NCBI RefSeq assembly: GCF_000473325.1
Contig: NZ_KI421513.1
Location: forward strand, 2,241,217-2,305,216
Reading direction: 5' to 3'
DNA: 64,000 nt
Source: Leisingera caerulea DSM 24564
Lineage (GTDB): Bacteria; Pseudomonadota; Alphaproteobacteria; Rhodobacterales; Rhodobacteraceae
The position numbers were made by a program, and so were the translations under genes. The notes under the pieces are model-generated. The model worked only from the letters and a program-made list of their open reading frames with translations, did not search any database and was not told the origin of the DNA. Below are positions 1-64,000 of the stretch, piece after piece. Every line of letters starts with the position of its first letter. Within the stretch, counting starts at the first letter, position 1.

Positions 1-1030
1 GGTCGCCATGATCCGCGCCGCCCCAGCGCCCGGGCAGATGGCCGATCCAGGGGCGTGCGGTCTTGAAATGGTCCAGGAAAGGCGCCTGGGTGCTCCAGTC
101 GGCAATGCCCGCCAGGTTGATGGCAACGGGCTGGCGCGCGTGTTTACCTGTCAGTTCCGGCACGTCTTCCAGCAAGTCCGTATTAAGTACGGGCAACACC
201 GGATCCTGCGGCAATGCTGCCGGGTCCGCGGGCAGGGCAGCCGTGCGCACACCGCCCCCTTGGGCCGCGGCCCAGGCAATATCCTGCAGCCGTGCTGCCA
301 GCTCTGGCGGCGGCGCGGGATAGGGTTTGCCCCAGCGGTCCTGGAGCCGGTGCGGCAGGCCCGCGGGGCGTTCCCCGGTCAGCACCGCGTATTGCAGCAG
401 CGCCAAATAGTAAAAACCGGTGGCGTTGGGGTGAATGTCATCGGCAAAGACATCGCGGATGCTGGCAAGCCCCGGCATCGTGCCTGCCTTGATCGCCTCG
501 TCCAGCCGCGCCATCGCCTGGCCCGCGGGCAGCAGCTTCACATCGCCGCCGGTTGCAGCATTGACCTCATCCACCACCGCCTGCCAGCGCGGCAGATCCT
601 GTTCCAGCCGCACCCGCCACGGCACATCCGCCCCGTCGTCAAAGGGCACCTCGGCGCCGGTGCCGCTGTTCAGGCTGTGCCAGGTTTCCTGCAGGTAGAA
701 GTCCACATCCGGGTTCGCCGCGTGCGCCAGTTCATAAAACCGCGTCACGGCGCCTTTGGTATCACTCCACTTCAAATGATTGGCCAGGGGTATGGCTTCG
801 GTCACGATCACCGCGTCCGCAGGCTGCCGCAGCCTTTCACGTGAATCAACGCCCTCCGCGGTGGCACTGTGCTGCCAGTTGTAGCTGAGCGGCGCGCCAT
901 TGATGATCTGCGCCTCCACCGTCGTCTCTGCGCGGGTATCCAGCAGCTGCTCCAGCATCTGCGGATTGTCCGGCCCGAACAGCGAATGGCCGACCATCAC
1001 AACAGAGGTGATCAGCGCGTCCAAGTTCAT
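1..1030 (-). CDS. SGNH-like hydrolase with an extra C-terminal domain, 3' end outside the window
   Basis: Partial: 343 residues are readable with no stop before base 1. Residues 1-260 look like an SGNH/GDSL-type esterase: a block I GHSL motif with the candidate nucleophile Ser16, a QETWH motif near 114-118 and a block V DDIHPN motif (Asp197, His200). From about residue 300 a second domain begins (INLAGIADWSTQ, then PWIGHLPGRWGG) that I do not recognise. The ATG overlaps the stop of the preceding hydrolase by 4 bp. I see no signal peptide, unlike its paralogue. It is the last visible gene of the PKS-NRPS operon. Likely acts on an ester or acyl group; the substrate is unknown. Confidence 0.75.
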   Translation of the reverse strand, partial: MNLDALITSVVMVGHSLFGPDNPQMLEQLLDTRAETTVEAQIINGAPLSYNWQHSATAEGVDSRERLRQPADAVIVTEAIPLANHLKWSDTKGAVTRFYELAHAANPDVDFYLQETWHSLNSGTGAEVPFDDGADVPWRVRLEQDLPRWQAVVDEVNAATGGDVKLLPAGQAMARLDEAIKAGTMPGLASIRDVFADDIHPNATGFYYLALLQYAVLTGERPAGLPHRLQDRWGKPYPAPPPELAARLQDIAWAAAQGGGVRTAALPADPAALPQDPVLPVLNTDLLEDVPELTGKHARQPVAINLAGIADWSTQAPFLDHFKTARPWIGHLPGRWGGADHGD

Positions 1031-1965
1031 GCCGCTGCTCTCTCCGCGGCCAGACCGGTACGGGGCAGGTTGAGCACAACCTGCCAGACGATCTGCTGCA
1101 CCTTGGCCGCGGCCTCAGCGCTAAAGGCCTCTGCCGGGCTGCCATCGGCACGGGTCAGCTCATGCGGCAGCCCAACGGGCGAGCGCTGGTACAGAACCGC
1201 AAAATGGGTCAGCGCCACCACATAGGCGCCCAGGTCGTTGATATGGATTGTGTCCAGTTGCCCGTCAGCAGTGCGGGCAAACAGCGATTCACGTGAAGCC
1301 AGGCCCGAGATCTCCCCTGCCTCCGCCGCCCGCGCCACCGCTGCCAGCACCTGACCGCCGGGGATCAGATAAAATGGCTGTTGCGGGTTGCGGCGGCTGT
1401 CCGGCCCCAGCAGCTTGCCGACCCAAAGCGCCTCCAGATCACCGTCAATCCGCTCCAGCCAGCCATCGGGATCATCCAGCCGGTGCCAGGTCTCATAAAT
1501 GTAAAGGCGGGAGTGCGGAACAGCCTCCCGCGCCAGATCCGCCCATTTTTCCAGGTATTTGGCCGCGTCGAAATACTTGATTGCGTCGCGCAGCTCGACC
1601 ATTTCGGTCAGCACCACAGCGCCGTAGTCGCCCGACCTAATGGCTTCCTTCGCATCGCGGAAGGCAGGCGCGCGGTTGGCCGCTTTGAAATCGAGGATGT
1701 CTTCCTCCGGCTCCCAATGCGCCCGGAGAGAGGTGCCGGACCCCAGCTGGCTGTTGTAGCTATGCCCCTGTGGTGCGATCTGTGCCAGCATATGCGGCAT
1801 GTCCGGCCCGACCAGCGAATGACCCAGGTGAAACACCTTCAGCGGCCCCTCGGGCGGGGTCAGCGGCGGCGGCACAGGCACGCTGCGGCTGCGGGTTGCA
1901 AACACCATCAGCCCCAGCGTGGCGGCTGCGGCTCCCAAAGCCAGAAACCCGCGCCGCCCCATCAT
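1027..1965 (-). CDS. SGNH-like hydrolase with Tat-like signal
   Basis: 312 residues. The N-terminus MGRRGFLALG followed by an Ala/Leu-rich stretch resembles a twin-arginine signal or a signal anchor, so the protein is probably periplasmic. Block I is GHSL with Ser50, a YETWH motif lies at 157-161, and block V is DTIH (Asp238, His241). These three landmarks are shared with the next gene downstream, so the two are tandem paralogues. Its ATG overlaps the PPTase stop (ATGA). A role in acylation or deacylation of the operon product or of a surface glycan is inferred from context only. Confidence 0.75.
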   Translation of the reverse strand: MMGRRGFLALGAAAATLGLMVFATRSRSVPVPPPLTPPEGPLKVFHLGHSLVGPDMPHMLAQIAPQGHSYNSQLGSGTSLRAHWEPEEDILDFKAANRAPAFRDAKEAIRSGDYGAVVLTEMVELRDAIKYFDAAKYLEKWADLAREAVPHSRLYIYETWHRLDDPDGWLERIDGDLEALWVGKLLGPDSRRNPQQPFYLIPGGQVLAAVARAAEAGEISGLASRESLFARTADGQLDTIHINDLGAYVVALTHFAVLYQRSPVGLPHELTRADGSPAEAFSAEAAAKVQQIVWQVVLNLPRTGLAAERAAA

Positions 1966-2651
1966 TTGCGCCCCCGGATTTCCGCCGTGGTCATGATCAG
2001 CCCGGCCCCGATCGCGAACCGCCCGCCAACCGCCTCGCCGCGCGCAAACGGCGGCCGGTCGGCGGTGAAAAACGCCAGATACGCGCCCGCCGCCAGATCA
2101 AATTCCAGCTCCATCCCGTCAAAACCGTAGAACGCCCGGCTCAGCGTGTACTGGGCCTTATAGGCGGCTTCCTTGGCGGAGAAGATTACCTTGGCCATTT
2201 GCCCCGGATTGTCCTGGCCCTTCAGCCAAGCCTGCTCCCGGCCGGAGCAAATTGCGGGCAGCAGCTCGTCCTTTAGCGGCGTGTCTTCCTCCACGTCGAT
2301 GCCCAAGGCCCGTATTTCGCCCTCGTGCGCCAGCACCGCCATGGCGCAGCTCTTGGTGTGGGTGATCGAGCCGACCACACCAGCAGGCCAGACCGGCGCC
2401 CGGTCGCTGCCGACCTGCACCGGGGCAGGGCGGATCTGCAGCTGCCGCATCGCCTGATGCACCGCGGACCGCCCGGCGGCGAACTCGTTGCGCCGCTTCT
2501 CGACTGCATTGGGCGACAGCCCCGCGGCTTCGGCCGCCAGGGGCGCGGGGGGAGCGCCCAGCGGATCCGCTCCGGCCAGCGCCACATCGGCGGCAAAAAG
2601 CGGCCGGACCAGGGCCAGCCGCTCTGCCAGTTTGCTGTTGGTCTCTGTCAT
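1962..2651 (-). CDS. 4'-phosphopantetheinyl transferase, Sfp/EntD type
   Basis: 229 residues, the usual size for the family. Activates carrier proteins by moving phosphopantetheine from CoA to the conserved serine. Motifs seen: GSITHTKS at 94-101, GIDVEE at 117-122 (Asp119 and Glu121 as magnesium ligands) and FSAKEAAYKA at 157-166 with Glu161. It overlaps the NRPS stop and the next gene's start by 4 bp each. Its partners are evidently the PKS carrier domain (Ser1806) and the NRPS carrier domain (GGHSL at 1440-1444) of the same operon. Confidence 0.93.
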   Translation of the reverse strand: MTETNSKLAERLALVRPLFAADVALAGADPLGAPPAPLAAEAAGLSPNAVEKRRNEFAAGRSAVHQAMRQLQIRPAPVQVGSDRAPVWPAGVVGSITHTKSCAMAVLAHEGEIRALGIDVEEDTPLKDELLPAICSGREQAWLKGQDNPGQMAKVIFSAKEAAYKAQYTLSRAFYGFDGMELEFDLAAGAYLAFFTADRPPFARGEAVGGRFAIGAGLIMTTAEIRGRK

Positions 2652-5600
2652 CCAGCCCTTGCCCTGCGGTTTGCCCGCATGGCCCGCCGTTTCGACATGG
2701 TGTCGGCGCGGTCCGGACCTGCGGTTTCCTGCGGCTGTTTTTTCGTATTTGCCGGGGTGCCTGCAAGCCCTTCGATATGCGCCGCCAGCCCCGCCAGCGT
2801 CGGGAAGCGGAAGATATCGGTGATCGACAGCGCCGCTGTGCCCAGTTCCGCGCGCAGCTCCCGGTGCGCCTGCACCGCCAGCAGAGAATGGCCGCCCAGA
2901 GCAAAGAAGTTGTCCTGCGCGCCGATGCCGCTGACGCCCAGGATGCGGCTCCAGACCGTAGCGATCCTGGCCTGGGCGCCCGCATCAAGCGGCACCGCCG
3001 GGGCGGCTGCAGTGTGCGCAGGCTGCGGGTCCGGCAGCGCCTTGCGGTCGATTTTCTTGTTCGGCGTCAGCGGAAAAGCCTCCAGCGTGACGATATGCGC
3101 AGGCACCATGACTTCGGCCAGCCGGGCCGCCAGTGCCTTCTTCAGGGCTTCTTCCTGCACCGGGGCTGAGGCAGTGATGTAGCCCGTCAGTTGCTCCGCC
3201 CCTGCCGCGCCGCGCGGCACCACCACGGCGCCGGTCACACCGGGTTGCGCCGCCAGCGCGGCTTCGATCTCACCCAGCTCGATCCTCTGGCCGCGGATCT
3301 TCACCTGATGGTCGGTGCGGCCCAGGAAGATCAGGCTGCCATCTTCCGTCCGGCGAACCAGATCGCCGGTGCGGTAAAGGGGCGTTGCTGCGAACGCGGC
3401 GTTAACGAAGCGTTCAGACGTCAGCTCCGGCTGCTGCCAGTAGCCCGCGGTGACACCCGCACCGCCAATATACAATTCACCGGGCGCTCCCGCGGGGACG
3501 GGCGATTGCTTTTCGTCCAGCACGTAGACCTGCGTGTTGGAAATCGGCGTGCCGATCCCGGCTGTCCCTGCGGGGACACCGCTGATTGTCTCCACCGCCG
3601 ACCAGATCGTCGTTTCGGTCGGACCGTACATGTTGTGGATACAGGCCCGCGTGGCTTCGCGCAGCGCCTGCACCAGATCGCCCGGCAGCGCCTCGCCGCC
3701 CACCAGCAGGTGCTGCAGCTGCGCAAGGCAGGCGCTGGTGTCAGCGTCCGCGGCAATCATCCGCGCCATCGACGGTGTGCACTGCATGTGGCTGACCCCG
3801 TGCCGCACGATTTGCGCCGCCAGGGAGAAGTCATCCGCCGCCAGCCCTCGCGGCGCATTCGACAGGCGCAGCACCTCGGCCAAGGGTTTCAACCCCTCTA
3901 GCACCACTTCCGGCGCGATGCCGTAGTCGATCAGGCAGGCAACCTCATCCACGCCGATCCGCTTCAGCTGTTCGACCCGCTGGCAAGCGTCCCCGATGGT
4001 GCCGAACAACCCGGAGTCCTCGAAATAACGCTCAAACGCGAAGTCGAGGATCGCCTCCAGCTCCTCCTCCGACAGCATCCCCAGATCCATCTCGAAGGGG
4101 TTGTTCACACCCTCCGGTTTCTTGAAGGCGGGGAAGGCCCAGGCGTATTGCTTGATCAGCCCGGCGGCAGAGCGCAGGTAGTCCTTCATCGGCTCCCGCG
4201 CCACCCGGCGGGCTTCCTCGCGGGTGCCGGCCAGATAGCTGTGCAGCATCAGCGTAACCTTGAAATCCGCGGGGTCGTGGCCCGCCTCGCGCAGGGCGTC
4301 GTGGTAGATGCGGATCTTGCCCGCGACCTCCTCGATGCTCTGGCCCAGCAGGTGAGTCAGCACGTTTGCCCCGATCGAACCCGCCTCGCGCCAGGTTTCC
4401 GGGTTGCCTGCGGTGGTAACCCAGACCGGCAGCTCCTTGGAGACCGGGCGGGGCTGGGTCAGGACACTGTGCTCACCGCCGTCCTTGCGCGGAAAGGCAA
4501 CCTCCTCGCCGCGCCACAGCTTGCGCACGGTTTCAATGGCGTCAAACATTGCGGGCTTGTTGGCGGGCGGCGTGTTTTCTGGCCGCAGGATGAAATCGTC
4601 CGGCTGCCAGCCGGAGGCAAAGCCGATCCCGGCGCGCCCTGCGGTCAGGTTGTCGATCACCGCCCATTCCTCTGCAATCCGCGCCGGATGGTGCAGCGGC
4701 GCCACGCAGGAGCCGGACCGCACGCCGATGTTCTGCGTCACCGCTGCAACTGCGGCGCCGGTCACAGAAGGGTTCGGGTAGGGGCCGCCAAAGGCATGGA
4801 AGTGCCGCTCCGGCGTCCAGACTGCGTTGAACCCGTGCTGGTCTGCGAATTTGGCGCCTTCCAGCAGCAGATGATATTTCTGCGGTCCGGGCCCGTCGTC
4901 ATTGCCCCAATAGAACAGGTTGAAATCCATCTTGCGGCCGCTGAGCGCCACCGGCCCCTTCGACAGCTCCAGCCGGCTTTCGTCACTCGACAGCACCAGC
5001 TTCAGCCCGCGCGAGAGCGTCCAGAACAGCTCCAGCACCGAGATGTCAAAGCTGAGGCTGGTGACCGCCAGCCAGGCATCGCCTTCCTGAAACGGGATGC
5101 GGGTGTCCATGCCGGTGAAAAAGTTCGAAACGTTGGCGTGGGTGACCATCACCCCCTTGGGCAGTCCGGTGGAGCCGGAGGTATAGATCAGGTAAGCCAG
5201 ATCGCTGCCGGTGGCGCCGCCGTCAACGTTCTCTGTATCTGTCCCGGCAGAGACAGTTTCGATTTCCAGCACCGGCGCGTCCGAGGCTGGCAAACTGTCC
5301 GCCAGCGAACTTTGCGTCACGATCAACTTTGCCTGGCTGTCCTTGATGTAATGCGCAATCCGCTCGGCGGGGTAGGCGGGATCCAGCGGCACATAGGCGC
5401 CGCCGGCCTTCATCACCCCCAGCGCGGCAACCACCAGTTCCGGCGCGCGGCGGATGTGGATACCGACATGCACACCGGGTTTTACGTTCATTTCACGCAA
5501 GCGGCGGGCCACGGCATTGGCGCGGGCGTTGACGTCTGAATATGTGTAGCTTTGGTCCTCGAACACCAGCGCGGTGGCGTCCGGGGTTTTTGCGGCCTGT

Positions 5601-7213
5601 GCCTCAAATGCGGCGTGGATGGTCAGATCCGCAGGGAAGTCCGTTGCGGTTTGGTTCCAATCCTCCAGCAGCAGCTTGCGTTCTGCATCCGGCAGACTTG
5701 GCAGCTCTGCCACAGGGCGGCTGCCGTCCTCTGCAATGGTGCTCAGCACCAGTTCCAGCCGGGCGGCGAGCAGCGCTGCGGCGCCGGGTGTCAGGGCGGC
5801 TTTATCGCAGTGCAGCGCCATGATGCCACCGGTCAGGGAAACAGTGGCAGCGCAGCCCTCAACCGCGGCGTCGCGGCCCAGCATCAGGCCGAGGCCGGGA
5901 ACCTCCAGCGCCGAAATCTCCGGTGCGCGGGCCACCAGATCTTCGGCAAAGCCGCCGGATTTCCGCGCTCTGCCAATCTCTTGCGCGGCACGCTCGACAG
6001 TGGCCGCGACGCTGTCCCGCCGCCGGACCTGCAAGGGCACCCAAGATGAGATCAACCCCGGCAGCGCCTCCATCCCCTCCACAGACAGCGCCACATCGCC
6101 GGTTTCCGCGCCGCTGCTGAGCAGGGCAAAGGCAAGCGCGGCAGCGGCGGCTTGCTCTTCGCTGAGACCCGCAGGCAGGGCGACGTCCCGGCGGCTGAAG
6201 CCGCTGCCGCCCGCATCAGACGCCAGCGGCATCCGCACCGGCTGCATCGCTGCAAGCCGCTGGCGCCAATGGTCTTCAACTCCTTGGACCGCGGCGAGGC
6301 GGGTGGTGAGCGCCCCGGCCTCTGCTGCGGTCAGGGAGGGAACCTTGTAACCGGCTGCGGCCAGTTTGGACACGTCCAGCGGCCGGCCCGAGGGTGCGGT
6401 CAAGCGCGAGAGCGTGAGGGCGCCGTCGGCGGTTGCAACTTTAATGCTAGCTTTACTGCGCTCGAGCACGGTGCCCGGCTCGCCGCTGCCCTCCGCAATC
6501 TCCGCACCGCCGGCCAGCACAACGGCCCCGCCGATCCGCAGCTTGGCGGCGCACATCGGGTTCCAGTAGCCGCCGGTGTCCAGCGCCCGCACCAGCCGGG
6601 CGAGTTCAGCCGCAGGGCGGTTGAGATCGAGCATCCCGCCGGCTGCCGGTCGGTCGGATTTCCGGAACAGGCGGCGCTGGCTCAAGTCTTGTTTCTGCCG
6701 GTTCAATTCCCCGGTTTCCAGCTGGGTGACAACCTCGCCAAAGCTGTCCATCGCCGCCGCGTAGCATTTAGAGTTAAGGCTGAAGGCGGTCTCATCCCCC
6801 GCCACATCAAACATCCGCTGGGCCAGAATATCGCCCTCGTCCACGCCGCCCTCGATAAGGTGCCAAGTGATGCCGTGCTGCGCCTCGCCGTTGATCAGCG
6901 CCCAGTTCGGGGTATTGAGGCCCGCGTAGTGGGGCAGGGGGCCGTCGTGGAAATTGACCGCGCCCTTGGCGGCCAGGGCCAAGACCTCATCGGGGATCAC
7001 GGTGAGGTTGGCAATCGACAGCAGCCAGTCAAAGCCACCAGTCAGGTCTGCGGGTTTTTCCAGCAGCGTCAGCCCCTTGTCCGCGGCCCAGGCACGGATA
7101 TCGGCGTCCTGAGAGACCACCGCCCGGATCTGGTGGCCGCGGGCCAGCAGCGCATCGGCGCAGCCGATCAGAAGGGATTCATTGCCGATCAGGGCACAGG
7201 TGAATGCGGTCAT
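2648..7213 (-). CDS. NRPS: formyltransferase / residual condensation / adenylation with inserted luciferase-like monooxygenase / carrier
   Basis: 1521 residues. Residues 1-290 form a formyl-THF formyltransferase domain with the Asn87, His89, Asp125 triad (NFH and VDEGD). Residues 330-520 resemble only the rear of a condensation domain; I find no HHxxxDG, but the usual C-A junction LPDAERKLLLEDWN is there. The adenylation domain starts near 530: YTSGSTG core at 677-683, FDISVLELF at 722-730, NMYGPTETT at 1194-1202, RTGD at 1281-1284, final Lys in NKKIDRK. Between its A4 and A5 motifs, about 762-1115, sits a luciferase-like FMN monooxygenase of the MupA/Atu3671 type. A PCP with LGGHSL follows at 1439-1444. 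There is no thioesterase, so the chain must pass to the PKS. Pocket residues read D-I-L-Q-L-G-M-I-W-K, close to the glycine code. Confidence 0.93.
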   Translation of the reverse strand: MTAFTCALIGNESLLIGCADALLARGHQIRAVVSQDADIRAWAADKGLTLLEKPADLTGGFDWLLSIANLTVIPDEVLALAAKGAVNFHDGPLPHYAGLNTPNWALINGEAQHGITWHLIEGGVDEGDILAQRMFDVAGDETAFSLNSKCYAAAMDSFGEVVTQLETGELNRQKQDLSQRRLFRKSDRPAAGGMLDLNRPAAELARLVRALDTGGYWNPMCAAKLRIGGAVVLAGGAEIAEGSGEPGTVLERSKASIKVATADGALTLSRLTAPSGRPLDVSKLAAAGYKVPSLTAAEAGALTTRLAAVQGVEDHWRQRLAAMQPVRMPLASDAGGSGFSRRDVALPAGLSEEQAAAAALAFALLSSGAETGDVALSVEGMEALPGLISSWVPLQVRRRDSVAATVERAAQEIGRARKSGGFAEDLVARAPEISALEVPGLGLMLGRDAAVEGCAATVSLTGGIMALHCDKAALTPGAAALLAARLELVLSTIAEDGSRPVAELPSLPDAERKLLLEDWNQTATDFPADLTIHAAFEAQAAKTPDATALVFEDQSYTYSDVNARANAVARRLREMNVKPGVHVGIHIRRAPELVVAALGVMKAGGAYVPLDPAYPAERIAHYIKDSQAKLIVTQSSLADSLPASDAPVLEIETVSAGTDTENVDGGATGSDLAYLIYTSGSTGLPKGVMVTHANVSNFFTGMDTRIPFQEGDAWLAVTSLSFDISVLELFWTLSRGLKLVLSSDESRLELSKGPVALSGRKMDFNLFYWGNDDGPGPQKYHLLLEGAKFADQHGFNAVWTPERHFHAFGGPYPNPSVTGAAVAAVTQNIGVRSGSCVAPLHHPARIAEEWAVIDNLTAGRAGIGFASGWQPDDFILRPENTPPANKPAMFDAIETVRKLWRGEEVAFPRKDGGEHSVLTQPRPVSKELPVWVTTAGNPETWREAGSIGANVLTHLLGQSIEEVAGKIRIYHDALREAGHDPADFKVTLMLHSYLAGTREEARRVAREPMKDYLRSAAGLIKQYAWAFPAFKKPEGVNNPFEMDLGMLSEEELEAILDFAFERYFEDSGLFGTIGDACQRVEQLKRIGVDEVACLIDYGIAPEVVLEGLKPLAEVLRLSNAPRGLAADDFSLAAQIVRHGVSHMQCTPSMARMIAADADTSACLAQLQHLLVGGEALPGDLVQALREATRACIHNMYGPTETTIWSAVETISGVPAGTAGIGTPISNTQVYVLDEKQSPVPAGAPGELYIGGAGVTAGYWQQPELTSERFVNAAFAATPLYRTGDLVRRTEDGSLIFLGRTDHQVKIRGQRIELGEIEAALAAQPGVTGAVVVPRGAAGAEQLTGYITASAPVQEEALKKALAARLAEVMVPAHIVTLEAFPLTPNKKIDRKALPDPQPAHTAAAPAVPLDAGAQARIATVWSRILGVSGIGAQDNFFALGGHSLLAVQAHRELRAELGTAALSITDIFRFPTLAGLAAHIEGLAGTPANTKKQPQETAGPDRADTMSKRRAMRANRRARAG

Positions 7214-8235
7214 TTCTGCTCCTTTGCAAACGGAGAAGGGGTGCGCGTTTCCGAAGATGGTGTGCGGCGCGGCGCAAAGAGCGCACGCAGGCTGTGCAGG
7301 CAGAGATCGCGCAGGAACTGCGGCGGATCCGCCTGCGGCTTTTTCTGGATCAGGCGGCGCAGGCCATAGATCAGGCTGCCGCTGATGCGGGCCAGCGTCG
7401 CGGCGGCGGCATAGGCGCGGCCGTGGTTTTTGACAAAGTAGTGCAGGCGCGAGTCGAACCAGTAGTGCGGCGTGCGCCGCCAGCCCTTCATGCCGGTGGA
7501 GGCAGAGCCGATGTGCGCCACTTCGCTGGCCGGCACATAGTGGGTGCGCCAGCCCTCGCGGGCGGCCCGGCGGCAGAGGTCGGTTTCCTCGAAGTAGAGG
7601 AAAAAGGTCTCGTCAAAGCCGCCCACGGCCTCGATCACCTCGCGGCGGATCATCAGGCTGGCGCCGGCGGTCCAGTCGACCTGCACCTCGCCCTGCGGCA
7701 TCTCCATCGCCACGACCCAGGGCCTCAGGAGGCGGGTAAAGACGCCCGTGCGCACGCTGGCCTCGAATTCCCCGGCGATGGAGGGGAAGCGGAAGGCGGT
7801 GCGGTGCGGTTCGCCATCGGTGCCGCGCACGTAGGACCCGGCAAGCCCTGCGCCGGGATGCTCCAGCAGGAAGTCGCGCAGGGTGCGGATGGTTTCTCCC
7901 TGCACAAAGGCGTCGGAGTTCAGCAGGTAATAGAACTCCGGCGCGCTGCCGTCCGCGAGGCCCGCCTGGATGCCGATGTTCATCCCTGCGCCAAAGCCGC
8001 CGTTGACCGGCGAGGCCAGCAGCCGCAGCCGCCCGCTGTCCAGCCAGCCGCGGGCCTCTGCCCCGGCGCGGATCTGGTCAAAGGAGCCGTCGCCGGAGCC
8101 GTTGTCGATGATCAGCAGCTCGCCCGGCAGCTCTTCCATCTCGTGCAGCGCCGCTTCTGCCGCCTGCAAGGTCATCTCCGGCGTGCGGTAGTTCAAGAGG
8201 ATGGTGAGGATGCGCTGCTGGCTCATGACAGTCAC
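7210..8235 (-). CDS. glycosyltransferase family 2
   Basis: 341 residues from a GTG that overlaps the PKS stop (GTGA); an ATG three codons in (8226) is an alternative start. GT-A fold inverting transferase of the rhamnosyltransferase-like GT2 group: an N-terminal NYRTPEMT start, the nucleotide-binding DNGSGDGS motif near 45-52, a central acidic pair and a FEETDLCRR motif typical of the acceptor and base region. Its stop overlaps the NRPS start by 4 bp. Lying between the PKS and NRPS genes, it probably glycosylates the assembly-line product or links it to a glycan. Donor sugar unknown. Confidence 0.88.
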   Translation of the reverse strand: MTVMSQQRILTILLNYRTPEMTLQAAEAALHEMEELPGELLIIDNGSGDGSFDQIRAGAEARGWLDSGRLRLLASPVNGGFGAGMNIGIQAGLADGSAPEFYYLLNSDAFVQGETIRTLRDFLLEHPGAGLAGSYVRGTDGEPHRTAFRFPSIAGEFEASVRTGVFTRLLRPWVVAMEMPQGEVQVDWTAGASLMIRREVIEAVGGFDETFFLYFEETDLCRRAAREGWRTHYVPASEVAHIGSASTGMKGWRRTPHYWFDSRLHYFVKNHGRAYAAAATLARISGSLIYGLRRLIQKKPQADPPQFLRDLCLHSLRALFAPRRTPSSETRTPSPFAKEQK

Positions 8236-11200
8236 TCCGCGGCCTGGGCATAGCGGGACCGCCCGGCAGCGGCATCGGCGGCGTCCAGGCGGGCCTTCAC
8301 GCCTGCCGCCAGCACGCTGACGTTCGGCACCAGCACCATGCTGTCGTGATCGCCCGGCACCTCGGCCACTTCGGTGGCCGGGGCCCAGCGGGTCCAGTTG
8401 TTGTCGTCAAACACATACTCGCGCTCGCCGCTGACCCAATTTCCGCCGGAGACCTGCCATTTGCGGTCCAGCGGCGGCCGGAACAGGGTAAGCGGGCCAT
8501 GCCAGGGCCGGAGGTCATAAGCCGCGACCGCGGCGCGGAAGGCCAGTTCGATCTTGCGGTTGTTGAACTCCGGCCGGACGCCGGTCTCCGCCGGGCTGGC
8601 GCGGCGTTTCTCAAACTCCCAGGCGATGCGGTTCCGGGCCCATTCGGCCAGATACCCCACACCCTTGCGGCGCAGTTCCGCCAGCTTGATCAGTGCCTTG
8701 TCGGGGCGGCTGAGGGCCGGACGCACCGGCAGCGGCGTGTCCAGCAGGACCAGCGCGGCGGTCTCCTGGCCCTGGTCCTTCAGCTGCTGCGCCATCTCGT
8801 AGGCGGTGATGCCGCCGCCGGAGAAGCCGCCCAGCAAATAGGGCCCCTGGGGCTGGATCTGGCGGATTTCGGACAGGCAGCTGCGGGCGGCATCCTCAAT
8901 CCGGCTGTGCGGGGCGGCGTCGCCGACCAGCCCCTTGGCCTGCAGGCCATAGACCGGGCGGTCCTTGCCGACCTGCAGCGCCAGGTGGCGCAGGTTCAGC
9001 ACATTGCCGAACATGCCCGCCACCAGAAAGAAGGGCCGCCGCCCGGTGCCGTCGCCGGGATGCAGCTGCACCAGATGGGTGTATTGCGGCGGCTCCTCCG
9101 CGGTTTGGGGGGTGTCCCCCGGTTCCGCCGCAACCCCGCCGCCGGTGCGGGCGATGATCCGCTCTGCCAGCGCAGCGACGCTGGGCGCCTCAAACAGCAC
9201 CGACAGAGGGAATTCCACGCCAAAGCCGCGTTTCACCTGCGCAAACAGCCGCACCGCAATCAGCGAGTGACCGCCGAGGTCAAAGAAACTGTCCTCAATC
9301 CCCACCTGCGACACGCCCAGAAGCGCGGCGAAGAGCTTGGCCAGTTCCTCCTCAACCGGGTTGCGCGGAGCGATGTAATCGGTGTCGAGCTGCGGGCGCT
9401 CAAAGGTCTGCGCCTCACCCGCGGCAGGCGCAGCAGCCTGTGCCGCCTGAGCAATCAGCGCGGGCAGATCCAGCGAGGAGACCACCACCTGCGGCAGACC
9501 GGTGGCGAGCGCGCGGGCCAGGGCGTCGCCGCCTTCCTCCGCTTTGATTCCATTGGAGATGTTCAGTTGCAGGCGGCGTTCCTCCGGCGACAGCGGCTGC
9601 GCGCTGCTGGCAGGCTCCAGCCCCAGTTCCGCCGCACTGGCGTCGGCCTCAGCCGCTGCGGCAGCGGTGTCAAAGCCAGAGGCCAGCCGCTGCATCCGGA
9701 AGCCTTCGATCCGGGCCAGCACATTGCCGTCCGTGTCGGTCAGCGTTACGTCAAACATCGCGGAGGCGCTGTCCGGCGCCACGGCCAGCCGCACGTGGCT
9801 GAAGATATTCGCGGTAAGCGGCGCGAAGACGCGGATGGTGCGGTATGAGACCGGCACCCAGAGGGCATCTGCCTGATACCCCGGGATCAGCTGCATCGCC
9901 CAGCCGGTGGCCAGGTCCATCAGGCCGGGATGCAGCAGAGTGCCGTCCTGCGCCGCAGCCTCTGGCAGGGAGAGTGCGGCGATCCCTTCGCCGTCCCCAA
10001 GGGCAGCGCGCTCCAGAACATGCCAGCGCGGGCCAAAGCGCAGGTGAGCCTCTTGCGGAGACTGCAGGCGCCCGCCTGCTGGCGCCTGCTCCTCCGGGCA
10101 TCGGGTGAAAAACTTCTGGAGGTTGAGTGCGGCGGGGCATTCTGCCGCCGCCGCGGAGGCCAGCATTGCCTGACAATGTAAAGAGTAACCATTTGTACAC
10201 GCCGAGTAAACAAACAGTTCATAACCATTTTCTTTAGCTTCTAGCTTAACCAGAAGTTTCTTGGGATCGCCTTCCAATACAACCATAGGGCGCATAAAGT
10301 AGAGATCGCGGATTTCGAATGGCCCTTGGGTACCCGCTGCCGCCAGTGCCTCGGCTGCCATTTCGATATAGCCGGTGCCGGGAACCAGGGCGGTGCCGTC
10401 TGCGGTGCGGTGCTCATCCAGCAGCCAGTCGGCGGTGCTGAAGCAGGGCATGAAGATGCGGTTGCCAGCGGCGTCAAATCCCTGCTGCTGCAGCAGCGGC
10501 TGCGGGCAGGGCTCTGGCGTGCTGGCGGCCGCGCCGCTGTTTCGGGCACTCATGGCATCGGCGGCCATGCCTGTGTCTGCCCAGACGCCCCAGTCCACAG
10601 CCACGACGCGGGTCTGCCCGCCTGCGCGCTGTTTGGCCCAGGCGTTGAGGTATTCGTTGGCAGCAATGTAGTCCACCTGGCCGGCTGGCCGCGTTACGGC
10701 GGAGGAAGAGGAGAACAGCACCAGCAGCTCCAGGCTGCCGTCGGGAAACACCGTGTCCAGGGCGCGCAAGCCGCTGACTTTGGGGGCCAGAACGCGGGCG
10801 ATCCGGTCCTCGTCCTTGGCCAGCAGCGGGCCGTCGTCGATGACGCCGGCCCCGTGGATCACCCCGGTGACCGGGCCGTTCGCGGCTTCGGCCTGCTCCC
10901 TTGCGGTGCGCAGCTCGCCCGCGTGGCAGACGTCGGCGGCCAGCGGCAGCACGGTGCCGCTGCCGGTTTCCTCCAGCGCTTTGACCGCGCGGATGCGCCG
11001 GGCGGTGCGGTTGGCCGGGCTGTGGCTGCTGAGATACCGGTCCCAGCTGTCGCGCGGCGGCAGGCCCTCGCGCGAGATCAGCGTGATCTTGGCCCCGCAG
11101 TCCCGCATCAGATGACCGGCAATCGCCAGGCCGATGCCGCCATAGCCGCCGGTGATCAGGTAATGGCCGCCCTGTTTGAAAGGCGGTGTTTCCGGTGCCG

Positions 11201-14200
11201 GCAGGGGCTGCGGGCGCCAGGCGAGTTCGAACCGCTTGTCCCCGCGCCAGGCGGCGGAAAGGTTTGCCGGCTCCGACAGCAGCTCTTCCAGCAGGCGGGG
11301 AGTGATGTCGTTGTCCGCCGGTTTTCGGGCAAGCAGGCCCCGCGGCGCCTGCGGCAGTTCGATGTCCACGGTGGTGCAGGTCAGCCCCGGCAGTTCGCGC
11401 GGGATCACGCCCAGGGGGCCAGCGATCATGGCCTTTTCCGGGTAGGGCAGGGCCTCGTCCCGGACCTGCGCGGCGCCGGTCGTGAAGACTGACAGATGCA
11501 CCGGTCCGGGCAGATCGGCGTTACCCAGCTCCTGCGCCAGGGCGGTCAAAGCGTGGAAGCCCATCTCCAGATTGCGGTCAAAAAAGGAGGAGCCGGGGCG
11601 GAAGGTTTCCCCTTCTGTCACCAGCCAGAAATGGGCGATGCGGTCCGGCAGCAGCCCGGCCTCTGCCAGATCCCCCAGCAGGGCGCCATAGGCGGCGCGG
11701 CCCTGTTCGGGCGGCAGGATATAGGTGGTCGGCGACAGCTGCGCATAGGTGTCGCCTGCGCGCACCCGGGCGACGGCATGGCCTGCGGCCTCCAGCCGGT
11801 CTGCGGCGCGGGCAGCATGGCCGGTCTCGTCCTCGAAAATCAGCCAGTTGTGCGGCTCCTGGCCCAGCTCCTGCTGCACATCCAGCGCGCAATCGGCCAG
11901 ACGCGGGCGCCAGGCGGGGCGGTAGCCCCAGTCCTTAAGGTCGCTGTGGCGGGCTGGCGCGGGGTCTTCCTCAAGCGCCGGTTTGCCCGGTTCGATGAAA
12001 TAGCGGCTGCGCTGGAAGGCGTAGCCGGGCAGCGGCAGGCGGTTGCGGCGCGCTTCGCCCCAGATCTGCGGCCAGTCGGCCTCGACCCCGCAGGCCCAGA
12101 GCCGGCCGATGACGCCGAAGAAGTAGCTGTCGTCCATCACCTGCTGATCCTGGTGGCGCAGGGAGCTGAGCACCTGGCCCTGTTTCACTGCCGGCGACAT
12201 CTGCGCCAGCGCGCTAAGCGCCTTGCCGGGGCCGACCTCCAGGAACACGCGGCCGGGGGTCTTGGCGAGGGTCTCGACGCAATCGGCATAGCGCACTGTG
12301 TTGCGCAGCTGGCCCACCCAATACTCGGCGCTGGTGGCCTGTTCCGCCGTCAGGGCCGTGCCGCTGCGGTTGGAGATCACCGGCAGGTTCGGCGCGGACA
12401 GGGGCAGGGAGCGGATGAAATCGCCATACTCCTGCAAGATGCCGTCCAGCATCCGCGAATGGGCGGCAATGTCGATCTGGATGCGCTGATGCTCCACCTC
12501 GCGCGCAGTCAATTCGGCGGCCAGCCGATCAAGCGCGTCCTGCGGGCCGGAGACTGCGGTGAGCGAGGGGGCGTTGACGCTGGCAATGTCCAGATCATCG
12601 CCGATGATGGCCTTGACCTCCGCCAGCGGGAGCGCAATCGACAGCATCCCGCCCGCAGGCACGGTATCAAACAGCCGGCCGCGCAGGAGGACAAGGTCGA
12701 TACAATCCTCAAAGGACATAACACCGGCCAGGCAGGCGGCGGTGTTTTCGCCCATGGAATGGCCGACCAATGCGGCAGGCCGCACGCCCCAGCTGATCCA
12801 CAGCTGCGCCAGCGCATATTCCACGATCATGATCAGCGGCAGCTGCACCGAGGGTTGCTGCAGGCGCGCATTGGCCGTGTCCTCCTCGCCGTCGTCCGGC
12901 AGCCAGAGGGCGCGGATGTCGTAGTCGAGGCTTTTTTGCAAATGCTCCAGCCCGCGGTCCATCCAGTCTGCAAAAACCGGCTCGGTCTCATACAGGTCGC
13001 GCGCCATTCCGGCATATTGCGCGCCGCCGCCGGGGAACATGAACACCACCTCCGGCGCATCGCCCAAGCGGTCGTGGGTGAAGATCTTGCGCGGGTCGTT
13101 TTCCTGCAGCAGCTCAATGGCCTCCGCCGCGGTTTCCGCCACCAGCACCCGCCGTTTGGCAAAGCCGCGGCGGCCTTCCTTGAGGGTGTAGGCGACGTCG
13201 GCCAGATCGGCCTCCGGGTTGGCCTTCAGGTACTCCGCCAGTGCCTGGGTATTGGCATCCAGCGCGGCCTTGGACTGGCCGGACACGCAGAGGATCTGGA
13301 ACGGGAAATCGCTTTCTTCCGAGGCTGCACGCTCCGGTGCTTCCTCCAGGATCACATGGGCATTGGTGCCGCCGACGCCCAGCGAGTTGACGCCTGCCCG
13401 CCGCGGGCCCTTGTGAGGCGTCCAGGGGGTGAGGGCGGAGTTCACCTTGAACGGCGAAGTGTCGAATTCAATGGCCGGGTTCGGCGCCTCATACCCCAGC
13501 GAGGGCGGGATTTCCCTGTGGTGCAGCGCCAGAGCGGTCTTGGTCAGGCTGGCGACGCCCGCCGCCGTGTCCAGATGGCCGATGTTGGTCTTGACCGATC
13601 CGATCCGGCAGTAGCCTGTGTCCTGCGTGCTGGCGCGGTAAGCATCGGTCAGGGCGGACACCTCGATCGGGTCGCCCAGATAGGTGCCGGTGCCGTGGCA
13701 TTCGACATAATCAATGGTCTCTGCCGGGGTGCCTGCCGCTGCCAGCGCCTTTTGCACCGCTGCCGACTGGCCGGCGACGGAAGGCGCCAGATAGCCCGCC
13801 TTGTCCGCGCCGTCGTTGTTGATGGCGGAGCCCTTGATGACGGCCCAGATGTGGTCGCCATCGGCAATCGCATCCTCCAGCCGCCGCAGCGCCACCGCAC
13901 CGGCGCCGGAGCCGAAGACGGTGCCTTGCGCCCGGTGGTCAAAGGCGTGGCAATGCCCATCGGGCGACAGGATCTCGTTTTCCTTATAGAGATAGCCGCG
14001 CCCCTGCGGCAGCTCGATGGTGACACCCCCCGCCAGCGCCATGTCGCACTCGCCCTCGCGCAGGGCCTTGCAGGCGTAATGCACCGCCACCAGCGAGGTG
14101 GAGCAGGCGGTCTGCACGTTCACAGAAGGCCCCTTCAGGTCGAACACATGGCTGACGCGGGTCGACAGGAAGTCCTTGTCATTGCCGGTGTGGCGCAGCA

Positions 14201-14681
14201 GGAACATGCCCACGTCATCGACCAGGGCGGGGTTGGAGCAGATGTTGAAATAGAAATAGCTGCCCATGCCGCAGCCTGCGTAAACGCCGATGGGGCCGTT
14301 GATGCTTTCCGGCGGATGGCCCGCGTTTTCCATCGCGCCCCAGGCGACTTCCAGAAACTTGCGGTGCTGCGGGTCGAGGATGGCGGCCTCTTTCGGGCTG
14401 AAACCGAAGAACTCGGCATCAAACTCGTCAACCCCCTGCAGCCGGGCCGCGGCGGGCACATAATTCGGATCGGCCAGAGCAGAGGCGCGCTCACCGTTTG
14501 CCAGCAGCGTCTCGCGGTCTAGAACCTCAATCGATTCGATCCCAGCGCGCAGGTTCTGCCAGAACGCCCCGGCAGAGCCCGCGCCCGGCACCGTCACCGA
14601 CAGCCCGACTATGGCAATATCACCGGGCTTTTTCTCTTCGGCAGCGCCCGCCGCTGCGGAAATCCCATCGTGCATCGTCAA
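8232..14681 (-). CDS. type I polyketide synthase, KS-AT-KR-DH-ACP-TE
   Basis: 2149 residues from a TTG; an ATG at 14675 with AGG upstream is the likelier start. KS at 20-450 with Cys193 (TACSTS), His329 and His369. AT at 545-840 with Ser642 (GHSMGE); the AAHS at 739-742 does not settle malonyl versus methylmalonyl. KR structural and catalytic parts about 920-1380, with GGYGGIG at 1178-1184, a VIDD motif at 1280-1283 suggesting B-type stereochemistry, Tyr1338 and Asn1342. DH at 1410-1665 with His1424 and Asp1589. ACP at 1775-1845 with Ser1806. TE at 1880-2120 with Ser1954 (GGFSGGG), Asp1981 and His2112. No enoyl reductase. DH after KR is not the usual order. First gene of the operon; it should extend and release the chain begun by the NRPS. 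Confidence 0.93.
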   Translation of the reverse strand: MTMHDGISAAAGAAEEKKPGDIAIVGLSVTVPGAGSAGAFWQNLRAGIESIEVLDRETLLANGERASALADPNYVPAAARLQGVDEFDAEFFGFSPKEAAILDPQHRKFLEVAWGAMENAGHPPESINGPIGVYAGCGMGSYFYFNICSNPALVDDVGMFLLRHTGNDKDFLSTRVSHVFDLKGPSVNVQTACSTSLVAVHYACKALREGECDMALAGGVTIELPQGRGYLYKENEILSPDGHCHAFDHRAQGTVFGSGAGAVALRRLEDAIADGDHIWAVIKGSAINNDGADKAGYLAPSVAGQSAAVQKALAAAGTPAETIDYVECHGTGTYLGDPIEVSALTDAYRASTQDTGYCRIGSVKTNIGHLDTAAGVASLTKTALALHHREIPPSLGYEAPNPAIEFDTSPFKVNSALTPWTPHKGPRRAGVNSLGVGGTNAHVILEEAPERAASEESDFPFQILCVSGQSKAALDANTQALAEYLKANPEADLADVAYTLKEGRRGFAKRRVLVAETAAEAIELLQENDPRKIFTHDRLGDAPEVVFMFPGGGAQYAGMARDLYETEPVFADWMDRGLEHLQKSLDYDIRALWLPDDGEEDTANARLQQPSVQLPLIMIVEYALAQLWISWGVRPAALVGHSMGENTAACLAGVMSFEDCIDLVLLRGRLFDTVPAGGMLSIALPLAEVKAIIGDDLDIASVNAPSLTAVSGPQDALDRLAAELTAREVEHQRIQIDIAAHSRMLDGILQEYGDFIRSLPLSAPNLPVISNRSGTALTAEQATSAEYWVGQLRNTVRYADCVETLAKTPGRVFLEVGPGKALSALAQMSPAVKQGQVLSSLRHQDQQVMDDSYFFGVIGRLWACGVEADWPQIWGEARRNRLPLPGYAFQRSRYFIEPGKPALEEDPAPARHSDLKDWGYRPAWRPRLADCALDVQQELGQEPHNWLIFEDETGHAARAADRLEAAGHAVARVRAGDTYAQLSPTTYILPPEQGRAAYGALLGDLAEAGLLPDRIAHFWLVTEGETFRPGSSFFDRNLEMGFHALTALAQELGNADLPGPVHLSVFTTGAAQVRDEALPYPEKAMIAGPLGVIPRELPGLTCTTVDIELPQAPRGLLARKPADNDITPRLLEELLSEPANLSAAWRGDKRFELAWRPQPLPAPETPPFKQGGHYLITGGYGGIGLAIAGHLMRDCGAKITLISREGLPPRDSWDRYLSSHSPANRTARRIRAVKALEETGSGTVLPLAADVCHAGELRTAREQAEAANGPVTGVIHGAGVIDDGPLLAKDEDRIARVLAPKVSGLRALDTVFPDGSLELLVLFSSSSAVTRPAGQVDYIAANEYLNAWAKQRAGGQTRVVAVDWGVWADTGMAADAMSARNSGAAASTPEPCPQPLLQQQGFDAAGNRIFMPCFSTADWLLDEHRTADGTALVPGTGYIEMAAEALAAAGTQGPFEIRDLYFMRPMVVLEGDPKKLLVKLEAKENGYELFVYSACTNGYSLHCQAMLASAAAAECPAALNLQKFFTRCPEEQAPAGGRLQSPQEAHLRFGPRWHVLERAALGDGEGIAALSLPEAAAQDGTLLHPGLMDLATGWAMQLIPGYQADALWVPVSYRTIRVFAPLTANIFSHVRLAVAPDSASAMFDVTLTDTDGNVLARIEGFRMQRLASGFDTAAAAAEADASAAELGLEPASSAQPLSPEERRLQLNISNGIKAEEGGDALARALATGLPQVVVSSLDLPALIAQAAQAAAPAAGEAQTFERPQLDTDYIAPRNPVEEELAKLFAALLGVSQVGIEDSFFDLGGHSLIAVRLFAQVKRGFGVEFPLSVLFEAPSVAALAERIIARTGGGVAAEPGDTPQTAEEPPQYTHLVQLHPGDGTGRRPFFLVAGMFGNVLNLRHLALQVGKDRPVYGLQAKGLVGDAAPHSRIEDAARSCLSEIRQIQPQGPYLLGGFSGGGITAYEMAQQLKDQGQETAALVLLDTPLPVRPALSRPDKALIKLAELRRKGVGYLAEWARNRIAWEFEKRRASPAETGVRPEFNNRKIELAFRAAVAAYDLRPWHGPLTLFRPPLDRKWQVSGGNWVSGEREYVFDDNNWTRWAPATEVAEVPGDHDSMVLVPNVSVLAAGVKARLDAADAAAGRSRYAQAAE

Positions 14682-14936
14682 TACCTGACCCCACTGGCCC
14701 TTCGCAAACAGCCCGGCACGCCGCAGCCAGTCCGCATTGTGAAGATGGCAGGGCCCGCCGGACGGGTTGTTTATCTGATGCCGGGGTTCTCCCCGGCGGC
14801 TGGCCCGGCCCTGCGGCTTAGATCCCCATCTGCTCCGCGGGGCCGGAAGAACTCTCGTTTATCTTCGTCAATCCATGCGGCTGTCCTAAGGACGCATTGT
14901 GTCAATTTCGGCCGGAAAAGCGGAAAGATTGCGGCA
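14682..14936 (-). promoter_or_regulatory. probable control region of the PKS-NRPS operon
   Basis: A 255-bp gap upstream of the PKS with no convincing gene. Read on the minus strand it has a TTGACA (14905-14900) followed at once by the near-palindrome GTCCTTAGGAC (14893-14883). A 7-bp GC hairpin with a TTCT loop lies at 14780-14797. I cannot find a clear -10 box at 17 bp. The upstream polymerase gene is on the same strand, so read-through is possible. Confidence 0.35.
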
Positions 14937-16400
14937 TCACAGGATGCTGCGCCCTTGCGGCCCGGTGGTGTCAGGCAGCATTGCCTGCGCACCGCCAAAC
15001 AGGGCGGGTTTCGGCCGGAATAAGCCCGGGTAGAGCAGCCGCTCAGCGTAGCCAAGCACCGACCCGGCGCACATCCAGGTGATCGGAATCAGCGTGGCAT
15101 TCAGCAGCATGTCGACCATGGTGGCCGCCAGGATCAGCGCTATCGGCGCGGCATAGGGCGAGACGCTGCCCGCAGGCACCTGCCGCGCGGCCTTGGCCAG
15201 CAGCACCAGCGGCGCGGCCAGCAGCCCCATCTCGGCGATGTAGCCCAGCCAGCCGAAGGTGCCGAAAACGATGATCCAGCGCCCGTCCGGGATCGACAGG
15301 ATCTGCCCGGTTTCCTCATGCCGCACCAGGTTGCGGCCCCAGCCGCCCCAGCCGAACCACGGCTTTTCCGCGGCCCGGGCCAGCAGCTGCGCTTCGTTTT
15401 CAAACCGGTAGTTCAGCGAATGCGCCCGCTCGGCGCTGATCAGTTCGGCCTGGGCGACAAGCTCTTCGGTCGGCACCAGCCCTGCGTTGCGCAGCATCGG
15501 GTAGACCACCGCGATCAGCGCCAGCACCAAGGCCGCCCGCAGCTGCCAGCGCAAGGGCGCCAGCGCCACCACCGGGGTAAAGGCCAGCGCATAGGCGAGC
15601 GAGGCCAGGCTCTTGCACAGAACCAGAACTGCAAACAAATAGGCGGCCGCCAGCGCCAGGCGGATGCGGTCCCGGCCCTTGGCGGTGCGGGCCAGGGCGG
15701 TGGCCGCCAGCAGCGCTGACAGCATGAAAAATGCCAGCCACAGCGCGTGCGGCAGGAAAACGATGGGCCGGAAGCCGCCCTGGCGCATCATCTGGCTGAA
15801 ATCATGCTGGAAGAAGCCGTAGATCCAGATGTTGATCTGCGGGCTGAACCGGATCTCGACCAGCGACGGGATGGTATAGGCCAGCGCGCCGATCATCAGC
15901 GCCAGCAGCAGCTCGCGCTGGGCCTCGGGTGTGGACAGATACCGGCGCGCCAGCAGGAACGGGATCAGCACGATCACCTGATTGATGACCACCGAGCCCA
16001 GGTCGCGCCAGCGCAGCCCCGGCAGCCGGTCGGTCAGGAAGATGATCGGATCGGAATTGGCAATCTTGCGGAAAAGGATCGGTTCGCCATTGGTCAGCAC
16101 CGTGGGGATGACCCCGAACACGAACAGAAGCGCCAGCAGCCGCACCGCCGGATGCCGCGGCAACAGCGGTACCGGTTTGCGCAGCAGGAAGACGCACAGT
16201 AGGAAGGCCATCACCGAGGGGATGGCGAACTTGTCCATATCCGGCACCAGCGGCAGGTCGAACTCGGCCAGCGGCGGCAGCAGCAGGTAGCCCGCGATGA
16301 TGCACCACAGAACTGCCCGCTCCAGCGGCAGACGCCGGAAGAGCACCACGCTGGCCAGCGGCCAGGCCAGCAGCATCAGATAGGCCAAGGCATTGGGCAC
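14937..16400 (-). CDS. O-antigen ligase/polymerase-like membrane protein
   Basis: 487 residues with about ten to twelve hydrophobic segments spread over the whole length, and a large periplasmic-type loop around 320-400 that ends in PWFGWGGWGRN. This layout is typical of the Wzy/O-antigen ligase family, which polymerises or transfers lipid-linked sugar repeats at the periplasmic face of the inner membrane. The sequence is too divergent to say which of the two it does. It lies between the PKS operon and three glycosyltransferase genes, which supports a surface polysaccharide role. The ATG at 16400 is divergent from the WecG-type gene. Confidence 0.72.
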   Translation of the reverse strand: MPNALAYLMLLAWPLASVVLFRRLPLERAVLWCIIAGYLLLPPLAEFDLPLVPDMDKFAIPSVMAFLLCVFLLRKPVPLLPRHPAVRLLALLFVFGVIPTVLTNGEPILFRKIANSDPIIFLTDRLPGLRWRDLGSVVINQVIVLIPFLLARRYLSTPEAQRELLLALMIGALAYTIPSLVEIRFSPQINIWIYGFFQHDFSQMMRQGGFRPIVFLPHALWLAFFMLSALLAATALARTAKGRDRIRLALAAAYLFAVLVLCKSLASLAYALAFTPVVALAPLRWQLRAALVLALIAVVYPMLRNAGLVPTEELVAQAELISAERAHSLNYRFENEAQLLARAAEKPWFGWGGWGRNLVRHEETGQILSIPDGRWIIVFGTFGWLGYIAEMGLLAAPLVLLAKAARQVPAGSVSPYAAPIALILAATMVDMLLNATLIPITWMCAGSVLGYAERLLYPGLFRPKPALFGGAQAMLPDTTGPQGRSIL

Positions 16401-16593
16401 AGGCCAGTTTCCCCTCGTTCCCCGGTTGTTGTGTCAAAGTTTAACGGTTGCCGCAGGCGCTGTCCCGCGGATTTGCAAGAACCGGTAAACGGTGTGCAGC
16501 GATGCCACGCTGGTTGGCGGGCGGTCCGTCCTGCGCTGGCCTGAGACGGACGGCGGATGTATCAGGGATCCGGGCAGAAACCGGGGGTGTGCT

Positions 16594-17346
16594 TTGTATT
16601 TCGAATTCAATGGCCGCCGGGTGGCGGTGAACATGCCCGGCCGGGCGCTGCTGGAGGCGGAGATCCGCGCCAGGTTCAAGGCCCGCCAGGGCTTTGCGCT
16701 GGCCACGGTCAACTTGGATCACCTTGTCAAGCTGGCGCAGTCGCCTGCGTTCCTGGCCGCCTATCAGGCGCAGGACCTGGTGGTGGCGGACGGGCGCCCG
16801 ATTGTCTGGCTGTCCCGGATCGCGGGCCGCCCGGTGGAGCTGATGCCGGGCTCGGACCTGGTGCTGCCCTTGTGCCGCCTGGCGGCGGAGGCTGGGGTTC
16901 CGGTGGCGCTGGCGGGCAGCACGGAAGAAGCGCTGGCGGACGCCGCGGCAGCGCTGACTGCCGAAGTGCCGGGCCTGGACATTGCCTGGTGCCACGCGCC
17001 TTCGGGCCGGTTCGATCCGGAGGGCGAGGAGGCGGACCGGATCTTGCACCGGCTGGATGAGACCGGCATCGGGTTGTGCTTTCTGGCGCTGGGCGCGCCC
17101 AAGCAGGAGCGCCTGGCGCAGCGCGGCCGCCGCCTGGCGCCGGGCACCGGGTTTGCCTCCATCGGCGCCGGGCTGGATTTCCTTGGCGGCCATCAGAAGC
17201 GCGCCCCCGCCTGGGTGCGGGCAATCGCGATGGAGTGGCTGTGGCGGGCGCTGTCCAGCCCGTCCCGCCTGCTGCCGCGCTATGCCAAATGCCTGGCGGT
17301 CCTGCCCGGTCAGATCCTGAAGGCGTGGCGGATCCGCGTGCGCTGA
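16594..17346 (+). CDS. WecG/TagA/CpsF family glycosyltransferase
   Basis: About 250 residues. These enzymes add a sugar (for example N-acetylmannosaminuronic acid in WecG) to a polyprenyl-linked acceptor. Family landmarks: the ATVNLDHLVKLAQ segment, DGRPIVW, LMPGSDLVLPL, a GAPKQE motif, and FASIGAGLDFLGG near the end. The frame is open from a GTG at 16492, but the first 34 residues do not look like the family. I therefore prefer the TTG at 16594, which places FEFNGRRVAVN at the N-terminus as in homologues. Divergent from the polymerase-like gene. Confidence 0.85.
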   Translation: MYFEFNGRRVAVNMPGRALLEAEIRARFKARQGFALATVNLDHLVKLAQSPAFLAAYQAQDLVVADGRPIVWLSRIAGRPVELMPGSDLVLPLCRLAAEAGVPVALAGSTEEALADAAAALTAEVPGLDIAWCHAPSGRFDPEGEEADRILHRLDETGIGLCFLALGAPKQERLAQRGRRLAPGTGFASIGAGLDFLGGHQKRAPAWVRAIAMEWLWRALSSPSRLLPRYAKCLAVLPGQILKAWRIRVR

Positions 17347-17381
17347 GACCAGCTGGAACAGTGGCCGGAGGGCGGCATTTT

Positions 17382-17466
17382 GCGAGGCTCTGCCTCGCGC
17401 TCCGGGATATTTCCGGCCAGATGAATAAAGGATCCGGTCTTCATCTGGCTGAAAAAAAATCCTGGG
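17382..17466. repeat. intergenic hairpin repeat, copy A
   Basis: A 17-bp hairpin (GCGAGGC, TCT, GCCTCGC) is followed by CTCCGGGATATTTCC and GGCCAGATGAA (to 17425). After a short spacer comes the inverted counterpart TTCATCTGGCTG plus an A-run and TCCTGG (17440-17466). The same element, inverted, is at 56127-56210, and a shorter relative is at 32053-32116. It lies between the convergent ends of two glycosyltransferase genes, so it may act as a bidirectional terminator. Confidence 0.75.
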
Positions 17467-17510
17467 GTGAATTGGCCCGCAGGCCAAGAGGGGCAAAGCC
17501 CCTGAAGGCG

Positions 17511-18461
17511 CTACTTGTACTCGAGAATCCCGCGCGCCGTGCCGCGCCAGCGGCGCCAGTAAAACTCCAGCGCACCGGTGGCCTCGGCGAATTTCCCAAG
17601 CACTGAAAACAGCGCCTGTTCTGTTCCCATGCGGCGGGAAAGGCGCAGAACCTGGGCCGGGTAGACCAGCGCTGCCAGCAGCAGGTACGGGCTGGCCAGC
17701 CCGGCGGCTGCAATGGCTGCGGGCAGCACCGCGCCCCAAGCCAGCGCGCGGCGGGTCTCGGCCACCCAGTGGCGCTCCGGCCCCGCGCCATGCAGCGCCG
17801 CACCTTCGGCAAAGGCGTGACCAGCACGGCGGCTGCGGTTCCACCACTGGCCAAAGCGCAGCATCTGCGCGTCATGCAGCGTCATTTCCGCATCAAGCCG
17901 CCAGACCTGCCAGCCTGCCCGCCGCAGCCGCAGGCACAGTTCCGGCTCCTCGCCGGCAATCAGGCCCTCGCGGTAGCCGCCCGCGGTATAAACCGCGGCC
18001 ACCCGCATCATTGCATCACCGCCGCAGGCTGTGGCCTCGCCGACAGGTGTGTTCCACTCCGCGTCGCACAGCCGGTTATAGACTGATGCCTCCGGAAACC
18101 GCTCCCGCCGCCGTCCGCAAACTGCCGCAGCGCGGGGATGCGTCTGCATAAAGTCCGCCGCGGCGCCGATCCAGCCGGGGTCCAGCTCGCAATCGCCATC
18201 CGCAAACTGCACCAGCTCAATTCCGCTGCTGAGGGCCGCCAGCCCGGCGTTGCGGGCGCGCGCCGCGGTGAAGGGGCGGCTCAGGTCCAGGTCCACGACC
18301 TCAGCCCCCAGGTCCCGTGCCGCCGCAGCCGAGCCATCGGTTGAGCCGCTGTCCACATATATCAGCTGCTGCACTTGGCCTTGCAGGGAGCGCAGGCAGC
18401 GGATCAGGCGTTCGCCTTCGTTGCGGCCGATCACCACCGCGGCGATGGCCGGGGCGCTCAT
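17511..18461 (-). CDS. glycosyltransferase family 2
   Basis: 316 residues from the ATG at 18461, which overlaps the stop of the upstream gene (ATGA). The frame stays open further upstream, but the family-like sequence starts here (SAPAIAAVVIGRNEGERL). GT-A landmarks: VDSGSTDGS at about 36-44, FADGDCELDPGW near 85-96, CGGDAMM, and EEPELCLRLRRAGW. One or two hydrophobic stretches near the C-terminus (LPAAIAAAGL, YLLLAALVY) suggest membrane association. Probably adds a sugar to a lipid-linked surface glycan. Confidence 0.87.
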   Translation of the reverse strand: MSAPAIAAVVIGRNEGERLIRCLRSLQGQVQQLIYVDSGSTDGSAAAARDLGAEVVDLDLSRPFTAARARNAGLAALSSGIELVQFADGDCELDPGWIGAAADFMQTHPRAAAVCGRRRERFPEASVYNRLCDAEWNTPVGEATACGGDAMMRVAAVYTAGGYREGLIAGEEPELCLRLRRAGWQVWRLDAEMTLHDAQMLRFGQWWNRSRRAGHAFAEGAALHGAGPERHWVAETRRALAWGAVLPAAIAAAGLASPYLLLAALVYPAQVLRLSRRMGTEQALFSVLGKFAEATGALEFYWRRWRGTARGILEYK

Positions 18462-19600
18462 GCGCCGGCTCCGGCCAAGTGAGTGCTGTAACCCGGTGCG
18501 CGGCGCAGGAAGCCAATGCGCTGGAGATCGGCGATGCTGGCGTCCGCCAGCGCCGCTTCGGACCACAGGCTCAGCTCCGGCTGCGCTTGCATCGCATCGC
18601 TGCGCAGCCTGTCTTCGCCATGTTGCGAGACGGCCTCGGTCCGGGTCTGCAAATCGCGCGCCAGGCTGTCGCCGGCAAACTTGTAGTGGCGGATCAGCCC
18701 TTCAACCTCCGCCACCGCCACCCCGGCAGAGACATGCGGATGCACTGCCGCCTGCACGGCGGGACCGTTGAATACCAGCGGGTGCTTGCTGAGGCAGCAG
18801 CGCTCGCCGAAGACCTTGCCGCGCACCCCGCCGAACAGCATCCTCGCACCGCCCGGCGGCAGAGCGTTCTGGCGCAGGTAATAGGCAAGCCCGGTGTCCT
18901 CGGTGCCATAGTCCAGCGCCTGCACCGTGCTGACGTCGCAATAGCGGAAAGCCTTGACCGCTTCTGCATAGCTCAGCCCGCAGGCCGCTGCCAGCGGGCC
19001 CTTCGGGAACATCTCCAGCATCTGCGCCTGCAGCGCGGTGCAGCCCTGCTGCGCCAAATAGCCGGTCAGACCTTGAAGTCCCGCCGTGCCGCTGCCCTCG
19101 AAATCCAGCAGCTCGTCCATATCGGCAAACAGGCACCAGCGGTCGCGGCCATACCGGTTGGCGGCATAGGCGCGCAGGCTGTTTTCGAACTCCAGCCAGG
19201 GCAGGGCAGAGCGCAGAACTGCGGTGCCCGGCTCCTGCCGGATGCGGTCCACCGTGCCGTCGGCAGAGCCATTGTCGACAAACACAAAACAGGAGACGCC
19301 AAGCCGCCGGTAATGCTCAAAAAACACATCGAGATAATAGCCGCCGTCCCGCACCAGCGCGATCAGCACCACCTCCTGCGGAGCGGCAAAGCGCTGGGCG
19401 GGCCCATGCAGATGGCGCAGCGACCGGTGCAGCCTTGCCTGGTGCAGGGCGTCTTGCGCCATCCGCCCGGCGCGGGCCGCCAGCCTGTGGCCGAATGATC
19501 TGTGCACGCGGGGCTCCGTCTTGCGCCTGCCGGGAATATCGCAGTCAACCTGCAAGGTTCCGCCGGCCGCTGCAAGCGCTGCCTGCGCGCTCAGTTGCAA
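18458..19600 (-). CDS. glycosyltransferase family 2 (Glyco_tranf_2_4-like)
   Basis: 380 residues from a TTG at 19600; an ATG at 19462 is an alternative. The core begins near residue 75 with VVLIALVRDGGYYLDVFFEHYRR and FVDNGSADGT, and continues with LFADMDELLDF, the DxD-type metal-binding motif of the group. The middle has LSKHPLVFNGP and the segment HPHVSAGVAVAEVEGLIRHYKF. It is translationally coupled to the next glycosyltransferase by a 4-bp overlap. A role in surface polysaccharide assembly is inferred from neighbours. Confidence 0.8.
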   Translation of the reverse strand: MQLSAQAALAAAGGTLQVDCDIPGRRKTEPRVHRSFGHRLAARAGRMAQDALHQARLHRSLRHLHGPAQRFAAPQEVVLIALVRDGGYYLDVFFEHYRRLGVSCFVFVDNGSADGTVDRIRQEPGTAVLRSALPWLEFENSLRAYAANRYGRDRWCLFADMDELLDFEGSGTAGLQGLTGYLAQQGCTALQAQMLEMFPKGPLAAACGLSYAEAVKAFRYCDVSTVQALDYGTEDTGLAYYLRQNALPPGGARMLFGGVRGKVFGERCCLSKHPLVFNGPAVQAAVHPHVSAGVAVAEVEGLIRHYKFAGDSLARDLQTRTEAVSQHGEDRLRSDAMQAQPELSLWSEAALADASIADLQRIGFLRRAPGYSTHLAGAGA

Positions 19601-19719
19601 ATGCGGCTGGATTGCTGCACTTGCTGCGCCGGTGCATGACCGGAACAGACCTCAGCAGATGGCGGCTGAGCCGGCTTTTCCGGCCGACGGCCGGCTGTCC
19701 GAGTGCAGCCGCTTCACCG

Positions 19720-22700
19720 TCAGTAGTCGCGCTTGAAGAACAGCCCGAACCCGGTCTCGCCTTCGCTGTCCACAGTGCCTTGAACCGTCAGGCTTTTGGT
19801 CACATCCAGATTGATGCTCAGCTCGCTGTCGCCGCGGGTGTTGACGTTGAAATCGGTATAGACGTTCTCTGCCACATAGCCGCCCAGCCCCAGTTGGCCT
19901 GCGCCCAGATTGTCGGCGCCAATGTCGACCGTGTCTGCGCCGGTGGCCTGACGCACCTTGCTCTGTGCACCGCCGCCGCGCCCGCTGAGCGTCAGCGCCG
20001 AACCGGCCAGCCGGGCCAGCGCCAGCGGCGAGATGTCCTCGATATTGTCGCCGAACAGCAGCAGCGCCAGCGCCTCCTCGGAGGGGCGCGGCGGTTCGGA
20101 TGTCACCTTGATCTCCGGTGCATCGACCCGGCCGGAAATCTCCAGCGTGGCGGTGCCTTCTTCGGTGGCGGCAGTGGATTTGAACTCCAGGTAGGGTTTC
20201 AGATCGCCCAGGAGCGTGATCCGCCCCTCATCCAGCTCCAGCCGCCGGCCCAGGATGTCAAAGGTGCCGCGGATCAGGCTGATCTGGCCCGAGGGCGACA
20301 GCCGCGCAGTGGTGCCGCGCAGGCGGATGTCGCCGCCCAGCTCCGCCCGCAGGCCGCGGCCGCGGGCAAACACCCGGGAGGGGGCGCTGATCAGGATGTC
20401 CAGTTCGGTTCTGGCCGAGCCGCCCCCGCTGCCGCCGTTGTTGCCGGTCAGCCCGGCCCGCGCCAGGGTCCGGCGCACGTCGCGCGGCGCGTTCACATGG
20501 CGGATCGGCGGGATTGGCGCTGCCGAGACCGAGCCGCCGGCGGTGTTGAGGTTGATATTGGTCTCGCCCACATTGATCTGCCCTTCAATCCGCTTGTCGC
20601 CCGCCATTGCGCCTGACAGAGCCAGGCTGCCGTTCAGCAGCGTCTCGTAAGACAGGTTGTCGGTCACCACCAGATCGCCGATGGCAATCTGCAGGTTGCT
20701 GCTGAAGGGCGGGCGCATCGCCACCGGGCCGCTGATCCGCAGGGTGCCGCCGTCGCGGCCGCGGGCCGAGGCCTGCACCTGCGCGCTGGAGCGGGCAAAG
20801 GAGACCGTGGCATTGATGTCATCCAGCCGCTGCGCCGCAGCCGGGATCGCCAGCGAGGCGCCGGGGACCGACACGGTGCCGCTCAGGGAGTCCAGCGCCG
20901 GTTCCCCACGCAGGGCCAAATCGAAATTCGCAGGCCCCTGCAAAAGGTTGGGAGAGATGAACGGGTTCATCCCCTCCAGCCGCAGGGTGCCTTTGGCGGT
21001 CACATCCGCGGTGCCCTCAGCCTCGTTCCAGCTGCCCGCGATGCGGCTGTCTATGCCTGCGGGGCCGCTGGCGGTGCTGTCCACCGTCCAGGTGCCGTTG
21101 CGGCGGGCGGCGGTGCCCTTGGCGGCCAGCCGGCCGGCCAGATCCGGCACCAGCTGCTGCAGCCGGCCGATGGCGCCGTCAAACCGCAGATCGGTGTCGC
21201 CGTTGCTCTCGGCAAAGCGTCCTTCGGTCTTTACCGCCAGGTCCGCCGGACCATCCGCCCTGGCGGCGATCTGCCACTCGCCGTTGCGCCGCTCCGCGGT
21301 GCCTTCCGCCGTGAGACGGCCCGCCAGTTCCGGCACGAACCGCTCCAGCTCGTTAAAGGCGGCTTCAAAGTCGAAATCGGCATCGCCTTCCAGCGTGACC
21401 GACCCGTCCAGCCGGGCGCTGGAGGAATGCGGGCCGGTGAGCTCCGCCACGCCATCAAACCGCCTGCCAGTGCGGGTGAGGGTGGTGGCCAGCTCTAGTG
21501 TCCCGGGCGCTTGCGGCAGCAGCACCTCCACCTTGGTCAGCCGGGCGGTGATCTCCATCTGGCCGGACTGGTTGTTCAGCGTGCCGGCTGCGGAGGCTTC
21601 CAGCGCGCTGCCGTCCAGTTCGAACGTGTCCACAGTAATGCCGACCTCGTCCCGCGACGCCTTGAGCGCCAGCGTGGTGGTGCCCGCCAGCAGCTCATCC
21701 GCCTTGGCAATCCCGGCAGATAGATTCTCGGCGGTGAGATCCAGATCGGTGTCAAACGCACCGGACAGCGGCGTGAAGGAGCCCTGCACGTCCGCGCGCA
21801 CCGTGCCGCCGAGGGGCCGCCCGGCCAGGTCCGAGAAGCGCGCCAGTTCCGATGCCTCCGCGGTCAGGTCCGCGGTGATCTTCAGCCCCTCTTCCAGCCC
21901 ATCCAGAGTAACATCGCCCGCCGCCTGGTAATCGGTGCCGCGCAGTTCCATATCCGTGATCCGCAGCGCGCCGGGGCCTTGGGTGCTGAGCGTGCCGTCA
22001 AAGCGGATATCGTTGCCGGTGGCCTTGGCCAGCGCCGGGTCGCGCGGCTGGAACCCGCTGAGCGCGGCCGACAGCCGCCCCTCCAGCGCAAAGCCGCTGC
22101 TTTGGTCCAGCGTGCCGCGGCCGGTAACTTCGGCCTGATCGACCAGTGCGCCCGGATGGCTCAACTGGTTCAGGACTCCGTCCAGGGTCCAGTTGCCGTC
22201 CGACCGCTTGCGCAGCTGCAGATCCGCCGCCGCCAGCGTGGTCTGTCCGCCGCCAACCGGCAGCGTGACTGCGGCCTGGCCCGGCGGCGGTGTGATCGCG
22301 GCCTTCAGGTTGGCGGTGTCCAGCCGCCCGCCCGCCGCCAGCGCCGCGGCGCCGCTCACCTGCAGCGCCCGGGTGCGCAGGACAAGCGTGTCCAGCGCAA
22401 CCGCGCCGCTGCCGTCGCGCGTGCCCTTCACGTTCAACCGCAGGCCGGGACCGAAGAACGGCCGGTGCACCGGCGGCAGCAGCACGTCGATATTGCCGCC
22501 CAGGCTGGCGGAAAAACGGATGTCGCGCGGGCTCTCCGGCGCCGCATCGGCAGGCAAGGGCTGGGCCGCCAGCACCACCTCGCCTGCCAGCCGCTCCGCC
22601 CCGTTGGCGCTGAAGCTGATATCGGCGGTGAAGTCCGTGACCGGGCCGCTGCCCTTGGCGGTCAGCTGCAAATCCGGGTTGCCCGGCAGGTCCAGGCTGC

Positions 22701-23349
22701 GCGAGATCAGCCCGCCCGCGGCCTCGTCCGCGGTCAGGTCCAGAGTGATCTGCTGGGTGTCGTTGGCATAGCCCGCCTCCAGCCGCAGATGGTCGCCGGG
22801 CTTGTCCAGCCGCACCGCCTCCAGCTTGGTGTCCAGCGCGCCGTCCGCCAGTTGCAGCGACCCCTCGACCCTGAGGCTGGCGGCGGTGCCCGCCAGCGCT
22901 TCGCCCAGCTCGATCCGCTCCGCTTTAATCTGGCCCAACTCAATCGCCACCGGCAGCTCCGGCAGCGTGAAGGGTGTGGCCGCCGCCTCCGGCAGCTCCG
23001 GGTCCGGCGGCAGCGGCTCGGGCGCGCGCTCCACCGCGATGCGCTCTGCCGACAGTTCATTGACCGAGAACCGTCCGCGCAAAAGCGCCAGGCGGTTCCA
23101 GTCCAGCGCCGCGCCTTCGATTGTCAGCCAGATGCCTTGCTCGTCCGCCACCGTGATCTTGCTGATCGTGGCCTCGGAGGAAAACGCCCCCTGCAGCCCG
23201 CTGACGCTGATATAGCGGCTGTCACCGGACAGCGTATCCTCCAGGAAATCGACCAGCAGCCCGCCGGCATCCTCTTCCGTTGTGTCCTGCGCCGTCAGCG
23301 GCACTGCGGTTAGGCCCAGGGCCAGGCTATAGGCAAGTAACTGTCTCAA
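19720..23349 (-). CDS. tamB: TamB, translocation and assembly module subunit
   Basis: 1209 residues. Works with TamA to insert outer-membrane proteins or move lipids; TamB spans the periplasm from the inner membrane. An N-terminal hydrophobic signal/anchor is followed by a long low-complexity beta-rich region of repeated strands and then the conserved TamB/DUF490 C-terminal part, ending FGLFFKRDY with an aromatic last residue. The start codon is TTG and overlaps the tamA stop (TTGA), so translation is probably coupled. An inverted repeat (CCGGCC, GTC, GGCCGG) lies just past its stop. Confidence 0.93.
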   Translation of the reverse strand: MRQLLAYSLALGLTAVPLTAQDTTEEDAGGLLVDFLEDTLSGDSRYISVSGLQGAFSSEATISKITVADEQGIWLTIEGAALDWNRLALLRGRFSVNELSAERIAVERAPEPLPPDPELPEAAATPFTLPELPVAIELGQIKAERIELGEALAGTAASLRVEGSLQLADGALDTKLEAVRLDKPGDHLRLEAGYANDTQQITLDLTADEAAGGLISRSLDLPGNPDLQLTAKGSGPVTDFTADISFSANGAERLAGEVVLAAQPLPADAAPESPRDIRFSASLGGNIDVLLPPVHRPFFGPGLRLNVKGTRDGSGAVALDTLVLRTRALQVSGAAALAAGGRLDTANLKAAITPPPGQAAVTLPVGGGQTTLAAADLQLRKRSDGNWTLDGVLNQLSHPGALVDQAEVTGRGTLDQSSGFALEGRLSAALSGFQPRDPALAKATGNDIRFDGTLSTQGPGALRITDMELRGTDYQAAGDVTLDGLEEGLKITADLTAEASELARFSDLAGRPLGGTVRADVQGSFTPLSGAFDTDLDLTAENLSAGIAKADELLAGTTTLALKASRDEVGITVDTFELDGSALEASAAGTLNNQSGQMEITARLTKVEVLLPQAPGTLELATTLTRTGRRFDGVAELTGPHSSSARLDGSVTLEGDADFDFEAAFNELERFVPELAGRLTAEGTAERRNGEWQIAARADGPADLAVKTEGRFAESNGDTDLRFDGAIGRLQQLVPDLAGRLAAKGTAARRNGTWTVDSTASGPAGIDSRIAGSWNEAEGTADVTAKGTLRLEGMNPFISPNLLQGPANFDLALRGEPALDSLSGTVSVPGASLAIPAAAQRLDDINATVSFARSSAQVQASARGRDGGTLRISGPVAMRPPFSSNLQIAIGDLVVTDNLSYETLLNGSLALSGAMAGDKRIEGQINVGETNINLNTAGGSVSAAPIPPIRHVNAPRDVRRTLARAGLTGNNGGSGGGSARTELDILISAPSRVFARGRGLRAELGGDIRLRGTTARLSPSGQISLIRGTFDILGRRLELDEGRITLLGDLKPYLEFKSTAATEEGTATLEISGRVDAPEIKVTSEPPRPSEEALALLLFGDNIEDISPLALARLAGSALTLSGRGGGAQSKVRQATGADTVDIGADNLGAGQLGLGGYVAENVYTDFNVNTRGDSELSINLDVTKSLTVQGTVDSEGETGFGLFFKRDY

Positions 23350-25148
23350 AACGCCTGTCCAATCCCGATATAAAATTGCAGACCGTCCTCGGACCCGCCA
23401 TCGACCGGATAGGCGAGGTCAAGCCGGATCGGCCCGATCCCCGCCACATCGTAGCGCAGCCCGATGCCGGCGCCGGCATGGCGGGCGGACGAGCCAGACA
23501 CAAAACTGTCCGCATCGACGAAACCGATGTCGTAAAAGCCCACCAGCGAGATCGTGTCGGTGACCTTGCCCCGCACCTCGCCCGACAGCGCCGCAAAGCT
23601 GCGCCCGCCGGCGGTGCCGCCGCCAACCGGGACGCCCAGCGACTGGTATTCATGGCCGCGCACCGTTCCCGCACCGCCGGAGAAGAACAGCAGGGTAGGG
23701 GAGATCTCGCTTAGGGACGGACCGGCGACAGAGCCCAGCTGCAGCCGCCCGGCCAGCACGATCCGGTCGTCCGCGCCCAAGCCCAAATAGGCCCGCCCGT
23801 CCGCCTCGATCTGCAGCCCGGACTTACTGCCGCCAAAACCGACGAAGGGCGTCGCGGTACCCTGCAGATAATACCCGCTGGCCGGGTTCACCCGGCTGTC
23901 GCGCCCGTCGTACTCCGCCCGCAAGCGGCCCGCGATATATTTGAACCGCCGCTGGCCGAACACGTCCTCGGCCAAGGTCGAGGACACCCCCAACGCGGCC
24001 TCGGCAAAGAATGTGTCGGAAAAGGTGCGCCGCACCCCGGCTGCGCCAAACACCTGGGTGGCCTTGTAATGCTCCTCGTCCAGCTGTTCAGCCTCGATGA
24101 GGTAGAAGATCAGGTCATCCGGCCCCAGCGCTGCGGGCCGGTCCAGCCGCACCGCCACACGCCCGTCGATGTCGTTGCTGCTGCCGATGCCGCTGAGCCG
24201 CGCCTCGATCCGCAGCTTCTCGGCGGCGCCGAACAAGTTGCGGTGCATCCAGCTGCCCGACAGCTCCACCCCGTCGGAGGAACTGATCTCGGCCCCGAAG
24301 GTCAGGCGGCGCGGCGGCAGGTCCTCGACCACTGCGGTGAAATCCAGGGTGCCGTCCGGGTTCGGCTGCTCTGCCTCGCGCAGCACCACGCTGGAAAACG
24401 TGCCGGTGCGGCGCAGCCGAGTGGCGGACTTGGCGATCAGGTCGGGGTGGAATTCCTCCCCCGCCGGGAAGCCCGCGATCTTGCGGATGGCCTCCTCGCG
24501 CACCCTTGTGTCGCCGGTCACGGTCATCCGGCCAAAACGCAGACGCGGGCCGGGGGCGAGCCGCAGCTGGGCATCCAGGCGGGCCTGCAGGTGATTGGCG
24601 GTGATCCGTTGCTCTGCCACTGTGGCTTTGGCGTGGCCGCTGCGCCGCCAGGCCCGCACGCCCGCAACCGCCGCATCGCGGATCGCACTGGTGCTGGCAG
24701 GCTGGCCGGGGGCGAATTCTTCGGGGAACTCAACGTCGCTCTGGCGGGGCAGCGGCGACAGTTCCGCCTTGCCGAAGGAAAACCGCGGGCCCGGCTGCAC
24801 GGTGATGTCTACTTTGCTGACGTTCTGCGGCGGGTTCAGCGGCTGGATCAGCGCCGCCTCGCGCCCGTCCAGGCGGATATTGACCACCGGCGCAAAATGG
24901 CCGGCGTCATACAGCACCTGCACCAGCGTCCGGTAATCCGACAGCGCCGCCGCCAGAAGCTCCTGGACGTTGGTTTCGCCGCTGGCCGCAACGGAGGCCG
25001 AGGCGCCGCGCAGCCGGTCCGCAAGGCCGGCATCGGCCCCGGGGGCCTGCAGCGTGGCGTCTGCGCCATAGGCGGCCGGCGGCAGCAAGGACAATAAGCT
25101 GAAGGCAAGGGCGCGCGCAGTCATGCGCGGGCGGAATGGAAAATTCAT
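23346..25148 (-). CDS. tamA: TamA, BamA-family outer-membrane assembly protein
   Basis: 600 residues from the ATG at 25148, which has GGGAGC upstream; the frame stays open further but has no signal peptide there. A signal peptide (FSLLSLLPPAAYGA) is followed by POTRA repeats, with the clearest motifs near residues 100-260 (LRFGRMTVTGDTRVREEAIRKI). A 16-strand beta-barrel region follows, with the VRGHEYQSLG motif typical of BamA/TamA and a last residue Phe. The pair with tamB in a 4-bp overlap confirms the assignment. Confidence 0.93.
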   Translation of the reverse strand: MNFPFRPRMTARALAFSLLSLLPPAAYGADATLQAPGADAGLADRLRGASASVAASGETNVQELLAAALSDYRTLVQVLYDAGHFAPVVNIRLDGREAALIQPLNPPQNVSKVDITVQPGPRFSFGKAELSPLPRQSDVEFPEEFAPGQPASTSAIRDAAVAGVRAWRRSGHAKATVAEQRITANHLQARLDAQLRLAPGPRLRFGRMTVTGDTRVREEAIRKIAGFPAGEEFHPDLIAKSATRLRRTGTFSSVVLREAEQPNPDGTLDFTAVVEDLPPRRLTFGAEISSSDGVELSGSWMHRNLFGAAEKLRIEARLSGIGSSNDIDGRVAVRLDRPAALGPDDLIFYLIEAEQLDEEHYKATQVFGAAGVRRTFSDTFFAEAALGVSSTLAEDVFGQRRFKYIAGRLRAEYDGRDSRVNPASGYYLQGTATPFVGFGGSKSGLQIEADGRAYLGLGADDRIVLAGRLQLGSVAGPSLSEISPTLLFFSGGAGTVRGHEYQSLGVPVGGGTAGGRSFAALSGEVRGKVTDTISLVGFYDIGFVDADSFVSGSSARHAGAGIGLRYDVAGIGPIRLDLAYPVDGGSEDGLQFYIGIGQAF

Positions 25149-25446
25149 GTCTGCTCCCGGCGGCGGGCGTAAAAATATCGGGCCAAGCAGCCCGGCAGGG
25201 CAGCAGGCGTCAGCGCTAAGACTAGCACGGGGAAATTGCGGGAGGGAACCTGCAAAGCGGCGGCATTCCGCCTGCCTCCGGGGGCGGCGGATTGCCGCGC
25301 ATCCGGGCCGCGGCGGGGCCGCCGCAGCACCAGCAGCCGCGGAGAGCGCGTCCGGCAAGAGCAACTTTTTGCCGCTTTGGCGTGAACACCGGAAAAATGA
25401 CCGTAAACGAGATTGGAAAGTGAAATATTAACTGTACTATTCGGTT

Positions 25447-25476
25447 CAGCTCCGGCAGGTGGACCTGCCGGAGCTG
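25447..25476. repeat. 30-bp palindrome with 14-bp arms
   Basis: CAGCTCCGGCAGGT is followed by GG and then its exact reverse complement. There is no T-run, so a simple intrinsic terminator is unlikely. It could be a regulator site or an RNA hairpin. Confidence 0.7.
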
Positions 25477-25545
25477 GCACTCATTAACAAGAACTACATC
25501 AGGTAACGCAGGCACAGCCACCACTCACATGCAGCCAGGCCTGCT

Positions 25546-25616
25546 GGAAATGATACCACGTGGATTATTGCTGTCCATATAATTGTCAGTCTGATAATTT
25601 CATGTGGTATCATTCC
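25546..25616. promoter_or_regulatory. long inverted repeat upstream of the winged-helix gene
   Basis: GGAAATGATACCACGTG (25546-25562) and CATGTGGTATCATTCC (25601-25616) are near-perfect inverted copies 38 bp apart. The left arm also carries a local CCACGTGG palindrome. It ends 60 bp before the start of the winged-helix gene, which would suit an autoregulatory operator with two bound dimers. Confidence 0.5.
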
Positions 25617-25676
25617 GCCCGGCCATGGCAGCGCCGGTGCTGAACCAGAAGGTTGAGTTTTCAAGGGGTAACAGTT

Positions 25677-25979
25677 TTGGATGCTTTAAAATCAATTTTT
25701 GAATTGCGCGACATGCTGTTCCAGATGGAGCGCGATATCGGGCTTGACCGGCTCAGCCCGGCGGAGCGGGACGTTCTGCTGGCGGCCCATGCGCTGACCA
25801 GCGCGCCGGGAGCGCCGGTGCAATCCGACCAGATCCGCAGCCACCGGCTGGTGCAGGGGATTGCTCAGGCCACCTATCACCGCACGCTGAAGTCGCTGCT
25901 GAACATGGGGCTGCTGGAGCGGGCTGGCGGCAGCCGGGCCAAGCATTATGTGGTGCGCTTCGATCCCGCTGCCGAGTGA
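25677..25979 (+). CDS. small winged-helix DNA-binding protein
   Basis: 100 residues from a TTG with AAGGGG eight bases upstream; the frame also opens at a TTG eight codons earlier without a ribosome-binding site. The sequence reads as one helical N-terminus (LFQMERDIGLDRLSPAERDVLLAAHAL) followed by a MarR-like winged helix (IRSHRLVQGIAQATYHRTLKSLLNMGLLERAGG) and a short wing (RAKHYVVRF). There is no dimerisation or sensor domain beyond this. Probably a transcriptional regulator; target unknown, though the inverted repeat just upstream is a candidate. Confidence 0.7.
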   Translation: MDALKSIFELRDMLFQMERDIGLDRLSPAERDVLLAAHALTSAPGAPVQSDQIRSHRLVQGIAQATYHRTLKSLLNMGLLERAGGSRAKHYVVRFDPAAE

Positions 25980-26043
25980 CTGTTTGCCGCCTGCGGCGCT
26001 GCATATGATTGCAGGTTCTGCGCCGTCTGGATAAACGGGCGGC

Positions 26044-26652
26044 ATGAGTCGATTTTACCAGTTGCTGTCCCCGGTGCAGGGGTTTGCGGTGATCACCGCT
26101 GTCTATGTCATCTGCCACGGCCTGACCGCTTGGGTGGTCACGCCGGTGCAGAACCTGTTTCTGCCGGAAATCACCGTCTTTGCCAGTCTGGCCTACCTGC
26201 CGCACGGGGTGCGGGTGCTGTGCGTCTGGCTGTTCGGCTGGAAAGCCGTTCTGCCGCTCGCCGCAGGCGCGCTTTTGTCGGAGCTGATGTTCACCGCGGC
26301 CGGCGTGCGGGAGCTGATGGAGCCGGTGCTGCTGCAATCCATCGGCGTCGGGGCGTTCTCAGTGTATGCGGCCTTTGAGATCGCTTGGCTGTTCGGCTGG
26401 GATCTGTATGCCGGTCAGTCGCGGCGGATTGCCTGGACCGGGCTGCTGGCCATCGGAGGGCTGGCGTCGGTCATCAACTCGCTGGGGCAGACGGTGGTGT
26501 TCTCGGGCCTGATTTTCCCCGACGATCAGCTGCCGGTGATGGCGGTTTACGCAGCCGGCGACCTGATCGGCCTAGCGATCTGCATGTTCGCCCTGATGCT
26601 TATTTTCCGCTGGCTGCGGCTGGCAGGACAGGGGCAAAGCCCGCAGGGATAG
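26044..26652 (+). CDS. integral membrane protein of unknown function
   Basis: 202 residues with about five to six hydrophobic segments (for example FAVITAVYVICHGLTAWVV, VLPLAAGALLSELMF, MAVYAAGDLIGLAICMFALM). I do not recognise a family; the layout is loosely like MASE-type or small-molecule sensor membrane domains. It follows the winged-helix gene by 64 bp on the same strand, so the two may be cotranscribed. It converges with GAPDH, with a 27-bp gap. Confidence 0.6.
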   Translation: MSRFYQLLSPVQGFAVITAVYVICHGLTAWVVTPVQNLFLPEITVFASLAYLPHGVRVLCVWLFGWKAVLPLAAGALLSELMFTAAGVRELMEPVLLQSIGVGAFSVYAAFEIAWLFGWDLYAGQSRRIAWTGLLAIGGLASVINSLGQTVVFSGLIFPDDQLPVMAVYAAGDLIGLAICMFALMLIFRWLRLAGQGQSPQG

Positions 26653-26679
26653 CCAGCCCGCGCTGTCTGCGGACGGTTC

Positions 26680-27663
26680 TTAGCCTGCCATCAGCCGGGC
26701 CACATCCAGCATCCTGGCGGAAAAGCCCCATTCATTGTCATACCAGCCGAACACCCGCACCTGGGAAGCCCCCGCCATACGGGTTTCCGGCCCGGCGATC
26801 ACCAGCGACTCGGTCCGCGCGCGCAGGTCGGAAGACACCAGCGGCATATCGGTCCAGCCCATCACCTTGGAGGCCGCCACCCCTTCGCGCAGGGCGGCGG
26901 CGAACTCTGCCTCGCCCATCGGGGTCTTGAGCTGCGCCACCAGATCCACCGCCGACACGCTGGCCGTCGGCACCCGCACCGCGGCGCCGCTCACCCGGCC
27001 CTTCAGATGCGGCAGCACCTCGTCAATCAGATGCATGGCTGAGGTTGTCGTCGGCACCATCGACTGCGCGCCGCCGCGCGAGCGCGCGAAATCGCCACGC
27101 GGCGCGTCCACCATCGGCTGCGAGTTAGTGTAGCAATGGATCGTGGTCATATGCGCGGTATCAATGCCGGCAATCTGGTCCAGCAGCTTGACCAGCGGCG
27201 TCAGCGCGTTGGTGGTGCAAGAGGCATTGGAAACAATGCGGGTATCCCCCAACGCCTCCTCGTTGGCACCCAGCACCATGGTCAGCTCAGCCGCGGGGGA
27301 GGGGCCGGAGATCAGCACCTTGGCGGCGCCCGCCTTCAGCCCGCGCTCCGCCACATCGGATGTCCGGGCGATGCCGGTGCATTCCAGCACCAGGTCGACG
27401 CCGCCCAGATCCACCTTGGTCAGGTCGGGCTCATGGCTGACCGGAATGCTGCGGCCCATCACCTGCAGCGCATCGCCGCCGTGCTCCACCGGATGGGCAA
27501 AAGGGCCGAACGTGCTGTCGTACTGGAACAGATAGGCGCACATATCCAAGGGCGCGATATCATTGATCCGCACCACCTCGATGCCGTCTCCGCGCGAAGT
27601 GGTCAGAATCTGGCGCAGGATGGCGCGGCCGATGCGGCCGAATCCGTTGATAGCAAGTTTCAT
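26680..27663 (-). CDS. gap: glyceraldehyde-3-phosphate dehydrogenase, type I
   Basis: 327 residues from the ATG at 27663; a TTG two codons earlier is possible. Converts glyceraldehyde 3-phosphate to 1,3-bisphosphoglycerate with NAD. Seen: the Rossmann start INGFGRIGRAI, the active-site SNASCTTN with Cys149, HCYTN with the catalytic His, and the C-terminal WYDNEWGFS. Length is normal. No other glycolysis gene is adjacent, so this may be a second, non-operonic copy; erythrose-4-phosphate dehydrogenase is a less likely alternative. Confidence 0.93.
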   Translation of the reverse strand: MKLAINGFGRIGRAILRQILTTSRGDGIEVVRINDIAPLDMCAYLFQYDSTFGPFAHPVEHGGDALQVMGRSIPVSHEPDLTKVDLGGVDLVLECTGIARTSDVAERGLKAGAAKVLISGPSPAAELTMVLGANEEALGDTRIVSNASCTTNALTPLVKLLDQIAGIDTAHMTTIHCYTNSQPMVDAPRGDFARSRGGAQSMVPTTTSAMHLIDEVLPHLKGRVSGAAVRVPTASVSAVDLVAQLKTPMGEAEFAAALREGVAASKVMGWTDMPLVSSDLRARTESLVIAGPETRMAGASQVRVFGWYDNEWGFSARMLDVARLMAG

Positions 27664-27784
27664 GCGCAATCTATGGCAGGCGCGCTTGGACCGCTCAATC
27701 CATGCTCCCCGGGAAAATGATCACATTTCCCAAGAGGATGTTTCAGAAAAAGGCGGCAAAACCGCACAACCGTCAGACGCGGCG

Positions 27785-28099
27785 TTATTTGCGGCAAATG
27801 ACTTGCGCGTAATAGGTGCCGGTGATCGTGCGCACCATTGTATCGAGATTGACGCTGCAGCCGGTGGCCGCCCGTATGGCCCGCACCGCCTGCCGGGCCG
27901 TCAGCACCGCGGGCGGGCGGAAGGCCAGGTGCTCCAGGTTCATCCGCGTGGCGCTGTAGCGGCCCGTTGTGCCCTCGACCGGCACCACCAGCCAGTCACG
28001 GCCCAGAACGCTGACCTTGATGCCTTCCACGCCTTTTGCGGACGCGGTGGGCGCAAGCGCGGCACACAGGGCCGCGGCCAGTGCAGTCTGTTTCCTCAT
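27785..28099 (-). CDS. small secreted protein of unknown function
   Basis: 104 residues from the ATG at 28099 with AGGAG upstream. A typical signal peptide (KQTALAAALCAALAPTASA) gives a mature protein of about 83 residues with two cysteines (CSVNL and VICRK), which could form a disulphide. No known domain recognised. The larger open frame upstream of this ATG is not signal-like and is unlikely to be translated. Confidence 0.7.
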   Translation of the reverse strand: MRKQTALAAALCAALAPTASAKGVEGIKVSVLGRDWLVVPVEGTTGRYSATRMNLEHLAFRPPAVLTARQAVRAIRAATGCSVNLDTMVRTITGTYYAQVICRK

Positions 28100-28166
28100 C
28101 GAAATGCTCCTGCGGGAAATGCCTGCACTCAGCCTAGCGCAGACCCGGCGCAAAGCAAGACGCCCC

Positions 28167-28943
28167 TTACAGGTGGTCCACCGCCTCTGCCTGACGTAGC
28201 TCGGCGGCGCATAGCTGCAGCCCTCGCAGAAGCCGCTCGGCATCTGCCTGCGGCTGCCGCCCGTGCGGGGCAGAACAGCCCGCCACGATCGGCGTCTGGC
28301 CCGGGCGCGACACTGGCACCGCATAGCCGGTAATCCCGGCCTCAAACTCGCTGTCGGTCAGGCAATAGCCCTGTTCGCGCGCTTGGGCGACGCGGTCCAG
28401 GATGGCAGCAGGGTCGGCCAGCGACTGGCTGGTGTGGTGCGGGATATCTGTTTCTGCCAGTACCGCCGCCGCATCCTCCTCTGGCAGGCCGGCCAGCAGC
28501 ATCCGCCCCAGGCTGGTATGGGCCAGCGGAATGTGCGAGCCGGCAGTGAAGCCATAGGTGATATGGCCGTGATCGACGGTTGATTGCGCCAGCAGCAGCA
28601 CCCGGCCCTGGTCCAGCATCGCCAGTGTCACCTCGATCTCCATTTCCCGGGCGTGGCGGTTCAAAACCGGCTGCACCCGGCGGCCGAACTGGTTGGCCTG
28701 CAGGAAACCGCCCGCCAGCGCCAGCACCCGGGGCGTCAGCGACAGCATCCGCCCGTCCTGGCGCAGATAGCCCGCCTGCACCAGCGTGAGCGCCCCGCGC
28801 CGGGCGGTCGCGCGGTCCTGGCCGGTGCGCCGGGCGATTTCGGCCAGGGTCAAGCTGGGCGTGGCCGCATCAAACACCGCCAGAACCGCCAGCCCTTTGG
28901 CAAAGCTCGACGAAATATTCCTGTCCTGTTCCACCGCTGTCAT
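28167..28943 (-). CDS. IclR-family transcriptional regulator
   Basis: 258 residues from the ATG at 28943. The N-terminal winged helix (KGLAVLAVFDAATPSLTLAEIARRTGQDRATARR) is followed by the IclR effector domain, with the SLGRMLLAGLP segment near 140 and a C-terminal EFEAGITGYAVPV stretch. Divergent from a glutamine-synthetase-family gene, which it probably controls, presumably through the operator-like repeat at 29016-29030. Its effector is unknown. Confidence 0.9.
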   Translation of the reverse strand: MTAVEQDRNISSSFAKGLAVLAVFDAATPSLTLAEIARRTGQDRATARRGALTLVQAGYLRQDGRMLSLTPRVLALAGGFLQANQFGRRVQPVLNRHAREMEIEVTLAMLDQGRVLLLAQSTVDHGHITYGFTAGSHIPLAHTSLGRMLLAGLPEEDAAAVLAETDIPHHTSQSLADPAAILDRVAQAREQGYCLTDSEFEAGITGYAVPVSRPGQTPIVAGCSAPHGRQPQADAERLLRGLQLCAAELRQAEAVDHL

Positions 28944-29015
28944 CTGCGCCGCCAAACCTTTTCTCGAAATGCTGCCGCCCGATCCGGCGGCTTTTGTACG
29001 AATAATGCACACATT

Positions 29016-29030
29016 GTTCGCTTTGCGAAC
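29016..29030. promoter_or_regulatory. candidate IclR operator
   Basis: GTTCGC, TTT, GCGAAC is a perfect 6-bp inverted repeat in the 215-bp divergent region between the IclR gene and the ligase gene. A looser half-site pair (TACGAA, TTGTTCG) overlaps it. IclR-type operators are commonly short palindromes in such positions. Confidence 0.5.
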
Positions 29031-29158
29031 GCTGTCAAGCCGTGAAACCTCCGTAATATCCGGATTACGCAACGGGTTACCGGGGAATTGGGCCGCGGGC
29101 TGGACGCTGGGGGTAATTCCGGTGCAATTTCAACCCGCTCTGCATCAAGAGGCCGCCC

Positions 29159-30607
29159 ATGGCACAAGACTTCACATCCGGCAAACTGGCCCGTCTGGGG
29201 CTGCTCAGCGCAGAGGACTGCCGCAAGGCGGCGGAGATCACCGCCCGCGCGCAGTTCGACGGGATCGAGACGGTGCGGGTGCTGTTCCCGGACCAGCACG
29301 GTCTGCTGCGCGGCAAGACGGTCATGGCGGAGGCATTTGCCAGCGTCTTTGAGCGCGGCTTGAATGCGCCTGCAACCCTGCTGCTCAAGGACACCTCCCA
29401 CCGCAACGCCTTTCCGGTGTGGGAGGGCGGCACCGGCCTGGCCGGGCCGATGCAGGGCGCAGGCGACGTGCTGCTGGTGCCGCGCCCGGACACCTTCCGC
29501 GCGCTGCCCTGGTCCGGCCATTCGGCTTGGATCTTCTGCGAGCCGGTCTTCCCGGACGGCCAGCGGATCCCCTTTGCCTCCAGTGCCGTGCTGCAGCGGG
29601 CGGTGGACCAGCTGGCGGGGCAGGGGGTGGCGGCCACCTTCGGGCTGGAGGTGGAATTCCATATCTTCGAGCTGGCGGACAAATCCGCCGCCCACGAACA
29701 GGCAGGCCGCCCCGGCGTGCCGGTTCAGACCCGCAACCTGACACAGGGCTATCAGTACCTCACCGAAACCCGTTATGGCGAGGTGGAGGGCGTGCTGGAC
29801 CTGTTGCGCCGCAACGCCCAGAAACTGGGCCTGCCGGTGCGCTCCGTGGAGATCGAGATGGGCCCCAGCCAAGTGGAGTACACCTTTGCCCCCGACAGCG
29901 CCATGGCCCAGGCGGACGCAATGGTCATGTTCCGCACCATGGTCAAGGAGGTCTGCGCCCGCAATGGCCTGCACGCCAGCTTCATGGCCAAGCCGCGGCT
30001 GGACAATGCCATGGCCAATGGCTGGCACGTGCACCAGTCGCTGCAGGACCTGGCGACAGGGCGCAACCTGTTCATGCCGGAAACCGCCGGGATGCTGACC
30101 CCGCCCGCCAGCGCCTGGATGGCTGGTTTGCTGAAATACGCCTCTGAAACTTCGCTGCTGATTGCGCCGACGGTGAACAGCTACAAGCGCTACCTGCCGT
30201 TCCAGCTGGCCCCCAGCCGGATCGGCTGGGGTGTGGACAACCGCGGCGCCATGCTGCGCGCGCTGATGCAGCCCCATGACCCCGCCAGCCGGATCGAAAA
30301 CCGTGCACCGGACAGCTCCGCCAATCCCTATTACGCGCTGGCCGCCCAGATCATTGCAGGCGCGGCGGGGATCAGCGAAGGGCTGGAGGCCCCGAAACCC
30401 ACCTTGTTGCCCTACAGTGAGGACGCGGAGCGGTTGCCGCGCTCGCTGGGCCAGGCGCTGGAAGGATTTGCAGGATCTGCCCTTTGCCGCGAGGCGCTGG
30501 GGGAGGATACCGTGGACTACCTCCTGCAGCTCAAGCAGTTTGAATGGGAGCGCTACCTCGACACCGTCAGCGAATGGGAGCAGGCCGAGTATTTCAACCT
30601 GTTCTGA
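29159..30607 (+). CDS. glutamine-synthetase-family ligase
   Basis: 482 residues. ATP-dependent ligase of the GS fold. The N-terminal beta-grasp part has VRVLFPDQHGLLRGKTV; the catalytic domain has the GLEVEFHIF metal motif near 163, VEIEMGPSQVEYTF, NGWHVHQSL, and the ATP loop NSYKRYLPFQLAPSRIGWG, followed by RIENRAPDSSANPY. It lacks the long adenylylation-loop features of GlnA and is closer to GlnT/PuuA-like enzymes that couple glutamate to an amine. The divergent IclR gene suggests an inducible catabolic role. Substrate not predictable from the sequence. Confidence 0.88.
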   Translation: MAQDFTSGKLARLGLLSAEDCRKAAEITARAQFDGIETVRVLFPDQHGLLRGKTVMAEAFASVFERGLNAPATLLLKDTSHRNAFPVWEGGTGLAGPMQGAGDVLLVPRPDTFRALPWSGHSAWIFCEPVFPDGQRIPFASSAVLQRAVDQLAGQGVAATFGLEVEFHIFELADKSAAHEQAGRPGVPVQTRNLTQGYQYLTETRYGEVEGVLDLLRRNAQKLGLPVRSVEIEMGPSQVEYTFAPDSAMAQADAMVMFRTMVKEVCARNGLHASFMAKPRLDNAMANGWHVHQSLQDLATGRNLFMPETAGMLTPPASAWMAGLLKYASETSLLIAPTVNSYKRYLPFQLAPSRIGWGVDNRGAMLRALMQPHDPASRIENRAPDSSANPYYALAAQIIAGAAGISEGLEAPKPTLLPYSEDAERLPRSLGQALEGFAGSALCREALGEDTVDYLLQLKQFEWERYLDTVSEWEQAEYFNLF

Positions 30608-30804
30608 GCAGCCGCGGGGCCGCCGTGGGATGCGCAAAAAATCTATCCATTCCGGGATTGCCGTCTTGATCGCCAGCCCCGCCCATTGATAGCGTACACT
30701 CGCGTATGCAGGACCTGCCCGCGCCGGCCTCCTGCCATCCGCGGCCCATTTCCGGCGGCCTCAACCTATTCAAAACCCACGCCTCTTCGAAGGAAAATAC
30801 CCCC

Positions 30805-31164
30805 ATGAAATATACCGAGGAACACGAGTGGCTGCTGCCCGAGGACGATCTGATCACCGTCGGCATCACCGCCCACGCCGCCGAACAGCTGGGCGAAGTG
30901 GTCTATGTCGAACTGCCGGAGCCGGGTACCGAAGTCTCCAAGGACGACGAGATCGTGGTGATTGAATCGGTCAAGGCCGCCTCCGACATCCTGGCGCCGC
31001 TAGACGGTGAGATCGTCGAGGTGAACGAGGCGCTGGCCGATGATCCCGGCAAGGTGAACGAGGATCCGGAAGGCGGCGCCTGGTTCTTCAAGATCAAGCC
31101 CTCCGACCTGTCGCCGATGGACGACTACATGGATGAAGCCGGCTACAAGGATTTCATCTCCTGA
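30805..31164 (+). CDS. gcvH: glycine cleavage system H protein
   Basis: 119 residues from the ATG at 30805 with AAGGAAAA upstream. A lipoyl carrier that shuttles the aminomethyl group between GcvP, GcvT and the lipoamide dehydrogenase. The lipoylation motif VIESVKAASD places Lys57 as the modified residue; the sequence starts KYTEEHEWL as expected. Neither gcvT nor gcvP lies in the window, so it is either an orphan or a second copy. It may be cotranscribed with the ligase gene 197 bp upstream. Confidence 0.93.
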   Translation: MKYTEEHEWLLPEDDLITVGITAHAAEQLGEVVYVELPEPGTEVSKDDEIVVIESVKAASDILAPLDGEIVEVNEALADDPGKVNEDPEGGAWFFKIKPSDLSPMDDYMDEAGYKDFIS

Positions 31165-31172
31165 TGAATCCT

Positions 31173-31197
31173 GCCTGCTGCGGGCCCCGCAGCAGGC
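31173..31197 (+). terminator. hairpin after gcvH
   Basis: A perfect 11-bp stem, GCCTGCTGCGG / CCGCAGCAGGC with a GCC loop, starts 8 bases after the gcvH stop. It lacks a T-run, so it may stabilise the transcript end or attenuate read-through into the next gene rather than act as a full intrinsic terminator. Confidence 0.5.
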
Positions 31198-31302
31198 TGC
31201 GCGTGGCGGCGATCACGATCCCGCCATCCCCCTATGCACCCGCCGGTTGCGGGCTACTATCCGGTCATCGCCAACAGACCCATGCTCCGCAGGAGGTGCG
31301 CC

Positions 31303-32019
31303 ATGACCGGATTTACAGGGCTCAAGGCCCTTTTCATCAACACATCGCTGAAAAAGGAAGGCAGCAAAAGCCACACCCTCCTGCTGATGGAGGCATCCTC
31401 CGCCATCATGGAAAAGAACGGTGTCGCGGTGGAGCATCTGCACATGCTCGACCACCAGGTGCCGCCCGGCGTCTACCCGGACATGACCGAACAGGGCTGG
31501 GACCGCGACGACTGGCCCAGGATCTGGGAGAAGGTGAAGGCGGCGCAGATCCTTGTGATCGGCACCCCGCTCTGGCTGGGCGAGGAAAGCTCTGTCTGCC
31601 GCGTTCTGATCGAACGGCTGTACGGGATGAGCGGCGAGTTGAACGATAAGGGCCAGTCGATCTTCTACGGCAAGACCGGCGGCACCGTCATCACCGGCAA
31701 CGAAGACGGTATCAAGCACACTGCGATGACGATCTGTTACGCGCTCAGCCACCTCGGCTTCACCATCCCGCCGCAGGCCGATTGCGGCTGGATCGGCGAG
31801 GCCGGGCCGGGGCCATCCTATGGCGATGAGGTGGAGGGCAAGCCCGCAGGTTTTGAAAACGAGTTCACTCAGCGCAACACCACCATCATGACCTGGAACC
31901 TGATGCACCTGGCGGCCATGCTGCGCGATGCGGGCGGCTACCCGAACGAGGGCAACGACCGCAACGCCTGGTCGGCGGGCTGCCGGTTCGACTATGAAAA
32001 CCCGGATTACCGGTCATAG
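31303..32019 (+). CDS. flavodoxin-fold NAD(P)H-dependent FMN reductase
   Basis: 238 residues from the ATG at 31303 with a perfect AGGAGG site. The fold is that of the NADPH-dependent FMN reductase/flavodoxin family: the FMN phosphate loop NTSLKKEGSKSHT near 13-25, IGTPLWLGEESSVCRVLIERL and TGGTVITGNEDGIKHT. The protein is longer than the usual 180-200 residues owing to a C-terminal tail ending in ENPDYRS. Role unknown; oxidative stress or quinone reduction is a common use. Separated from gcvH by a hairpin. Confidence 0.8.
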   Translation: MTGFTGLKALFINTSLKKEGSKSHTLLLMEASSAIMEKNGVAVEHLHMLDHQVPPGVYPDMTEQGWDRDDWPRIWEKVKAAQILVIGTPLWLGEESSVCRVLIERLYGMSGELNDKGQSIFYGKTGGTVITGNEDGIKHTAMTICYALSHLGFTIPPQADCGWIGEAGPGPSYGDEVEGKPAGFENEFTQRNTTIMTWNLMHLAAMLRDAGGYPNEGNDRNAWSAGCRFDYENPDYRS

Positions 32020-32052
32020 ACGCAGCGTTGTGTCCGGGGCTGGCCCGGGAAT

Positions 32053-32116
32053 CCGCCTTGTTCCCTGCCGGAAACAAGGCGGTGCCTCCGGCGGGGATAT
32101 TTTCAGCCAGAAGAAG
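32053..32116. repeat. intergenic hairpin repeat, partial copy
   Basis: A 10-bp stem (CCGCCTTGTT / AACAAGGCGG, 32053-32082) is followed by GCCTCCGGCGGGGATATTTT and CAGCCAGAAGAAG. The hairpin plus GATATTT plus GCCAGA order matches the elements at 17382-17466 and 56127-56210, but the inverted second half is missing. Confidence 0.6.
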
Positions 32117-32193
32117 CAGGGGGACCTTGCCGTGACGAGCGGGCATGTGGACCTCTTGCAGCTGCAAAACCGATAAACAAAAGGAAGACGCCG

Positions 32194-32655
32194 ATGGACA
32201 CTTTTCAACTCCCGATTGAGGGCGCATGCCTGTGCGGTCAGGTGCAAGTCCGGGTGACGGCCCCGCCGCTTCTGACGCTCGCGTGCCACTGCCGCGACTG
32301 CCAGAAGCTTTGCGCAAGCGCCTATTCTCTGACCGCGATGTTTCCGGCAGAGGCATTCGCTGTCACCGGGGAGCTGGTGACAGGCGGGCGAAGGACCGAG
32401 CGCCGGCAGCACAACTTCTGCCCCAAGTGTTTGAACTTCCTGTTTTCACGTATTCAAGGCGCAGAGAGCCGGGTGAACTTGCGCACAACCGTGTTTGATA
32501 ACCCGGCCTGGTCCGAACCTTTCGTCGAATTGATGACAGAGGAAAAACTCTCATGGTCGCATGTTCCCGCCACGCATAGTTTCGCCCGGTTCCCGGAAAC
32601 GGCAGCCGAGCTCGAAGCCCTGATGGCGGACTATTCAAAGCGCCGGGGCCTCTAG
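32194..32655 (+). CDS. GFA-family zinc protein
   Basis: 153 residues. Family named for the glutathione-dependent formaldehyde-activating enzyme; most members have unknown substrates. Zinc-ligand motifs are present in the usual order: GACLCGQV, the ACHCRDCQ cluster and FCPKC. Normal length. The preceding intergenic region holds a repeat element; no operon partner is clear. Confidence 0.85.
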   Translation: MDTFQLPIEGACLCGQVQVRVTAPPLLTLACHCRDCQKLCASAYSLTAMFPAEAFAVTGELVTGGRRTERRQHNFCPKCLNFLFSRIQGAESRVNLRTTVFDNPAWSEPFVELMTEEKLSWSHVPATHSFARFPETAAELEALMADYSKRRGL

Positions 32656-32722
32656 GCAAGGCCGTTGTTCTCCAAGGGGCCAGCCTTCCGCAGGGGGTAA
32701 GAGGTGGACTGGCGTTGCCAGC

Positions 32723-33658
32723 TCAGTACCCGCGCTGCCGGTCCACCTCGTGCAGCAGGTCTTCCCCGGCCTCCAGCCGCCGGTAATTCTCCACCACGTC
32801 CTTGAGCGCATCACCCAGGTGCCAGCCCGACACATGCGGGGTGATGGTCACCTGCGGGTGCGTCCACAGCGGGCTGTCAGCGGGCAGCGGCTCCCGGCTC
32901 AGCACATCCAGCACCGCGTGGCCGGGGGTGCCGTTGACGAGCGCCGCCAGCAGCGCGGCCTCATCCACCAGATCGCCGCGGCCCGCATTGATCAGCGTGG
33001 CGCCGGGCTTCATCGCCGCCAGTGTGTCCGCATTGATCAGCCCGCGGGTGGCGGGGGTGGAGGGCAGGATCGAACAGACGTAATCGCATTCGCCCAGCAT
33101 CTGCTGCAGCGCCGCGTCGCCGTGGCGGCAGTCCACACCCTCGATTGCCTTGGGCGAACGGCTCCAGCCCAGCACCCGGAACCGCATGTCCCGCATCAGC
33201 CGCGCCGTCCTGCCGCCGATATGGCCCAGGCCCAGCACCCCCACGGTTTTTTCCTGCGGCCGTCCCGGTGCCAGCGGCTCCCAGGCGCTGCGGACCTGCG
33301 AGGCCGCATGCGCCGCCATGTTGCGCTGGCCGCGCAGCACATAGGCGAGGCAGTATTCGGCAATCTCATGCGCGGGTTCCTGCGGCTTCAGCCGGGCAAC
33401 CCGCACATGCGGCGCCAGGCTGGGATGCGCCACGATGGTCTCCACCCCGGCGCCAAGCTTCTGCACCAGCTGCAGGTTCGGCAGCCGGGCAGGCAGATCC
33501 CCCTTCAGCGCCGAGACCGCCAGCACCGTGATCTCTTCCAGCTTGCCGGGCGCGGAGAGGGGACGGATATCGGCGCCGGGGTCCAGCGACCGCAGTTCAT
33601 CCGCGAGTTGTTCTTCCGTGTACCAGCCGTCGTGTCCGATGCTGATCAGCACTGCCAT
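32723..33658 (-). CDS. ghrA: glyoxylate/hydroxypyruvate reductase A, D-2-hydroxyacid dehydrogenase
   Basis: 311 residues from the ATG at 33658, supported by AGGTGAG upstream; a GTG three codons earlier is less likely. Reduces glyoxylate or hydroxypyruvate with NAD(P)H. Seen: the nucleotide loop GVLGLGHIGGRTA, LINAGRGDLVDE with the substrate-binding Arg, and TPHVSGW with the catalytic His. The GHDGWYTEEQ start and the overall length match the GhrA branch. Confidence 0.87.
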   Translation of the reverse strand: MAVLISIGHDGWYTEEQLADELRSLDPGADIRPLSAPGKLEEITVLAVSALKGDLPARLPNLQLVQKLGAGVETIVAHPSLAPHVRVARLKPQEPAHEIAEYCLAYVLRGQRNMAAHAASQVRSAWEPLAPGRPQEKTVGVLGLGHIGGRTARLMRDMRFRVLGWSRSPKAIEGVDCRHGDAALQQMLGECDYVCSILPSTPATRGLINADTLAAMKPGATLINAGRGDLVDEAALLAALVNGTPGHAVLDVLSREPLPADSPLWTHPQVTITPHVSGWHLGDALKDVVENYRRLEAGEDLLHEVDRQRGY

Positions 33659-33760
33659 GGGGCTCACCTGCTTGCTATACGCGTCCTTGCGCCGGACTAA
33701 GCCACGGTCCGGGGCAGAGCGACAGCAGCTTTCCGCCCGCCGCTGCCATCCCCTGCCGTG

Positions 33761-34498
33761 TCAGTCCAGGCGCCGGACCAGGATCTGGTTGCCCTCGCCG
33801 CGCTTGGTCTCGAACAGCCTGAGCGAGGCAATAAGGTCGCTCAGCTTGCGCTTGCCATAGCTGCGGGTGTCGAAATCCGGCGAGGCGGCGGTGATGTACT
33901 GGCCGATCTGGCCCAGGGTGAACCACTCGTCGTCCTGGTCGATGGCGTCCATTGCCCGGATCACCAGCTTGGTCGGGTCTGCCAGCTCCGCCGGTGCGTC
34001 ATCGTTGGCGACCTCCGGTTTTTTGGCTTTGGGCTTGCCCTTGCCCGGGTCCTCCAGCAGGTTTTCAACATAGATGAACCGCTTGCAGGCTTTGACAAAG
34101 GCGGCGGGGGTCTTGCGCATCCCCATGCCGTAAACATCCAGCCCCTGTTCGCGGATGCGACTGGCCAGCCGGGTAAAATCGCTGTCCGAGGAGATCAGCA
34201 CAAAGCCGTCAAAGCGGCCCGAATGCAGGATGTCCATCGCGTCGATCACCAGCGCGATGTCAGAGGCATTCTTGCCGGTGGTGTTGGCAAACTGCTGGTG
34301 CGGGACAATAGCCAGCGCCGCCAGTTTCTCCTTGTTCCAGCCTTGAGGGCTGCCGCCCGCAAAATCGCCGTAAATGCGGCGGATGCTGGCCTCGCCGAAG
34401 GAGGCGATTTCCTCGAACATCGCCTCCGCATATTTGGCCGAGATATTGTCAGCGTCGATCAGGACAGCCAGAAGCGGCGGTTTTGTTGTGTTTGCCAT
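33761..34498 (-). CDS. NYN-domain nuclease-like protein with C-terminal OST-HTH/LOTUS domain
   Basis: About 245 residues from the ATG at 34498 (GAGG upstream); an in-frame ATG at 34516 is possible. Residues 5-150 form a PIN-like NYN domain with acidic residues in LIDADNIS, DIALVIDAMD and ISSDSDFTRL that match the metal-binding set. A basic Lys/Pro linker (GKGKPKAKKPE) leads to an OST-HTH-like domain (WFTLGQIGQYITAASPDFDT, YGKRKLSDLI). NYN proteins are predicted RNases and OST-HTH domains bind RNA, so RNA processing or decay is likely. Target unknown. Confidence 0.85.
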   Translation of the reverse strand: MANTTKPPLLAVLIDADNISAKYAEAMFEEIASFGEASIRRIYGDFAGGSPQGWNKEKLAALAIVPHQQFANTTGKNASDIALVIDAMDILHSGRFDGFVLISSDSDFTRLASRIREQGLDVYGMGMRKTPAAFVKACKRFIYVENLLEDPGKGKPKAKKPEVANDDAPAELADPTKLVIRAMDAIDQDDEWFTLGQIGQYITAASPDFDTRSYGKRKLSDLIASLRLFETKRGEGNQILVRRLD

Positions 34499-34664
34499 GG
34501 CGGAGTTGTGCCTCATTTGAGTGTGCCCGGCAGGGTGGCGGCACGGTTGCCTGCCATCAGCCCCTGCGGGATAGGTTGGGTTGAGTATGTGCAGCGCCCG
34601 CCAAGATGCAAGGGCGGCTTGCTGTGCGGAAACCGCCTGCAGCTGCCGGCCGGTGCGTAGGGGA

Positions 34665-34708
34665 GGGGGTGCACAAGGGGTGCACGGGTGGTGTACAGGG
34701 GGTGCCGC
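34665..34708. repeat. 11-bp tandem repeat, four units
   Basis: Four imperfect units: AGGGGGTGCAC, AAGGGGTGCAC, GGGTGGTGTAC, AGGGGGTGCCG. They sit in the 231-bp gap between the NYN gene start and the truA stop, which holds no gene that I can see. Confidence 0.6.
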
Positions 34709-34729
34709 CGGCTTCCGCTCAGCGGCGGC

Positions 34730-35497
34730 TCAGGCGAAGGGATCTTCCGGATAGCCCACCCGCGCCAGATACAGCCCGTGACCGGGGCAAACCGGTCCGC
34801 AGGCCGCACGGTCGCGGGCCTCCAGCGCGGCCTTCACATCCGCAGGCTCCCAGGCGCCGGCGCCGACCCGCTCTAGCGTGCCGACAAAGCTGCGGACCTG
34901 GTTGTGCAGGAAGCTGCGGGCACGCACATGGAAACGGATCTCCGGCCCTGAAAAGCCCTGAACCCGCTCCACCGTCAGCTCATCCAGCGTCTTGACGGGG
35001 CTGGCCGCCTGGCAGATCGAGGAGCGGAAGGTGGTGAAATCATGATTGCCAATCAAGTGGCCGGCGGCGTCCTGCATGGCGTCCGTGTCCAGGTCATGGC
35101 TCAGCTGCCAGACCTGGCCTGCGTCATGGGTGGCAGGCGCGCGGCGGATCAGGATGCGGAACAGATACTGCCGCTCCACCGCTGAAAACCGCGCGTGCCA
35201 GTCATCCTCAACCCGGGCGCAGTCCACAATGGCGACCGGATCGGGCTTGAGATGGTAATTCAGCGCCTCCGAAAGGCGGAACGGATCCCACTCCTTGGCT
35301 AGGTCGCAATGGGCGACCTGTCCCAGCGCATGCACGCCCGCGTCGGTGCGCCCGGCGGCGGCGATGGTGTGTTCCCCGGGTTCCAGCCGCGCCAGCGCAG
35401 CTTCGATCGCGCCCTGCACGGACGGCAGCTCCTTCTGCCTCTGCCAGCCGGCAAAAGGCTTCCCGTGGTATTCGACTTTCAAAGCAAAACGCGGCAT
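34730..35497 (-). CDS. truA: tRNA pseudouridine(38-40) synthase TruA
   Basis: 255 residues from the ATG at 35497, the normal length; the frame extends upstream without family similarity. Isomerises uridine in the anticodon stem-loop. Catalytic Asp52 lies in [14 protein letters not shown]; other landmarks are [12 protein letters not shown] at the start and [15 protein letters not shown] in the C-terminal half. Divergent from ycjX across about 115 bp. Confidence 0.96.
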
Positions 35498-35612
35498 GGG
35501 CGGGCAAGTAGCAATGCAACAGGGCCGGGGCAAGTCCCGTCTGCACTCTGGTAAGCCGCCGGCCGGTTGCCTATCTTTGTGCGGGCAAGAACAGAGCAGG
35601 ATCAGGGCCTTG

Positions 35613-37025
35613 GTGATAACTTCCCTTGCAGACGGGGTGATAAGCGGGGTGGAGAGCGTTACCAGCGGCCTCTCTTCTGCGCTGTTCGACCGGCCCTTGC
35701 GGCTGGGCGTCACCGGGCTGGCGCGCTCCGGCAAGACGGTGTTCATAACCTCGCTGGTTGCCAATCTGATGGACCGGGGCCGGATGCTGCAGCTGAACGC
35801 CGCGCGCGAAGGGCGGATCGAGGCGGCCTTTTTGCAGCCCCAGCCCGACGATACCGTGCCGCGGTTCGACTATGAGAGCCACCTCGCGGCGCTGACCGGG
35901 CCGTCACCCCACTGGCCGGACAGCACCAGGGCGGTCTCAGAGCTGCGTCTCAGCCTGAAGGTGCGGCCCGCCGGCCTTCTGTCCGGGCTGCAGGGGCTGC
36001 GCACGCTGCATCTCGATATCGTGGATTACCCGGGCGAGTGGCTGCTGGACCTGGCGCTCTTGGACAAGAGCTATGCGGAATGGTCCTCGGATGTGCTGTC
36101 GCGTATCGCCAGCCGGCCGCAGGCGCAGGGGTTTCTGACGGAAAAATCCAAGGCTGCCCCGGCAGGCACGCATGACGAGCCGCAGGCCCAGGCCCTTGCC
36201 GCCGCTTTCACCGGCTACCTGGGCGCCGCCCGCGCCGCCGGGTTCTACGACTGCACCCCTGGCCGCTTCCTGCTGCCCGGAGACCTGGAGGGGTCGCCAG
36301 TGCTGACCTTTGCGCCGCTGCCGCCGGAGGCGGGCGCCCCGCGCGGCAGCCTGTGGCGCGAGATGGAGCGGCGCTATGAGGCCTATAAATCCAAGGTCGT
36401 CAAACCCTTCTTCCGCGACCACTTTGCCCGCATCGACCGCCAGGTGGTGCTGGTGGATGCGCTGTCGGCGATCCACTCCGGCCCGCAGGCAGTGGAGGAT
36501 CTGCGCCACGCGATGACAGATATTCTCAGCGCCTTCAAACCGGGCCGCAATCATTTCCTGACCCGGCTCTTGGGCGGCAAACGGGTGGAAAAGATCCTGT
36601 TCGCCGCCACTAAGGCCGACCATCTGCACCACGCTCAGCACGGCCGGATGACCGCCATCATCGAGGCACTGACCCGCGAGGCGCAGGACCGCGCCCGCTT
36701 TGCCGGGGCGGAGACCGCGGCGCTGGCCATGGCTTCCCTGCGCACCACCACCGAGGAGATGCGCGCCCACAACGGCACTGAGCTTCCTTGCGTCCGCGGC
36801 ACCCTGCTGGAGACCGGCAAGCAGGCGGCGTTTTATCCCGGCGCGCTGCCTGAGGATCCCTCGCAGCTGCTCACGCCCGCCCGCCAAGGGGCCGAGCGCT
36901 GGCTGGAGGGCGACTATCAGGCGATGGCCTTTGCGCCCGCGCCGCTGACCGTGAAACACGGCAGCGGTCCGCCGCATATCCGCCTCGACCGCGCCGCCGA
37001 ATTCCTGATCGGAGATGCCCTGTGA
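35613..37025 (+). CDS. ycjX: YcjX-family P-loop protein
   Basis: 470 residues from a GTG at 35613; a TTG lies one codon before, and the frame stays open further but overlaps truA. Predicted GTPase-like protein of the DUF463 family, often paired with YcjF and stress-induced in enterobacteria. P-loop [12 protein letters not shown] near 35-46, [14 protein letters not shown] as a switch-like motif, and [11 protein letters not shown] as an NKxD-like motif. The stop overlaps the GNAT start (GTGA). Confidence 0.9.
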
Positions 37026-37477
37026 CCCTCTCCTTGCGCCCTGCCGTTCCCTTGGATGCCGGTGCCGTGGGGGACATCCTCTACCGTTTCCAGCAGGACA
37101 CGGAGTGGATGCCCAAGCTCTACACTTCGGCGGAGGTGATTTCCTTCTGCGGCCTGATGATCGACCGCGGCTGGGTCACCGTGGCGGAGCGGGACGGCAG
37201 CATAGCGGGGTTCCTGGCCCAGGACGGCCTGGAGGTCTGCTCGCTCTACCTCGCGCCGGGGGCGTGCGGGCAGGGGGCGGGCAAGGCGTTGCTGGACGCG
37301 GCCAAATCGTCCGCACCGCGGCTCACCTTGCGGACCTTCGCCGCCAACATCCGCGCGCAGAAGTTCTACCAGCGCGAGGGCTTTGCCGAAACCGGCCGCG
37401 GCGATGGCACGGGTAACGAAGAAGGTCTGCCCGATATCGCCTATGAATGGCGTGCCAAGCAGGAGGCGGCGGCATGA
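37022..37477 (+). CDS. GNAT-family N-acetyltransferase
   Basis: 151 residues starting at GTG inside the ycjX stop. Acetyl-CoA-binding motif A is seen as CSLYLAPGACGQGAGKALLDAA near 70-91, followed by RTFAANIRAQKFYQREGFAETGRG, the motif B region. Substrate unknown. It is wedged between ycjX and ycjF with 4-bp overlaps on both sides, so it is translated with them. In many genomes those two genes are directly adjacent. Confidence 0.87.
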   Translation: MTLSLRPAVPLDAGAVGDILYRFQQDTEWMPKLYTSAEVISFCGLMIDRGWVTVAERDGSIAGFLAQDGLEVCSLYLAPGACGQGAGKALLDAAKSSAPRLTLRTFAANIRAQKFYQREGFAETGRGDGTGNEEGLPDIAYEWRAKQEAAA

Positions 37478-38466
37478 GCAAGAAGCCCGTCCTGTTCGAG
37501 CTCGATGAAGACGCCGGGGCGCCTCCGGTTGCGGAAGCCCCGCCGGTACCCGAACCCGCGGTGCCGGAGCCGCTGCCGCCGTCAGCGATGGAGCAGGCGG
37601 CCCGGATTGCCGCCCGCAAGCCGTCGCGCCTGGCACGCTGGTTCTGGGCGCTGCTGGTTGCGGTGGTTGGCGCAATGGCCTCGGTCGCGGCCTGGGATTT
37701 CGCGACCGGCCTGATCGCCCGGGTGCCGGTGCTGGGCTGGGCGGTCAGCGCCGGGCTGGCCCTTTTGCTGCTGCTGGCCCTGGCGATGGGCTTGCGCGAG
37801 CTGGCGGCGCTGTCGCGGCTGCGGCGGGTTGATACCCTGCGGCACCAGGCGGCAGAGGTTGCAGACCTGGCGGCGGCCCGTGCCTTCACCAACCGGCTGG
37901 AAGGTTTTTACAAGGGGCGCGAGGATCTTACCTGGCACCAGGCCCGGCTGGCAGAGCGCCAGGCTGAGGTTCTGGACGGCGATGCCCTTTTGCTGCTGGC
38001 GGAGGAGGAACTGCTGGTGCCGCTCGACGCCCTGGCCCTGCGGGAGGTGGAGGCCGCCGCCCGGCAGGTGGCCACGGTGACGGCAATCGTGCCGATGGCG
38101 CTGGCGGATATCCTGACGGCGCTGGTCTCCTCCCTGCGGATGATCCGCCGGGTGGCCGGGATCTATGGCGGCCGCCCCGGTTTGTTCAGCTCCTGGCGGC
38201 TGACCCGTGCGGTGCTGGCGCATCTGGCCGCCACCGGCGCGGTTGCCGCAGGCGATGACCTCTTGGAGCCGGTGCTGGGCGGCTCGGTCCTGTCCAAGCT
38301 CTCCCGCCGGTTTGGCGAGGGCCTGGTCAACGGCGCGCTGTCCGCCCGCGTCGGCATCGCCGCGATGGAGGTCTGCCGCCCGATGCCGTTCTCGCAAAAG
38401 CGCAAGCCCAGCACCCGCAAGGTGGTGCAGCGGGCGCTGACGGGGCTTTTTTCCAAGGAGAAATAG
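37474..38466 (+). CDS. ycjF: YcjF/TIGR01620-family membrane protein
   Basis: 330 residues from the ATG at 37474 with AGGAGG upstream. A Pro-rich acidic N-terminus (to about 60) is followed by two close transmembrane segments (WALLVAVVGAMASVAAWDF and VSAGLALLLLLALAMGL) and a C-terminal DUF697-like region with a helical domain. It forms the usual pair with YcjX. Function unknown; linked to envelope or phage-shock-type stress in other bacteria. Confidence 0.88.
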   Translation: MSKKPVLFELDEDAGAPPVAEAPPVPEPAVPEPLPPSAMEQAARIAARKPSRLARWFWALLVAVVGAMASVAAWDFATGLIARVPVLGWAVSAGLALLLLLALAMGLRELAALSRLRRVDTLRHQAAEVADLAAARAFTNRLEGFYKGREDLTWHQARLAERQAEVLDGDALLLLAEEELLVPLDALALREVEAAARQVATVTAIVPMALADILTALVSSLRMIRRVAGIYGGRPGLFSSWRLTRAVLAHLAATGAVAAGDDLLEPVLGGSVLSKLSRRFGEGLVNGALSARVGIAAMEVCRPMPFSQKRKPSTRKVVQRALTGLFSKEK

Positions 38467-38477
38467 CGCGCGGCCCA

Positions 38478-38498
38478 GGCTCATGCGAAGCATGAGCC
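38478..38498. terminator. hairpin between convergent genes
   Basis: GGCTCATGC, GAA, GCATGAGCC is a perfect 9-bp stem 11 bases after the ycjF stop. No T-run follows. It is placed to end or protect the ycjX-GNAT-ycjF transcript. Confidence 0.45.
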
Positions 38499-38560
38499 GC
38501 GCCCAAGGCTGCTAAGGTGTTCTGGCGCAGCCAGACTGCCGGCGGGCGCGGGAGCGCTTC
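38499..38560. repeat. hairpin-rich intergenic repeat, second family
   Basis: Shares CGCCCAAGGCTGCT, CTGGCGCAGCCAG and GGGCGCGGGAGC in the same order with 63443-63502. The CTGGCGCAGCCAG block is itself a hairpin. A looser relative lies around 52940-53080. Confidence 0.5.
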
Positions 38561-38572
38561 CGCCGGCCTGTT

Positions 38573-38995
38573 TCAGAACAGGTTCGGCGGCTGGTCCTTG
38601 GGCTGGCGCATCGCCACGACGCCGGTGCGGAATCCTTCGCCGATGCGGTCGGCCAGCGCGCCCCATTGCAGCGCGGTCTGCGCTGGCAGTTCGGCCCGCA
38701 GCACCTCGTGGAACAGGCCCAGCCACATCGGGAAATGCTCCGCCTTCACGTCAGGCCGCGAGACATGCACCCGCATCGGATTACCGCTGTAGCTGCGCTC
38801 CCGCAGGATCGCATTGCGCCAGAACCCCGCAATCTTCTCCTCATGCTCCGGCCAGTCGGAGACATGCGCGGCAAAGACCGGCCCCAATACCGGGTGCGCT
38901 CTGACGCGCGCATAGAAGACCGCGACCACGCGGGAGATCTCCTCTGCGGTGATCTCAAACCGCGCCAGCGGGTTTGCGGTGTCTGTATCGCTCAT
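38573..38995 (-). CDS. group III truncated haemoglobin
   Basis: 140 residues, the usual size. Haem protein for oxygen or nitric-oxide chemistry. Group III features: VVAVFYARVRAHPVLGPVF at the B/C helices with the Tyr at B10, HVSDWPEHEEKIAGFWRNAILRE, and HFPMWLGLFHEVL including the proximal His and the conserved Trp. No flavin domain is attached. Function in this organism unknown; nitrosative stress or microaerobic metabolism are typical suggestions. Confidence 0.9.
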   Translation of the reverse strand: MSDTDTANPLARFEITAEEISRVVAVFYARVRAHPVLGPVFAAHVSDWPEHEEKIAGFWRNAILRERSYSGNPMRVHVSRPDVKAEHFPMWLGLFHEVLRAELPAQTALQWGALADRIGEGFRTGVVAMRQPKDQPPNLF

Positions 38996-39151
38996 AGGAT
39001 GCTCCAGTCTGTTGTCGCCCGCTAGATAGTGCGGCGGCGGGGCCGGCGGAAGGGGGCAGGCGCATCTGCCGCGGCGCGGAGGCGCGGCACCACTGGCGCC
39101 CAGGGCCTCTGCCGCTATGCTGGACGCGTATTTGGCCGAAGGTATTGATTT

Positions 39152-40459
39152 ATGGCGGAGATCACCAAGCGGGTTCTGGTTCTGGGCGCTTACGGATTTA
39201 TCGGCGCTGAGGTGGTCCGGGCCTTGCGGGCCGATGGGGTCTCCGTGACGGGCCTTGGCCGCAGCGCTGAGCAGGCGGCACGGGTGCTGCCGGGGGTGCC
39301 CTTCGCTGCGGGTGATCTGCGTCAGCTATTGCAGCGCGAAGACTGGGGGCCGCTGCTGCAGGGAGTGGACGCAGTGGTGAATTGTGCGGGCGTGCTGCAG
39401 GACATGGCGCCGGGAGAGCTGGAGGCCGTGCATCACACCGCCATTTCGGCCCTGGCGGCAGCCTGCGCTGAGCGCGGTATCAAGGTGGTGCAGGTCTCCG
39501 CTGCCGGGGCGGGGACAAAAGCCGCGACAGAGTTCATGCGCAGCAAGGGGCGGGGTGATGAAGCTTTGCGCGCCTCAGGTGCTGCAGCTTGGATCCTGAA
39601 ACCCGGGCTGGTGATCGGGCAGGGGGCTTATGGCGGCACAAGGCTCTTGCGGATGCTGGCGGCGGTGCCTTTGGTGCAGCCGGTGGCGCTGGCCGGTGCT
39701 TCGGTGCAATGCGTGGGGATGCCGGACCTGGCCGCGGCGGTGGCGGCCGCGCTGACCGGAGTGCTGCCGCCCGGCACCTACGATCTGGTGGAAGATCAGC
39801 CGCACACGCTCGAGGCGGTACTGGCAGAGACCCGCAACTGGCTGGGTTTTGCGCCCGCCCGGATGGTGCTGCGGTTCCCGGACTGGCTGCTGCCGCCGGT
39901 CGCGGCCTGCGCCGATGCGCTGGGGCGACTTGGCTGGCGCTCGCCCTTGCGCAGCACAGCAATTGCGGAAATCCGCAGCGGCGTGCGCGGGGACCCGGAA
40001 CCGTACCGCGCAGCCATCGGGCAGGGGCTCGCGCCCCTGGAAGCGATCTGCCAATCGCTGCCAGCAAGCCGTGCGCAGCGTCTGGATGCTCGAATGGCGT
40101 TGCTGATGCCGGTCGCGGTTGCAGTGCTGAGCCTGTTCTGGCTGGCCTCGGGGCTGGTCGGCTTGTGGCAGCTGGACTCCGCGGCCCAAGTGCTGCGGGC
40201 CAAGGGATGGAGCACTAACCTGGCCGGCTCGAGCGTGATTTTCTGGTTGCTCGCGGATATTGCCTTGGGGCTGGCTATCCTGTGGCGGCCCTGGGCGGAG
40301 CGGGCCTGCCTGGGGATGGCTGCGGTGTCGCTTGTCTATCTGCTGGCGGCCACGGTGGTGACGCCGGAGATGTGGGCGGACCCGTTGGGACCGCTGGTCA
40401 AGGTGCTGCCTGGCCTGCTGCTGGCGCTGATCACGCATCAATTGCTGCAGGAGCGTTAA
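39152..40459 (+). CDS. NAD(P)-binding SDR protein fused to a DoxX-like membrane domain
   Basis: 435 residues. Residues 5-290 form an atypical short-chain dehydrogenase domain: LVLGAYGFIGAEVVRAL, VVNCAGVLQD, VSAAGAG and SKGRGDEALR in place of the YxxxK motif, so catalysis is uncertain. Residues 305-435 carry four hydrophobic segments similar to DoxX-like proteins. The stop is one base before the DUF2269 gene, a pairing also seen in other proteobacteria. Function unknown. Confidence 0.8.
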   Translation: MAEITKRVLVLGAYGFIGAEVVRALRADGVSVTGLGRSAEQAARVLPGVPFAAGDLRQLLQREDWGPLLQGVDAVVNCAGVLQDMAPGELEAVHHTAISALAAACAERGIKVVQVSAAGAGTKAATEFMRSKGRGDEALRASGAAAWILKPGLVIGQGAYGGTRLLRMLAAVPLVQPVALAGASVQCVGMPDLAAAVAAALTGVLPPGTYDLVEDQPHTLEAVLAETRNWLGFAPARMVLRFPDWLLPPVAACADALGRLGWRSPLRSTAIAEIRSGVRGDPEPYRAAIGQGLAPLEAICQSLPASRAQRLDARMALLMPVAVAVLSLFWLASGLVGLWQLDSAAQVLRAKGWSTNLAGSSVIFWLLADIALGLAILWRPWAERACLGMAAVSLVYLLAATVVTPEMWADPLGPLVKVLPGLLLALITHQLLQER

Positions 40460-40460
40460 A

Positions 40461-40949
40461 ATGGACCCTGAGCTGACCCTGCGCTGGATGCATGTGATCG
40501 GCGCCTGTGTCTTGCTGGGAACCGGGGCAGGCATTGCCTTTTTCATGCTAATGGCGCATCGCACCCGCAACGCGCATCTGGTTGCCCATACTGCGGGTGT
40601 TGTGGTGCTGGCAGACCTCCTGTTTACCGCTACGGCGGTGATCGTGCAGCCCGTCACCGGCGGTCTGCTGGCCTGGCGGCTGGGCTGGCCGCTGAGCGAG
40701 GGCTGGCTGGCGCTGTCGCTGGGGCTATATGTGCTGACCGGGGCCTTCTGGCTGCCGGTGGTCTGGATCCAGCTGCGGCTGCGCGATTTGGCACGGGCCG
40801 CGGCCGAGGCAGGCGAGGCGCTGCCTGCGCGCTATCATCAGCTGTTTGCGATCTGGTTTGCCTGCGGCTTCCCTGCCTTTGTCTCGGTGCTGGCGATCAT
40901 CTGGCTGATGCTGGCGCGGCCGGACCTGGGTGTGTGGCTGGTGCGCTGA
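40461..40949 (+). CDS. DUF2269-family membrane protein
   Basis: 162 residues, four transmembrane segments. The pattern LRWMHVIGACVLLGTGAGIAF at the N-terminus with a conserved His, then VVVLADLLFTATAVIVQPVTGG and a C-terminal FVSVLAIIWLML, fits DUF2269. Coupled to the SDR-DoxX gene (GGAG in the end of that gene serves as ribosome-binding site). Confidence 0.8.
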   Translation: MDPELTLRWMHVIGACVLLGTGAGIAFFMLMAHRTRNAHLVAHTAGVVVLADLLFTATAVIVQPVTGGLLAWRLGWPLSEGWLALSLGLYVLTGAFWLPVVWIQLRLRDLARAAAEAGEALPARYHQLFAIWFACGFPAFVSVLAIIWLMLARPDLGVWLVR

Positions 40950-41244
40950 TTGATATCTTCCGACCGGCCGCAAGGCCGGGCAGCGCCCGACCCTCCCCAC
41001 GGGAGGGCGCTTGGCGCCCACCCAGGGCAGGGCGCTGCCCTAGGCGTGATGCGGCACATCTGCCGCTTTACGCCTCCGCTGCTGCGGCCTATAAGGCCTC
41101 CCATGTCCCTATTCGCGGCCATCATTATTCGAATTATGTCCCCGGCGCTCTGAAACCAATGAGCCGCCGGGCAAAGGCGCTTGAGCCATCGCGCCGAACC
41201 GAATATCCCAATTTCCGACCTTGATCATCCAAAGGACGCCCCCG
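40950..41244. other. 295-bp intergenic region upstream of ileS, no gene seen
   Basis: The first 110 bp are hairpin-rich repeat-like DNA (CGGCCGCAAGGCCG, then CCTCCCCACGGGAGG, then GGGCAGGGCGCTGCCC). The rest is lower in GC and should contain the ileS promoter. An AAAGGACG ribosome-binding site precedes the ileS ATG. Confidence 0.5.
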
Positions 41245-44200
41245 ATGTGCGCCGACACGCCCCAGACGCCTGACTACAAAGACACCCTGAACCTGCCGAA
41301 AACCGATTTCCCGATGCGTGCAGGCCTGCCCAAACGCGAGCCCGGCTGGCTGGAGCGCTGGGCGCAGATGGGCGTTTACGACAAACTCCGCGAGAAGGCT
41401 GCCGCGGCCAAGGGCACGGACGCGGAACGCAAGCCCTTCACCCTGCACGACGGCCCCCCTTATGCCAACGGCCACCTGCACATCGGCCACGCGCTGAACA
41501 AGACCATCAAGGACATGATCGTGCGCTCCCATCAGATGATGGGCTTTGATGCGCGCTATGTGCCGGGCTGGGACTGCCACGGCCTGCCGATCGAATGGAA
41601 GATCGAGGAGCAGTACCGCAAGAAGGGCAAGAACAAGGATGCCGTCCCGGTGGTGGAGTTCCGCCAGGAATGCCGCGCCTTTGCCGACAGCTGGGTCGAT
41701 ATCCAGCGCGAGGAATTCAAACGGCTGGGCATCACCGGCAACTGGGATGATCCGTATCTGACCATGAACTACCACGCCGAAGCGGTGATCGCGGATGAGT
41801 TCATGAAGTTCCTGATGAACGGCACCCTCTATCAGGGCTCCAAGCCGGTGATGTGGTCACCGGTCGAAAAGACCGCGCTGGCCGAGGCCGAGGTCGAATA
41901 TCATGACAAGGAAAGCTTCACCATCTGGGTGAAGTTCAAGGTGGCCGAGGCGGGCGGCTTTGTGGCCGCTGACGGCGAGGATGCGGATTTCGCAGGTGCC
42001 GACTCGGCGATCGTGGCGCAGGATCTGGAAGGCGCCCATGTGGTGATCTGGACAACCACCCCCTGGACCATCCCCTCGAACAAGGCGGTGGTGTACGGGG
42101 CTGAGATCGCCTATGGCCTTTATGAGGTGACCGGCACGCCCGAGGAATGCTGGGCCGCTGTGGGTGACAGGTTCATCCTGGCCGACAACCTGGCTGCCGA
42201 TGTGTTCAAGCGCGCCCGCCTGGGTGAAGACCAGTACAAGCGCCTGCGCGGGGTCTCAGCTGAGGAACTGTCCAGCCTTTCGCTGAAGCACCCCCTTGCA
42301 GGTGCCGAGGGCGCAAACGGCGAATGGGATGCTATCCGCGACTTCCGCGCGGCGGATTTCGTGACCGACACCGAAGGCACCGGCTTTGTCCATTGCGCAC
42401 CCAGCCACGGCATGGAGGAATTCGAGCTCTACCGTGATCTGGGCATGCTGGAGCAGGTCATCACCTACAACGTCATGGACGACGGTTCTTTCCGTGCCGA
42501 TCTGCCGTTCTTTGGCGGCACCTACATCCTCAGCCGCAAGGGCGGCGAGGGTGATGCCAACAAGACCATCATCGACAAGCTGGTTGAGGTTGGCGGCCTG
42601 CTGGCACGCGGCAAGATCAAGCACAGCTACCCGCATTCCTGGCGCTCCAAGGCGCCGATCATCTACCGCAACACGCCGCAGTGGTTTGCCTCCGTCGACC
42701 GCAAGCTGGACGACGGCATGAATGAGATGGGCGACAGCATCCGCGAACGCGCCCTGCGCTCCATCGACGAGCTGGTGAAATGGTGGCCGCAGACCGGGCG
42801 CAACCGCCTGCATTCGATGATCGAAAGCCGCCCCGACTGGGTGCTGAGCCGCCAGCGCGCCTGGGGCGTGCCGCTCACCTGCTTCACCAAAAAGGGCGCG
42901 CTGCCGACCGATGCGGACTTCCTGCTGCGCAATGAGGACGTCAACAGGCGCATCGTTGCGGAGTTTGAGGAGCACGGCGCCGACGTCTGGTACGAGGACG
43001 GCTTCAAAGCGCGGGTTTTGGGGAACAGCGTGGATCCCGACGATTACGACCAGGTGTTCGACGTGCTGGACGTGTGGTTCGACTCCGGCTCGACCCATGC
43101 CTTTGTGCTGCGCGACCGCGAAGACGGCACCGAGGACGGCATCGCTGACGTCTACATGGAAGGCACCGACCAGCACCGCGGCTGGTTCCATTCTTCGCTG
43201 CTGCAGGCCTGCGGCACCAAGGGCCGCGCGCCGTACCGCAATGTGGTGACCCACGGCTTCACGCTGGACGAGAAGGGCATGAAAATGTCCAAGTCGCTTG
43301 GCAACACCATCGTGCCGGAAGAGGTCGTCAAGCAGTACGGCGCCGACATCCTGCGCCTGTGGGTGGCCCAGACCGACTACACCGCCGACCAGCGCATCGG
43401 GCCGGAGATCCTGAAGGGCGCCGCCGACAGCTACCGCCGCCTGCGCAACACCATGCGCTTCTTGTTGGGCTCACTTGGCGACTTCCGCGAAGATCAGCGG
43501 GTGGCGCCGGAGGATATGCCGGAGCTGGAGCAGTGGGTTCTGCACCGGCTGGCTGAGCTCGACCACAAGGTGCGCACCGGCTACCAGTCCTTCGACTTCC
43601 AGGGCGTGTTCTCGGCAGTCTTCAACTTTGCCACTGTGGACCTGTCAGCCTTCTACTTCGACATCCGCAAGGATGCGCTCTATTGCGACGGCGACACCCT
43701 GAATGCCCGCGCCGCGCGCACCGTGCTGGACATCCTGTTCCACCGCCTGACCACCTGGCTGGCGCCGATCCTGGTCTTCACCATGGAAGAGGTCTGGCTG
43801 GAGAAATACCCGGGCGGGGACAGCTCGGTGCATCTGCAGGACATCCCGGAAACCCCGGGCGATTGGCTGAACGAGCCGCTGGCCGCCAAGTGGTCCAAGA
43901 TCCGCCAGGCCCGCCGGGTGGTGACCGCAGCGCTGGAGGTGCAGCGCACCGACAAGGTGATTGGTGCTTCGCTGGAGGCCGCTCCGGTGGTGCATGTGCG
44001 CGACACGGAGGCGCTGGCGGCGCTGAAATCGGTGAATTTCGCCGATATCTGCATCACTTCGGACATCATGCTGACCAATGATCCGGCTCCGGCCGAAGCG
44101 TTCCGGATGCCGGAAGTCGATGGTGTTTCGGTGGTGTTTGAGAAGGCCGACGGCGGCAAATGCCAGCGCTGCTGGAAGATCCTGCCGGATGTGGGCCGCC

Positions 44201-44247
44201 ACAGCCATGCTGGCGTCTGCGGACGCTGCGACAGCGCGCTGAGCTGA
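41245..44247 (+). CDS. ileS: isoleucyl-tRNA synthetase
   Basis: 1000 residues from the ATG at 41245 with AAAGGACG upstream; eight extra codons upstream lack a ribosome-binding site. Class I synthetase: [10 protein letters not shown] as the HIGH motif at about 80-89, KMSKSLGNT as the KMSKS motif, and a CP1 editing domain between them with [17 protein letters not shown]. The C-terminus has a Cys4 zinc site (CQRCW and CGRCD). Full length. Confidence 0.97.
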
Positions 44248-44274
44248 CCCGCCGCTCACCTCAGGGTAGAATTC

Positions 44275-44310
44275 AACGCCCGGCCCGATGGCCGGGCGTT
44301 GTCATTTTTA
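44275..44310 (+). terminator. intrinsic terminator of ileS
   Basis: AACGCCCGGCC, CGAT, GGCCGGGCGTT is a perfect 11-bp stem 28 bases past the stop, followed by GTCATTTTTA. Good intrinsic terminator. Confidence 0.85.
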
Positions 44311-44385
44311 CGCTGCTGTTGCGGTATTTCCCGCACTTTTCCCGTGTGCCGCCTTGTGTCGCGGCATTTTGGATTCCTCTAGATG

Positions 44386-44414
44386 TTGACCGGTTTTCCA
44401 CAACTGGTTAAGAA
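44386..44414 (+). promoter_or_regulatory. candidate sigma-70 promoter
   Basis: TTGACC and TAAGAA are 17 bp apart, in a low-GC stretch 70 bp before the ATG of the following gene. The -10 is only a fair match. Confidence 0.4.
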
Positions 44415-44483
44415 TTCGTTAATTCCACGAAGATTTTCAGCCGTTATTTCAAAACATGGCATGGGGCAGGGGGGCAGTTTTCA

Positions 44484-45299
44484 ATGCTGAAGCTGAAGGC
44501 GGACGCGCAACCGGCGGACGAGCTTGGCGCGCCGCGCAAGATGGCGGTCCGGATTGACGGGATCTCTGCGCCGAAAAACATGAAAATCGGGCTGGTGTCT
44601 GGCGGTGCGGACCAAATGGCAAGCGCGGCTCCGGCCCCGGTCAAGATGCCCGAACCCGCAGTCGCAAACGCAGCACAGGCGGCGCAGATTTCTCCGCCCG
44701 CCGCACAGCAGGCGCCTGCGCGAACCCTGAAACTTGTGAAGGCGGCGCAAGCTGTCAGAGCGGCCCTAGCCGCCCGTCGTGCGCAGGCAGCCCGGCAGCC
44801 TGTTGCGGCTGCTGAAACCGGAAGCCCGCTGCCGAAACTGGGCCTCGCTGCGGCCGGGCTGGCGGTGGCCTCTGCCATGCTGCTCTATTTCCAGTTCGGT
44901 GGTGCCGCCGCGCCTGCAAAAACAGAGCAGGCCAGCCTGGCGCAGGACGCCGGTCTTCCCGCTGGGGCGGCTTCGGCTGCGGGCCTGGCAGAGGGCGCAA
45001 GCAGCAGCGAGGACGCTTTGGTTGCCCGCATCACTGCAGGCACGCTGGCCGCCCTGCGCAGCAAACAGGCTGAGGCCGCCACGGCAGTTCCGGCCGCTGC
45101 CGCGACAGCGCCCGCGGAAGGCACTGCGCTGTTCAAAATGGTGATGACAGCCGCCGCCCAGGGCCAGTCCGAGGCCTACATCGACCAGATGGTGAACGGC
45201 GCCTATGCACGCCAGGAAATCACCGTGCCCGCCAGTTTGATCCGCGCCGACGGGCGGGTCGACACGGCCACGCTGCTGGCTCTGTTCGTCGGCAATTGA
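44484..45299 (+). CDS. Ala/Pro-rich protein with one transmembrane segment
   Basis: 271 residues, no family recognised. An N-terminal cytoplasmic part of about 110 residues rich in Ala, Pro and Lys/Arg is followed by one transmembrane helix (LGLAAAGLAVASAMLLYFQF, about 118-137). A low-complexity Ala-rich periplasmic stretch then leads to a conserved-looking C-terminus with AYIDQMVNGAYARQEITVPASLIRAD. GGGGGG lies before the ATG. It heads a group with two LysM/solute-binding proteins on the same strand. Confidence 0.7.
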   Translation: MLKLKADAQPADELGAPRKMAVRIDGISAPKNMKIGLVSGGADQMASAAPAPVKMPEPAVANAAQAAQISPPAAQQAPARTLKLVKAAQAVRAALAARRAQAARQPVAAAETGSPLPKLGLAAAGLAVASAMLLYFQFGGAAAPAKTEQASLAQDAGLPAGAASAAGLAEGASSSEDALVARITAGTLAALRSKQAEAATAVPAAAATAPAEGTALFKMVMTAAAQGQSEAYIDQMVNGAYARQEITVPASLIRADGRVDTATLLALFVGN

Positions 45300-45448
45300 T
45301 CTTTGCTCCGGCGGCCGCGCCGGAGCTGCCACCGGGCATCCGCACAGGCTTTGGCCCTGCTGGACCGGCGGCTTTTCAAAACAAAAACAACACAGACACG
45401 CGCCGCAGCCCGCAAACGGGCGCGGTGGATAAGACTTCCGGGGGGACC

Positions 45449-46528
45449 ATGAAGACGTTTTTCGCTGCCGCAGCCATGGGGCTGTTTGCCCTTGCCGCCA
45501 ACTCCGCAGCCGCCGAGACCTGCGGCGGGGTTTACACTGTGCAGTCCGGCGACAGCCTGTCGGTGATTGCCGACAAAATGTACAAGGACGCGGGCAAGTG
45601 GAGCGCCATCCACAACCGCAACATCGACAAGATCGGCCCCAAGCCGAACGCGATCCGGGTCGGCATGAAACTGTCGCTGGCCTGTCTCGAGGGGCTGCCG
45701 CTGGGGCTGCCGGGCGGCAAGGAAATCTCCGCCGCCGTTCCCGCCGCTGCGGTGCCGGTCAAGGTGGCACCCGGCAACGCCGCGGTGCGCAAGAAGATCA
45801 ACCTGCTGACCGGCGACGATTACGCGCCTTTCACCTCCAAGGCTGCGCACAACGGCGGGCTGATCACCGAGGTGGTGAACGCCGCCATGGCCAAGGCAGC
45901 GCCGGCCGAAGGCTATGCCATCCACTGGGTGAACGACTGGTCCTCGCATTTCGACCCGCTGCTGTCCAACGCGCTGCTGGACCTGGGCTTCCCCTGGTAC
46001 AAGCCCGACTGCGAAACCATGCCGGACAGCTACCGCTGCCAGAACTTTCATTTCTCGGAGCCGATGTTCGAAACCCTGATGCTGCTGTTTGCCGACAGCG
46101 GCCGGCCCTTCGCCTTTGAGCAGGACAGCGACATCGAGGGCAAGACCCTGTGCCGCCCCGCGGGGTATCTGACCTTTGACCTGGATGAGCGCGGCCGCAA
46201 CTGGATTGCGGAGAAGAAAATCACCCTGAAGCAGCCGCACAAGGTGAAGGACTGCTTTGACATGGTGGCCGCGGGGGAGGCCGATGCGGTGGCGATCAAC
46301 GAATTCACCGGCCGCAGCGTGATGAAAGAGCACGGGCTGGAGGGTCAGTTCACCATCCTGCCGCAGCCGCTGTCGGTGCTGGGCATCTATGTGGTGGTCC
46401 ACAAGACCCACCCGCGCGCGGAGGAGATGCTGTCGATGATTAACACCGGCCTGCGCAGCATCCAGGAGGACGGCAGCTATCAAGCGATCGTCGAGGACCA
46501 TATGGCCCGGATCTGGGCCGGTTTCTGA
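45449..46528 (+). CDS. LysM plus solute-binding protein, paralogue 1
   Basis: 359 residues from the ATG at 45449 with GGGGGG before it; the upstream open frame lacks a signal. A signal peptide (to about residue 23, ANSAAA) is followed by one LysM domain at about 28-75 (YTVQSGDSLSVIADKMY), which would bind peptidoglycan. A short Ala/Val linker leads to a family 3-type periplasmic solute-binding domain from about 117 (INLLTGDDYAPFTS). Conserved Cys pairs in DCETMPDSYRCQNFHFSEP, KTLCRPAGY and KDCFDM suggest disulphides. No permease or ATPase is nearby, so a sensor or scaffold role is as likely as transport. Confidence 0.82.
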   Translation: MKTFFAAAAMGLFALAANSAAAETCGGVYTVQSGDSLSVIADKMYKDAGKWSAIHNRNIDKIGPKPNAIRVGMKLSLACLEGLPLGLPGGKEISAAVPAAAVPVKVAPGNAAVRKKINLLTGDDYAPFTSKAAHNGGLITEVVNAAMAKAAPAEGYAIHWVNDWSSHFDPLLSNALLDLGFPWYKPDCETMPDSYRCQNFHFSEPMFETLMLLFADSGRPFAFEQDSDIEGKTLCRPAGYLTFDLDERGRNWIAEKKITLKQPHKVKDCFDMVAAGEADAVAINEFTGRSVMKEHGLEGQFTILPQPLSVLGIYVVVHKTHPRAEEMLSMINTGLRSIQEDGSYQAIVEDHMARIWAGF

Positions 46529-46541
46529 GGAGGATGCCATC

Positions 46542-47564
46542 ATGAAACGGTTGTTCTCCCGCCTTCTTCAGCTGGCCGCGGTGTTCAGTTTTGCGCCGGC
46601 CGCGGCCTGGGCAATCTGCGATGTCGATTATGTGGCCCAGCCCGGCGACACGCTGTTCTCCATCGCCGAGACCCATTATGGCGAACGCGAGCGCTGGACG
46701 CTGGTATACTACCGCAACCAGAAACTGCTGGCGGGCGCGACAGTGCTGCCGGGCCGCAAGCTGTTCATTCCCTGCATCACCGGGGCGACCGCGCCGGATG
46801 CCACACCGCTGCGCAAGGACAAGGCAGAGCTGACACTGCTGACCGGCGGCGGCTATGCGCCCTTTACCGGCCGCGGCCTGCCGGGTCAGGGGATGGTGAC
46901 CGAGCTGGTCAACGCCGCGCTGGAACTGGCGCCCGCGCCGGTCAGCTATTCGGTCAGCTGGGAGGACGACTGGTCCAAGCACCTGTTTCCGATGCTGGAC
47001 CAGAAGGAATTCGACATGGGCTTTCCCTGGCTCAAGCCCGACTGCGCGGCTGAGCCGGACAATGAGCGCTGCGCTAACTTCCATTTCTCCGAACCGGTGA
47101 TGACCCTTCCGGTCATGCTGTTTGCGCGCGCGGGCAGCGGCTTTGAGTACCGCGAGGATGCGGACGTTGAGGGCAAAACCCTGTGCCGCCCGGCCGGCTA
47201 TTTCACCCATGATCTGAACCGCACCGGGCGCCGCTGGCTGGACGAGGACAAGATCACGCTGGTGCAGCCGAAAACCCCTGCTGACTGTTTCCGTATGGTG
47301 GCAGAGGGCAAGGTGGATGCGGTCGCGGTCAACCTGTTCCTGGGCGCCAGCACAATCGTCCGGGAAGGGCTGCGCGACACAGTTGTGCCGCTTGAAAAAC
47401 CGCTTTCGGAAGAGGGCCTGCATGTGGTGATTTCCAAGCGCCACTGGCGCGGCACCACCCATCTCTACCGGATCAATGCGGGCCTGCAGAAGCTGCGGGG
47501 CAGCGGCCGGTTCGAAGAGATCATGTCACGCCACCTGGAGCTGTTCTGGGCGCAGCTGCAATAA
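46542..47564 (+). CDS. LysM plus solute-binding protein, paralogue 2
   Basis: 340 residues, 13 bp after paralogue 1 and clearly homologous to it along its whole length. Signal peptide (LLQLAAVFSFAPAAAWA), LysM at about 29-76 (YVAQPGDTLFSIAETHYGERERW), then the solute-binding domain (LTLLTGGGYAPFTG). The same cysteines are kept in DCAAEPDNERCANFHFSEP, KTLCRPAGY and ADCFRM. Tandem duplication followed by divergence is evident. Probably translated with paralogue 1; substrate unknown. Confidence 0.82.
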   Translation: MKRLFSRLLQLAAVFSFAPAAAWAICDVDYVAQPGDTLFSIAETHYGERERWTLVYYRNQKLLAGATVLPGRKLFIPCITGATAPDATPLRKDKAELTLLTGGGYAPFTGRGLPGQGMVTELVNAALELAPAPVSYSVSWEDDWSKHLFPMLDQKEFDMGFPWLKPDCAAEPDNERCANFHFSEPVMTLPVMLFARAGSGFEYREDADVEGKTLCRPAGYFTHDLNRTGRRWLDEDKITLVQPKTPADCFRMVAEGKVDAVAVNLFLGASTIVREGLRDTVVPLEKPLSEEGLHVVISKRHWRGTTHLYRINAGLQKLRGSGRFEEIMSRHLELFWAQLQ

Positions 47565-47576
47565 GGCGCGGCTGCA

Positions 47577-47933
47577 TCAGGCCGACAGGGTTTTGGCCGC
47601 CTCATAGCCGTGGCAGGCCGCCTCGCATTCCGTCTCGCTGTCCGGGGTCTGATGCTCGGCGCGCTGCAGCAGCAGGTGCTCCGCCAGAACCGGGTTTTCC
47701 GGAGGCAAGCCGGTTTCGGCCTCAGCGCCGTGCCCGCCGGGGGCGGCCGGATGCCTGCGGCGGTCATTCGGATCGGACGGCTCCAGGGGGGGGGCGTCGG
47801 GTTCCTGCTCCCGCGGGCTGGTGTTTGCGGATTCGCTGCGGTCCGGGTCGTCAGAGCGCACAACCGGACGGGCGGTCAGATGGCCGCGGTTCGGTTTGAC
47901 AGGATCTACCCTTCCTGAAACTGGCAAAAACAT
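47577..47933 (-). CDS. small hydrophilic protein of unknown function
   Basis: 118 residues rich in Pro, Glu, Asp and Arg, with no hydrophobic segment and a likely disordered middle. An AAGGA site eight bases before the ATG at 47933 supports it as real. Two Cys near the C-terminus (ECEAACHGYEAAKTL). No family recognised. Convergent with the LysM gene. Confidence 0.55.
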   Translation of the reverse strand: MFLPVSGRVDPVKPNRGHLTARPVVRSDDPDRSESANTSPREQEPDAPPLEPSDPNDRRRHPAAPGGHGAEAETGLPPENPVLAEHLLLQRAEHQTPDSETECEAACHGYEAAKTLSA

Positions 47934-48048
47934 AGAGCGGGTCCTTCGCGGTGGCTGTGAACCGGTCTAAAGCGAAGGTTAATGCAAAGCGCTTAACATC
48001 AGGTTAATGCGCTTTGGGAGGCGCTGCCGCCGGATCGCTGCTTGAAGC

Positions 48049-48444
48049 TCAGCCTGGTTGGCCAGTAATGAGCCGGGCCTTGGCATAGCTGGCTTCCGCT
48101 TGAAGCGCGCTGACCGGTTTGGGGCCCGCCTGGCAGCCATTCATCAGATCCTGGTAGAACGTGGCCATGTCGGTGCCGTTCACCTGCTTCAGGTTCAGCG
48201 CGTCAGTGCGGGCCGCGGAGCGGGCCGGGCCGATGTACTGCGTGGTCAAGGCGTCGGGGCGGGCGCCGCTCAGCGCTTCCTCCCGCTGCACGCTGCGGGC
48301 CAAGCCCCGGGAGGTGCCGTCGATCAGGGGTGCATCCACCGGCTGGCCGCCTGCTTGTGCGATTGCGGGCTGCCTCCGGTACGCGGCCTGAAGCTGCTTC
48401 ATGCCGTTGTACAGACTGGCGGTGCTGGACACTGCAGACAGCAT
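48049..48444 (-). CDS. small hypothetical protein
   Basis: 131 residues from the ATG at 48444, with AAAGG upstream; the frame extends without a good start. N-terminal helix-like SAVSSTASLYNGMKQLQAAYR, then a Pro/Gly-rich middle, then a helical C-terminus (LQAEASYAKARLI). Only one Cys. No family recognised. Confidence 0.55.
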   Translation of the reverse strand: MLSAVSSTASLYNGMKQLQAAYRRQPAIAQAGGQPVDAPLIDGTSRGLARSVQREEALSGARPDALTTQYIGPARSAARTDALNLKQVNGTDMATFYQDLMNGCQAGPKPVSALQAEASYAKARLITGQPG

Positions 48445-48626
48445 TTGAATACCTTTCACTCCGTTCTTGAGACTCACTTTATGATAATTTGACGTAATCT
48501 GGTGAGGAAACCTTAGCATTGGTTAACGCGCCGTTAACCGTACCGGCGCAAGCCAGGCACGGGCCGCCTTGCCAGCGGGGCAATTCCCAGGGATGATGCG
48601 GGCTTTGGCAGAGCCGGGGGTGCGGG

Positions 48627-49079
48627 ATGATTTCAGCCAGCCTTGAAACGCCTGTCGGTGCGCTCAGCGTGACAGAGCGGGACGGCGCAATCGTGCGGCT
48701 GGCCTGGTCTGCGGCGGCAACAGGGCAGTCAGCCTTGCTGGACCGGGCGCTGGACCAGCTGCGCGCCTATTTCGCCGGCGAGCTGACGGCATTCGATTTG
48801 CCGCTGCATGTGGGTGGCTCTGATTTCCAGCGGGCGGTATGCGAGGCGATGCAAGCGATCCCCTTTGGCGAAACCCGCACCTATGGGGACATTGCCAAAG
48901 GGCTCGGCGCCCCGCCGCAGCCGGTGGGCAATGCCTGCGGCGGCAATCCGATCCCTGTGATCATCCCGTGCCACCGGGTGCTGAGCGCAACAGGCCTGGG
49001 CGGATTTTCCGGACAAGGCGGGGTGGAAACCAAGGTTGCTCTTCTGAAACACGAAGGCGCCGCCAGCCTGCTGATCTGA
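48627..49079 (+). CDS. ogt: methylated-DNA-protein-cysteine methyltransferase
   Basis: 150 residues. Removes alkyl groups from O6-guanine and O4-thymine in DNA by transfer to its own cysteine. Active-site PCHRV with Cys115; upstream IPFGETRTYGDIA and GNACGGNPIPVII are the DNA-binding helix and wing regions. A shortened N-terminal domain fits the Ogt rather than the Ada form. Confidence 0.93.
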   Translation: MISASLETPVGALSVTERDGAIVRLAWSAAATGQSALLDRALDQLRAYFAGELTAFDLPLHVGGSDFQRAVCEAMQAIPFGETRTYGDIAKGLGAPPQPVGNACGGNPIPVIIPCHRVLSATGLGGFSGQGGVETKVALLKHEGAASLLI

Positions 49080-49212
49080 TCCGGCAGGCGGGCCGCGGTG
49101 TTCAGTAATGCTACCTTACGGCTGAACATGGCCCCGGGCCATGCGTCAGCAAGGGGCGGAGGAGCAGCGTCCCTCTGGTGAATATCCGGGCCGCGGGGCG
49201 GCACGGGCGGGG

Positions 49213-49581
49213 TCAGGCAAACAGCGCCTTCACCTGGTCATAGAGGGGTGCGGTGTCCGTGCCGGAGCTTTCGGAAAAATCGCTGATCAGCGCCAGGATG
49301 ACCGATTCCATATCGGCTTCGGACGGTGCCTCGGGGGCGGGTGCCGCGGCGGTTTCTGAAATGCTGTCCGGGCTCTCCGCCGCGGCTGCCCCGCCGGTGG
49401 CTGCGGTGCCGGAGGTGTCTCCTGCCGGCGGCTGGGCAGCCTCTGCAGCCTCGGCCTGCTTGGCGCGCCAGCCCCAGGCCTTGGCGTGGTCGGGCGGCCC
49501 GGGCTGCTTGCTGCCGGTCACTGCGTTCAGGGCATTGCTCAGCCCGTTTGGGGGCAGGGCAGGGGCGGATACGGGTTGCAT
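49213..49581 (-). CDS. small Ala/Pro-rich hypothetical protein
   Basis: 122 residues from the ATG at 49581, supported by AGGAGA upstream. A Pro-rich start (SAPALPPNG), an Ala/Gly-rich disordered middle and an acidic helical C-terminus (ADMESVILALISDFSES, LYDQVKALFA). No family recognised; the C-terminal helix pair looks like a protein-interaction segment. Confidence 0.6.
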   Translation of the reverse strand: MQPVSAPALPPNGLSNALNAVTGSKQPGPPDHAKAWGWRAKQAEAAEAAQPPAGDTSGTAATGGAAAAESPDSISETAAAPAPEAPSEADMESVILALISDFSESSGTDTAPLYDQVKALFA

Positions 49582-49774
49582 GGCGGTCTCCTGTGATCGC
49601 TGCCGCAAGGGCAAGTTCCGCATCAGTGTCCGCATTGGCCCGTTAAATCGGGCTTACCGGCAGGGCCGCTTTCTAGGGCAAACTCCATTCAAACTTTCGG
49701 CGATTTGCCAAAGCCCCTTAGCGCATACGAAAAGCGCTGCCGGAGCAGGGCAGCGCGTGCGGTCCGCCGCAGGC

Positions 49775-50485
49775 TCAGGGATGCGACGGCGCGCGGCGGC
49801 GTTCGGGAATGATCTGCTGGGCAATGCCGACAAACAGCAGGTAGACCGAGGTGACCACCAGCCCCCAATGGGCCCAGCTGGCCGGATGGAAATCGACCCA
49901 GGCGGCCCAGCCGGCAAAGAACGTCCAGGCCAGCGCCACCGGCAGCGAGACCTTGCGCCAGCGGGCCGTGCGCACCGGATGGATGAATTTCAACGGCAGG
50001 AACATGGCAATGGACAACAGCGTCACCAGCACCAGAATGGTCCAATGGCTGGGTTCCAGCGCAAAGATCACCAGCACCGGCATGTTCCACACGCCGGGAT
50101 AGCCGGAAAAGGAATTGTCCTTGGTCTTCATCCGCGTGTCGGCGTAATACATCGCGCTGCCGAAGGTGATAACGATGATCGCGAACCAGCCGGTCCAGCC
50201 CGCCATCAGCCCGGACTGGAACAGCGCAAAGGCCGGGATGAAGACATAGGTCAGGTAGTCGATGATCAGGTCCAGCAGCACCCCGTCGAATTCCGGCGAG
50301 TAGCGCTTGACGTGGTAATGCCTGGCCAGCGGGCCGTCGACGCCGTCCACGGCAAAGGCCACCACCAGCCAGACGAACATCAGGCTCCACTTGCCGTCCG
50401 CTGCTGCCAGCATGGCCAGCATGGCGAAGACGGCGCCAGTTGCAGTGAGCAGGTGTACGGAAAGGGCGCGGATCTGAGGTGTCAT
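49775..50485 (-). CDS. pcs: phosphatidylcholine synthase
   Basis: 236 residues, about eight transmembrane segments. Condenses CDP-diacylglycerol with choline at the inner membrane. The CDP-alcohol phosphotransferase motif is present: VDGVDGPLAR followed by YSPEFDGVLLDLIIDY, that is DGxxAR then a G-D-D set. The FDG-LLD spacing is that of Pcs rather than of phosphatidylglycerophosphate synthase. Pcs is characteristic of alphaproteobacteria. Confidence 0.9.
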   Translation of the reverse strand: MTPQIRALSVHLLTATGAVFAMLAMLAAADGKWSLMFVWLVVAFAVDGVDGPLARHYHVKRYSPEFDGVLLDLIIDYLTYVFIPAFALFQSGLMAGWTGWFAIIVITFGSAMYYADTRMKTKDNSFSGYPGVWNMPVLVIFALEPSHWTILVLVTLLSIAMFLPLKFIHPVRTARWRKVSLPVALAWTFFAGWAAWVDFHPASWAHWGLVVTSVYLLFVGIAQQIIPERRRAPSHP

Positions 50486-50524
50486 GGGTCCCTGATGGCG
50501 AATTTGCCCCGGGCCCGCAACCGT

Positions 50525-50737
50525 TCAGTGCAGATTTGGGCGGAATTCCGTGCCCGCAGCAAACTGGATTCGGGCCATGCGGCGGCCAAAGGGGGCGGGG
50601 TCGGTGATATCAGGGGAGGAGAACGGCGCCCTGGAGGGCATATCGCCCATCCGCTCCCACGGCTGGCCGCCGGGCGGCGGGGCAGGGGCGGCAGGGGCAC
50701 CATCGGCAAACAGGGCGGCAGAACCGGTCATGGTCAT
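50525..50737 (-). CDS. short Pro-rich hypothetical protein
   Basis: 70 residues from the ATG at 50737, with AAGGA eight bases upstream. Starts TMTGSAALFADG, followed by a Pro-rich part and a hydrophilic C-terminus (FGRRMARIQFAAGTEF). No membrane segment. No family recognised. Confidence 0.5.
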   Translation of the reverse strand: MTMTGSAALFADGAPAAPAPPPGGQPWERMGDMPSRAPFSSPDITDPAPFGRRMARIQFAAGTEFRPNLH

Positions 50738-50887
50738 AGCGGAATCCTTTCTGGATCGGTTTCCGCCATAAAGCCGGAGCGGCCTTAACACCGGCTTGCC
50801 GGGGGCTGAAATAATATAGTGCATTTTAGCTAATCCGGCCCGGATCAGCGGATCCGGCTCAGGTCAGGATATCCGGTTCAAGCGGGC

Positions 50888-51115
50888 TCAGCCGCAGCAG
50901 CTGGTCCCCCTTTGCACCGGCGGGCAGGGAACCGTGCCGTAGGAGCAGAACACGCAGCAGTCGCCGGGACGGGGCCGCAGCAGGGTGCGGCAGCCCGGGC
51001 ATTCGTGGAACCACTGGCAGGCGTCCTGCGGCATCGTTTCCGTGGCCTGATGGCCGCAGGACGGACAGGTGAGAGTGCTGGTCAGGACGGGGTCTTCAGG
51101 CATTGTGCCGGACAT
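50888..51115 (-). CDS. GDCCVxC-family small metal-binding-type protein
   Basis: 75 residues. Two CxxC-type zinc motifs (CPSCGH, CPGCRT) and then the signature GDCCVFCSYG and a terminal SCCG. The family is known from genes near mercury resistance, and some members use selenocysteine; here all positions are Cys codons. Function unknown; thiol-based metal binding is likely. Confidence 0.8.
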   Translation of the reverse strand: MSGTMPEDPVLTSTLTCPSCGHQATETMPQDACQWFHECPGCRTLLRPRPGDCCVFCSYGTVPCPPVQRGTSCCG

Positions 51116-51165
51116 GGGCAGGCCTCCCTGTCCCCAGCAGAGGCCGGAAACCGCGCCGGGTCAAG

Positions 51166-52086
51166 TCATGCCTTGGGGTGGGCGCGCATGTAGACGTCCA
51201 TCAGATGGGTGGTGTCCACTGCCGTATAGGCCTGTGTGGTCGACAGTGAGGCATGGCCGAGCAGCTCCTGAATGGCGCGCAGGTCGCCGCCCGCTTCCAG
51301 CAGATGGGTGGCAAAGCTGTGGCGCAGCGCATGCGGGGTCGCGGTGGCTGGCAGCCCCAGCTGGGCGCGGGTCTTGGCCATCACCCCCTGGATCTGTCGC
51401 GGGTTCAGCGCGCCGCCGCGCACGCCCCGGAACAGCGGCGCTGCCGCCTCCTGCGGGTGCGGGCACAGCTCCAAGTAGCGGCCAACGGCATCGCGGGCGG
51501 CGGGCAGAACCGGCACCACCCGTTCTTTCTTGCCCTTGCCCAGGATGCGCAGCACCGGCGGCAGCGGTGCGTCGCTGCCCTTCAGCCCCAGCGCTTCTGA
51601 AATCCGCAGGCCGCAGCCGTAAAGCAGCGTGACCACCGCCACATCGCGGGCGGCGACCCAGTCCTTGTCCGATTGCAGCTCCACCGTTTCCAGCACCGCT
51701 TTGGCAGCTTCCGGGGCCAGCGGGCGGGGCAGCTTCTTTTGAAATTTGGGTGCGCGGGCGGACAGCACCGCGGCCGGTTCAAACCCCTCGCGCTCCGCCA
51801 GCCAGCGGTAGAACGTCTTGACCGCCGACAGCTTGCGCGCCAGCGACCGCGCGCCGGTGCCGGAGCTGCGCTCCGAGGCCATCCAGGCGCGCATGTCTGC
51901 GGTGGTGATCCGCGCCAGCGCGCCCAGCCCCTGCGGGCCGCCGGAATGCTGCGTCATGAAGGCAAGAAACGCGGTCACATCGCCGCGGTAAGCCGTCAGC
52001 GTGTTGTCCGAGGCATCTTCCAGCCCGCCCAGCCGCTCCAGCCAAAACTGCAGCGCATCGCGGCAGGCGGGGGAAATCAGGGTCAT
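51166..52086 (-). CDS. xerC: tyrosine recombinase XerC
   Basis: 306 residues. Resolves chromosome dimers at dif with XerD. Catalytic set visible: Arg161 (LRISEALGL), Lys in GKGKKE (184-187), His252 and Arg255 (HALRHSFATHL), His278 (LGHASLSTTQ) and Tyr287. The N-terminal SAM-like core-binding domain begins near residue 11. Its start overlaps the DUF484 stop (ATGA), the usual pairing, so this is the housekeeping recombinase and not a phage integrase. Confidence 0.95.
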   Translation of the reverse strand: MTLISPACRDALQFWLERLGGLEDASDNTLTAYRGDVTAFLAFMTQHSGGPQGLGALARITTADMRAWMASERSSGTGARSLARKLSAVKTFYRWLAEREGFEPAAVLSARAPKFQKKLPRPLAPEAAKAVLETVELQSDKDWVAARDVAVVTLLYGCGLRISEALGLKGSDAPLPPVLRILGKGKKERVVPVLPAARDAVGRYLELCPHPQEAAAPLFRGVRGGALNPRQIQGVMAKTRAQLGLPATATPHALRHSFATHLLEAGGDLRAIQELLGHASLSTTQAYTAVDTTHLMDVYMRAHPKA

Positions 52087-52790
52087 GACAGCCAGTAGCG
52101 CATCGAGCGTTCAAAAACGCCGCCGAAAAAGGCCAGGAGATCGCTGCCCTGCATGGGGGAAAACTGATGCGGGTCTTCTGAGCCCATCACCAGCATTCCG
52201 GGCAGGCGGCCCTCGCCCAGGTCCAGCATCAGGCAGGCCTCCGAGCGGATCCATTCGGCCTTCTGGCCATAGACCCGGGGGCTGGCGCTTTGAGTCTGGC
52301 GCAGGGTCACGCTGCGCTGACTGCCGGGCTGGCCGACATAGCTTTCGGTAAAGCCCGGGCCTGCCAGTTTCAGCGAACCGGACTTGCGTTCTACCTCGTC
52401 GCCGCCGGGCTGTGAGGTTTCCAGCACCAGCGCCAGGGCGTCGACCCGCAGGATCTCCGGCATGTCCTGCTCCAGACAAGCGAGGAAGGCGGTAAAGTCC
52501 TGCGGCTCCAGCAGACGCAGCACCGCCCGGTGGATCAGGTTGGTGCCGGCCAGGTTGTCGTAAGCCGCGGCAATGACGGAGCGGTGGGTGTCCTCCAGCC
52601 GGTCGAGCCTTGCCGCCATCCGCTCCATTGCGATGCCGCGCAGGTCAACGACATTGGAACCCATCGCCCGCTCATTGGCGGCAACTAGGGCATTCATCAG
52701 GTGCTGGTCCTCCAGCACCGCATCGGGTTTGGCGAGGATCGCCTCGCGCAGCTGGTCTTCCAGGCTGATTGAAGGGCTTGTACTGCTCAT
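52083..52790 (-). CDS. DUF484-family protein
   Basis: 235 residues, normal length. A helical N-terminus (LEDQLREAILAKPDAVLEDQHLMNALVAAN) leads to a coiled-coil (MERMAARLDRLEDTHRSVI) and a GAF-like C-terminal domain ending FFGGVFERSMRYWLS. Sits directly upstream of xerC in many proteobacteria; the role is unknown. Confidence 0.9.
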   Translation of the reverse strand: MSSTSPSISLEDQLREAILAKPDAVLEDQHLMNALVAANERAMGSNVVDLRGIAMERMAARLDRLEDTHRSVIAAAYDNLAGTNLIHRAVLRLLEPQDFTAFLACLEQDMPEILRVDALALVLETSQPGGDEVERKSGSLKLAGPGFTESYVGQPGSQRSVTLRQTQSASPRVYGQKAEWIRSEACLMLDLGEGRLPGMLVMGSEDPHQFSPMQGSDLLAFFGGVFERSMRYWLS

Positions 52791-53097
52791 GCGTGAAACT
52801 CTTACGGCTCCGGACCTCTGACGGGTTTGGTCCCGTGTATAACACGGGTTTTGCGCAATGCTGCGGAAAAATGCGGGGGCGGAGGAAATTGCCGCGCGGG
52901 GAGGCTTCCGCCCGTCGCCGGTGCATTACAATGCCCCGCTCCCGTTGGGCCAGGCGCCGGGCGTTCGCCCGGCGCCATCGGCGTTTCACGCCGCCGCAGC
53001 GCGCCGCAGGCGCGATGCCGGACCCAAGCCGCTCCATGCGGCCCGGCGGCAGCCGTGGTGCATGGCGGCGCGGGAGTGCCCGCTCCGCAGCGGCCAA
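52791..53097. other. intergenic region between DUF484 and transaldolase, no gene seen
   Basis: Hairpin-rich, very high GC DNA from about 52940 to 53080 that loosely resembles the repeat blocks at 38499-38560 and 63443-63502 (CCCGTTGGGCC, then CGGACCCAAG, then GGCGCGGGAG). The first 150 bp should hold the DUF484-xerC promoter. Confidence 0.45.
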
Positions 53098-53128
53098 AGA
53101 AAAAGGCGCCCGCTGCCGGGCGCCTTTA
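53098..53128 (-). terminator. intrinsic terminator of the transaldolase gene
   Basis: GGCGCCCG, GCAG, CGGGCGCC on the minus strand followed by TTTTTC: an 8-bp stem 28 bases beyond the stop. Confidence 0.85.
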
Positions 53129-53152
53129 TTCGTGTCTCGTCTGGCAGGGTGA

Positions 53153-53806
53153 TCAGAGGATCTTGATCTCAGCCGCCTTGATGTCGGCCAGGAAGGCGTC
53201 CAGGCCCTTGTCGGTCAGCGGGTGGTTCACCATCGCCTTGATCACCGCGGGCGGCGCGGTGATCACGTCCGCGCCGATGCGGGCCGAGTCCAGCACGTGG
53301 TTCACCGAGCGGATCGAGGCGGCCAGGATCTGGGTCTCAAAGCCGTAGTTGTCATAGATGGTGCGGATGTCCTCGATCAGCTCCATGCCGTCCAGGTTGA
53401 TGTCATCCAGACGCCCGATGAACGGAGAGATGAAGGTCGCGCCCGCTTTGGCCGCCAGCAGCGCCTGGTTGGCGGAGAAGCACAGGGTCACGTTTACCAT
53501 GTGGCCGTCATCGGTCAGGGTTTTACAGGCTTTCAGGCCGTCCCACGTCAGCGGCACTTTCACCGCGATGTTCTCGGCGATCTCCACCAGCTTGCGGCCT
53601 TCGGCGATCATGGTCTCCGCATCAGTGGCGGTCACTTCTGCCGACACCGGCCCGTCGACCAGGTTGCAGATCTCCTTGGTGACCTCGATGATGTCGCGGC
53701 CGGATTTCTTGATCAGCGACGGGTTGGTGGTGACACCGTCGACCATGCCCAGATCGTTCAGCTCGGCAATGGCGTCGATCTCGGCGGTATCTACGAAGAA
53801 TTTCAT
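53153..53806 (-). CDS. fsa: transaldolase, fructose-6-phosphate aldolase-like short form
   Basis: 217 residues, the short TalC/FSA subfamily. Schiff-base Lys83 is in [23 protein letters not shown] at 26-38 and [19 protein letters not shown] segment ([17 protein letters not shown]) complete the site. Acts in the non-oxidative pentose phosphate pathway or as an aldolase; the two cannot be separated by sequence alone. Divergent from priA over 69 bp. Confidence 0.93.
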
Positions 53807-53875
53807 GGGGCAGTCCTTTGGATGGGTTGGCCTCGGTCGCTTCTGCCTTTACCTCATGGGATTACGGGCGGCAAC

Positions 53876-56083
53876 ATGGGCAGCAGCATGAGCGGGCAGG
53901 AGTTCTTTCAGGCAGGCGAACGGGTTGGGGTTCTGACCACGCAACCCCTTGACCGGCTTCTGGATTACCGCGCGCCGGAGGGCGGCTGCTATCTGGGCGC
54001 CTATGTCGAGGTGCCCTTGGGCCCGCGCAAGGTGCTGGGCGTGGTCTGGGGGCCGGGTGCGGGCGATTTCGATTCGGCCAAGCTGCGCGCAGTGATCCGG
54101 GTGCTGGATGTGGCCCCGATGCGCAGCGAGATGCGCCAGTTTCTGGGCAAGGCTGCCGACTACACCCTGACTCCACTGCCCGCGATGCTGCGGCTGGCCA
54201 CCCGCGCGCCGGGCCTCAGCGATCCGCCCTCGATGCGCAAGATCCTGCGCCGGGGCGAGGGGGTGCCCGACCGGATGACCGAGGCCCGCACCCGCGTGCT
54301 GGAGGTGCTGGAGGACTACGGCGGCCTTGCCTTCACGCCCAGGGAACTGGCCGATATGGCAGACGTCACGCCTTCGGTGGTGAAGGGGCTGGTCAAGCAG
54401 GGCGCTCTGCGCGAGGAGGAAGCACCGCGCGATACACCCTATCCGCATCTGGATCCGGAACTGCCCTCCAAGCAATTGACAGATGACCAGGCCGCGGCAG
54501 CGTCGGTTCTGGCAGAGGCGGTGCACAGCGGCCGGTACGGCACGACCCTGCTGAAGGGGGTCACCGGCTCCGGCAAGACCGAGGTCTACCTGGAGGCCGT
54601 CGCCGCCGCCCTGCGCGCCGGGCGGCAGGCGTTGGTGCTGCTGCCGGAAATCGCCCTGACCGCCGAATTCCTGACCCGTGTGGAGGCGCGGTTTGGCGCC
54701 AAACCGGCCGAATGGCATTCCGGCGCCACCATGACAGAGCGCCGCCGGGTTTGGAAAATGGTCGGGCAGGGGGCGGCGCAGCTGGTGATCGGCGCCCGCT
54801 CGGCGCTGTTCCTGCCGTTCCGCGACCTCGGACTGATTATTGTCGATGAAGAGCACGACACCTCCTACAAGCAGGAGGACGGGGTTCTTTACAACGCCCG
54901 CGACATGGCGGTGCTGCGCGCGGCGATGTGCTCGGCGCAGGTGGTTCTCGCGTCCGCGACGCCCAGCTTGGAAACCTGGGCCAATGCGGAGGCGGGCAAG
55001 TACAAGCGGCTGAACCTCACCTCCCGCTTCGGCGCCTCTGTGCTGCCGGAGATGCGGGCGGTGGACATGCGGTCAGAGGACCTGCTGCCCTCCACCTGGA
55101 TCTCGCCGACCCTGAAACAGGCGATGAAACTCAGGATGGAGCGGGGCGAGCAATCGCTCCTGTTCCTGAACCGCCGCGGCTTTGCCCCGGTCACCGTCTG
55201 CCGCGCCTGCGGCGCGCAGGTGGCCTGCGACCATTGCGACGCGCGGATGGTCGAGCACCGGTTCATGAAGCGGCTGATGTGCCACCAGTGCGGCGAGACC
55301 AAGCCGGTGCCCGACGCCTGCCCGTCCTGCGAGGTGGAGGGCAAGATGGCCCCGGTCGGCCCCGGTATCGAGCGGCTGGCCGAGGAAGCCACCGCCCTGT
55401 TCCCCGAGGCGCGCATCGCGGTGCTCAGCTCCGACCTGTTCGGCTCCGCCCGCGCGCTGAAGCAGCGGATCGAGGAAATCGCCGCGGGCGAGGCCGACAT
55501 CATCCTTGGCACCCAGCTGGTCGCCAAGGGCCACAACTTCCCGCTTCTGACGCTTGTGGGGGTAATCGACGCTGACCTCGGCCTGCAGGGCTCCGACCTG
55601 CGCGCGGCGGAGCGGACGTTTCAGCTGATGCGCCAGGTGGCGGGCCGGGCAGGGCGCGCCGAACGGCCGGGCGAGGCCTTGATGCAGACCTTCCAGCCCG
55701 AACACCCGGTGATCCGGGCAATTCTGTCCGGCGATGAGGAAAGCTTCTGGAAAGCCGAAGCCGCCGAACGCCAGGCCGCCGGTGTCCCGCCTTACGGACG
55801 GATGGCCGGGATCATCCTGTCCGGGCCGGATCTGGCGGCAGTCTTCGACCTCGGCAATGCCATGGCCCGCAATGACGGCCCCTTGCGCCAGATCGGCGCC
55901 CAGCTGTTTGGCCCGGCGCCTGCTCCCATCGCCCGCGTCCGCGGCCGTCACCGGGTGCGGCTATTGGTCAAGGCCCCCAAGGGCGTGCCGCTGCAAGACG
56001 CCATCGCCCGCTGGATTGCGCCGCTGCGGCTGAAGGGCGATTTGCGGCTGAGTGTTGATATTGATCCGCAGAGTTTCTTCTGA
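53876..56083 (+). CDS. priA: primosomal replication helicase PriA
   Basis: 735 residues from ATG 53876; the ATG at 53888 is equally plausible and nearer the family start. Restarts stalled forks by loading the replisome. DNA-binding N-terminus (VGVLTTQPLDRLLDY), Walker A GVTGSGKTEVY, Walker B/DEEH in IIVDEEHDTSYKQEDG, and an eight-Cys zinc region (CRACG, CDHC, CHQCG, CPSC). C-terminal helicase motifs (QLVAKGHNFPLLTLVG, QVAGRAGR). Confidence 0.95.
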   Translation: MGSSMSGQEFFQAGERVGVLTTQPLDRLLDYRAPEGGCYLGAYVEVPLGPRKVLGVVWGPGAGDFDSAKLRAVIRVLDVAPMRSEMRQFLGKAADYTLTPLPAMLRLATRAPGLSDPPSMRKILRRGEGVPDRMTEARTRVLEVLEDYGGLAFTPRELADMADVTPSVVKGLVKQGALREEEAPRDTPYPHLDPELPSKQLTDDQAAAASVLAEAVHSGRYGTTLLKGVTGSGKTEVYLEAVAAALRAGRQALVLLPEIALTAEFLTRVEARFGAKPAEWHSGATMTERRRVWKMVGQGAAQLVIGARSALFLPFRDLGLIIVDEEHDTSYKQEDGVLYNARDMAVLRAAMCSAQVVLASATPSLETWANAEAGKYKRLNLTSRFGASVLPEMRAVDMRSEDLLPSTWISPTLKQAMKLRMERGEQSLLFLNRRGFAPVTVCRACGAQVACDHCDARMVEHRFMKRLMCHQCGETKPVPDACPSCEVEGKMAPVGPGIERLAEEATALFPEARIAVLSSDLFGSARALKQRIEEIAAGEADIILGTQLVAKGHNFPLLTLVGVIDADLGLQGSDLRAAERTFQLMRQVAGRAGRAERPGEALMQTFQPEHPVIRAILSGDEESFWKAEAAERQAAGVPPYGRMAGIILSGPDLAAVFDLGNAMARNDGPLRQIGAQLFGPAPAPIARVRGRHRVRLLVKAPKGVPLQDAIARWIAPLRLKGDLRLSVDIDPQSFF

Positions 56084-56126
56084 GCGCAGAACAAAAGGGG
56101 CTCTGCCCCCGGCCCTCGCGGGCCTC

Positions 56127-56210
56127 CCCCGGGATATTTGGGGCCAGATGAAGTGCGGCCCCTTTATTCATCTGGCTGAAAAAATCCCGGAGCGCGAGGC
56201 AGCGCCTCGC
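56127..56210. repeat. intergenic hairpin repeat, copy B (inverted)
   Basis: Reads CCCCGGGATATTTGG, GGCCAGATGAA, a 14-bp spacer, TTCATCTGGCTG with an A-run and TCCCGG, then GCGAGGC, AGC, GCCTCGC. On the opposite strand this matches copy A at 17382-17466 closely. It lies between convergent priA and the YeeE/YedE gene. Confidence 0.75.
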
Positions 56211-56223
56211 ATGAGGCCCTGCA

Positions 56224-57285
56224 TCAAACCGCTGCGGCTTCGGCTGGCGTGCGGAACAGGATGCTTGTGGCGACGGCTCCAATCCACATGAAGAACAGCG
56301 CAGTCCAGGCCGTACCCGCGAAGATCGAGCCGCCGGTGACGCCGGCGCCGATGGCGCAGCCGCCGGCCAGCATGCCGCCGAACCCCATCAGCGCGGCGCC
56401 GGTCATCGCCTTGCGCATGGTGGCGGTGTCGTCAAAGGCCTGCAGCTTCATCTCCCCGGCCAGCGCCGCGGCCAGCATCGCGCCGATGAACACGCCGGGC
56501 ACCAGGCCGATATCGAATTCCAGCACCGCGCCCCGGTCCAGGAAAAACATCAGCGTATGGGCGGAGGGTCCGGTGAAGGTCGCGCTTTCGATCTGCACCG
56601 GGTCAAAGGCCACCTGGCTCAGCGCGTAGGTCAGCACCCAGCCGAGCGCGACGGCGAAACCGACGCCGGAGGCAAAAATCAGCCGGGCCGCGCCGATCCG
56701 GTTGCGGCGCGCCAGCCCCAGGGCCAGCGCTGCTGTGGCCAGGCCCAGCCCCAGCCCGCCTGCCTGCGGCAGGCCAAGGGCGGCCAGCAGGTCCAGATTG
56801 CGTCCGCCGTCGGTGATCCACAGCCGCGCGGCCCAGTCCCGCGCCGGCGACAGCAGGCCGGAAAGGCTCATCTGCGCCACCACCGCAAAAATCAGCCCGG
56901 ACACCACCGAGCGCAGGTTGCCGGTTGCCGCCAGCACCAGAAGCCGCCCCGAGCAACCGCGCGCCAGCACCATGCCGCAGCCGAACATCAGCCCGCCGAG
57001 GATGGCTCCGGACCAGCTGCCCGGCACTGCCATCATCCGGGCGTCGGCGCTTTCCATCAGCCCCAGCAGCTGCGCCGCCTGCACCCAGACTACCGCGGTG
57101 GAGAACGTCAGGAGCCAGACCGCCACCTTGTCCCCCAGCCGCCCGCCGGCGAACTCCACAGTCGCCGCCCGCAGGCAGAACCGCGACCTCTGGGCCGCAA
57201 CGCCAAAGACGATGCCCGTCGCCAGACCCAGCAGCGCCGCCGCGGGCGCTTCGCCGATACGCTCAACCAGGGGAACCAGATCCAT
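56224..57285 (-). CDS. YeeE/YedE-family transporter (thiosulphate/sulphur type)
   Basis: 353 residues from the ATG at 57285, with GGAGG six bases before it; a GTG one codon upstream is less likely. Nine or more transmembrane segments. Conserved cysteines of the TsuA-like group are present: SRFCLRAA, GCGMVLARGCSGR and AGGCAIGAGVTGG, the latter two in repeated halves. Expected to import thiosulphate or another reduced sulphur compound. No partner such as a TusA protein is seen next to it. Confidence 0.88.
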   Translation of the reverse strand: MDLVPLVERIGEAPAAALLGLATGIVFGVAAQRSRFCLRAATVEFAGGRLGDKVAVWLLTFSTAVVWVQAAQLLGLMESADARMMAVPGSWSGAILGGLMFGCGMVLARGCSGRLLVLAATGNLRSVVSGLIFAVVAQMSLSGLLSPARDWAARLWITDGGRNLDLLAALGLPQAGGLGLGLATAALALGLARRNRIGAARLIFASGVGFAVALGWVLTYALSQVAFDPVQIESATFTGPSAHTLMFFLDRGAVLEFDIGLVPGVFIGAMLAAALAGEMKLQAFDDTATMRKAMTGAALMGFGGMLAGGCAIGAGVTGGSIFAGTAWTALFFMWIGAVATSILFRTPAEAAAV

Positions 57286-57449
57286 CACTCACCTCCAAAT
57301 TCACATGTTTGCATATGTGGTCCGGCAGGCGGACGCTTTGATGCAGATCAGGGAAGGGGGCGGTATGCTTCTGCGCGCTGGTGCAAAGGTTGATGTGCAG
57401 CCGCCTGTTGCCTCTCGCCAAACCGGGCGCAGAGGCGTACATCCTGTGC

Positions 57450-58685
57450 ATGTTCAAACCGATGCCCCTGCACGAGGCGCAAGGCCTCCCGTTCTGGCGC
57501 CGCCCTGTGACGCTTTTGTTCCTGATGGCGCTGGCGATGCCGATTGCCTTCAATGCCTGGAACGCGCTGCTCAACAACTTCGTGATCGAGGCGGCGCAGT
57601 TCGACGGGGCCGACATCGGCCTGCTGCACACGGTGCGGGAGATTCCCGGCTTTCTGGCGGTGGGCGTGATCGCCGTCATCCTGTTCGTCCGCGAGCAGGT
57701 GCTGGGGATGATTTCGCTGGTGCTGCTGGGGGCGGCGACGGCCGTCACGGCCTGGTTCCCGTCGCTGGGCGGCCTGCTGATGGTGACGCTGCTGAGTTCG
57801 ATCGGCTTTCACTATTATGAGACGGTAAACCAGTCGCTGCAGCTGCAATGGCTGTCCAAGGAGAAGGCGCCTCAGACCCTTGGCTGGCTGGTGGCAGCAG
57901 GCTCCGCCGCGACGCTGGTGGTTTACGGGCTGATCGTGCTGACCTGGGAACGGTTTGATCTGGCGTACAACACTGTCTTTCTGGCCGCAGGCGGGGCTAC
58001 GGTTCTGATCGCGCTGTTTGCGCTCTTTGCCTATCCGCAGTTCGACGCGCCGCATCCGCAAACCAAGAAGCTGATCCTGCGCAAGCGCTACTGGCTGTAT
58101 TACGCGCTGCAGTTCATGGCGGGCGCCCGGCGGCAGATCTTTGTGGTGTTCGCGGGCTTCATGATGGTGGAGAAATTCGGCTTCCAGGTGCATGAGCTGA
58201 CCGGGCTTTACCTGATCAACCTGGTGATCAACATGACCGCGGCGCCGATGCTGGGCAAGGCTGTGGCAATGTTCGGCGAGCGGCGCACGCTGATCTTTGA
58301 ATACGCCGGTCTGGCCACAGTCTTTGCCGCCTACGGCGGGATCTACTGGTTTGGCTGGGGCGTGGTGGTTGCTGCGGTTCTGTACGTGGTGGACCATGTG
58401 CTGTTTGCCCTGGCGCTGGCGCTCAAGACCTATTTTCAGAAGATTGCCGATCCGGGCGACATTGCCCCCACCGCTGCTGTGGCCTTTACCATCAACCATA
58501 TTGCTGCGGTGTTCCTGCCGGTGCTGCTGGGGCTTCTGTGGGTCTATTCGCCGGGCATGGTGTTTGCCCTGGCGGCGGGCATGGCGCTGGTCTCGCTGTC
58601 CCTGTCGCTGCTGATTCCGCGCCATCCGGAGCCCGGCAATGAGACCATTTTCAGCAAATACGCCCGCCCCGCGCCGGCTGAGTGA
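57450..58685 (+). CDS. MFS transporter
   Basis: 411 residues from the ATG at 57450; the open frame upstream has no hydrophobic start. Twelve transmembrane segments in two halves around a hydrophilic linker (YPQFDAPHPQTKKLILRKRYW) near 200. The usual MFS loop motif RxGRR is not well kept; GERRTLIFEY in the second half is the nearest. Substrate unknown. Divergent from the YeeE/YedE gene. Confidence 0.82.
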   Translation: MFKPMPLHEAQGLPFWRRPVTLLFLMALAMPIAFNAWNALLNNFVIEAAQFDGADIGLLHTVREIPGFLAVGVIAVILFVREQVLGMISLVLLGAATAVTAWFPSLGGLLMVTLLSSIGFHYYETVNQSLQLQWLSKEKAPQTLGWLVAAGSAATLVVYGLIVLTWERFDLAYNTVFLAAGGATVLIALFALFAYPQFDAPHPQTKKLILRKRYWLYYALQFMAGARRQIFVVFAGFMMVEKFGFQVHELTGLYLINLVINMTAAPMLGKAVAMFGERRTLIFEYAGLATVFAAYGGIYWFGWGVVVAAVLYVVDHVLFALALALKTYFQKIADPGDIAPTAAVAFTINHIAAVFLPVLLGLLWVYSPGMVFALAAGMALVSLSLSLLIPRHPEPGNETIFSKYARPAPAE

Positions 58686-58822
58686 CGCGTCAGTCCTGTG
58701 GCGCCCGCTGCGCCGCGCGAACTGCGACCGGGGGCGCTGGCTGGCCTGCAGCCAGGCGGGGGACGCTTGACGCGGGGCGCGCGGCGGCCTAGGCGCTTGC
58801 CAACAGTTTCAGGAGCGACGCC

Positions 58823-59695
58823 ATGACCACCTTCACCGCCCTCACCACGCTCACCGGAAAAGCCCAGGCCGAAGCGCTGGGCGAAGCCATGGAGCGGTTG
58901 AACCCGGAACCCACCGGTGTCGGCGTGTTTGAGATGGAAGACGGCTCCGGCCTGTGGGAGGTCGGCGGCTATTTCACCGAGAGCCCGGATGAGGCAGGCC
59001 TCGCCCTGCTGGCCGCAATGCACGAGGCCAAACCCTTTGTCGTCTCTGAGGTGCCGGAAACCGACTGGGTCGCACATGTGCGCCGCGAGCTGGCGCCGGT
59101 CGAGGCGGGCCGTTTCTTCGTTTACGGCAGCCACGACGCGGATAAGCTGCCCGAAGGCCGCATTCCGCTGCTGATCGAGGCCGCGATGGCGTTCGGCACC
59201 GGCCACCACGGCACCACCCTGGGCTGCCTCAAGGCGCTGGATCATCTGCTGGACCAGGGGTTTCGTGGCGAAAAGGTGGCGGATATCGGCTGCGGCACCG
59301 CGGTGCTGGCAATGGCCGCCGCACGGGTCTGGGACGGCACCATTCTGGCCAGCGACATTGACGAGGTGGCGGTGGACGTCGCCGAGGCCAATCTGAAGGC
59401 CAACGGCATGGAGGGCGCGGTCACCTGTCTGGAAGCGGCCGGTTTCGATCACCCGGATCTGCAGGCGCAGGCGCCCTATGACCTCATCTTCGCCAATATT
59501 CTGAAGGGGCCGCTGGTGGCATTGGCTCCCGATCTGGCGGCGAATCTGCGCCCCTGCGGCTATGCGATTCTCTCCGGGATCCTGAACGAACAGGCCGATG
59601 ATGTGGTCGCGGTTTATGCTCAGAACGGCATCAATCTGGACCAACGGGACGAAATTGGTGAATGGACAACGTTACTTCTGCGTAAAGCGGGCTGA
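58823..59695 (+). CDS. prmA: ribosomal protein L11 methyltransferase
   Basis: 290 residues. Trimethylates L11 using S-adenosylmethionine. SAM-binding VADIGCGTAVLAMAAARV, FGTGHHGTTLGCLKAL upstream, and FANILKGPLVALAPDLAANL (the NxPY-like NILxxPL motif) are typical PrmA landmarks. The N-terminal targeting domain is present. Confidence 0.93.
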   Translation: MTTFTALTTLTGKAQAEALGEAMERLNPEPTGVGVFEMEDGSGLWEVGGYFTESPDEAGLALLAAMHEAKPFVVSEVPETDWVAHVRRELAPVEAGRFFVYGSHDADKLPEGRIPLLIEAAMAFGTGHHGTTLGCLKALDHLLDQGFRGEKVADIGCGTAVLAMAAARVWDGTILASDIDEVAVDVAEANLKANGMEGAVTCLEAAGFDHPDLQAQAPYDLIFANILKGPLVALAPDLAANLRPCGYAILSGILNEQADDVVAVYAQNGINLDQRDEIGEWTTLLLRKAG

Positions 59696-59798
59696 TTGAC
59701 TTAAGTTTGCGGCGAATTTGAATGGTTTGCCGCATTTTCGCCTCATTTCGAGCCAAGAATAAGCCATCCGCTGGTGGGGGCCAGTTCGGAGGCTCGTA

Positions 59799-60143
59799 AT
59801 GGGCGAACATCGTGATCAGTTCCAGGCGCGTTTGAAGCAGATCAACCGCAAGCATGAAGCCTTGTCTGGGGGCTATTCGGCAAGGCTGCGGGCGGATGGC
59901 CTGCTGGTGGTGAACCCGCGCCGGGTGCAATCCCGGATTTCCGCACGCACGCTGATTTTCTTCACCGCGGCGTTCCTGCTGTTCAAGGGCTTCCTGATGG
60001 CAGCCCTGGGCTTTGGCAGCTATGACGAGAGGGTGCGGCGGCTTGCGGACGGCAGCGGCCTGGAACGTGCAGGTGCCTTCATCATGCAGGCCGACCCGGT
60101 ATCCGTCTTTTTTGCACAAAAGATCGGCCCCGTGCTGCGCTGA
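59799..60143 (+). CDS. small single-pass membrane protein
   Basis: 114 residues. A hydrophilic basic N-terminus (FQARLKQINRKHEAL) and the segment VVNPRRVQSRI lead to one or two membrane helices (TLIFFTAAFLLFKGFLMAALGF), followed by a helical C-terminus ending FFAQKIGPVLR. No family recognised. Followed by a good intrinsic terminator. Confidence 0.65.
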   Translation: MGEHRDQFQARLKQINRKHEALSGGYSARLRADGLLVVNPRRVQSRISARTLIFFTAAFLLFKGFLMAALGFGSYDERVRRLADGSGLERAGAFIMQADPVSVFFAQKIGPVLR

Positions 60144-60172
60144 CGGTGCAGTCAGCGGTTTGGCCGCAGAGA

Positions 60173-60205
60173 GGCCGCCGGCAGGGGGGGGCTGGCGGCC
60201 TTTTT
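60173..60205 (+). terminator. intrinsic terminator
   Basis: GGCCGCCGGC and GCTGGCGGCC pair with one mismatch across a G-rich loop and are followed by TTTTT. It starts 30 bases after the preceding stop. Confidence 0.75.
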
Positions 60206-60247
60206 CCGTTCTTGCCTGATCAAGCGGGATCTTGCGGGGCAGGCAAC

Positions 60248-60284
60248 AAAAAACGCCGCGGCCTTTTCAGGTCCGCGGCGTTTC
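60248..60284 (-). terminator. intrinsic terminator of the DUF1127 gene
   Basis: On the minus strand AAACGCCGCGG and CCGCGGCGTTT form an 11-bp stem followed by further T residues (TTTGTTG). Lies 43 bases past the DUF1127 stop. Confidence 0.85.
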
Positions 60285-60326
60285 CCTATTCGCCCCGAGG
60301 GAGGAGGCAGGGCTGAAAAAGGGGTC

Positions 60327-60545
60327 TCAGAAGACGGATTTTCCGCTGGCGACGCTTTCGATGTCGCCGCGGCACATGCCGATGTCGGCCAGTTCGCGGT
60401 CGGACAGGCCGGACAGCGCATTGCGGGTCGCGCGGGCGTCGTTCCAGGCGGCGAATGCGCCGGCAGCGCTGGCTACCAGATCGCCGATGCGGCCAAACAG
60501 GCCGGTGGAACCATAGGTGGTACGGGTGGTGTCAAAAGCGGCCAT
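60327..60545 (-). CDS. DUF1127-family protein
   Basis: 72 residues from the ATG at 60545, with GAGG upstream. The DUF1127 core is at the C-terminus (WNDARATRNALSGLSDRELADIGMCRGDIESV). These small, Arg-rich proteins are common in Rhodobacterales and are linked to phosphate and RNA metabolism in Agrobacterium. A long antisense-like extension upstream of the start is not translated. Confidence 0.9.
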   Translation of the reverse strand: MAAFDTTRTTYGSTGLFGRIGDLVASAAGAFAAWNDARATRNALSGLSDRELADIGMCRGDIESVASGKSVF

Positions 60546-60872
60546 ATCCTTGTCCTCTGATCTGGTGTTGGCTGTCTTCGCGTTGTTGCGATGGCGGGCA
60601 TCTAGTGGGGAACATTCAGTGCGGCAAGGCCCGAATTTGCATGTGTCGTATGCAGTTTGCGCATAGCTTAAAGCCTTATAAACAAGGGCTTTCCTTCCGG
60701 TCGGCGAAATCGTCGGAAAATGTCGTTCCCGCCTCTGCAGAGGGTCGGTTTCAGACCTCGGCGGCGCCGCTTTGCAGCATTCGGATGAGGGAAAGCAATT
60801 GGACATGTTCGCGTTTTGTGCTAGCCGTTGGAAAAATAATTTTCGGACAAGCAGGCAGGGGCCGGGCACATC
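60546..60872. other. 327-bp divergent intergenic region
   Basis: Holds the promoters of the DUF1127 gene and of ruvC. It contains a short inverted repeat AAAGCCTT / AAGGGCTTT near 60670-60693 and low-GC stretches around 60825-60850. No gene or RNA seen. Confidence 0.5.
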
Positions 60873-61370
60873 ATGCGGATTTTGGGAATTGATCCGGGGT
60901 TGCGGAACCTCGGATGGGGCGTGATCGAATCGCGCGGCACCAGGCTGAGCCATGTTGCCAATGGCGTCTGCACCTCCGACGGCGATGACCTGGGCGAGCG
61001 GCTGCTGTCGCTGCACAACCAGGTCACCGAGATCATAGAGGCTTTTGCCCCCGACCAGGCGGCGATCGAACAGACCTTCGTGAACAAGGACGGCGCGGGC
61101 ACTCTGAAACTGGGCCAGGCGCGCGGCGTGGCGCTGCTGACGCTGGCCAAGGCGGGGCTGCCGGTAGGCGAATACGCCCCCAACCGGGTCAAGAAAACAG
61201 TGGTGGGCGTAGGCCATGCCGAGAAGGAACAGGTCATGCATATGGTCAAGCTGCAGCTGCCGGGCTGCCTGCCCAAAAACGCCGATGCGGCGGATGCGCT
61301 GGCGATTGCCATCTGCCACGCCTATTACAGGGGCACGCAGCAGCGCCAGCTGAAGGAGAAACGCGCATGA
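60873..61370 (+). CDS. ruvC: Holliday junction endonuclease RuvC
   Basis: 165 residues. Cuts Holliday junctions processed by RuvAB. RNase H-like catalytic acids: Asp7 (GIDPG), Glu66 (IEQTF), Asp138 and Asp141 (DAADAL). Normal length. First of ruvC-ruvA-ruvB, 13 bp before ruvA. Confidence 0.96.
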
Positions 61371-61383
61371 CGGGCAGGCAGGC

Positions 61384-62073
61384 ATGATTGGCAAGCTGAC
61401 AGGGCGGCTCGACTACCGGGCGCAGGATCACGTGCTGATCGACGTGCGCGGCGTCGGCTATATCGTCTATTGCTCCGACCGCACCATGGCGGCGCTGCCG
61501 GGCACGGGGGAGGCTATCGCGCTTTATACCGACATGGTGGTGCGCGAGGATCTGATGCAGCTTTACGGCTTCACCTCGCTGGTTGAAAAGGAATGGCACC
61601 GCCTGCTGACCTCTGTGCAGGGCGTCGGCGCCAAGGTCTCGCTGGCCATTCTCGGCGCTCTGGGGCCGGACGGGGTGAGCCGCGCGATTGCCCTTGGGGA
61701 CTGGGCATCGGTGAAGGCGGCCAAGGGCGTCGGCCCCAAGACGGCACAGCGTATTGTGCTGGACCTCAAGGACAAGGCGCCAGGCGTGATGGCGATGGGC
61801 GGCACGGTTGTGGATGCGATGGACGGCCCGGGGCTGGAGGTGGTTGACGATGCCGATCCCGGACCTGCCGCCAAACCGGCCCGAAAGGCGCCTCCGAAGA
61901 AACCCTCAGGGGCAGCGGCTGCCTCTGCCGGGGCGCTGTCGGCCTTGGGCAACCTGGGCTATGGTCCCTCGGATGCGGCTGCTGCGGTTGCCGAGGCTGC
62001 GGCGACCTATCCGGACGCGGATGAAGCAGAGTTGATCCGCGCCGCGCTGCGCCTGCTGGCGCCGAAGGGATAA
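61384..62073 (+). CDS. ruvA: Holliday junction-binding protein RuvA
   Basis: 229 residues, slightly long because of a Pro/Ala/Lys-rich linker ([14 protein letters not shown]) before the C-terminal RuvB-binding three-helix domain. N-terminal OB-fold IGKLTGRL start; two helix-hairpin-helix motifs ([13 protein letters not shown] and [16 protein letters not shown]). AGGCAGGC lies before the ATG. Confidence 0.96.
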
Positions 62074-62178
62074 GAAAATGCCTGCAAGCATATGCGAGAT
62101 TTTGGATAGGGCGGCGCCCGGCCCGGCCTGTCGGCCGGGCCGATCTGCAGAAAAGTTGAAGCACGCGGAGTACCGCAG

Positions 62179-63210
62179 ATGATTGACGCCGACCCCGCCC
62201 TGCGCCCCGAACCGCTGCCGGAAGACAGCGCTGCGGAAAACGACCGCGCCCTGCGTCCCCAGGGCCTCGGCGAATTCATCGGCCAGGCCGAAGCCCGCGC
62301 CAACCTGCGTGTCTTCATCGAAAGCGCCCGCCGCCGCGGCGAGGCGATGGACCACACACTGTTTCATGGCCCGCCGGGCCTCGGCAAGACCACTCTGGCC
62401 CAGATCGTCGCCCGCGAGCTGGGGGTGAACTTCCGAATGACCTCCGGCCCGGTGCTGGCCAAGGCCGGCGACCTGGCGGCGATCCTGACCAACCTCGAAT
62501 CCCGCGACGTGCTGTTCATTGACGAAATCCACCGTCTGAACCCGGCGGTGGAGGAAGTGCTCTACCCGGCGATGGAGGATTTCGAGCTGGACCTGGTGAT
62601 TGGCGAAGGCCCCGCCGCGCGTACCGTGCGTATCGAGTTGCAGCCCTTCACCCTTGTCGGCGCCACCACCCGCATGGGCCTGCTGACCACGCCGCTGCGC
62701 GACCGGTTCGGTATTCCGACCCGGCTGCAGTTCTACACAATTGATGAGCTGTTTGAGATTGTCAGCCGCAACGCCCGCAAGCTGGGCGCGCCGGCCGATG
62801 ACGCCGGCGCCCGCGAGATCGCGCGGCGCGCCAGGGGCACCCCCAGGATCGCCGGGCGGCTCCTGCGCCGCGTGGTGGACTTCGCGGTTGTCGAGGGCGA
62901 TGGAACCATCACCCGCGAGTTGGCCGATGGCGCGCTGACCCGGCTGGGGGTGGACCAGCTGGGGCTCGACGGGGCCGACCGGCGGTATTTGAAGCTGATC
63001 GCGGAGAATTACGGCGGCGGGCCGGTGGGGATCGAAACGATTTCGGCCGCCCTCAGCGAGAGCCGCGACGCGCTGGAAGAAGTAATCGAGCCATATCTTT
63101 TGCAGCAGGGGCTGATCCAGCGCACCCCGCGCGGCCGGATGCTGGCGCAAAAGGCCTGGACCCATTTGGGAATGGCGCCGCCGCGCAGCCAGAACGACCT
63201 GTTCGGGTAA
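62179..63210 (+). CDS. ruvB: Holliday junction branch-migration ATPase RuvB
   Basis: 343 residues. AAA+ motor. Walker [13 protein letters not shown] and Walker [12 protein letters not shown]; sensor 1 [10 protein letters not shown]; the C-terminal winged helix follows ([17 protein letters not shown]). Between ruvA and ruvB lies a GC hairpin (GCCCGGCC / GGCCGGGC). Confidence 0.97.
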
Positions 63211-63246
63211 AAGCAGCGCGCACCACCATAAGTTGTGTCAGTGATG

Positions 63247-63282
63247 CTGCCCAAATGTTTCGCGCGCGAAACATTTGGGCAG
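63247..63282. promoter_or_regulatory. 36-bp perfect palindrome after ruvB
   Basis: CTGCCCAAATGTTTCGCG followed directly by its reverse complement. Starts 37 bp after the ruvB stop and has no T-run. Either the end of the ruv transcript or a protein-binding site. Confidence 0.6.
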
Positions 63283-63442
63283 GATGACTGACCTATTTGC
63301 GAGGCACCGATTTCTATTCCAGGCAGGCGCTCCCGCCCACCGCCAGCCCATCACAGATGGGCCTGCGCCTGTTGGGCGTGGCGCCGCGCTCACGCGCGGC
63401 GCAGCTGCGCTCAATCCGGGCCTGCGCCGCGTCAGCGGCGCC

Positions 63443-63502
63443 GGGCCCAAGGCTGCTGCCGGCGGCCTGGCGCAGCCAGGAGGCCGGGCAGGCGCGGGAG
63501 CC
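63443..63502. repeat. hairpin-rich intergenic repeat, second family
   Basis: GGCCCAAGGCTGCT, CTGGCGCAGCCAG and GGCGCGGGAGC in the order also found at 38499-38560. Confidence 0.5.
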
Positions 63503-63561
63503 GCCCCCTTGCCGCCGCGCGGCGCAGACGGCATAGACAGGGCAGGACCAAGGAGACGCCC

Positions 63562-64000
63562 ATGACCGCCCAGCTGCCAGACCTGACGCCGGAGCAGATC
63601 GAAGCCCTGTTCACCCGCCACGACGGCTCTTACGCCTTTGCCCGCTGGGGGCGGCCTGTGGCGCCGATTGTGTTCGGGGTGCAGGATGAGACGCTGAAAA
63701 CCGTCAAAGGCGCCCTGGAGGCGGTGATGACGCTGGCGGGCCACCAGATGGCCGAGACCGACCCGGAGCTGGGCTCGAACCTGATGTTCTTCTTCTTCCG
63801 CGACTGGGATGAGCTGCTCGCGGTGCCGGACCTGGACCGGCTGATCCCGGGGCTGGCACCGCTGGTTGCACGGCTGAAAGAGGGCGATGCCAGCCAGTAC
63901 CGCGCGTTCCGGTTTGACGATCAGGGCGGCATCAAGGCGGCGTTTGTGTTCCTGCGGATGCAGGGCGCGATGGCGCAAATGCCAGCCGAGACGCTGGCGC
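63562..64000 (+). CDS. hypothetical protein, 3' end outside the window
   Basis: 146 residues readable without a stop from the ATG at 63562, with AGGAG before it. Starts TAQLPDLTPEQIEALFTRHDGSYAFARWGRPVAP and contains LMFFFFRDWDEL; no transmembrane segment or known motif. Its position after ruvB fits a conserved Rhodobacterales gene, but I do not recognise a function. Confidence 0.7.
   Translation, partial: MTAQLPDLTPEQIEALFTRHDGSYAFARWGRPVAPIVFGVQDETLKTVKGALEAVMTLAGHQMAETDPELGSNLMFFFFRDWDELLAVPDLDRLIPGLAPLVARLKEGDASQYRAFRFDDQGGIKAAFVFLRMQGAMAQMPAETLA

Follow-up and report, generated by a model that had tools for sequence, protein, structure and literature searches.

Here we analyzed a 64,000-nucleotide stretch of the Leisingera caerulea DSM 24564 genome (the window), in which a minus-strand operon with a formylating NRPS and a type I PKS lies in the middle of an exopolysaccharide (EPS) locus. 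We lean towards reading this operon as the non-sugar-building part of a Wzx/Wzy EPS pathway, which would supply a four-carbon N-formylamino acyl unit, perhaps carrying a hydroxyl, as a decoration or an integral part of the EPS. Because the cluster sits within the genes for a secreted sugar polymer, its product is probably a small formylated component of that polymer and not a freely released, antibiotic-like molecule.

The coupled operon itself is confirmed. All of the components that an earlier note had placed in one minus-strand operon (NRPS, PKS, PPTase, glycosyltransferase, and two hydrolases) were found, the hydrolases by fold and residues and the others by Pfam, and the genes overlap by 4 bases at 6/6 junctions (ATGA at five, GTGA at one). 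The same note had confined the operon to positions 1..14936. Instead, it reaches past the left window edge (L004:12693-16030), where the remainder of the 834-aa gene is followed by a gene of family GT2. On the other side, the Wzy-type gene lies upstream on the same strand. An Rfam scan of the window at gathering thresholds returned no matches.

Table 1. Features of the operon and the adjoining EPS genes in the window.
Feature	Position (strand)	Description and basis
SGNH-glycanase-like gene, 834 aa	1..1030 (-)	5' part; whole gene L004:13526-16030, rest beyond left window edge
SGNH hydrolase/acyltransferase-like protein	1027..1965 (-)	N-terminal RR-containing signal/anchor-like segment
Sfp-type 4'-phosphopantetheinyl transferase (PPTase)	1962..2651 (-)	Pfam 4PPT_N + ACPS
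NRPS, 1521 aa	2648..7213 (-)	F-C(remnant)-A(MOX inserted)-T; Pfam Formyl_trans_N/C, AMP-binding, Bac_luciferase, AMP-binding_C, PP-binding
Luciferase-like monooxygenase (MOX) domain	3872..4924 (-)	NRPS residues 764-1114, inside A domain
Formyl_trans_N match	6755..7006 (-)	NRPS residues 70-153, with N87, H89, D125; Pfam E 1e-15
GT2-family glycosyltransferase	7210..8235 (-)	PKS/NRPS interval; Pfam Glycos_transf_2 + Glyco_tranf_2_3
PKS, type I, 2149 aa	8232..14681 (-)	Pfam order KS, AT, KR, DH, ACP, TE
Wzy-type polysaccharide polymerase/O-antigen ligase-like membrane protein	14937..16400 (-)	255 bases upstream of PKS
WecG/TagA/CpsF glycosyltransferase	16492..17346 (+)	Pfam E 6.5e-45; TIGR00696 98.6 bits, cut-off 69
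EPS-locus GT2 glycosyltransferase	17511..18566 (-)	Pfam; kept in relatives
EPS-locus GT2-like glycosyltransferase	18458..19600 (-)	Pfam Glyco_tranf_2_4; relative at same place in G025 (L041)

The surrounding locus, which lies partly to the left of the window, comprises an exoY-type initiating transferase, Wzx, several glycosyltransferases, including one of family GT4, and a putative tyrosine kinase, PCP, and Wzy. The initiating transferase (PF02397) and the Wzx flippase (PF13440) score above their Pfam cut-offs. The Wzy-type gene matches Wzy_C at E 1.7e-5 and 25.1 bits, under the curated cut-off of 31.7, and the kinase and PCP have NCBIfam matches below cut-offs only and no Pfam match, with positions that are conserved in relatives. 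It had been noted that there is no exporter inside the cluster. This holds within the operon, but a flippase, an initiating transferase, and a putative polymerase and PCP adjoin it. A 468-aa minus-strand ORF at 16441-17847 was rejected as a gene; it has no Pfam match, and the real gene is the WecG/TagA/CpsF gene on the plus strand. An OPX, the outer-membrane export protein that such loci often but not always contain, was not found with one Aminobacter-derived query in the Leisingera locus (L004) or in 80 related loci. The chromosomal module of Phaeobacter inhibens is also described, in the relevant part of PMC10984933, as having no OPX, with a homolog elsewhere.

The NRPS is no chance assembly, as full-length matches at 77-88% identity occur in all 20 other Leisingera genomes compared and in 3/16 other family genomes; of these three, one is interrupted by an in-gene TGA and another is split in two. 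Linkage of the cluster to EPS genes is well supported. Among 80 loci from named genomes, which were the best 80 of 573 contig matches and so leave distant relatives outside the sample, 75 contain at least one of Wzx, Wzy, exoY, PCP, kinase, and OPX. Three further match listings covered the best 120 of 1531, 964, and 1245 matches. For well-covered Rhodobacterales loci (24 kb or more, n=61), at least one EPS machinery gene is present in 58/61 and Wzx or Wzy in 57/61; L083, L089, and L091 have none that the queries used could detect. The gene directly upstream of the PKS, defined by a same-strand match that ends no more than 1200 bases away, is Wzx in 24/61, Wzy in 22/61, and neither in 15/61. 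In five control stretches, of which three were PKS/NRPS loci of other kinds, only the NRPS and PKS queries gave matches at E 1e-4, and as these matched in 4/5 control stretches, the search had worked.

The association also holds by distance. We hand-picked 30 genomes from the 68 other NRPS-positive ones among 198 sampled from the family. In 25 of the 30, the NRPS has a Wzx gene no more than 25 kb away, against roughly 2% expected per genome as a rough estimate; distances were taken from 48 flippase rows at E of about 1e-20 or better, with 23 weaker rows left out. Among the other five, G396 and G403 have the flippase on other contigs, G417 has no match, and in G390 and G190 the nearest Wzx is 0.25 and 1.7 Mb off, with exoY, kinase, PCP, and Wzy kept in the G190 locus. 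In G367, which is related to P. inhibens, the NRPS is about 10 kb from exoY in a Wzx/Wzy-type module. Plasmids carry copies as well, in Paracoccus, Ruegeria, Shinella, and Aminobacter, the last two being genera of another taxonomic order. All seven annotated plasmid records (eight fetched) have a flippase and/or sugar transferase near the cluster, and a PPTase annotation is absent beside two of the seven (L054, L138).

The formyltransferase region of the NRPS aligns with that of LgrA, the linear gramicidin synthetase, and its N-H-D residues are kept in 125/125 aligned NRPSs. As in LgrA, an N-terminal formyltransferase is followed by an A domain and carrier. Unlike LgrA, the window NRPS has a C-domain C-lobe remnant between formyltransferase and A domain, as read from the sequence, and a MOX within the A domain. 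The HHxxxDG motif occurs in 0/120 homologs, and neither a condensation-domain Pfam match nor a release domain was found in the NRPS, which ends in a conserved basic tail. The N-H-D formyltransferase thus precedes A-T with a functional upstream condensation domain absent, as looked for in a formylating initiation module. Pfam and active-site residues bear out the earlier view of an initiating module without release domain, which is predicted to transfer formyl onto the carrier-bound amino acid.

The MOX is inserted between FDIS (residue 722) and YGPTE (residue 1196), which we take to be motifs a4 and a5. Its match to TIGR04020 (MupA/Atu3671-family luciferase-like monooxygenase) covers positions 1-340 of the 341 in the profile and scores 471.5 bits, where the cut-off is 244.45. 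The best 60 of 298 matching solved sequences include one monooxygenase, PuwE (6ket; puwainaphycin pathway), at 348 bits over residues 761-1116; it is a separate chain of 362 residues, whereas the window MOX is a domain within A. MtaG/MelG-type modules, which we take to be the proteins of myxothiazol and melithiazol biosynthesis, likewise have a glycine A domain with a MOX between a4 and a5. In those modules, however, a TE follows and a C-terminal amide is left, while the window NRPS is a formylating start module without an active C domain or TE and has no preceding peptide to cleave.

The A-domain code of the window NRPS is DILQLGMIWK, identical in 98/125 aligned sequences; position 517 is other than K in 12/125 rows, possibly from an alignment shift. 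Code positions were set by motif anchors, with exact agreement to a published code as the cross-check. This is the code of all four MOX-bearing glycine domains in the survey PMC12283262, whose section on the code leaves them unnamed. For a MOX between a4 and a5, alpha-hydroxylation of glycine is described in passages of PMC10204066 and PMC11342130. The insertion and code together with the invariant N-H-D support the N-formylglycyl starter proposed earlier, and they add a probable alpha-hydroxylation of the carrier-bound glycine by the inserted MOX. The monooxygenase of the earlier note is therefore present, but as a domain of the NRPS A domain, and since this is the kind reported to alpha-hydroxylate glycine, the plain 4-formamido-2-butenoyl product leaves a step out.

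Pfam order and catalytic residues confirm a single PKS module with its own release domain. The order is KS-AT-(KR-like N part)-KR-DH-ACP-TE, with KR preceding DH, and Pfam gave no enoylreductase match in the module. Alignment with 13 full-length relatives showed the KS Cys/His/His, AT GHSMGE, KR S-Y-N, DH His and Asp, ACP Ser, and TE Ser/His residues to be present; a 14th relative, L028, ends before ACP and TE, which were found in its continuation. The AT motif, IAAHS, is neither the usual malonyl nor the usual methylmalonyl signature, and malonyl is assumed. The KR cofactor motif deviates from GGxGxxG in the PKS of Paracoccus L051 and in three from Hyphomicrobiales, which may therefore make a different product. 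The nearest solved chains are 8xju and 8xjy, named only “Polyketide synthase”, and entry 8xjz also contains a chain named “Peptide synthetase”. In G319, frame L040:18257-19900 encodes the DH end, ACP, and TE in the same order as the window PKS. An apparent run of that PKS into an FkbM methyltransferase was discarded, the FkbM match being a separate frame.

The genome has two PF01648 matches, of which the PPTase is one. Neither SGNH-type protein has a Pfam match. For the shorter one, the AlphaFold model (pLDDT 88.8) gave two Foldseek matches at E <= 0.001, to DUF4886 protein 4i8i (TM 0.54/0.63) and SGNH protein 4s1p (0.40/0.64). Weaker matches at E 1.3e-3 to 2.8e-3 include CE2 and CE3 carbohydrate esterases and acyltransferase SsfX3 amid unrelated folds, and S50, D238, and H241 are invariant in 28 sequences. 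The 834-aa protein appears to combine an SGNH-like N-terminal part with a glycanase-like C-terminal part, judging from the AlphaFold model of a 97% identical homolog (pLDDT 79.0, pTM 0.59). This model matches 7bxd (titled only Ca_00815) and the GH44 xyloglucanase 2yjq at E <= 0.001 and, more weakly, GDSL-like 4q9a, CE3, GH5, and GH10; the GHS and D-x-x-H residues, E555, and E750 are invariant in 28 sequences. In the 198-genome family sample, where counts are phylogenetically non-independent, the SGNH-glycanase was found in 64/69 NRPS-positive and 7/129 NRPS-negative genomes.

In the proposed pathway, the PPTase would activate both carriers, and the NRPS would load glycine and formylate its nitrogen while the inserted flavin monooxygenase hydroxylates the alpha-carbon. 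The PKS would then add one C2 unit, probably malonyl, to this starter and reduce and dehydrate it, giving a C4 N-formylamino enoyl unit, possibly hydroxylated. The thioesterase would release the unit, and the likeliest acceptor is a sugar in the lipid-linked EPS repeat that the neighboring glycosyltransferases assemble. Wzx would flip and Wzy polymerize the decorated repeat, and the SGNH and SGNH-glycanase proteins may trim or edit the polymer. We infer the single round of extension, the fate given here to the alpha-hydroxyl, and the NRPS-to-PKS order, for which the sole aid is a single distant locus whose genes are arranged that way. Covalent attachment and the exact product are likewise proposals. 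In such EPS loci the module consists of the PKS and NRPS, usually with the PPTase. We tentatively extend the idea to the Alphaproteobacteria, where a dedicated formyl-NRPS/PKS line may place a C4 N-formyl(alpha-hydroxy)amino acyl unit covalently in EPS, yielding a peptide/polyketide-decorated polysaccharide. The module would then occur, on chromosomes as well as plasmids, in EPS loci that differ in their other genes.

Several observations count against the EPS reading. The TE could simply hydrolyze, no known acyl-to-polysaccharide transferase was found among the Leisingera genes scanned, the three loci and five genomes described above lack detected EPS machinery or a nearby Wzx, and there are the KR deviations, the PPTase not annotated beside two plasmid copies, and the OPX not found in the locus. 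The genes could merely neighbor the EPS genes and make a free compound, such as an antibiotic, a signal, or a metal chelator, with the TE hydrolyzing it and exit by diffusion or an unlinked exporter, though we consider this unlikely. The window MOX is presumably of the same family as the flavin-dependent monooxygenase FbnE. FbnE is the proposed maker of alpha-hydroxycarboxylate chelators in fabrubactins in the account of PMC12971057, and the cluster is filed as secondary metabolism where PMC5014874 and PMC4062626 treat it. Nevertheless, Wzx/Wzy linkage is kept across genera, in different gene orders and on plasmids, and the part of the locus ORFs scanned contained no efflux pump, resistance gene, or receptor for a siderophore. 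A siderophore by likeness to FbnE was considered and set aside. Fabrubactin-type clusters have FbnL/FbnM (Dmaq) genes and additional NRPS modules; one NRPS module was seen in this locus. The glycosylated small molecule of the earlier note, in which the GT2 between PKS and NRPS acts on the free product, is improbable in our view. A GT2 relative does occupy this position in 58/61 well-covered loci, with cross-matching to other glycosyltransferases possible, but in Shinella and Aminobacter the PKS and NRPS are divergent with no glycosyltransferase between them, and the several further glycosyltransferases and Wzx/Wzy suggest a polymer. Membership of the EPS locus shifts the likely fate to a polysaccharide component.

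The MOX could instead act as in myxothiazol, with the hydroxylated N-formylglycine splitting to leave a glyoxylyl thioester on the carrier and formamide lost; the aldehyde starter would be extended and the polymer would carry a reactive C4 aldehyde or oxo acid. The insertion site is that of the cleaving MOX modules discussed in PMC10204066, and the code is that of MOX-bearing glycine domains reported in the cited section of PMC12283262 to cleave the glycine backbone. We regard this as quite doubtful, since alpha-hydroxyglycine is retained in solanimycin B, where the MOX sits at a8-a9 (PMC10204066, same discussion), and it would be a waste to formylate a nitrogen that is then thrown away. The PKS, perhaps with the NRPS, might also make no side-chain substituent but something lipid-like on which the polysaccharide is anchored or primed. 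RkpA, proposed for this role in rhizobial K-antigen synthesis, is a precedent for a fatty-acid-synthase-like gene in a capsule locus, its type having a domain set that makes a long acyl chain. The thioesterase of a PKS can also form sugar esters, trehalose being the acceptor for Pks13. A single module with a formyl-glycine starter and without an enoylreductase match would be a poor design for such a lipid, which makes this very improbable.

The cluster corresponds to a known orphan “conserved amongst roseobacters”, reported in 2007 and with product not identified according to the 2016 account in PMC5014874, and the likeness is in the set of PKS, glycosyl transferase, NRPS, and PPTase genes. 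That account makes no mention of an EPS locus, formyltransferase, inserted MOX, or glycine code. This fits the earlier failure to name a pathway, and NCBIfam natural-product models scored far below their cut-offs. A literature search, including exopolysaccharide with NRPS/PKS, returned no statement placing this PKS/NRPS in an EPS locus in the texts it covered, Martens et al. 2007 being represented by a citing paper; the sections of PMC4359443 covered have nothing on this cluster. Of the papers searched with six P. inhibens locus tags, only PMC4062626 matched, and its sentence gives PKS c04930 and NRPS c05350 for DSM 17395 and Inhi_1972 and Inhi_1974 for T5. Since c04930 and c05350 look non-adjacent while Inhi_1972 and Inhi_1974 look adjacent, we suspect that the PKS tags of the two strains were swapped.

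For this orphan roseobacter cluster, the EPS reading means that the product is to be sought in the polymer and not in culture extracts. The P. inhibens chromosomal exoY module is of Wzx/Wzy type with unusual glycosyltransferases, as described in the relevant part of PMC10984933, where no sugar-modification genes are reported around it and the main text has no occurrence of “polyketide” or “peptide synthetase”. The cluster is a candidate for the sugar-modification step not found in that module. A polysaccharide-decorating assembly line would bring together two branches of biosynthesis that are not usually combined, and it would bear on biofilm formation, algal attachment, and polymer chemistry.

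The seven genes from the PKS to the last GT2 form one operon with a 4-base overlap at all six junctions. It is flanked on the left by exoY-type, kinase-like, PCP-like, Wzx and GT4 genes and on the right by Wzy-like, WecG and GT2 genes, beyond which TamB and Omp85 genes start. This flanking places the operon at the centre of a ~28-kb Wzx/Wzy-type exopolysaccharide (EPS) locus. One query for an OPX export protein found none in the locus.

Features of the operon and the surrounding EPS locus (plain numbers, window, which spans G000:C7:2241217-2305216; L004, own-genome stretch covering the left of the window)
Feature	Position	Strand	Remark
exoY-type initiating transferase	L004:6410-7207		left of window
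Tyrosine-autokinase-like protein	L004:7283-8218		NCBIfam match below cut-off, conserved position
PCP-like protein	L004:8246-9580		NCBIfam match below cut-off, conserved position
Wzx flippase	L004:9714-11111		left of window
GT4	L004:11069-12526		left of window
GT2	L004:12693-13529	minus	seventh in transcription order, last gene of operon
834-aa protein	L004:13526-16030 (1030 to beyond left window edge)	minus	sixth
SGNH protein, 312 aa	1027-1965	minus	fifth
PPTase	1962-2651	minus	fourth
NRPS	2648-7213	minus	third
GT2 (GT2a)	7210-8235	minus	second
PKS	8232-14681	minus	first
Wzy-like protein	14937-16400		sub-threshold Pfam match, conserved position
WecG/TagA glycosyltransferase	16492-17346	plus
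Two GT2 genes	17511-19600		right of operon

The link to EPS genes was followed in named genomes through the best 80 of 573 matching loci (Leisingera, Phaeobacter, Sulfitobacter, Roseovarius, Shimia, Loktanella, Paracoccus, Gemmobacter, Cypionkella and others), with statistics mainly on the 61 that span 24 kb or more. All 61 contain the PKS and 57 the PPTase; 60 have a GT2a relative, which in 58 separates PKS from NRPS; PCP was found in 44, and Wzx and Wzy in 40 each. Some EPS machinery gene (Wzx, Wzy, exoY, PCP, kinase or OPX) was present in 58/61 and Wzx or Wzy in 57/61, with no EPS machinery match in L083, L089 and L091; across all 80, short loci included, the counts were 75 and 67. In 24 of the 61 loci Wzx sits directly upstream of the PKS, in 22 Wzy does, and in 15 neither. 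Both of these arrangements, Wzx-upstream and Wzy-upstream, involve polysaccharide genes. None of the EPS queries matched (E 1e-4) in any of five control stretches, namely window 26-64 kb, L040 and the PKS/NRPS loci L029-L031; NRPS and PKS queries did match in four of them (L040, L029, L030, L031). Locus L083, whose record title is Hydrogenophaga pseudoflava NBRC 102511, a betaproteobacterial name, has a copy at 56% identity, which may reflect mislabelling, contamination or transfer.

Among 198 genomes sampled from the family, 69 carry the formyltransferase/C-remnant part of the NRPS, 71 the SGNH-glycanase and 64 both. The SGNH-glycanase is thus present in 64/69 NRPS-positive vs 7/129 negative genomes (Fisher p 1.5e-37, uncorrected for kinship). 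Within 30 of the 68 other positive genomes, Wzx lies within 25 kb of the NRPS in 25, and so does the SGNH-glycanase in 25. Identities of NRPS and PKS to the window proteins covary (r 0.91, 76 loci). The window belongs to a Leisingera genome (Roseobacteraceae): named NRPS homologues at 82-89% identity are Leisingera (best 120 of 1531 matches), and L. caerulea records match the SGNH protein at 95-96% identity (best 120 of 1245).

The NRPS contains a formyltransferase, a C-lobe remnant of a C domain (assigned by reading the sequence), an A domain with an inserted luciferase-like monooxygenase (MOX), and a carrier. The MOX is a TIGR04020 member (471.5 bits, cut-off 244.45), and among solved sequences (best 60 of 298) the one monooxygenase matched is PuwE (6ket). 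We aligned 125 NRPSs: the window protein, 119 homologues (from the best 120 of 1531) and five taken from retrieved loci. All 125 keep the N, H and D of the formyltransferase as well as the carrier Ser. The A-domain code reads DILQLGMIWK in 98 sequences and DILQMGMIWK in another 13, and HHxxxDG was found in 0/120 NRPSs. Four MOX-bearing glycine-activating domains all have DILQLGMIWK in PMC12283262, where MOX is said to cleave the glycine backbone. In myxothiazol/melithiazol synthesis, a monooxygenase between motifs a4 and a5, the same site as in the window NRPS, alpha-hydroxylates glycine, and the carbinolamide then splits into an amide and a glyoxylyl thioester; solanimycin B retains the hydroxyglycine (PMC10204066). 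Given the code, catalytic residues and insertion site, glycine loading and formylation by this NRPS is a well-supported prediction, in line with the N-formylglycyl starter of the earlier note. Oxidation by the monooxygenase, considered possible there, should by analogy become an alpha-hydroxylation of glycine, with the hydroxyl kept or leading to cleavage.

A basic tail at the NRPS C-terminus (window 2651-2700, minus strand) keeps R1509, R1510, A1511, M1512, R1513 and R1516 each in 121-125 of 125 sequences, after a non-conserved linker; it likely serves as a motif that docks onto the PKS or some other partner. Genomes G480 and G486 each match the NRPS N-terminal part twice. The genome has two PF01648 matches, the operon PPTase (1962-2651) and G000:C7:955373-955636, so the former may also serve the strain's other NRPSs. 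Another NRPS frame (G000:C4:34082-35512, 1322 aa) recurs in several other Leisingera and may, at a guess, be the indigoidine synthetase that Leisingera JC1 and Y4I are known to have. An NADPH-dependent FMN reductase-like gene (window 31234-32019), ~15 kb right of the operon and with no tie to the locus, could supply MOX with reduced flavin.

The PKS has the Pfam order KS, AT, KR (with a KR-like part ahead), DH, ACP, TE, KR preceding DH, and the window protein shares its catalytic residues with 13 full-length relatives. After one malonate extension followed by reduction and dehydration, the product would be a C4 enoyl unit, as in the C2 extension proposed in the earlier note; the AT motif does not fix malonyl as the extender. 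The KR cofactor motif is GGYGGIG in the window, GGLGGIA in Paracoccus L051, and GGLGDLA or GGLGELA in three Hyphomicrobiales PKSs (L052, L053, L055). Because these four depart from GGxGxxG, reduction is doubtful there despite retained S-Y-N residues, and their product may be unreduced. In G029 (L038), matches to the PKS and to the NRPS are each broken up, through sequencing errors or decay.

TIGR04020 at 1e-60 marks 10 of 337 genomes in a class sample, five in the family (own included) and five outside. Outside, G319 has the same module; the 20-kb stretches around the matches in G248, G338 and G337 and a 3.4-kb contig of G343 hold different assembly lines, matching in MOX or generic domains alone. 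The G319 PKS (KS-AT-KR-DH-ACP-TE, as in the window) directly follows the NRPS in transcription order, which supports the NRPS acting before the PKS, and lies beside epimerase, GT4 and aminotransferase genes. Downstream of it, L040 has one frame that matches an FkbM methyltransferase and three (488, 1309 and 326 aa) with no Pfam match. The module is also on plasmid records (8 of 15 listed were examined) of Paracoccus marcusii, P. liaowanqingii, Parasedimentitalea, Ruegeria (two), Shinella and Aminobacter. These seven annotated records all have a flippase and/or sugar transferase nearby, and five an annotated PPTase; the eighth, unannotated, from Rhizobium grahamii, has the PKS. The Shinella and Aminobacter copies have divergently oriented PKS and NRPS genes, without an intervening GT. 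Ruegeria sp. SCSIO 43209 (L138) has a short hypothetical gene and a transposase at the usual PPTase position.

The 312-aa SGNH protein model (pLDDT 88.8) has two Foldseek matches at E <=0.001, DUF4886 4i8i and SGNH 4s1p, with modest TM-scores; weaker matches include CE2, CE3 and acyltransferase SsfX3, mixed with unrelated folds. Across 28 sequences Ser50, Asp238 and His241 do not vary. Modelled via its 97% identical homologue P0128 (pLDDT 79.0, pTM 0.59), the 834-aa protein has two matches at E <=0.001, to 7bxd (titled only Ca_00815) and to a GH44 xyloglucanase, and weaker ones to GDSL-like, CE3, GH5 and GH10 proteins. Its GHS, D-x-x-H, Glu555 and Glu750 are invariant (28 sequences). From these matches and residues, we read it as a probable SGNH and glycanase in one chain, with no signal peptide apparent. 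Such an SGNH-glycanase would fit a polymer bearing acyl groups.

The gene cluster is an already known orphan: a PKS, glycosyl transferase, NRPS and phosphopantetheinyl transferase were reported in 2007 and are described as conserved in roseobacters, with the product not identified (PMC5014874), and the P. inhibens T5 genes are Inhi_1972 (PKS) and Inhi_1974 (NRPS) (PMC4062626). P. inhibens has a chromosomal Wzx/Wzy module around exoY with unusual glycosyltransferases; no OPX or sugar-modification genes were detected in it, and with algae its exoY was up-regulated, most of the module being unchanged or down (PMC10984933). In the related genome G367 the NRPS is ~10 kb from exoY, in one module, from which we infer that the PKS/NRPS would belong to the P. 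inhibens module. A retained N-formyl-alpha-hydroxyamino C4 unit as the exact acyl structure is doubtful, and covalent decoration of, or incorporation into, EPS is an evenly balanced proposition. A functional link of the cluster to EPS is very probable, and what is added here to the orphan is its place in the EPS pathway, its glycine/MOX code and the spread of the module.
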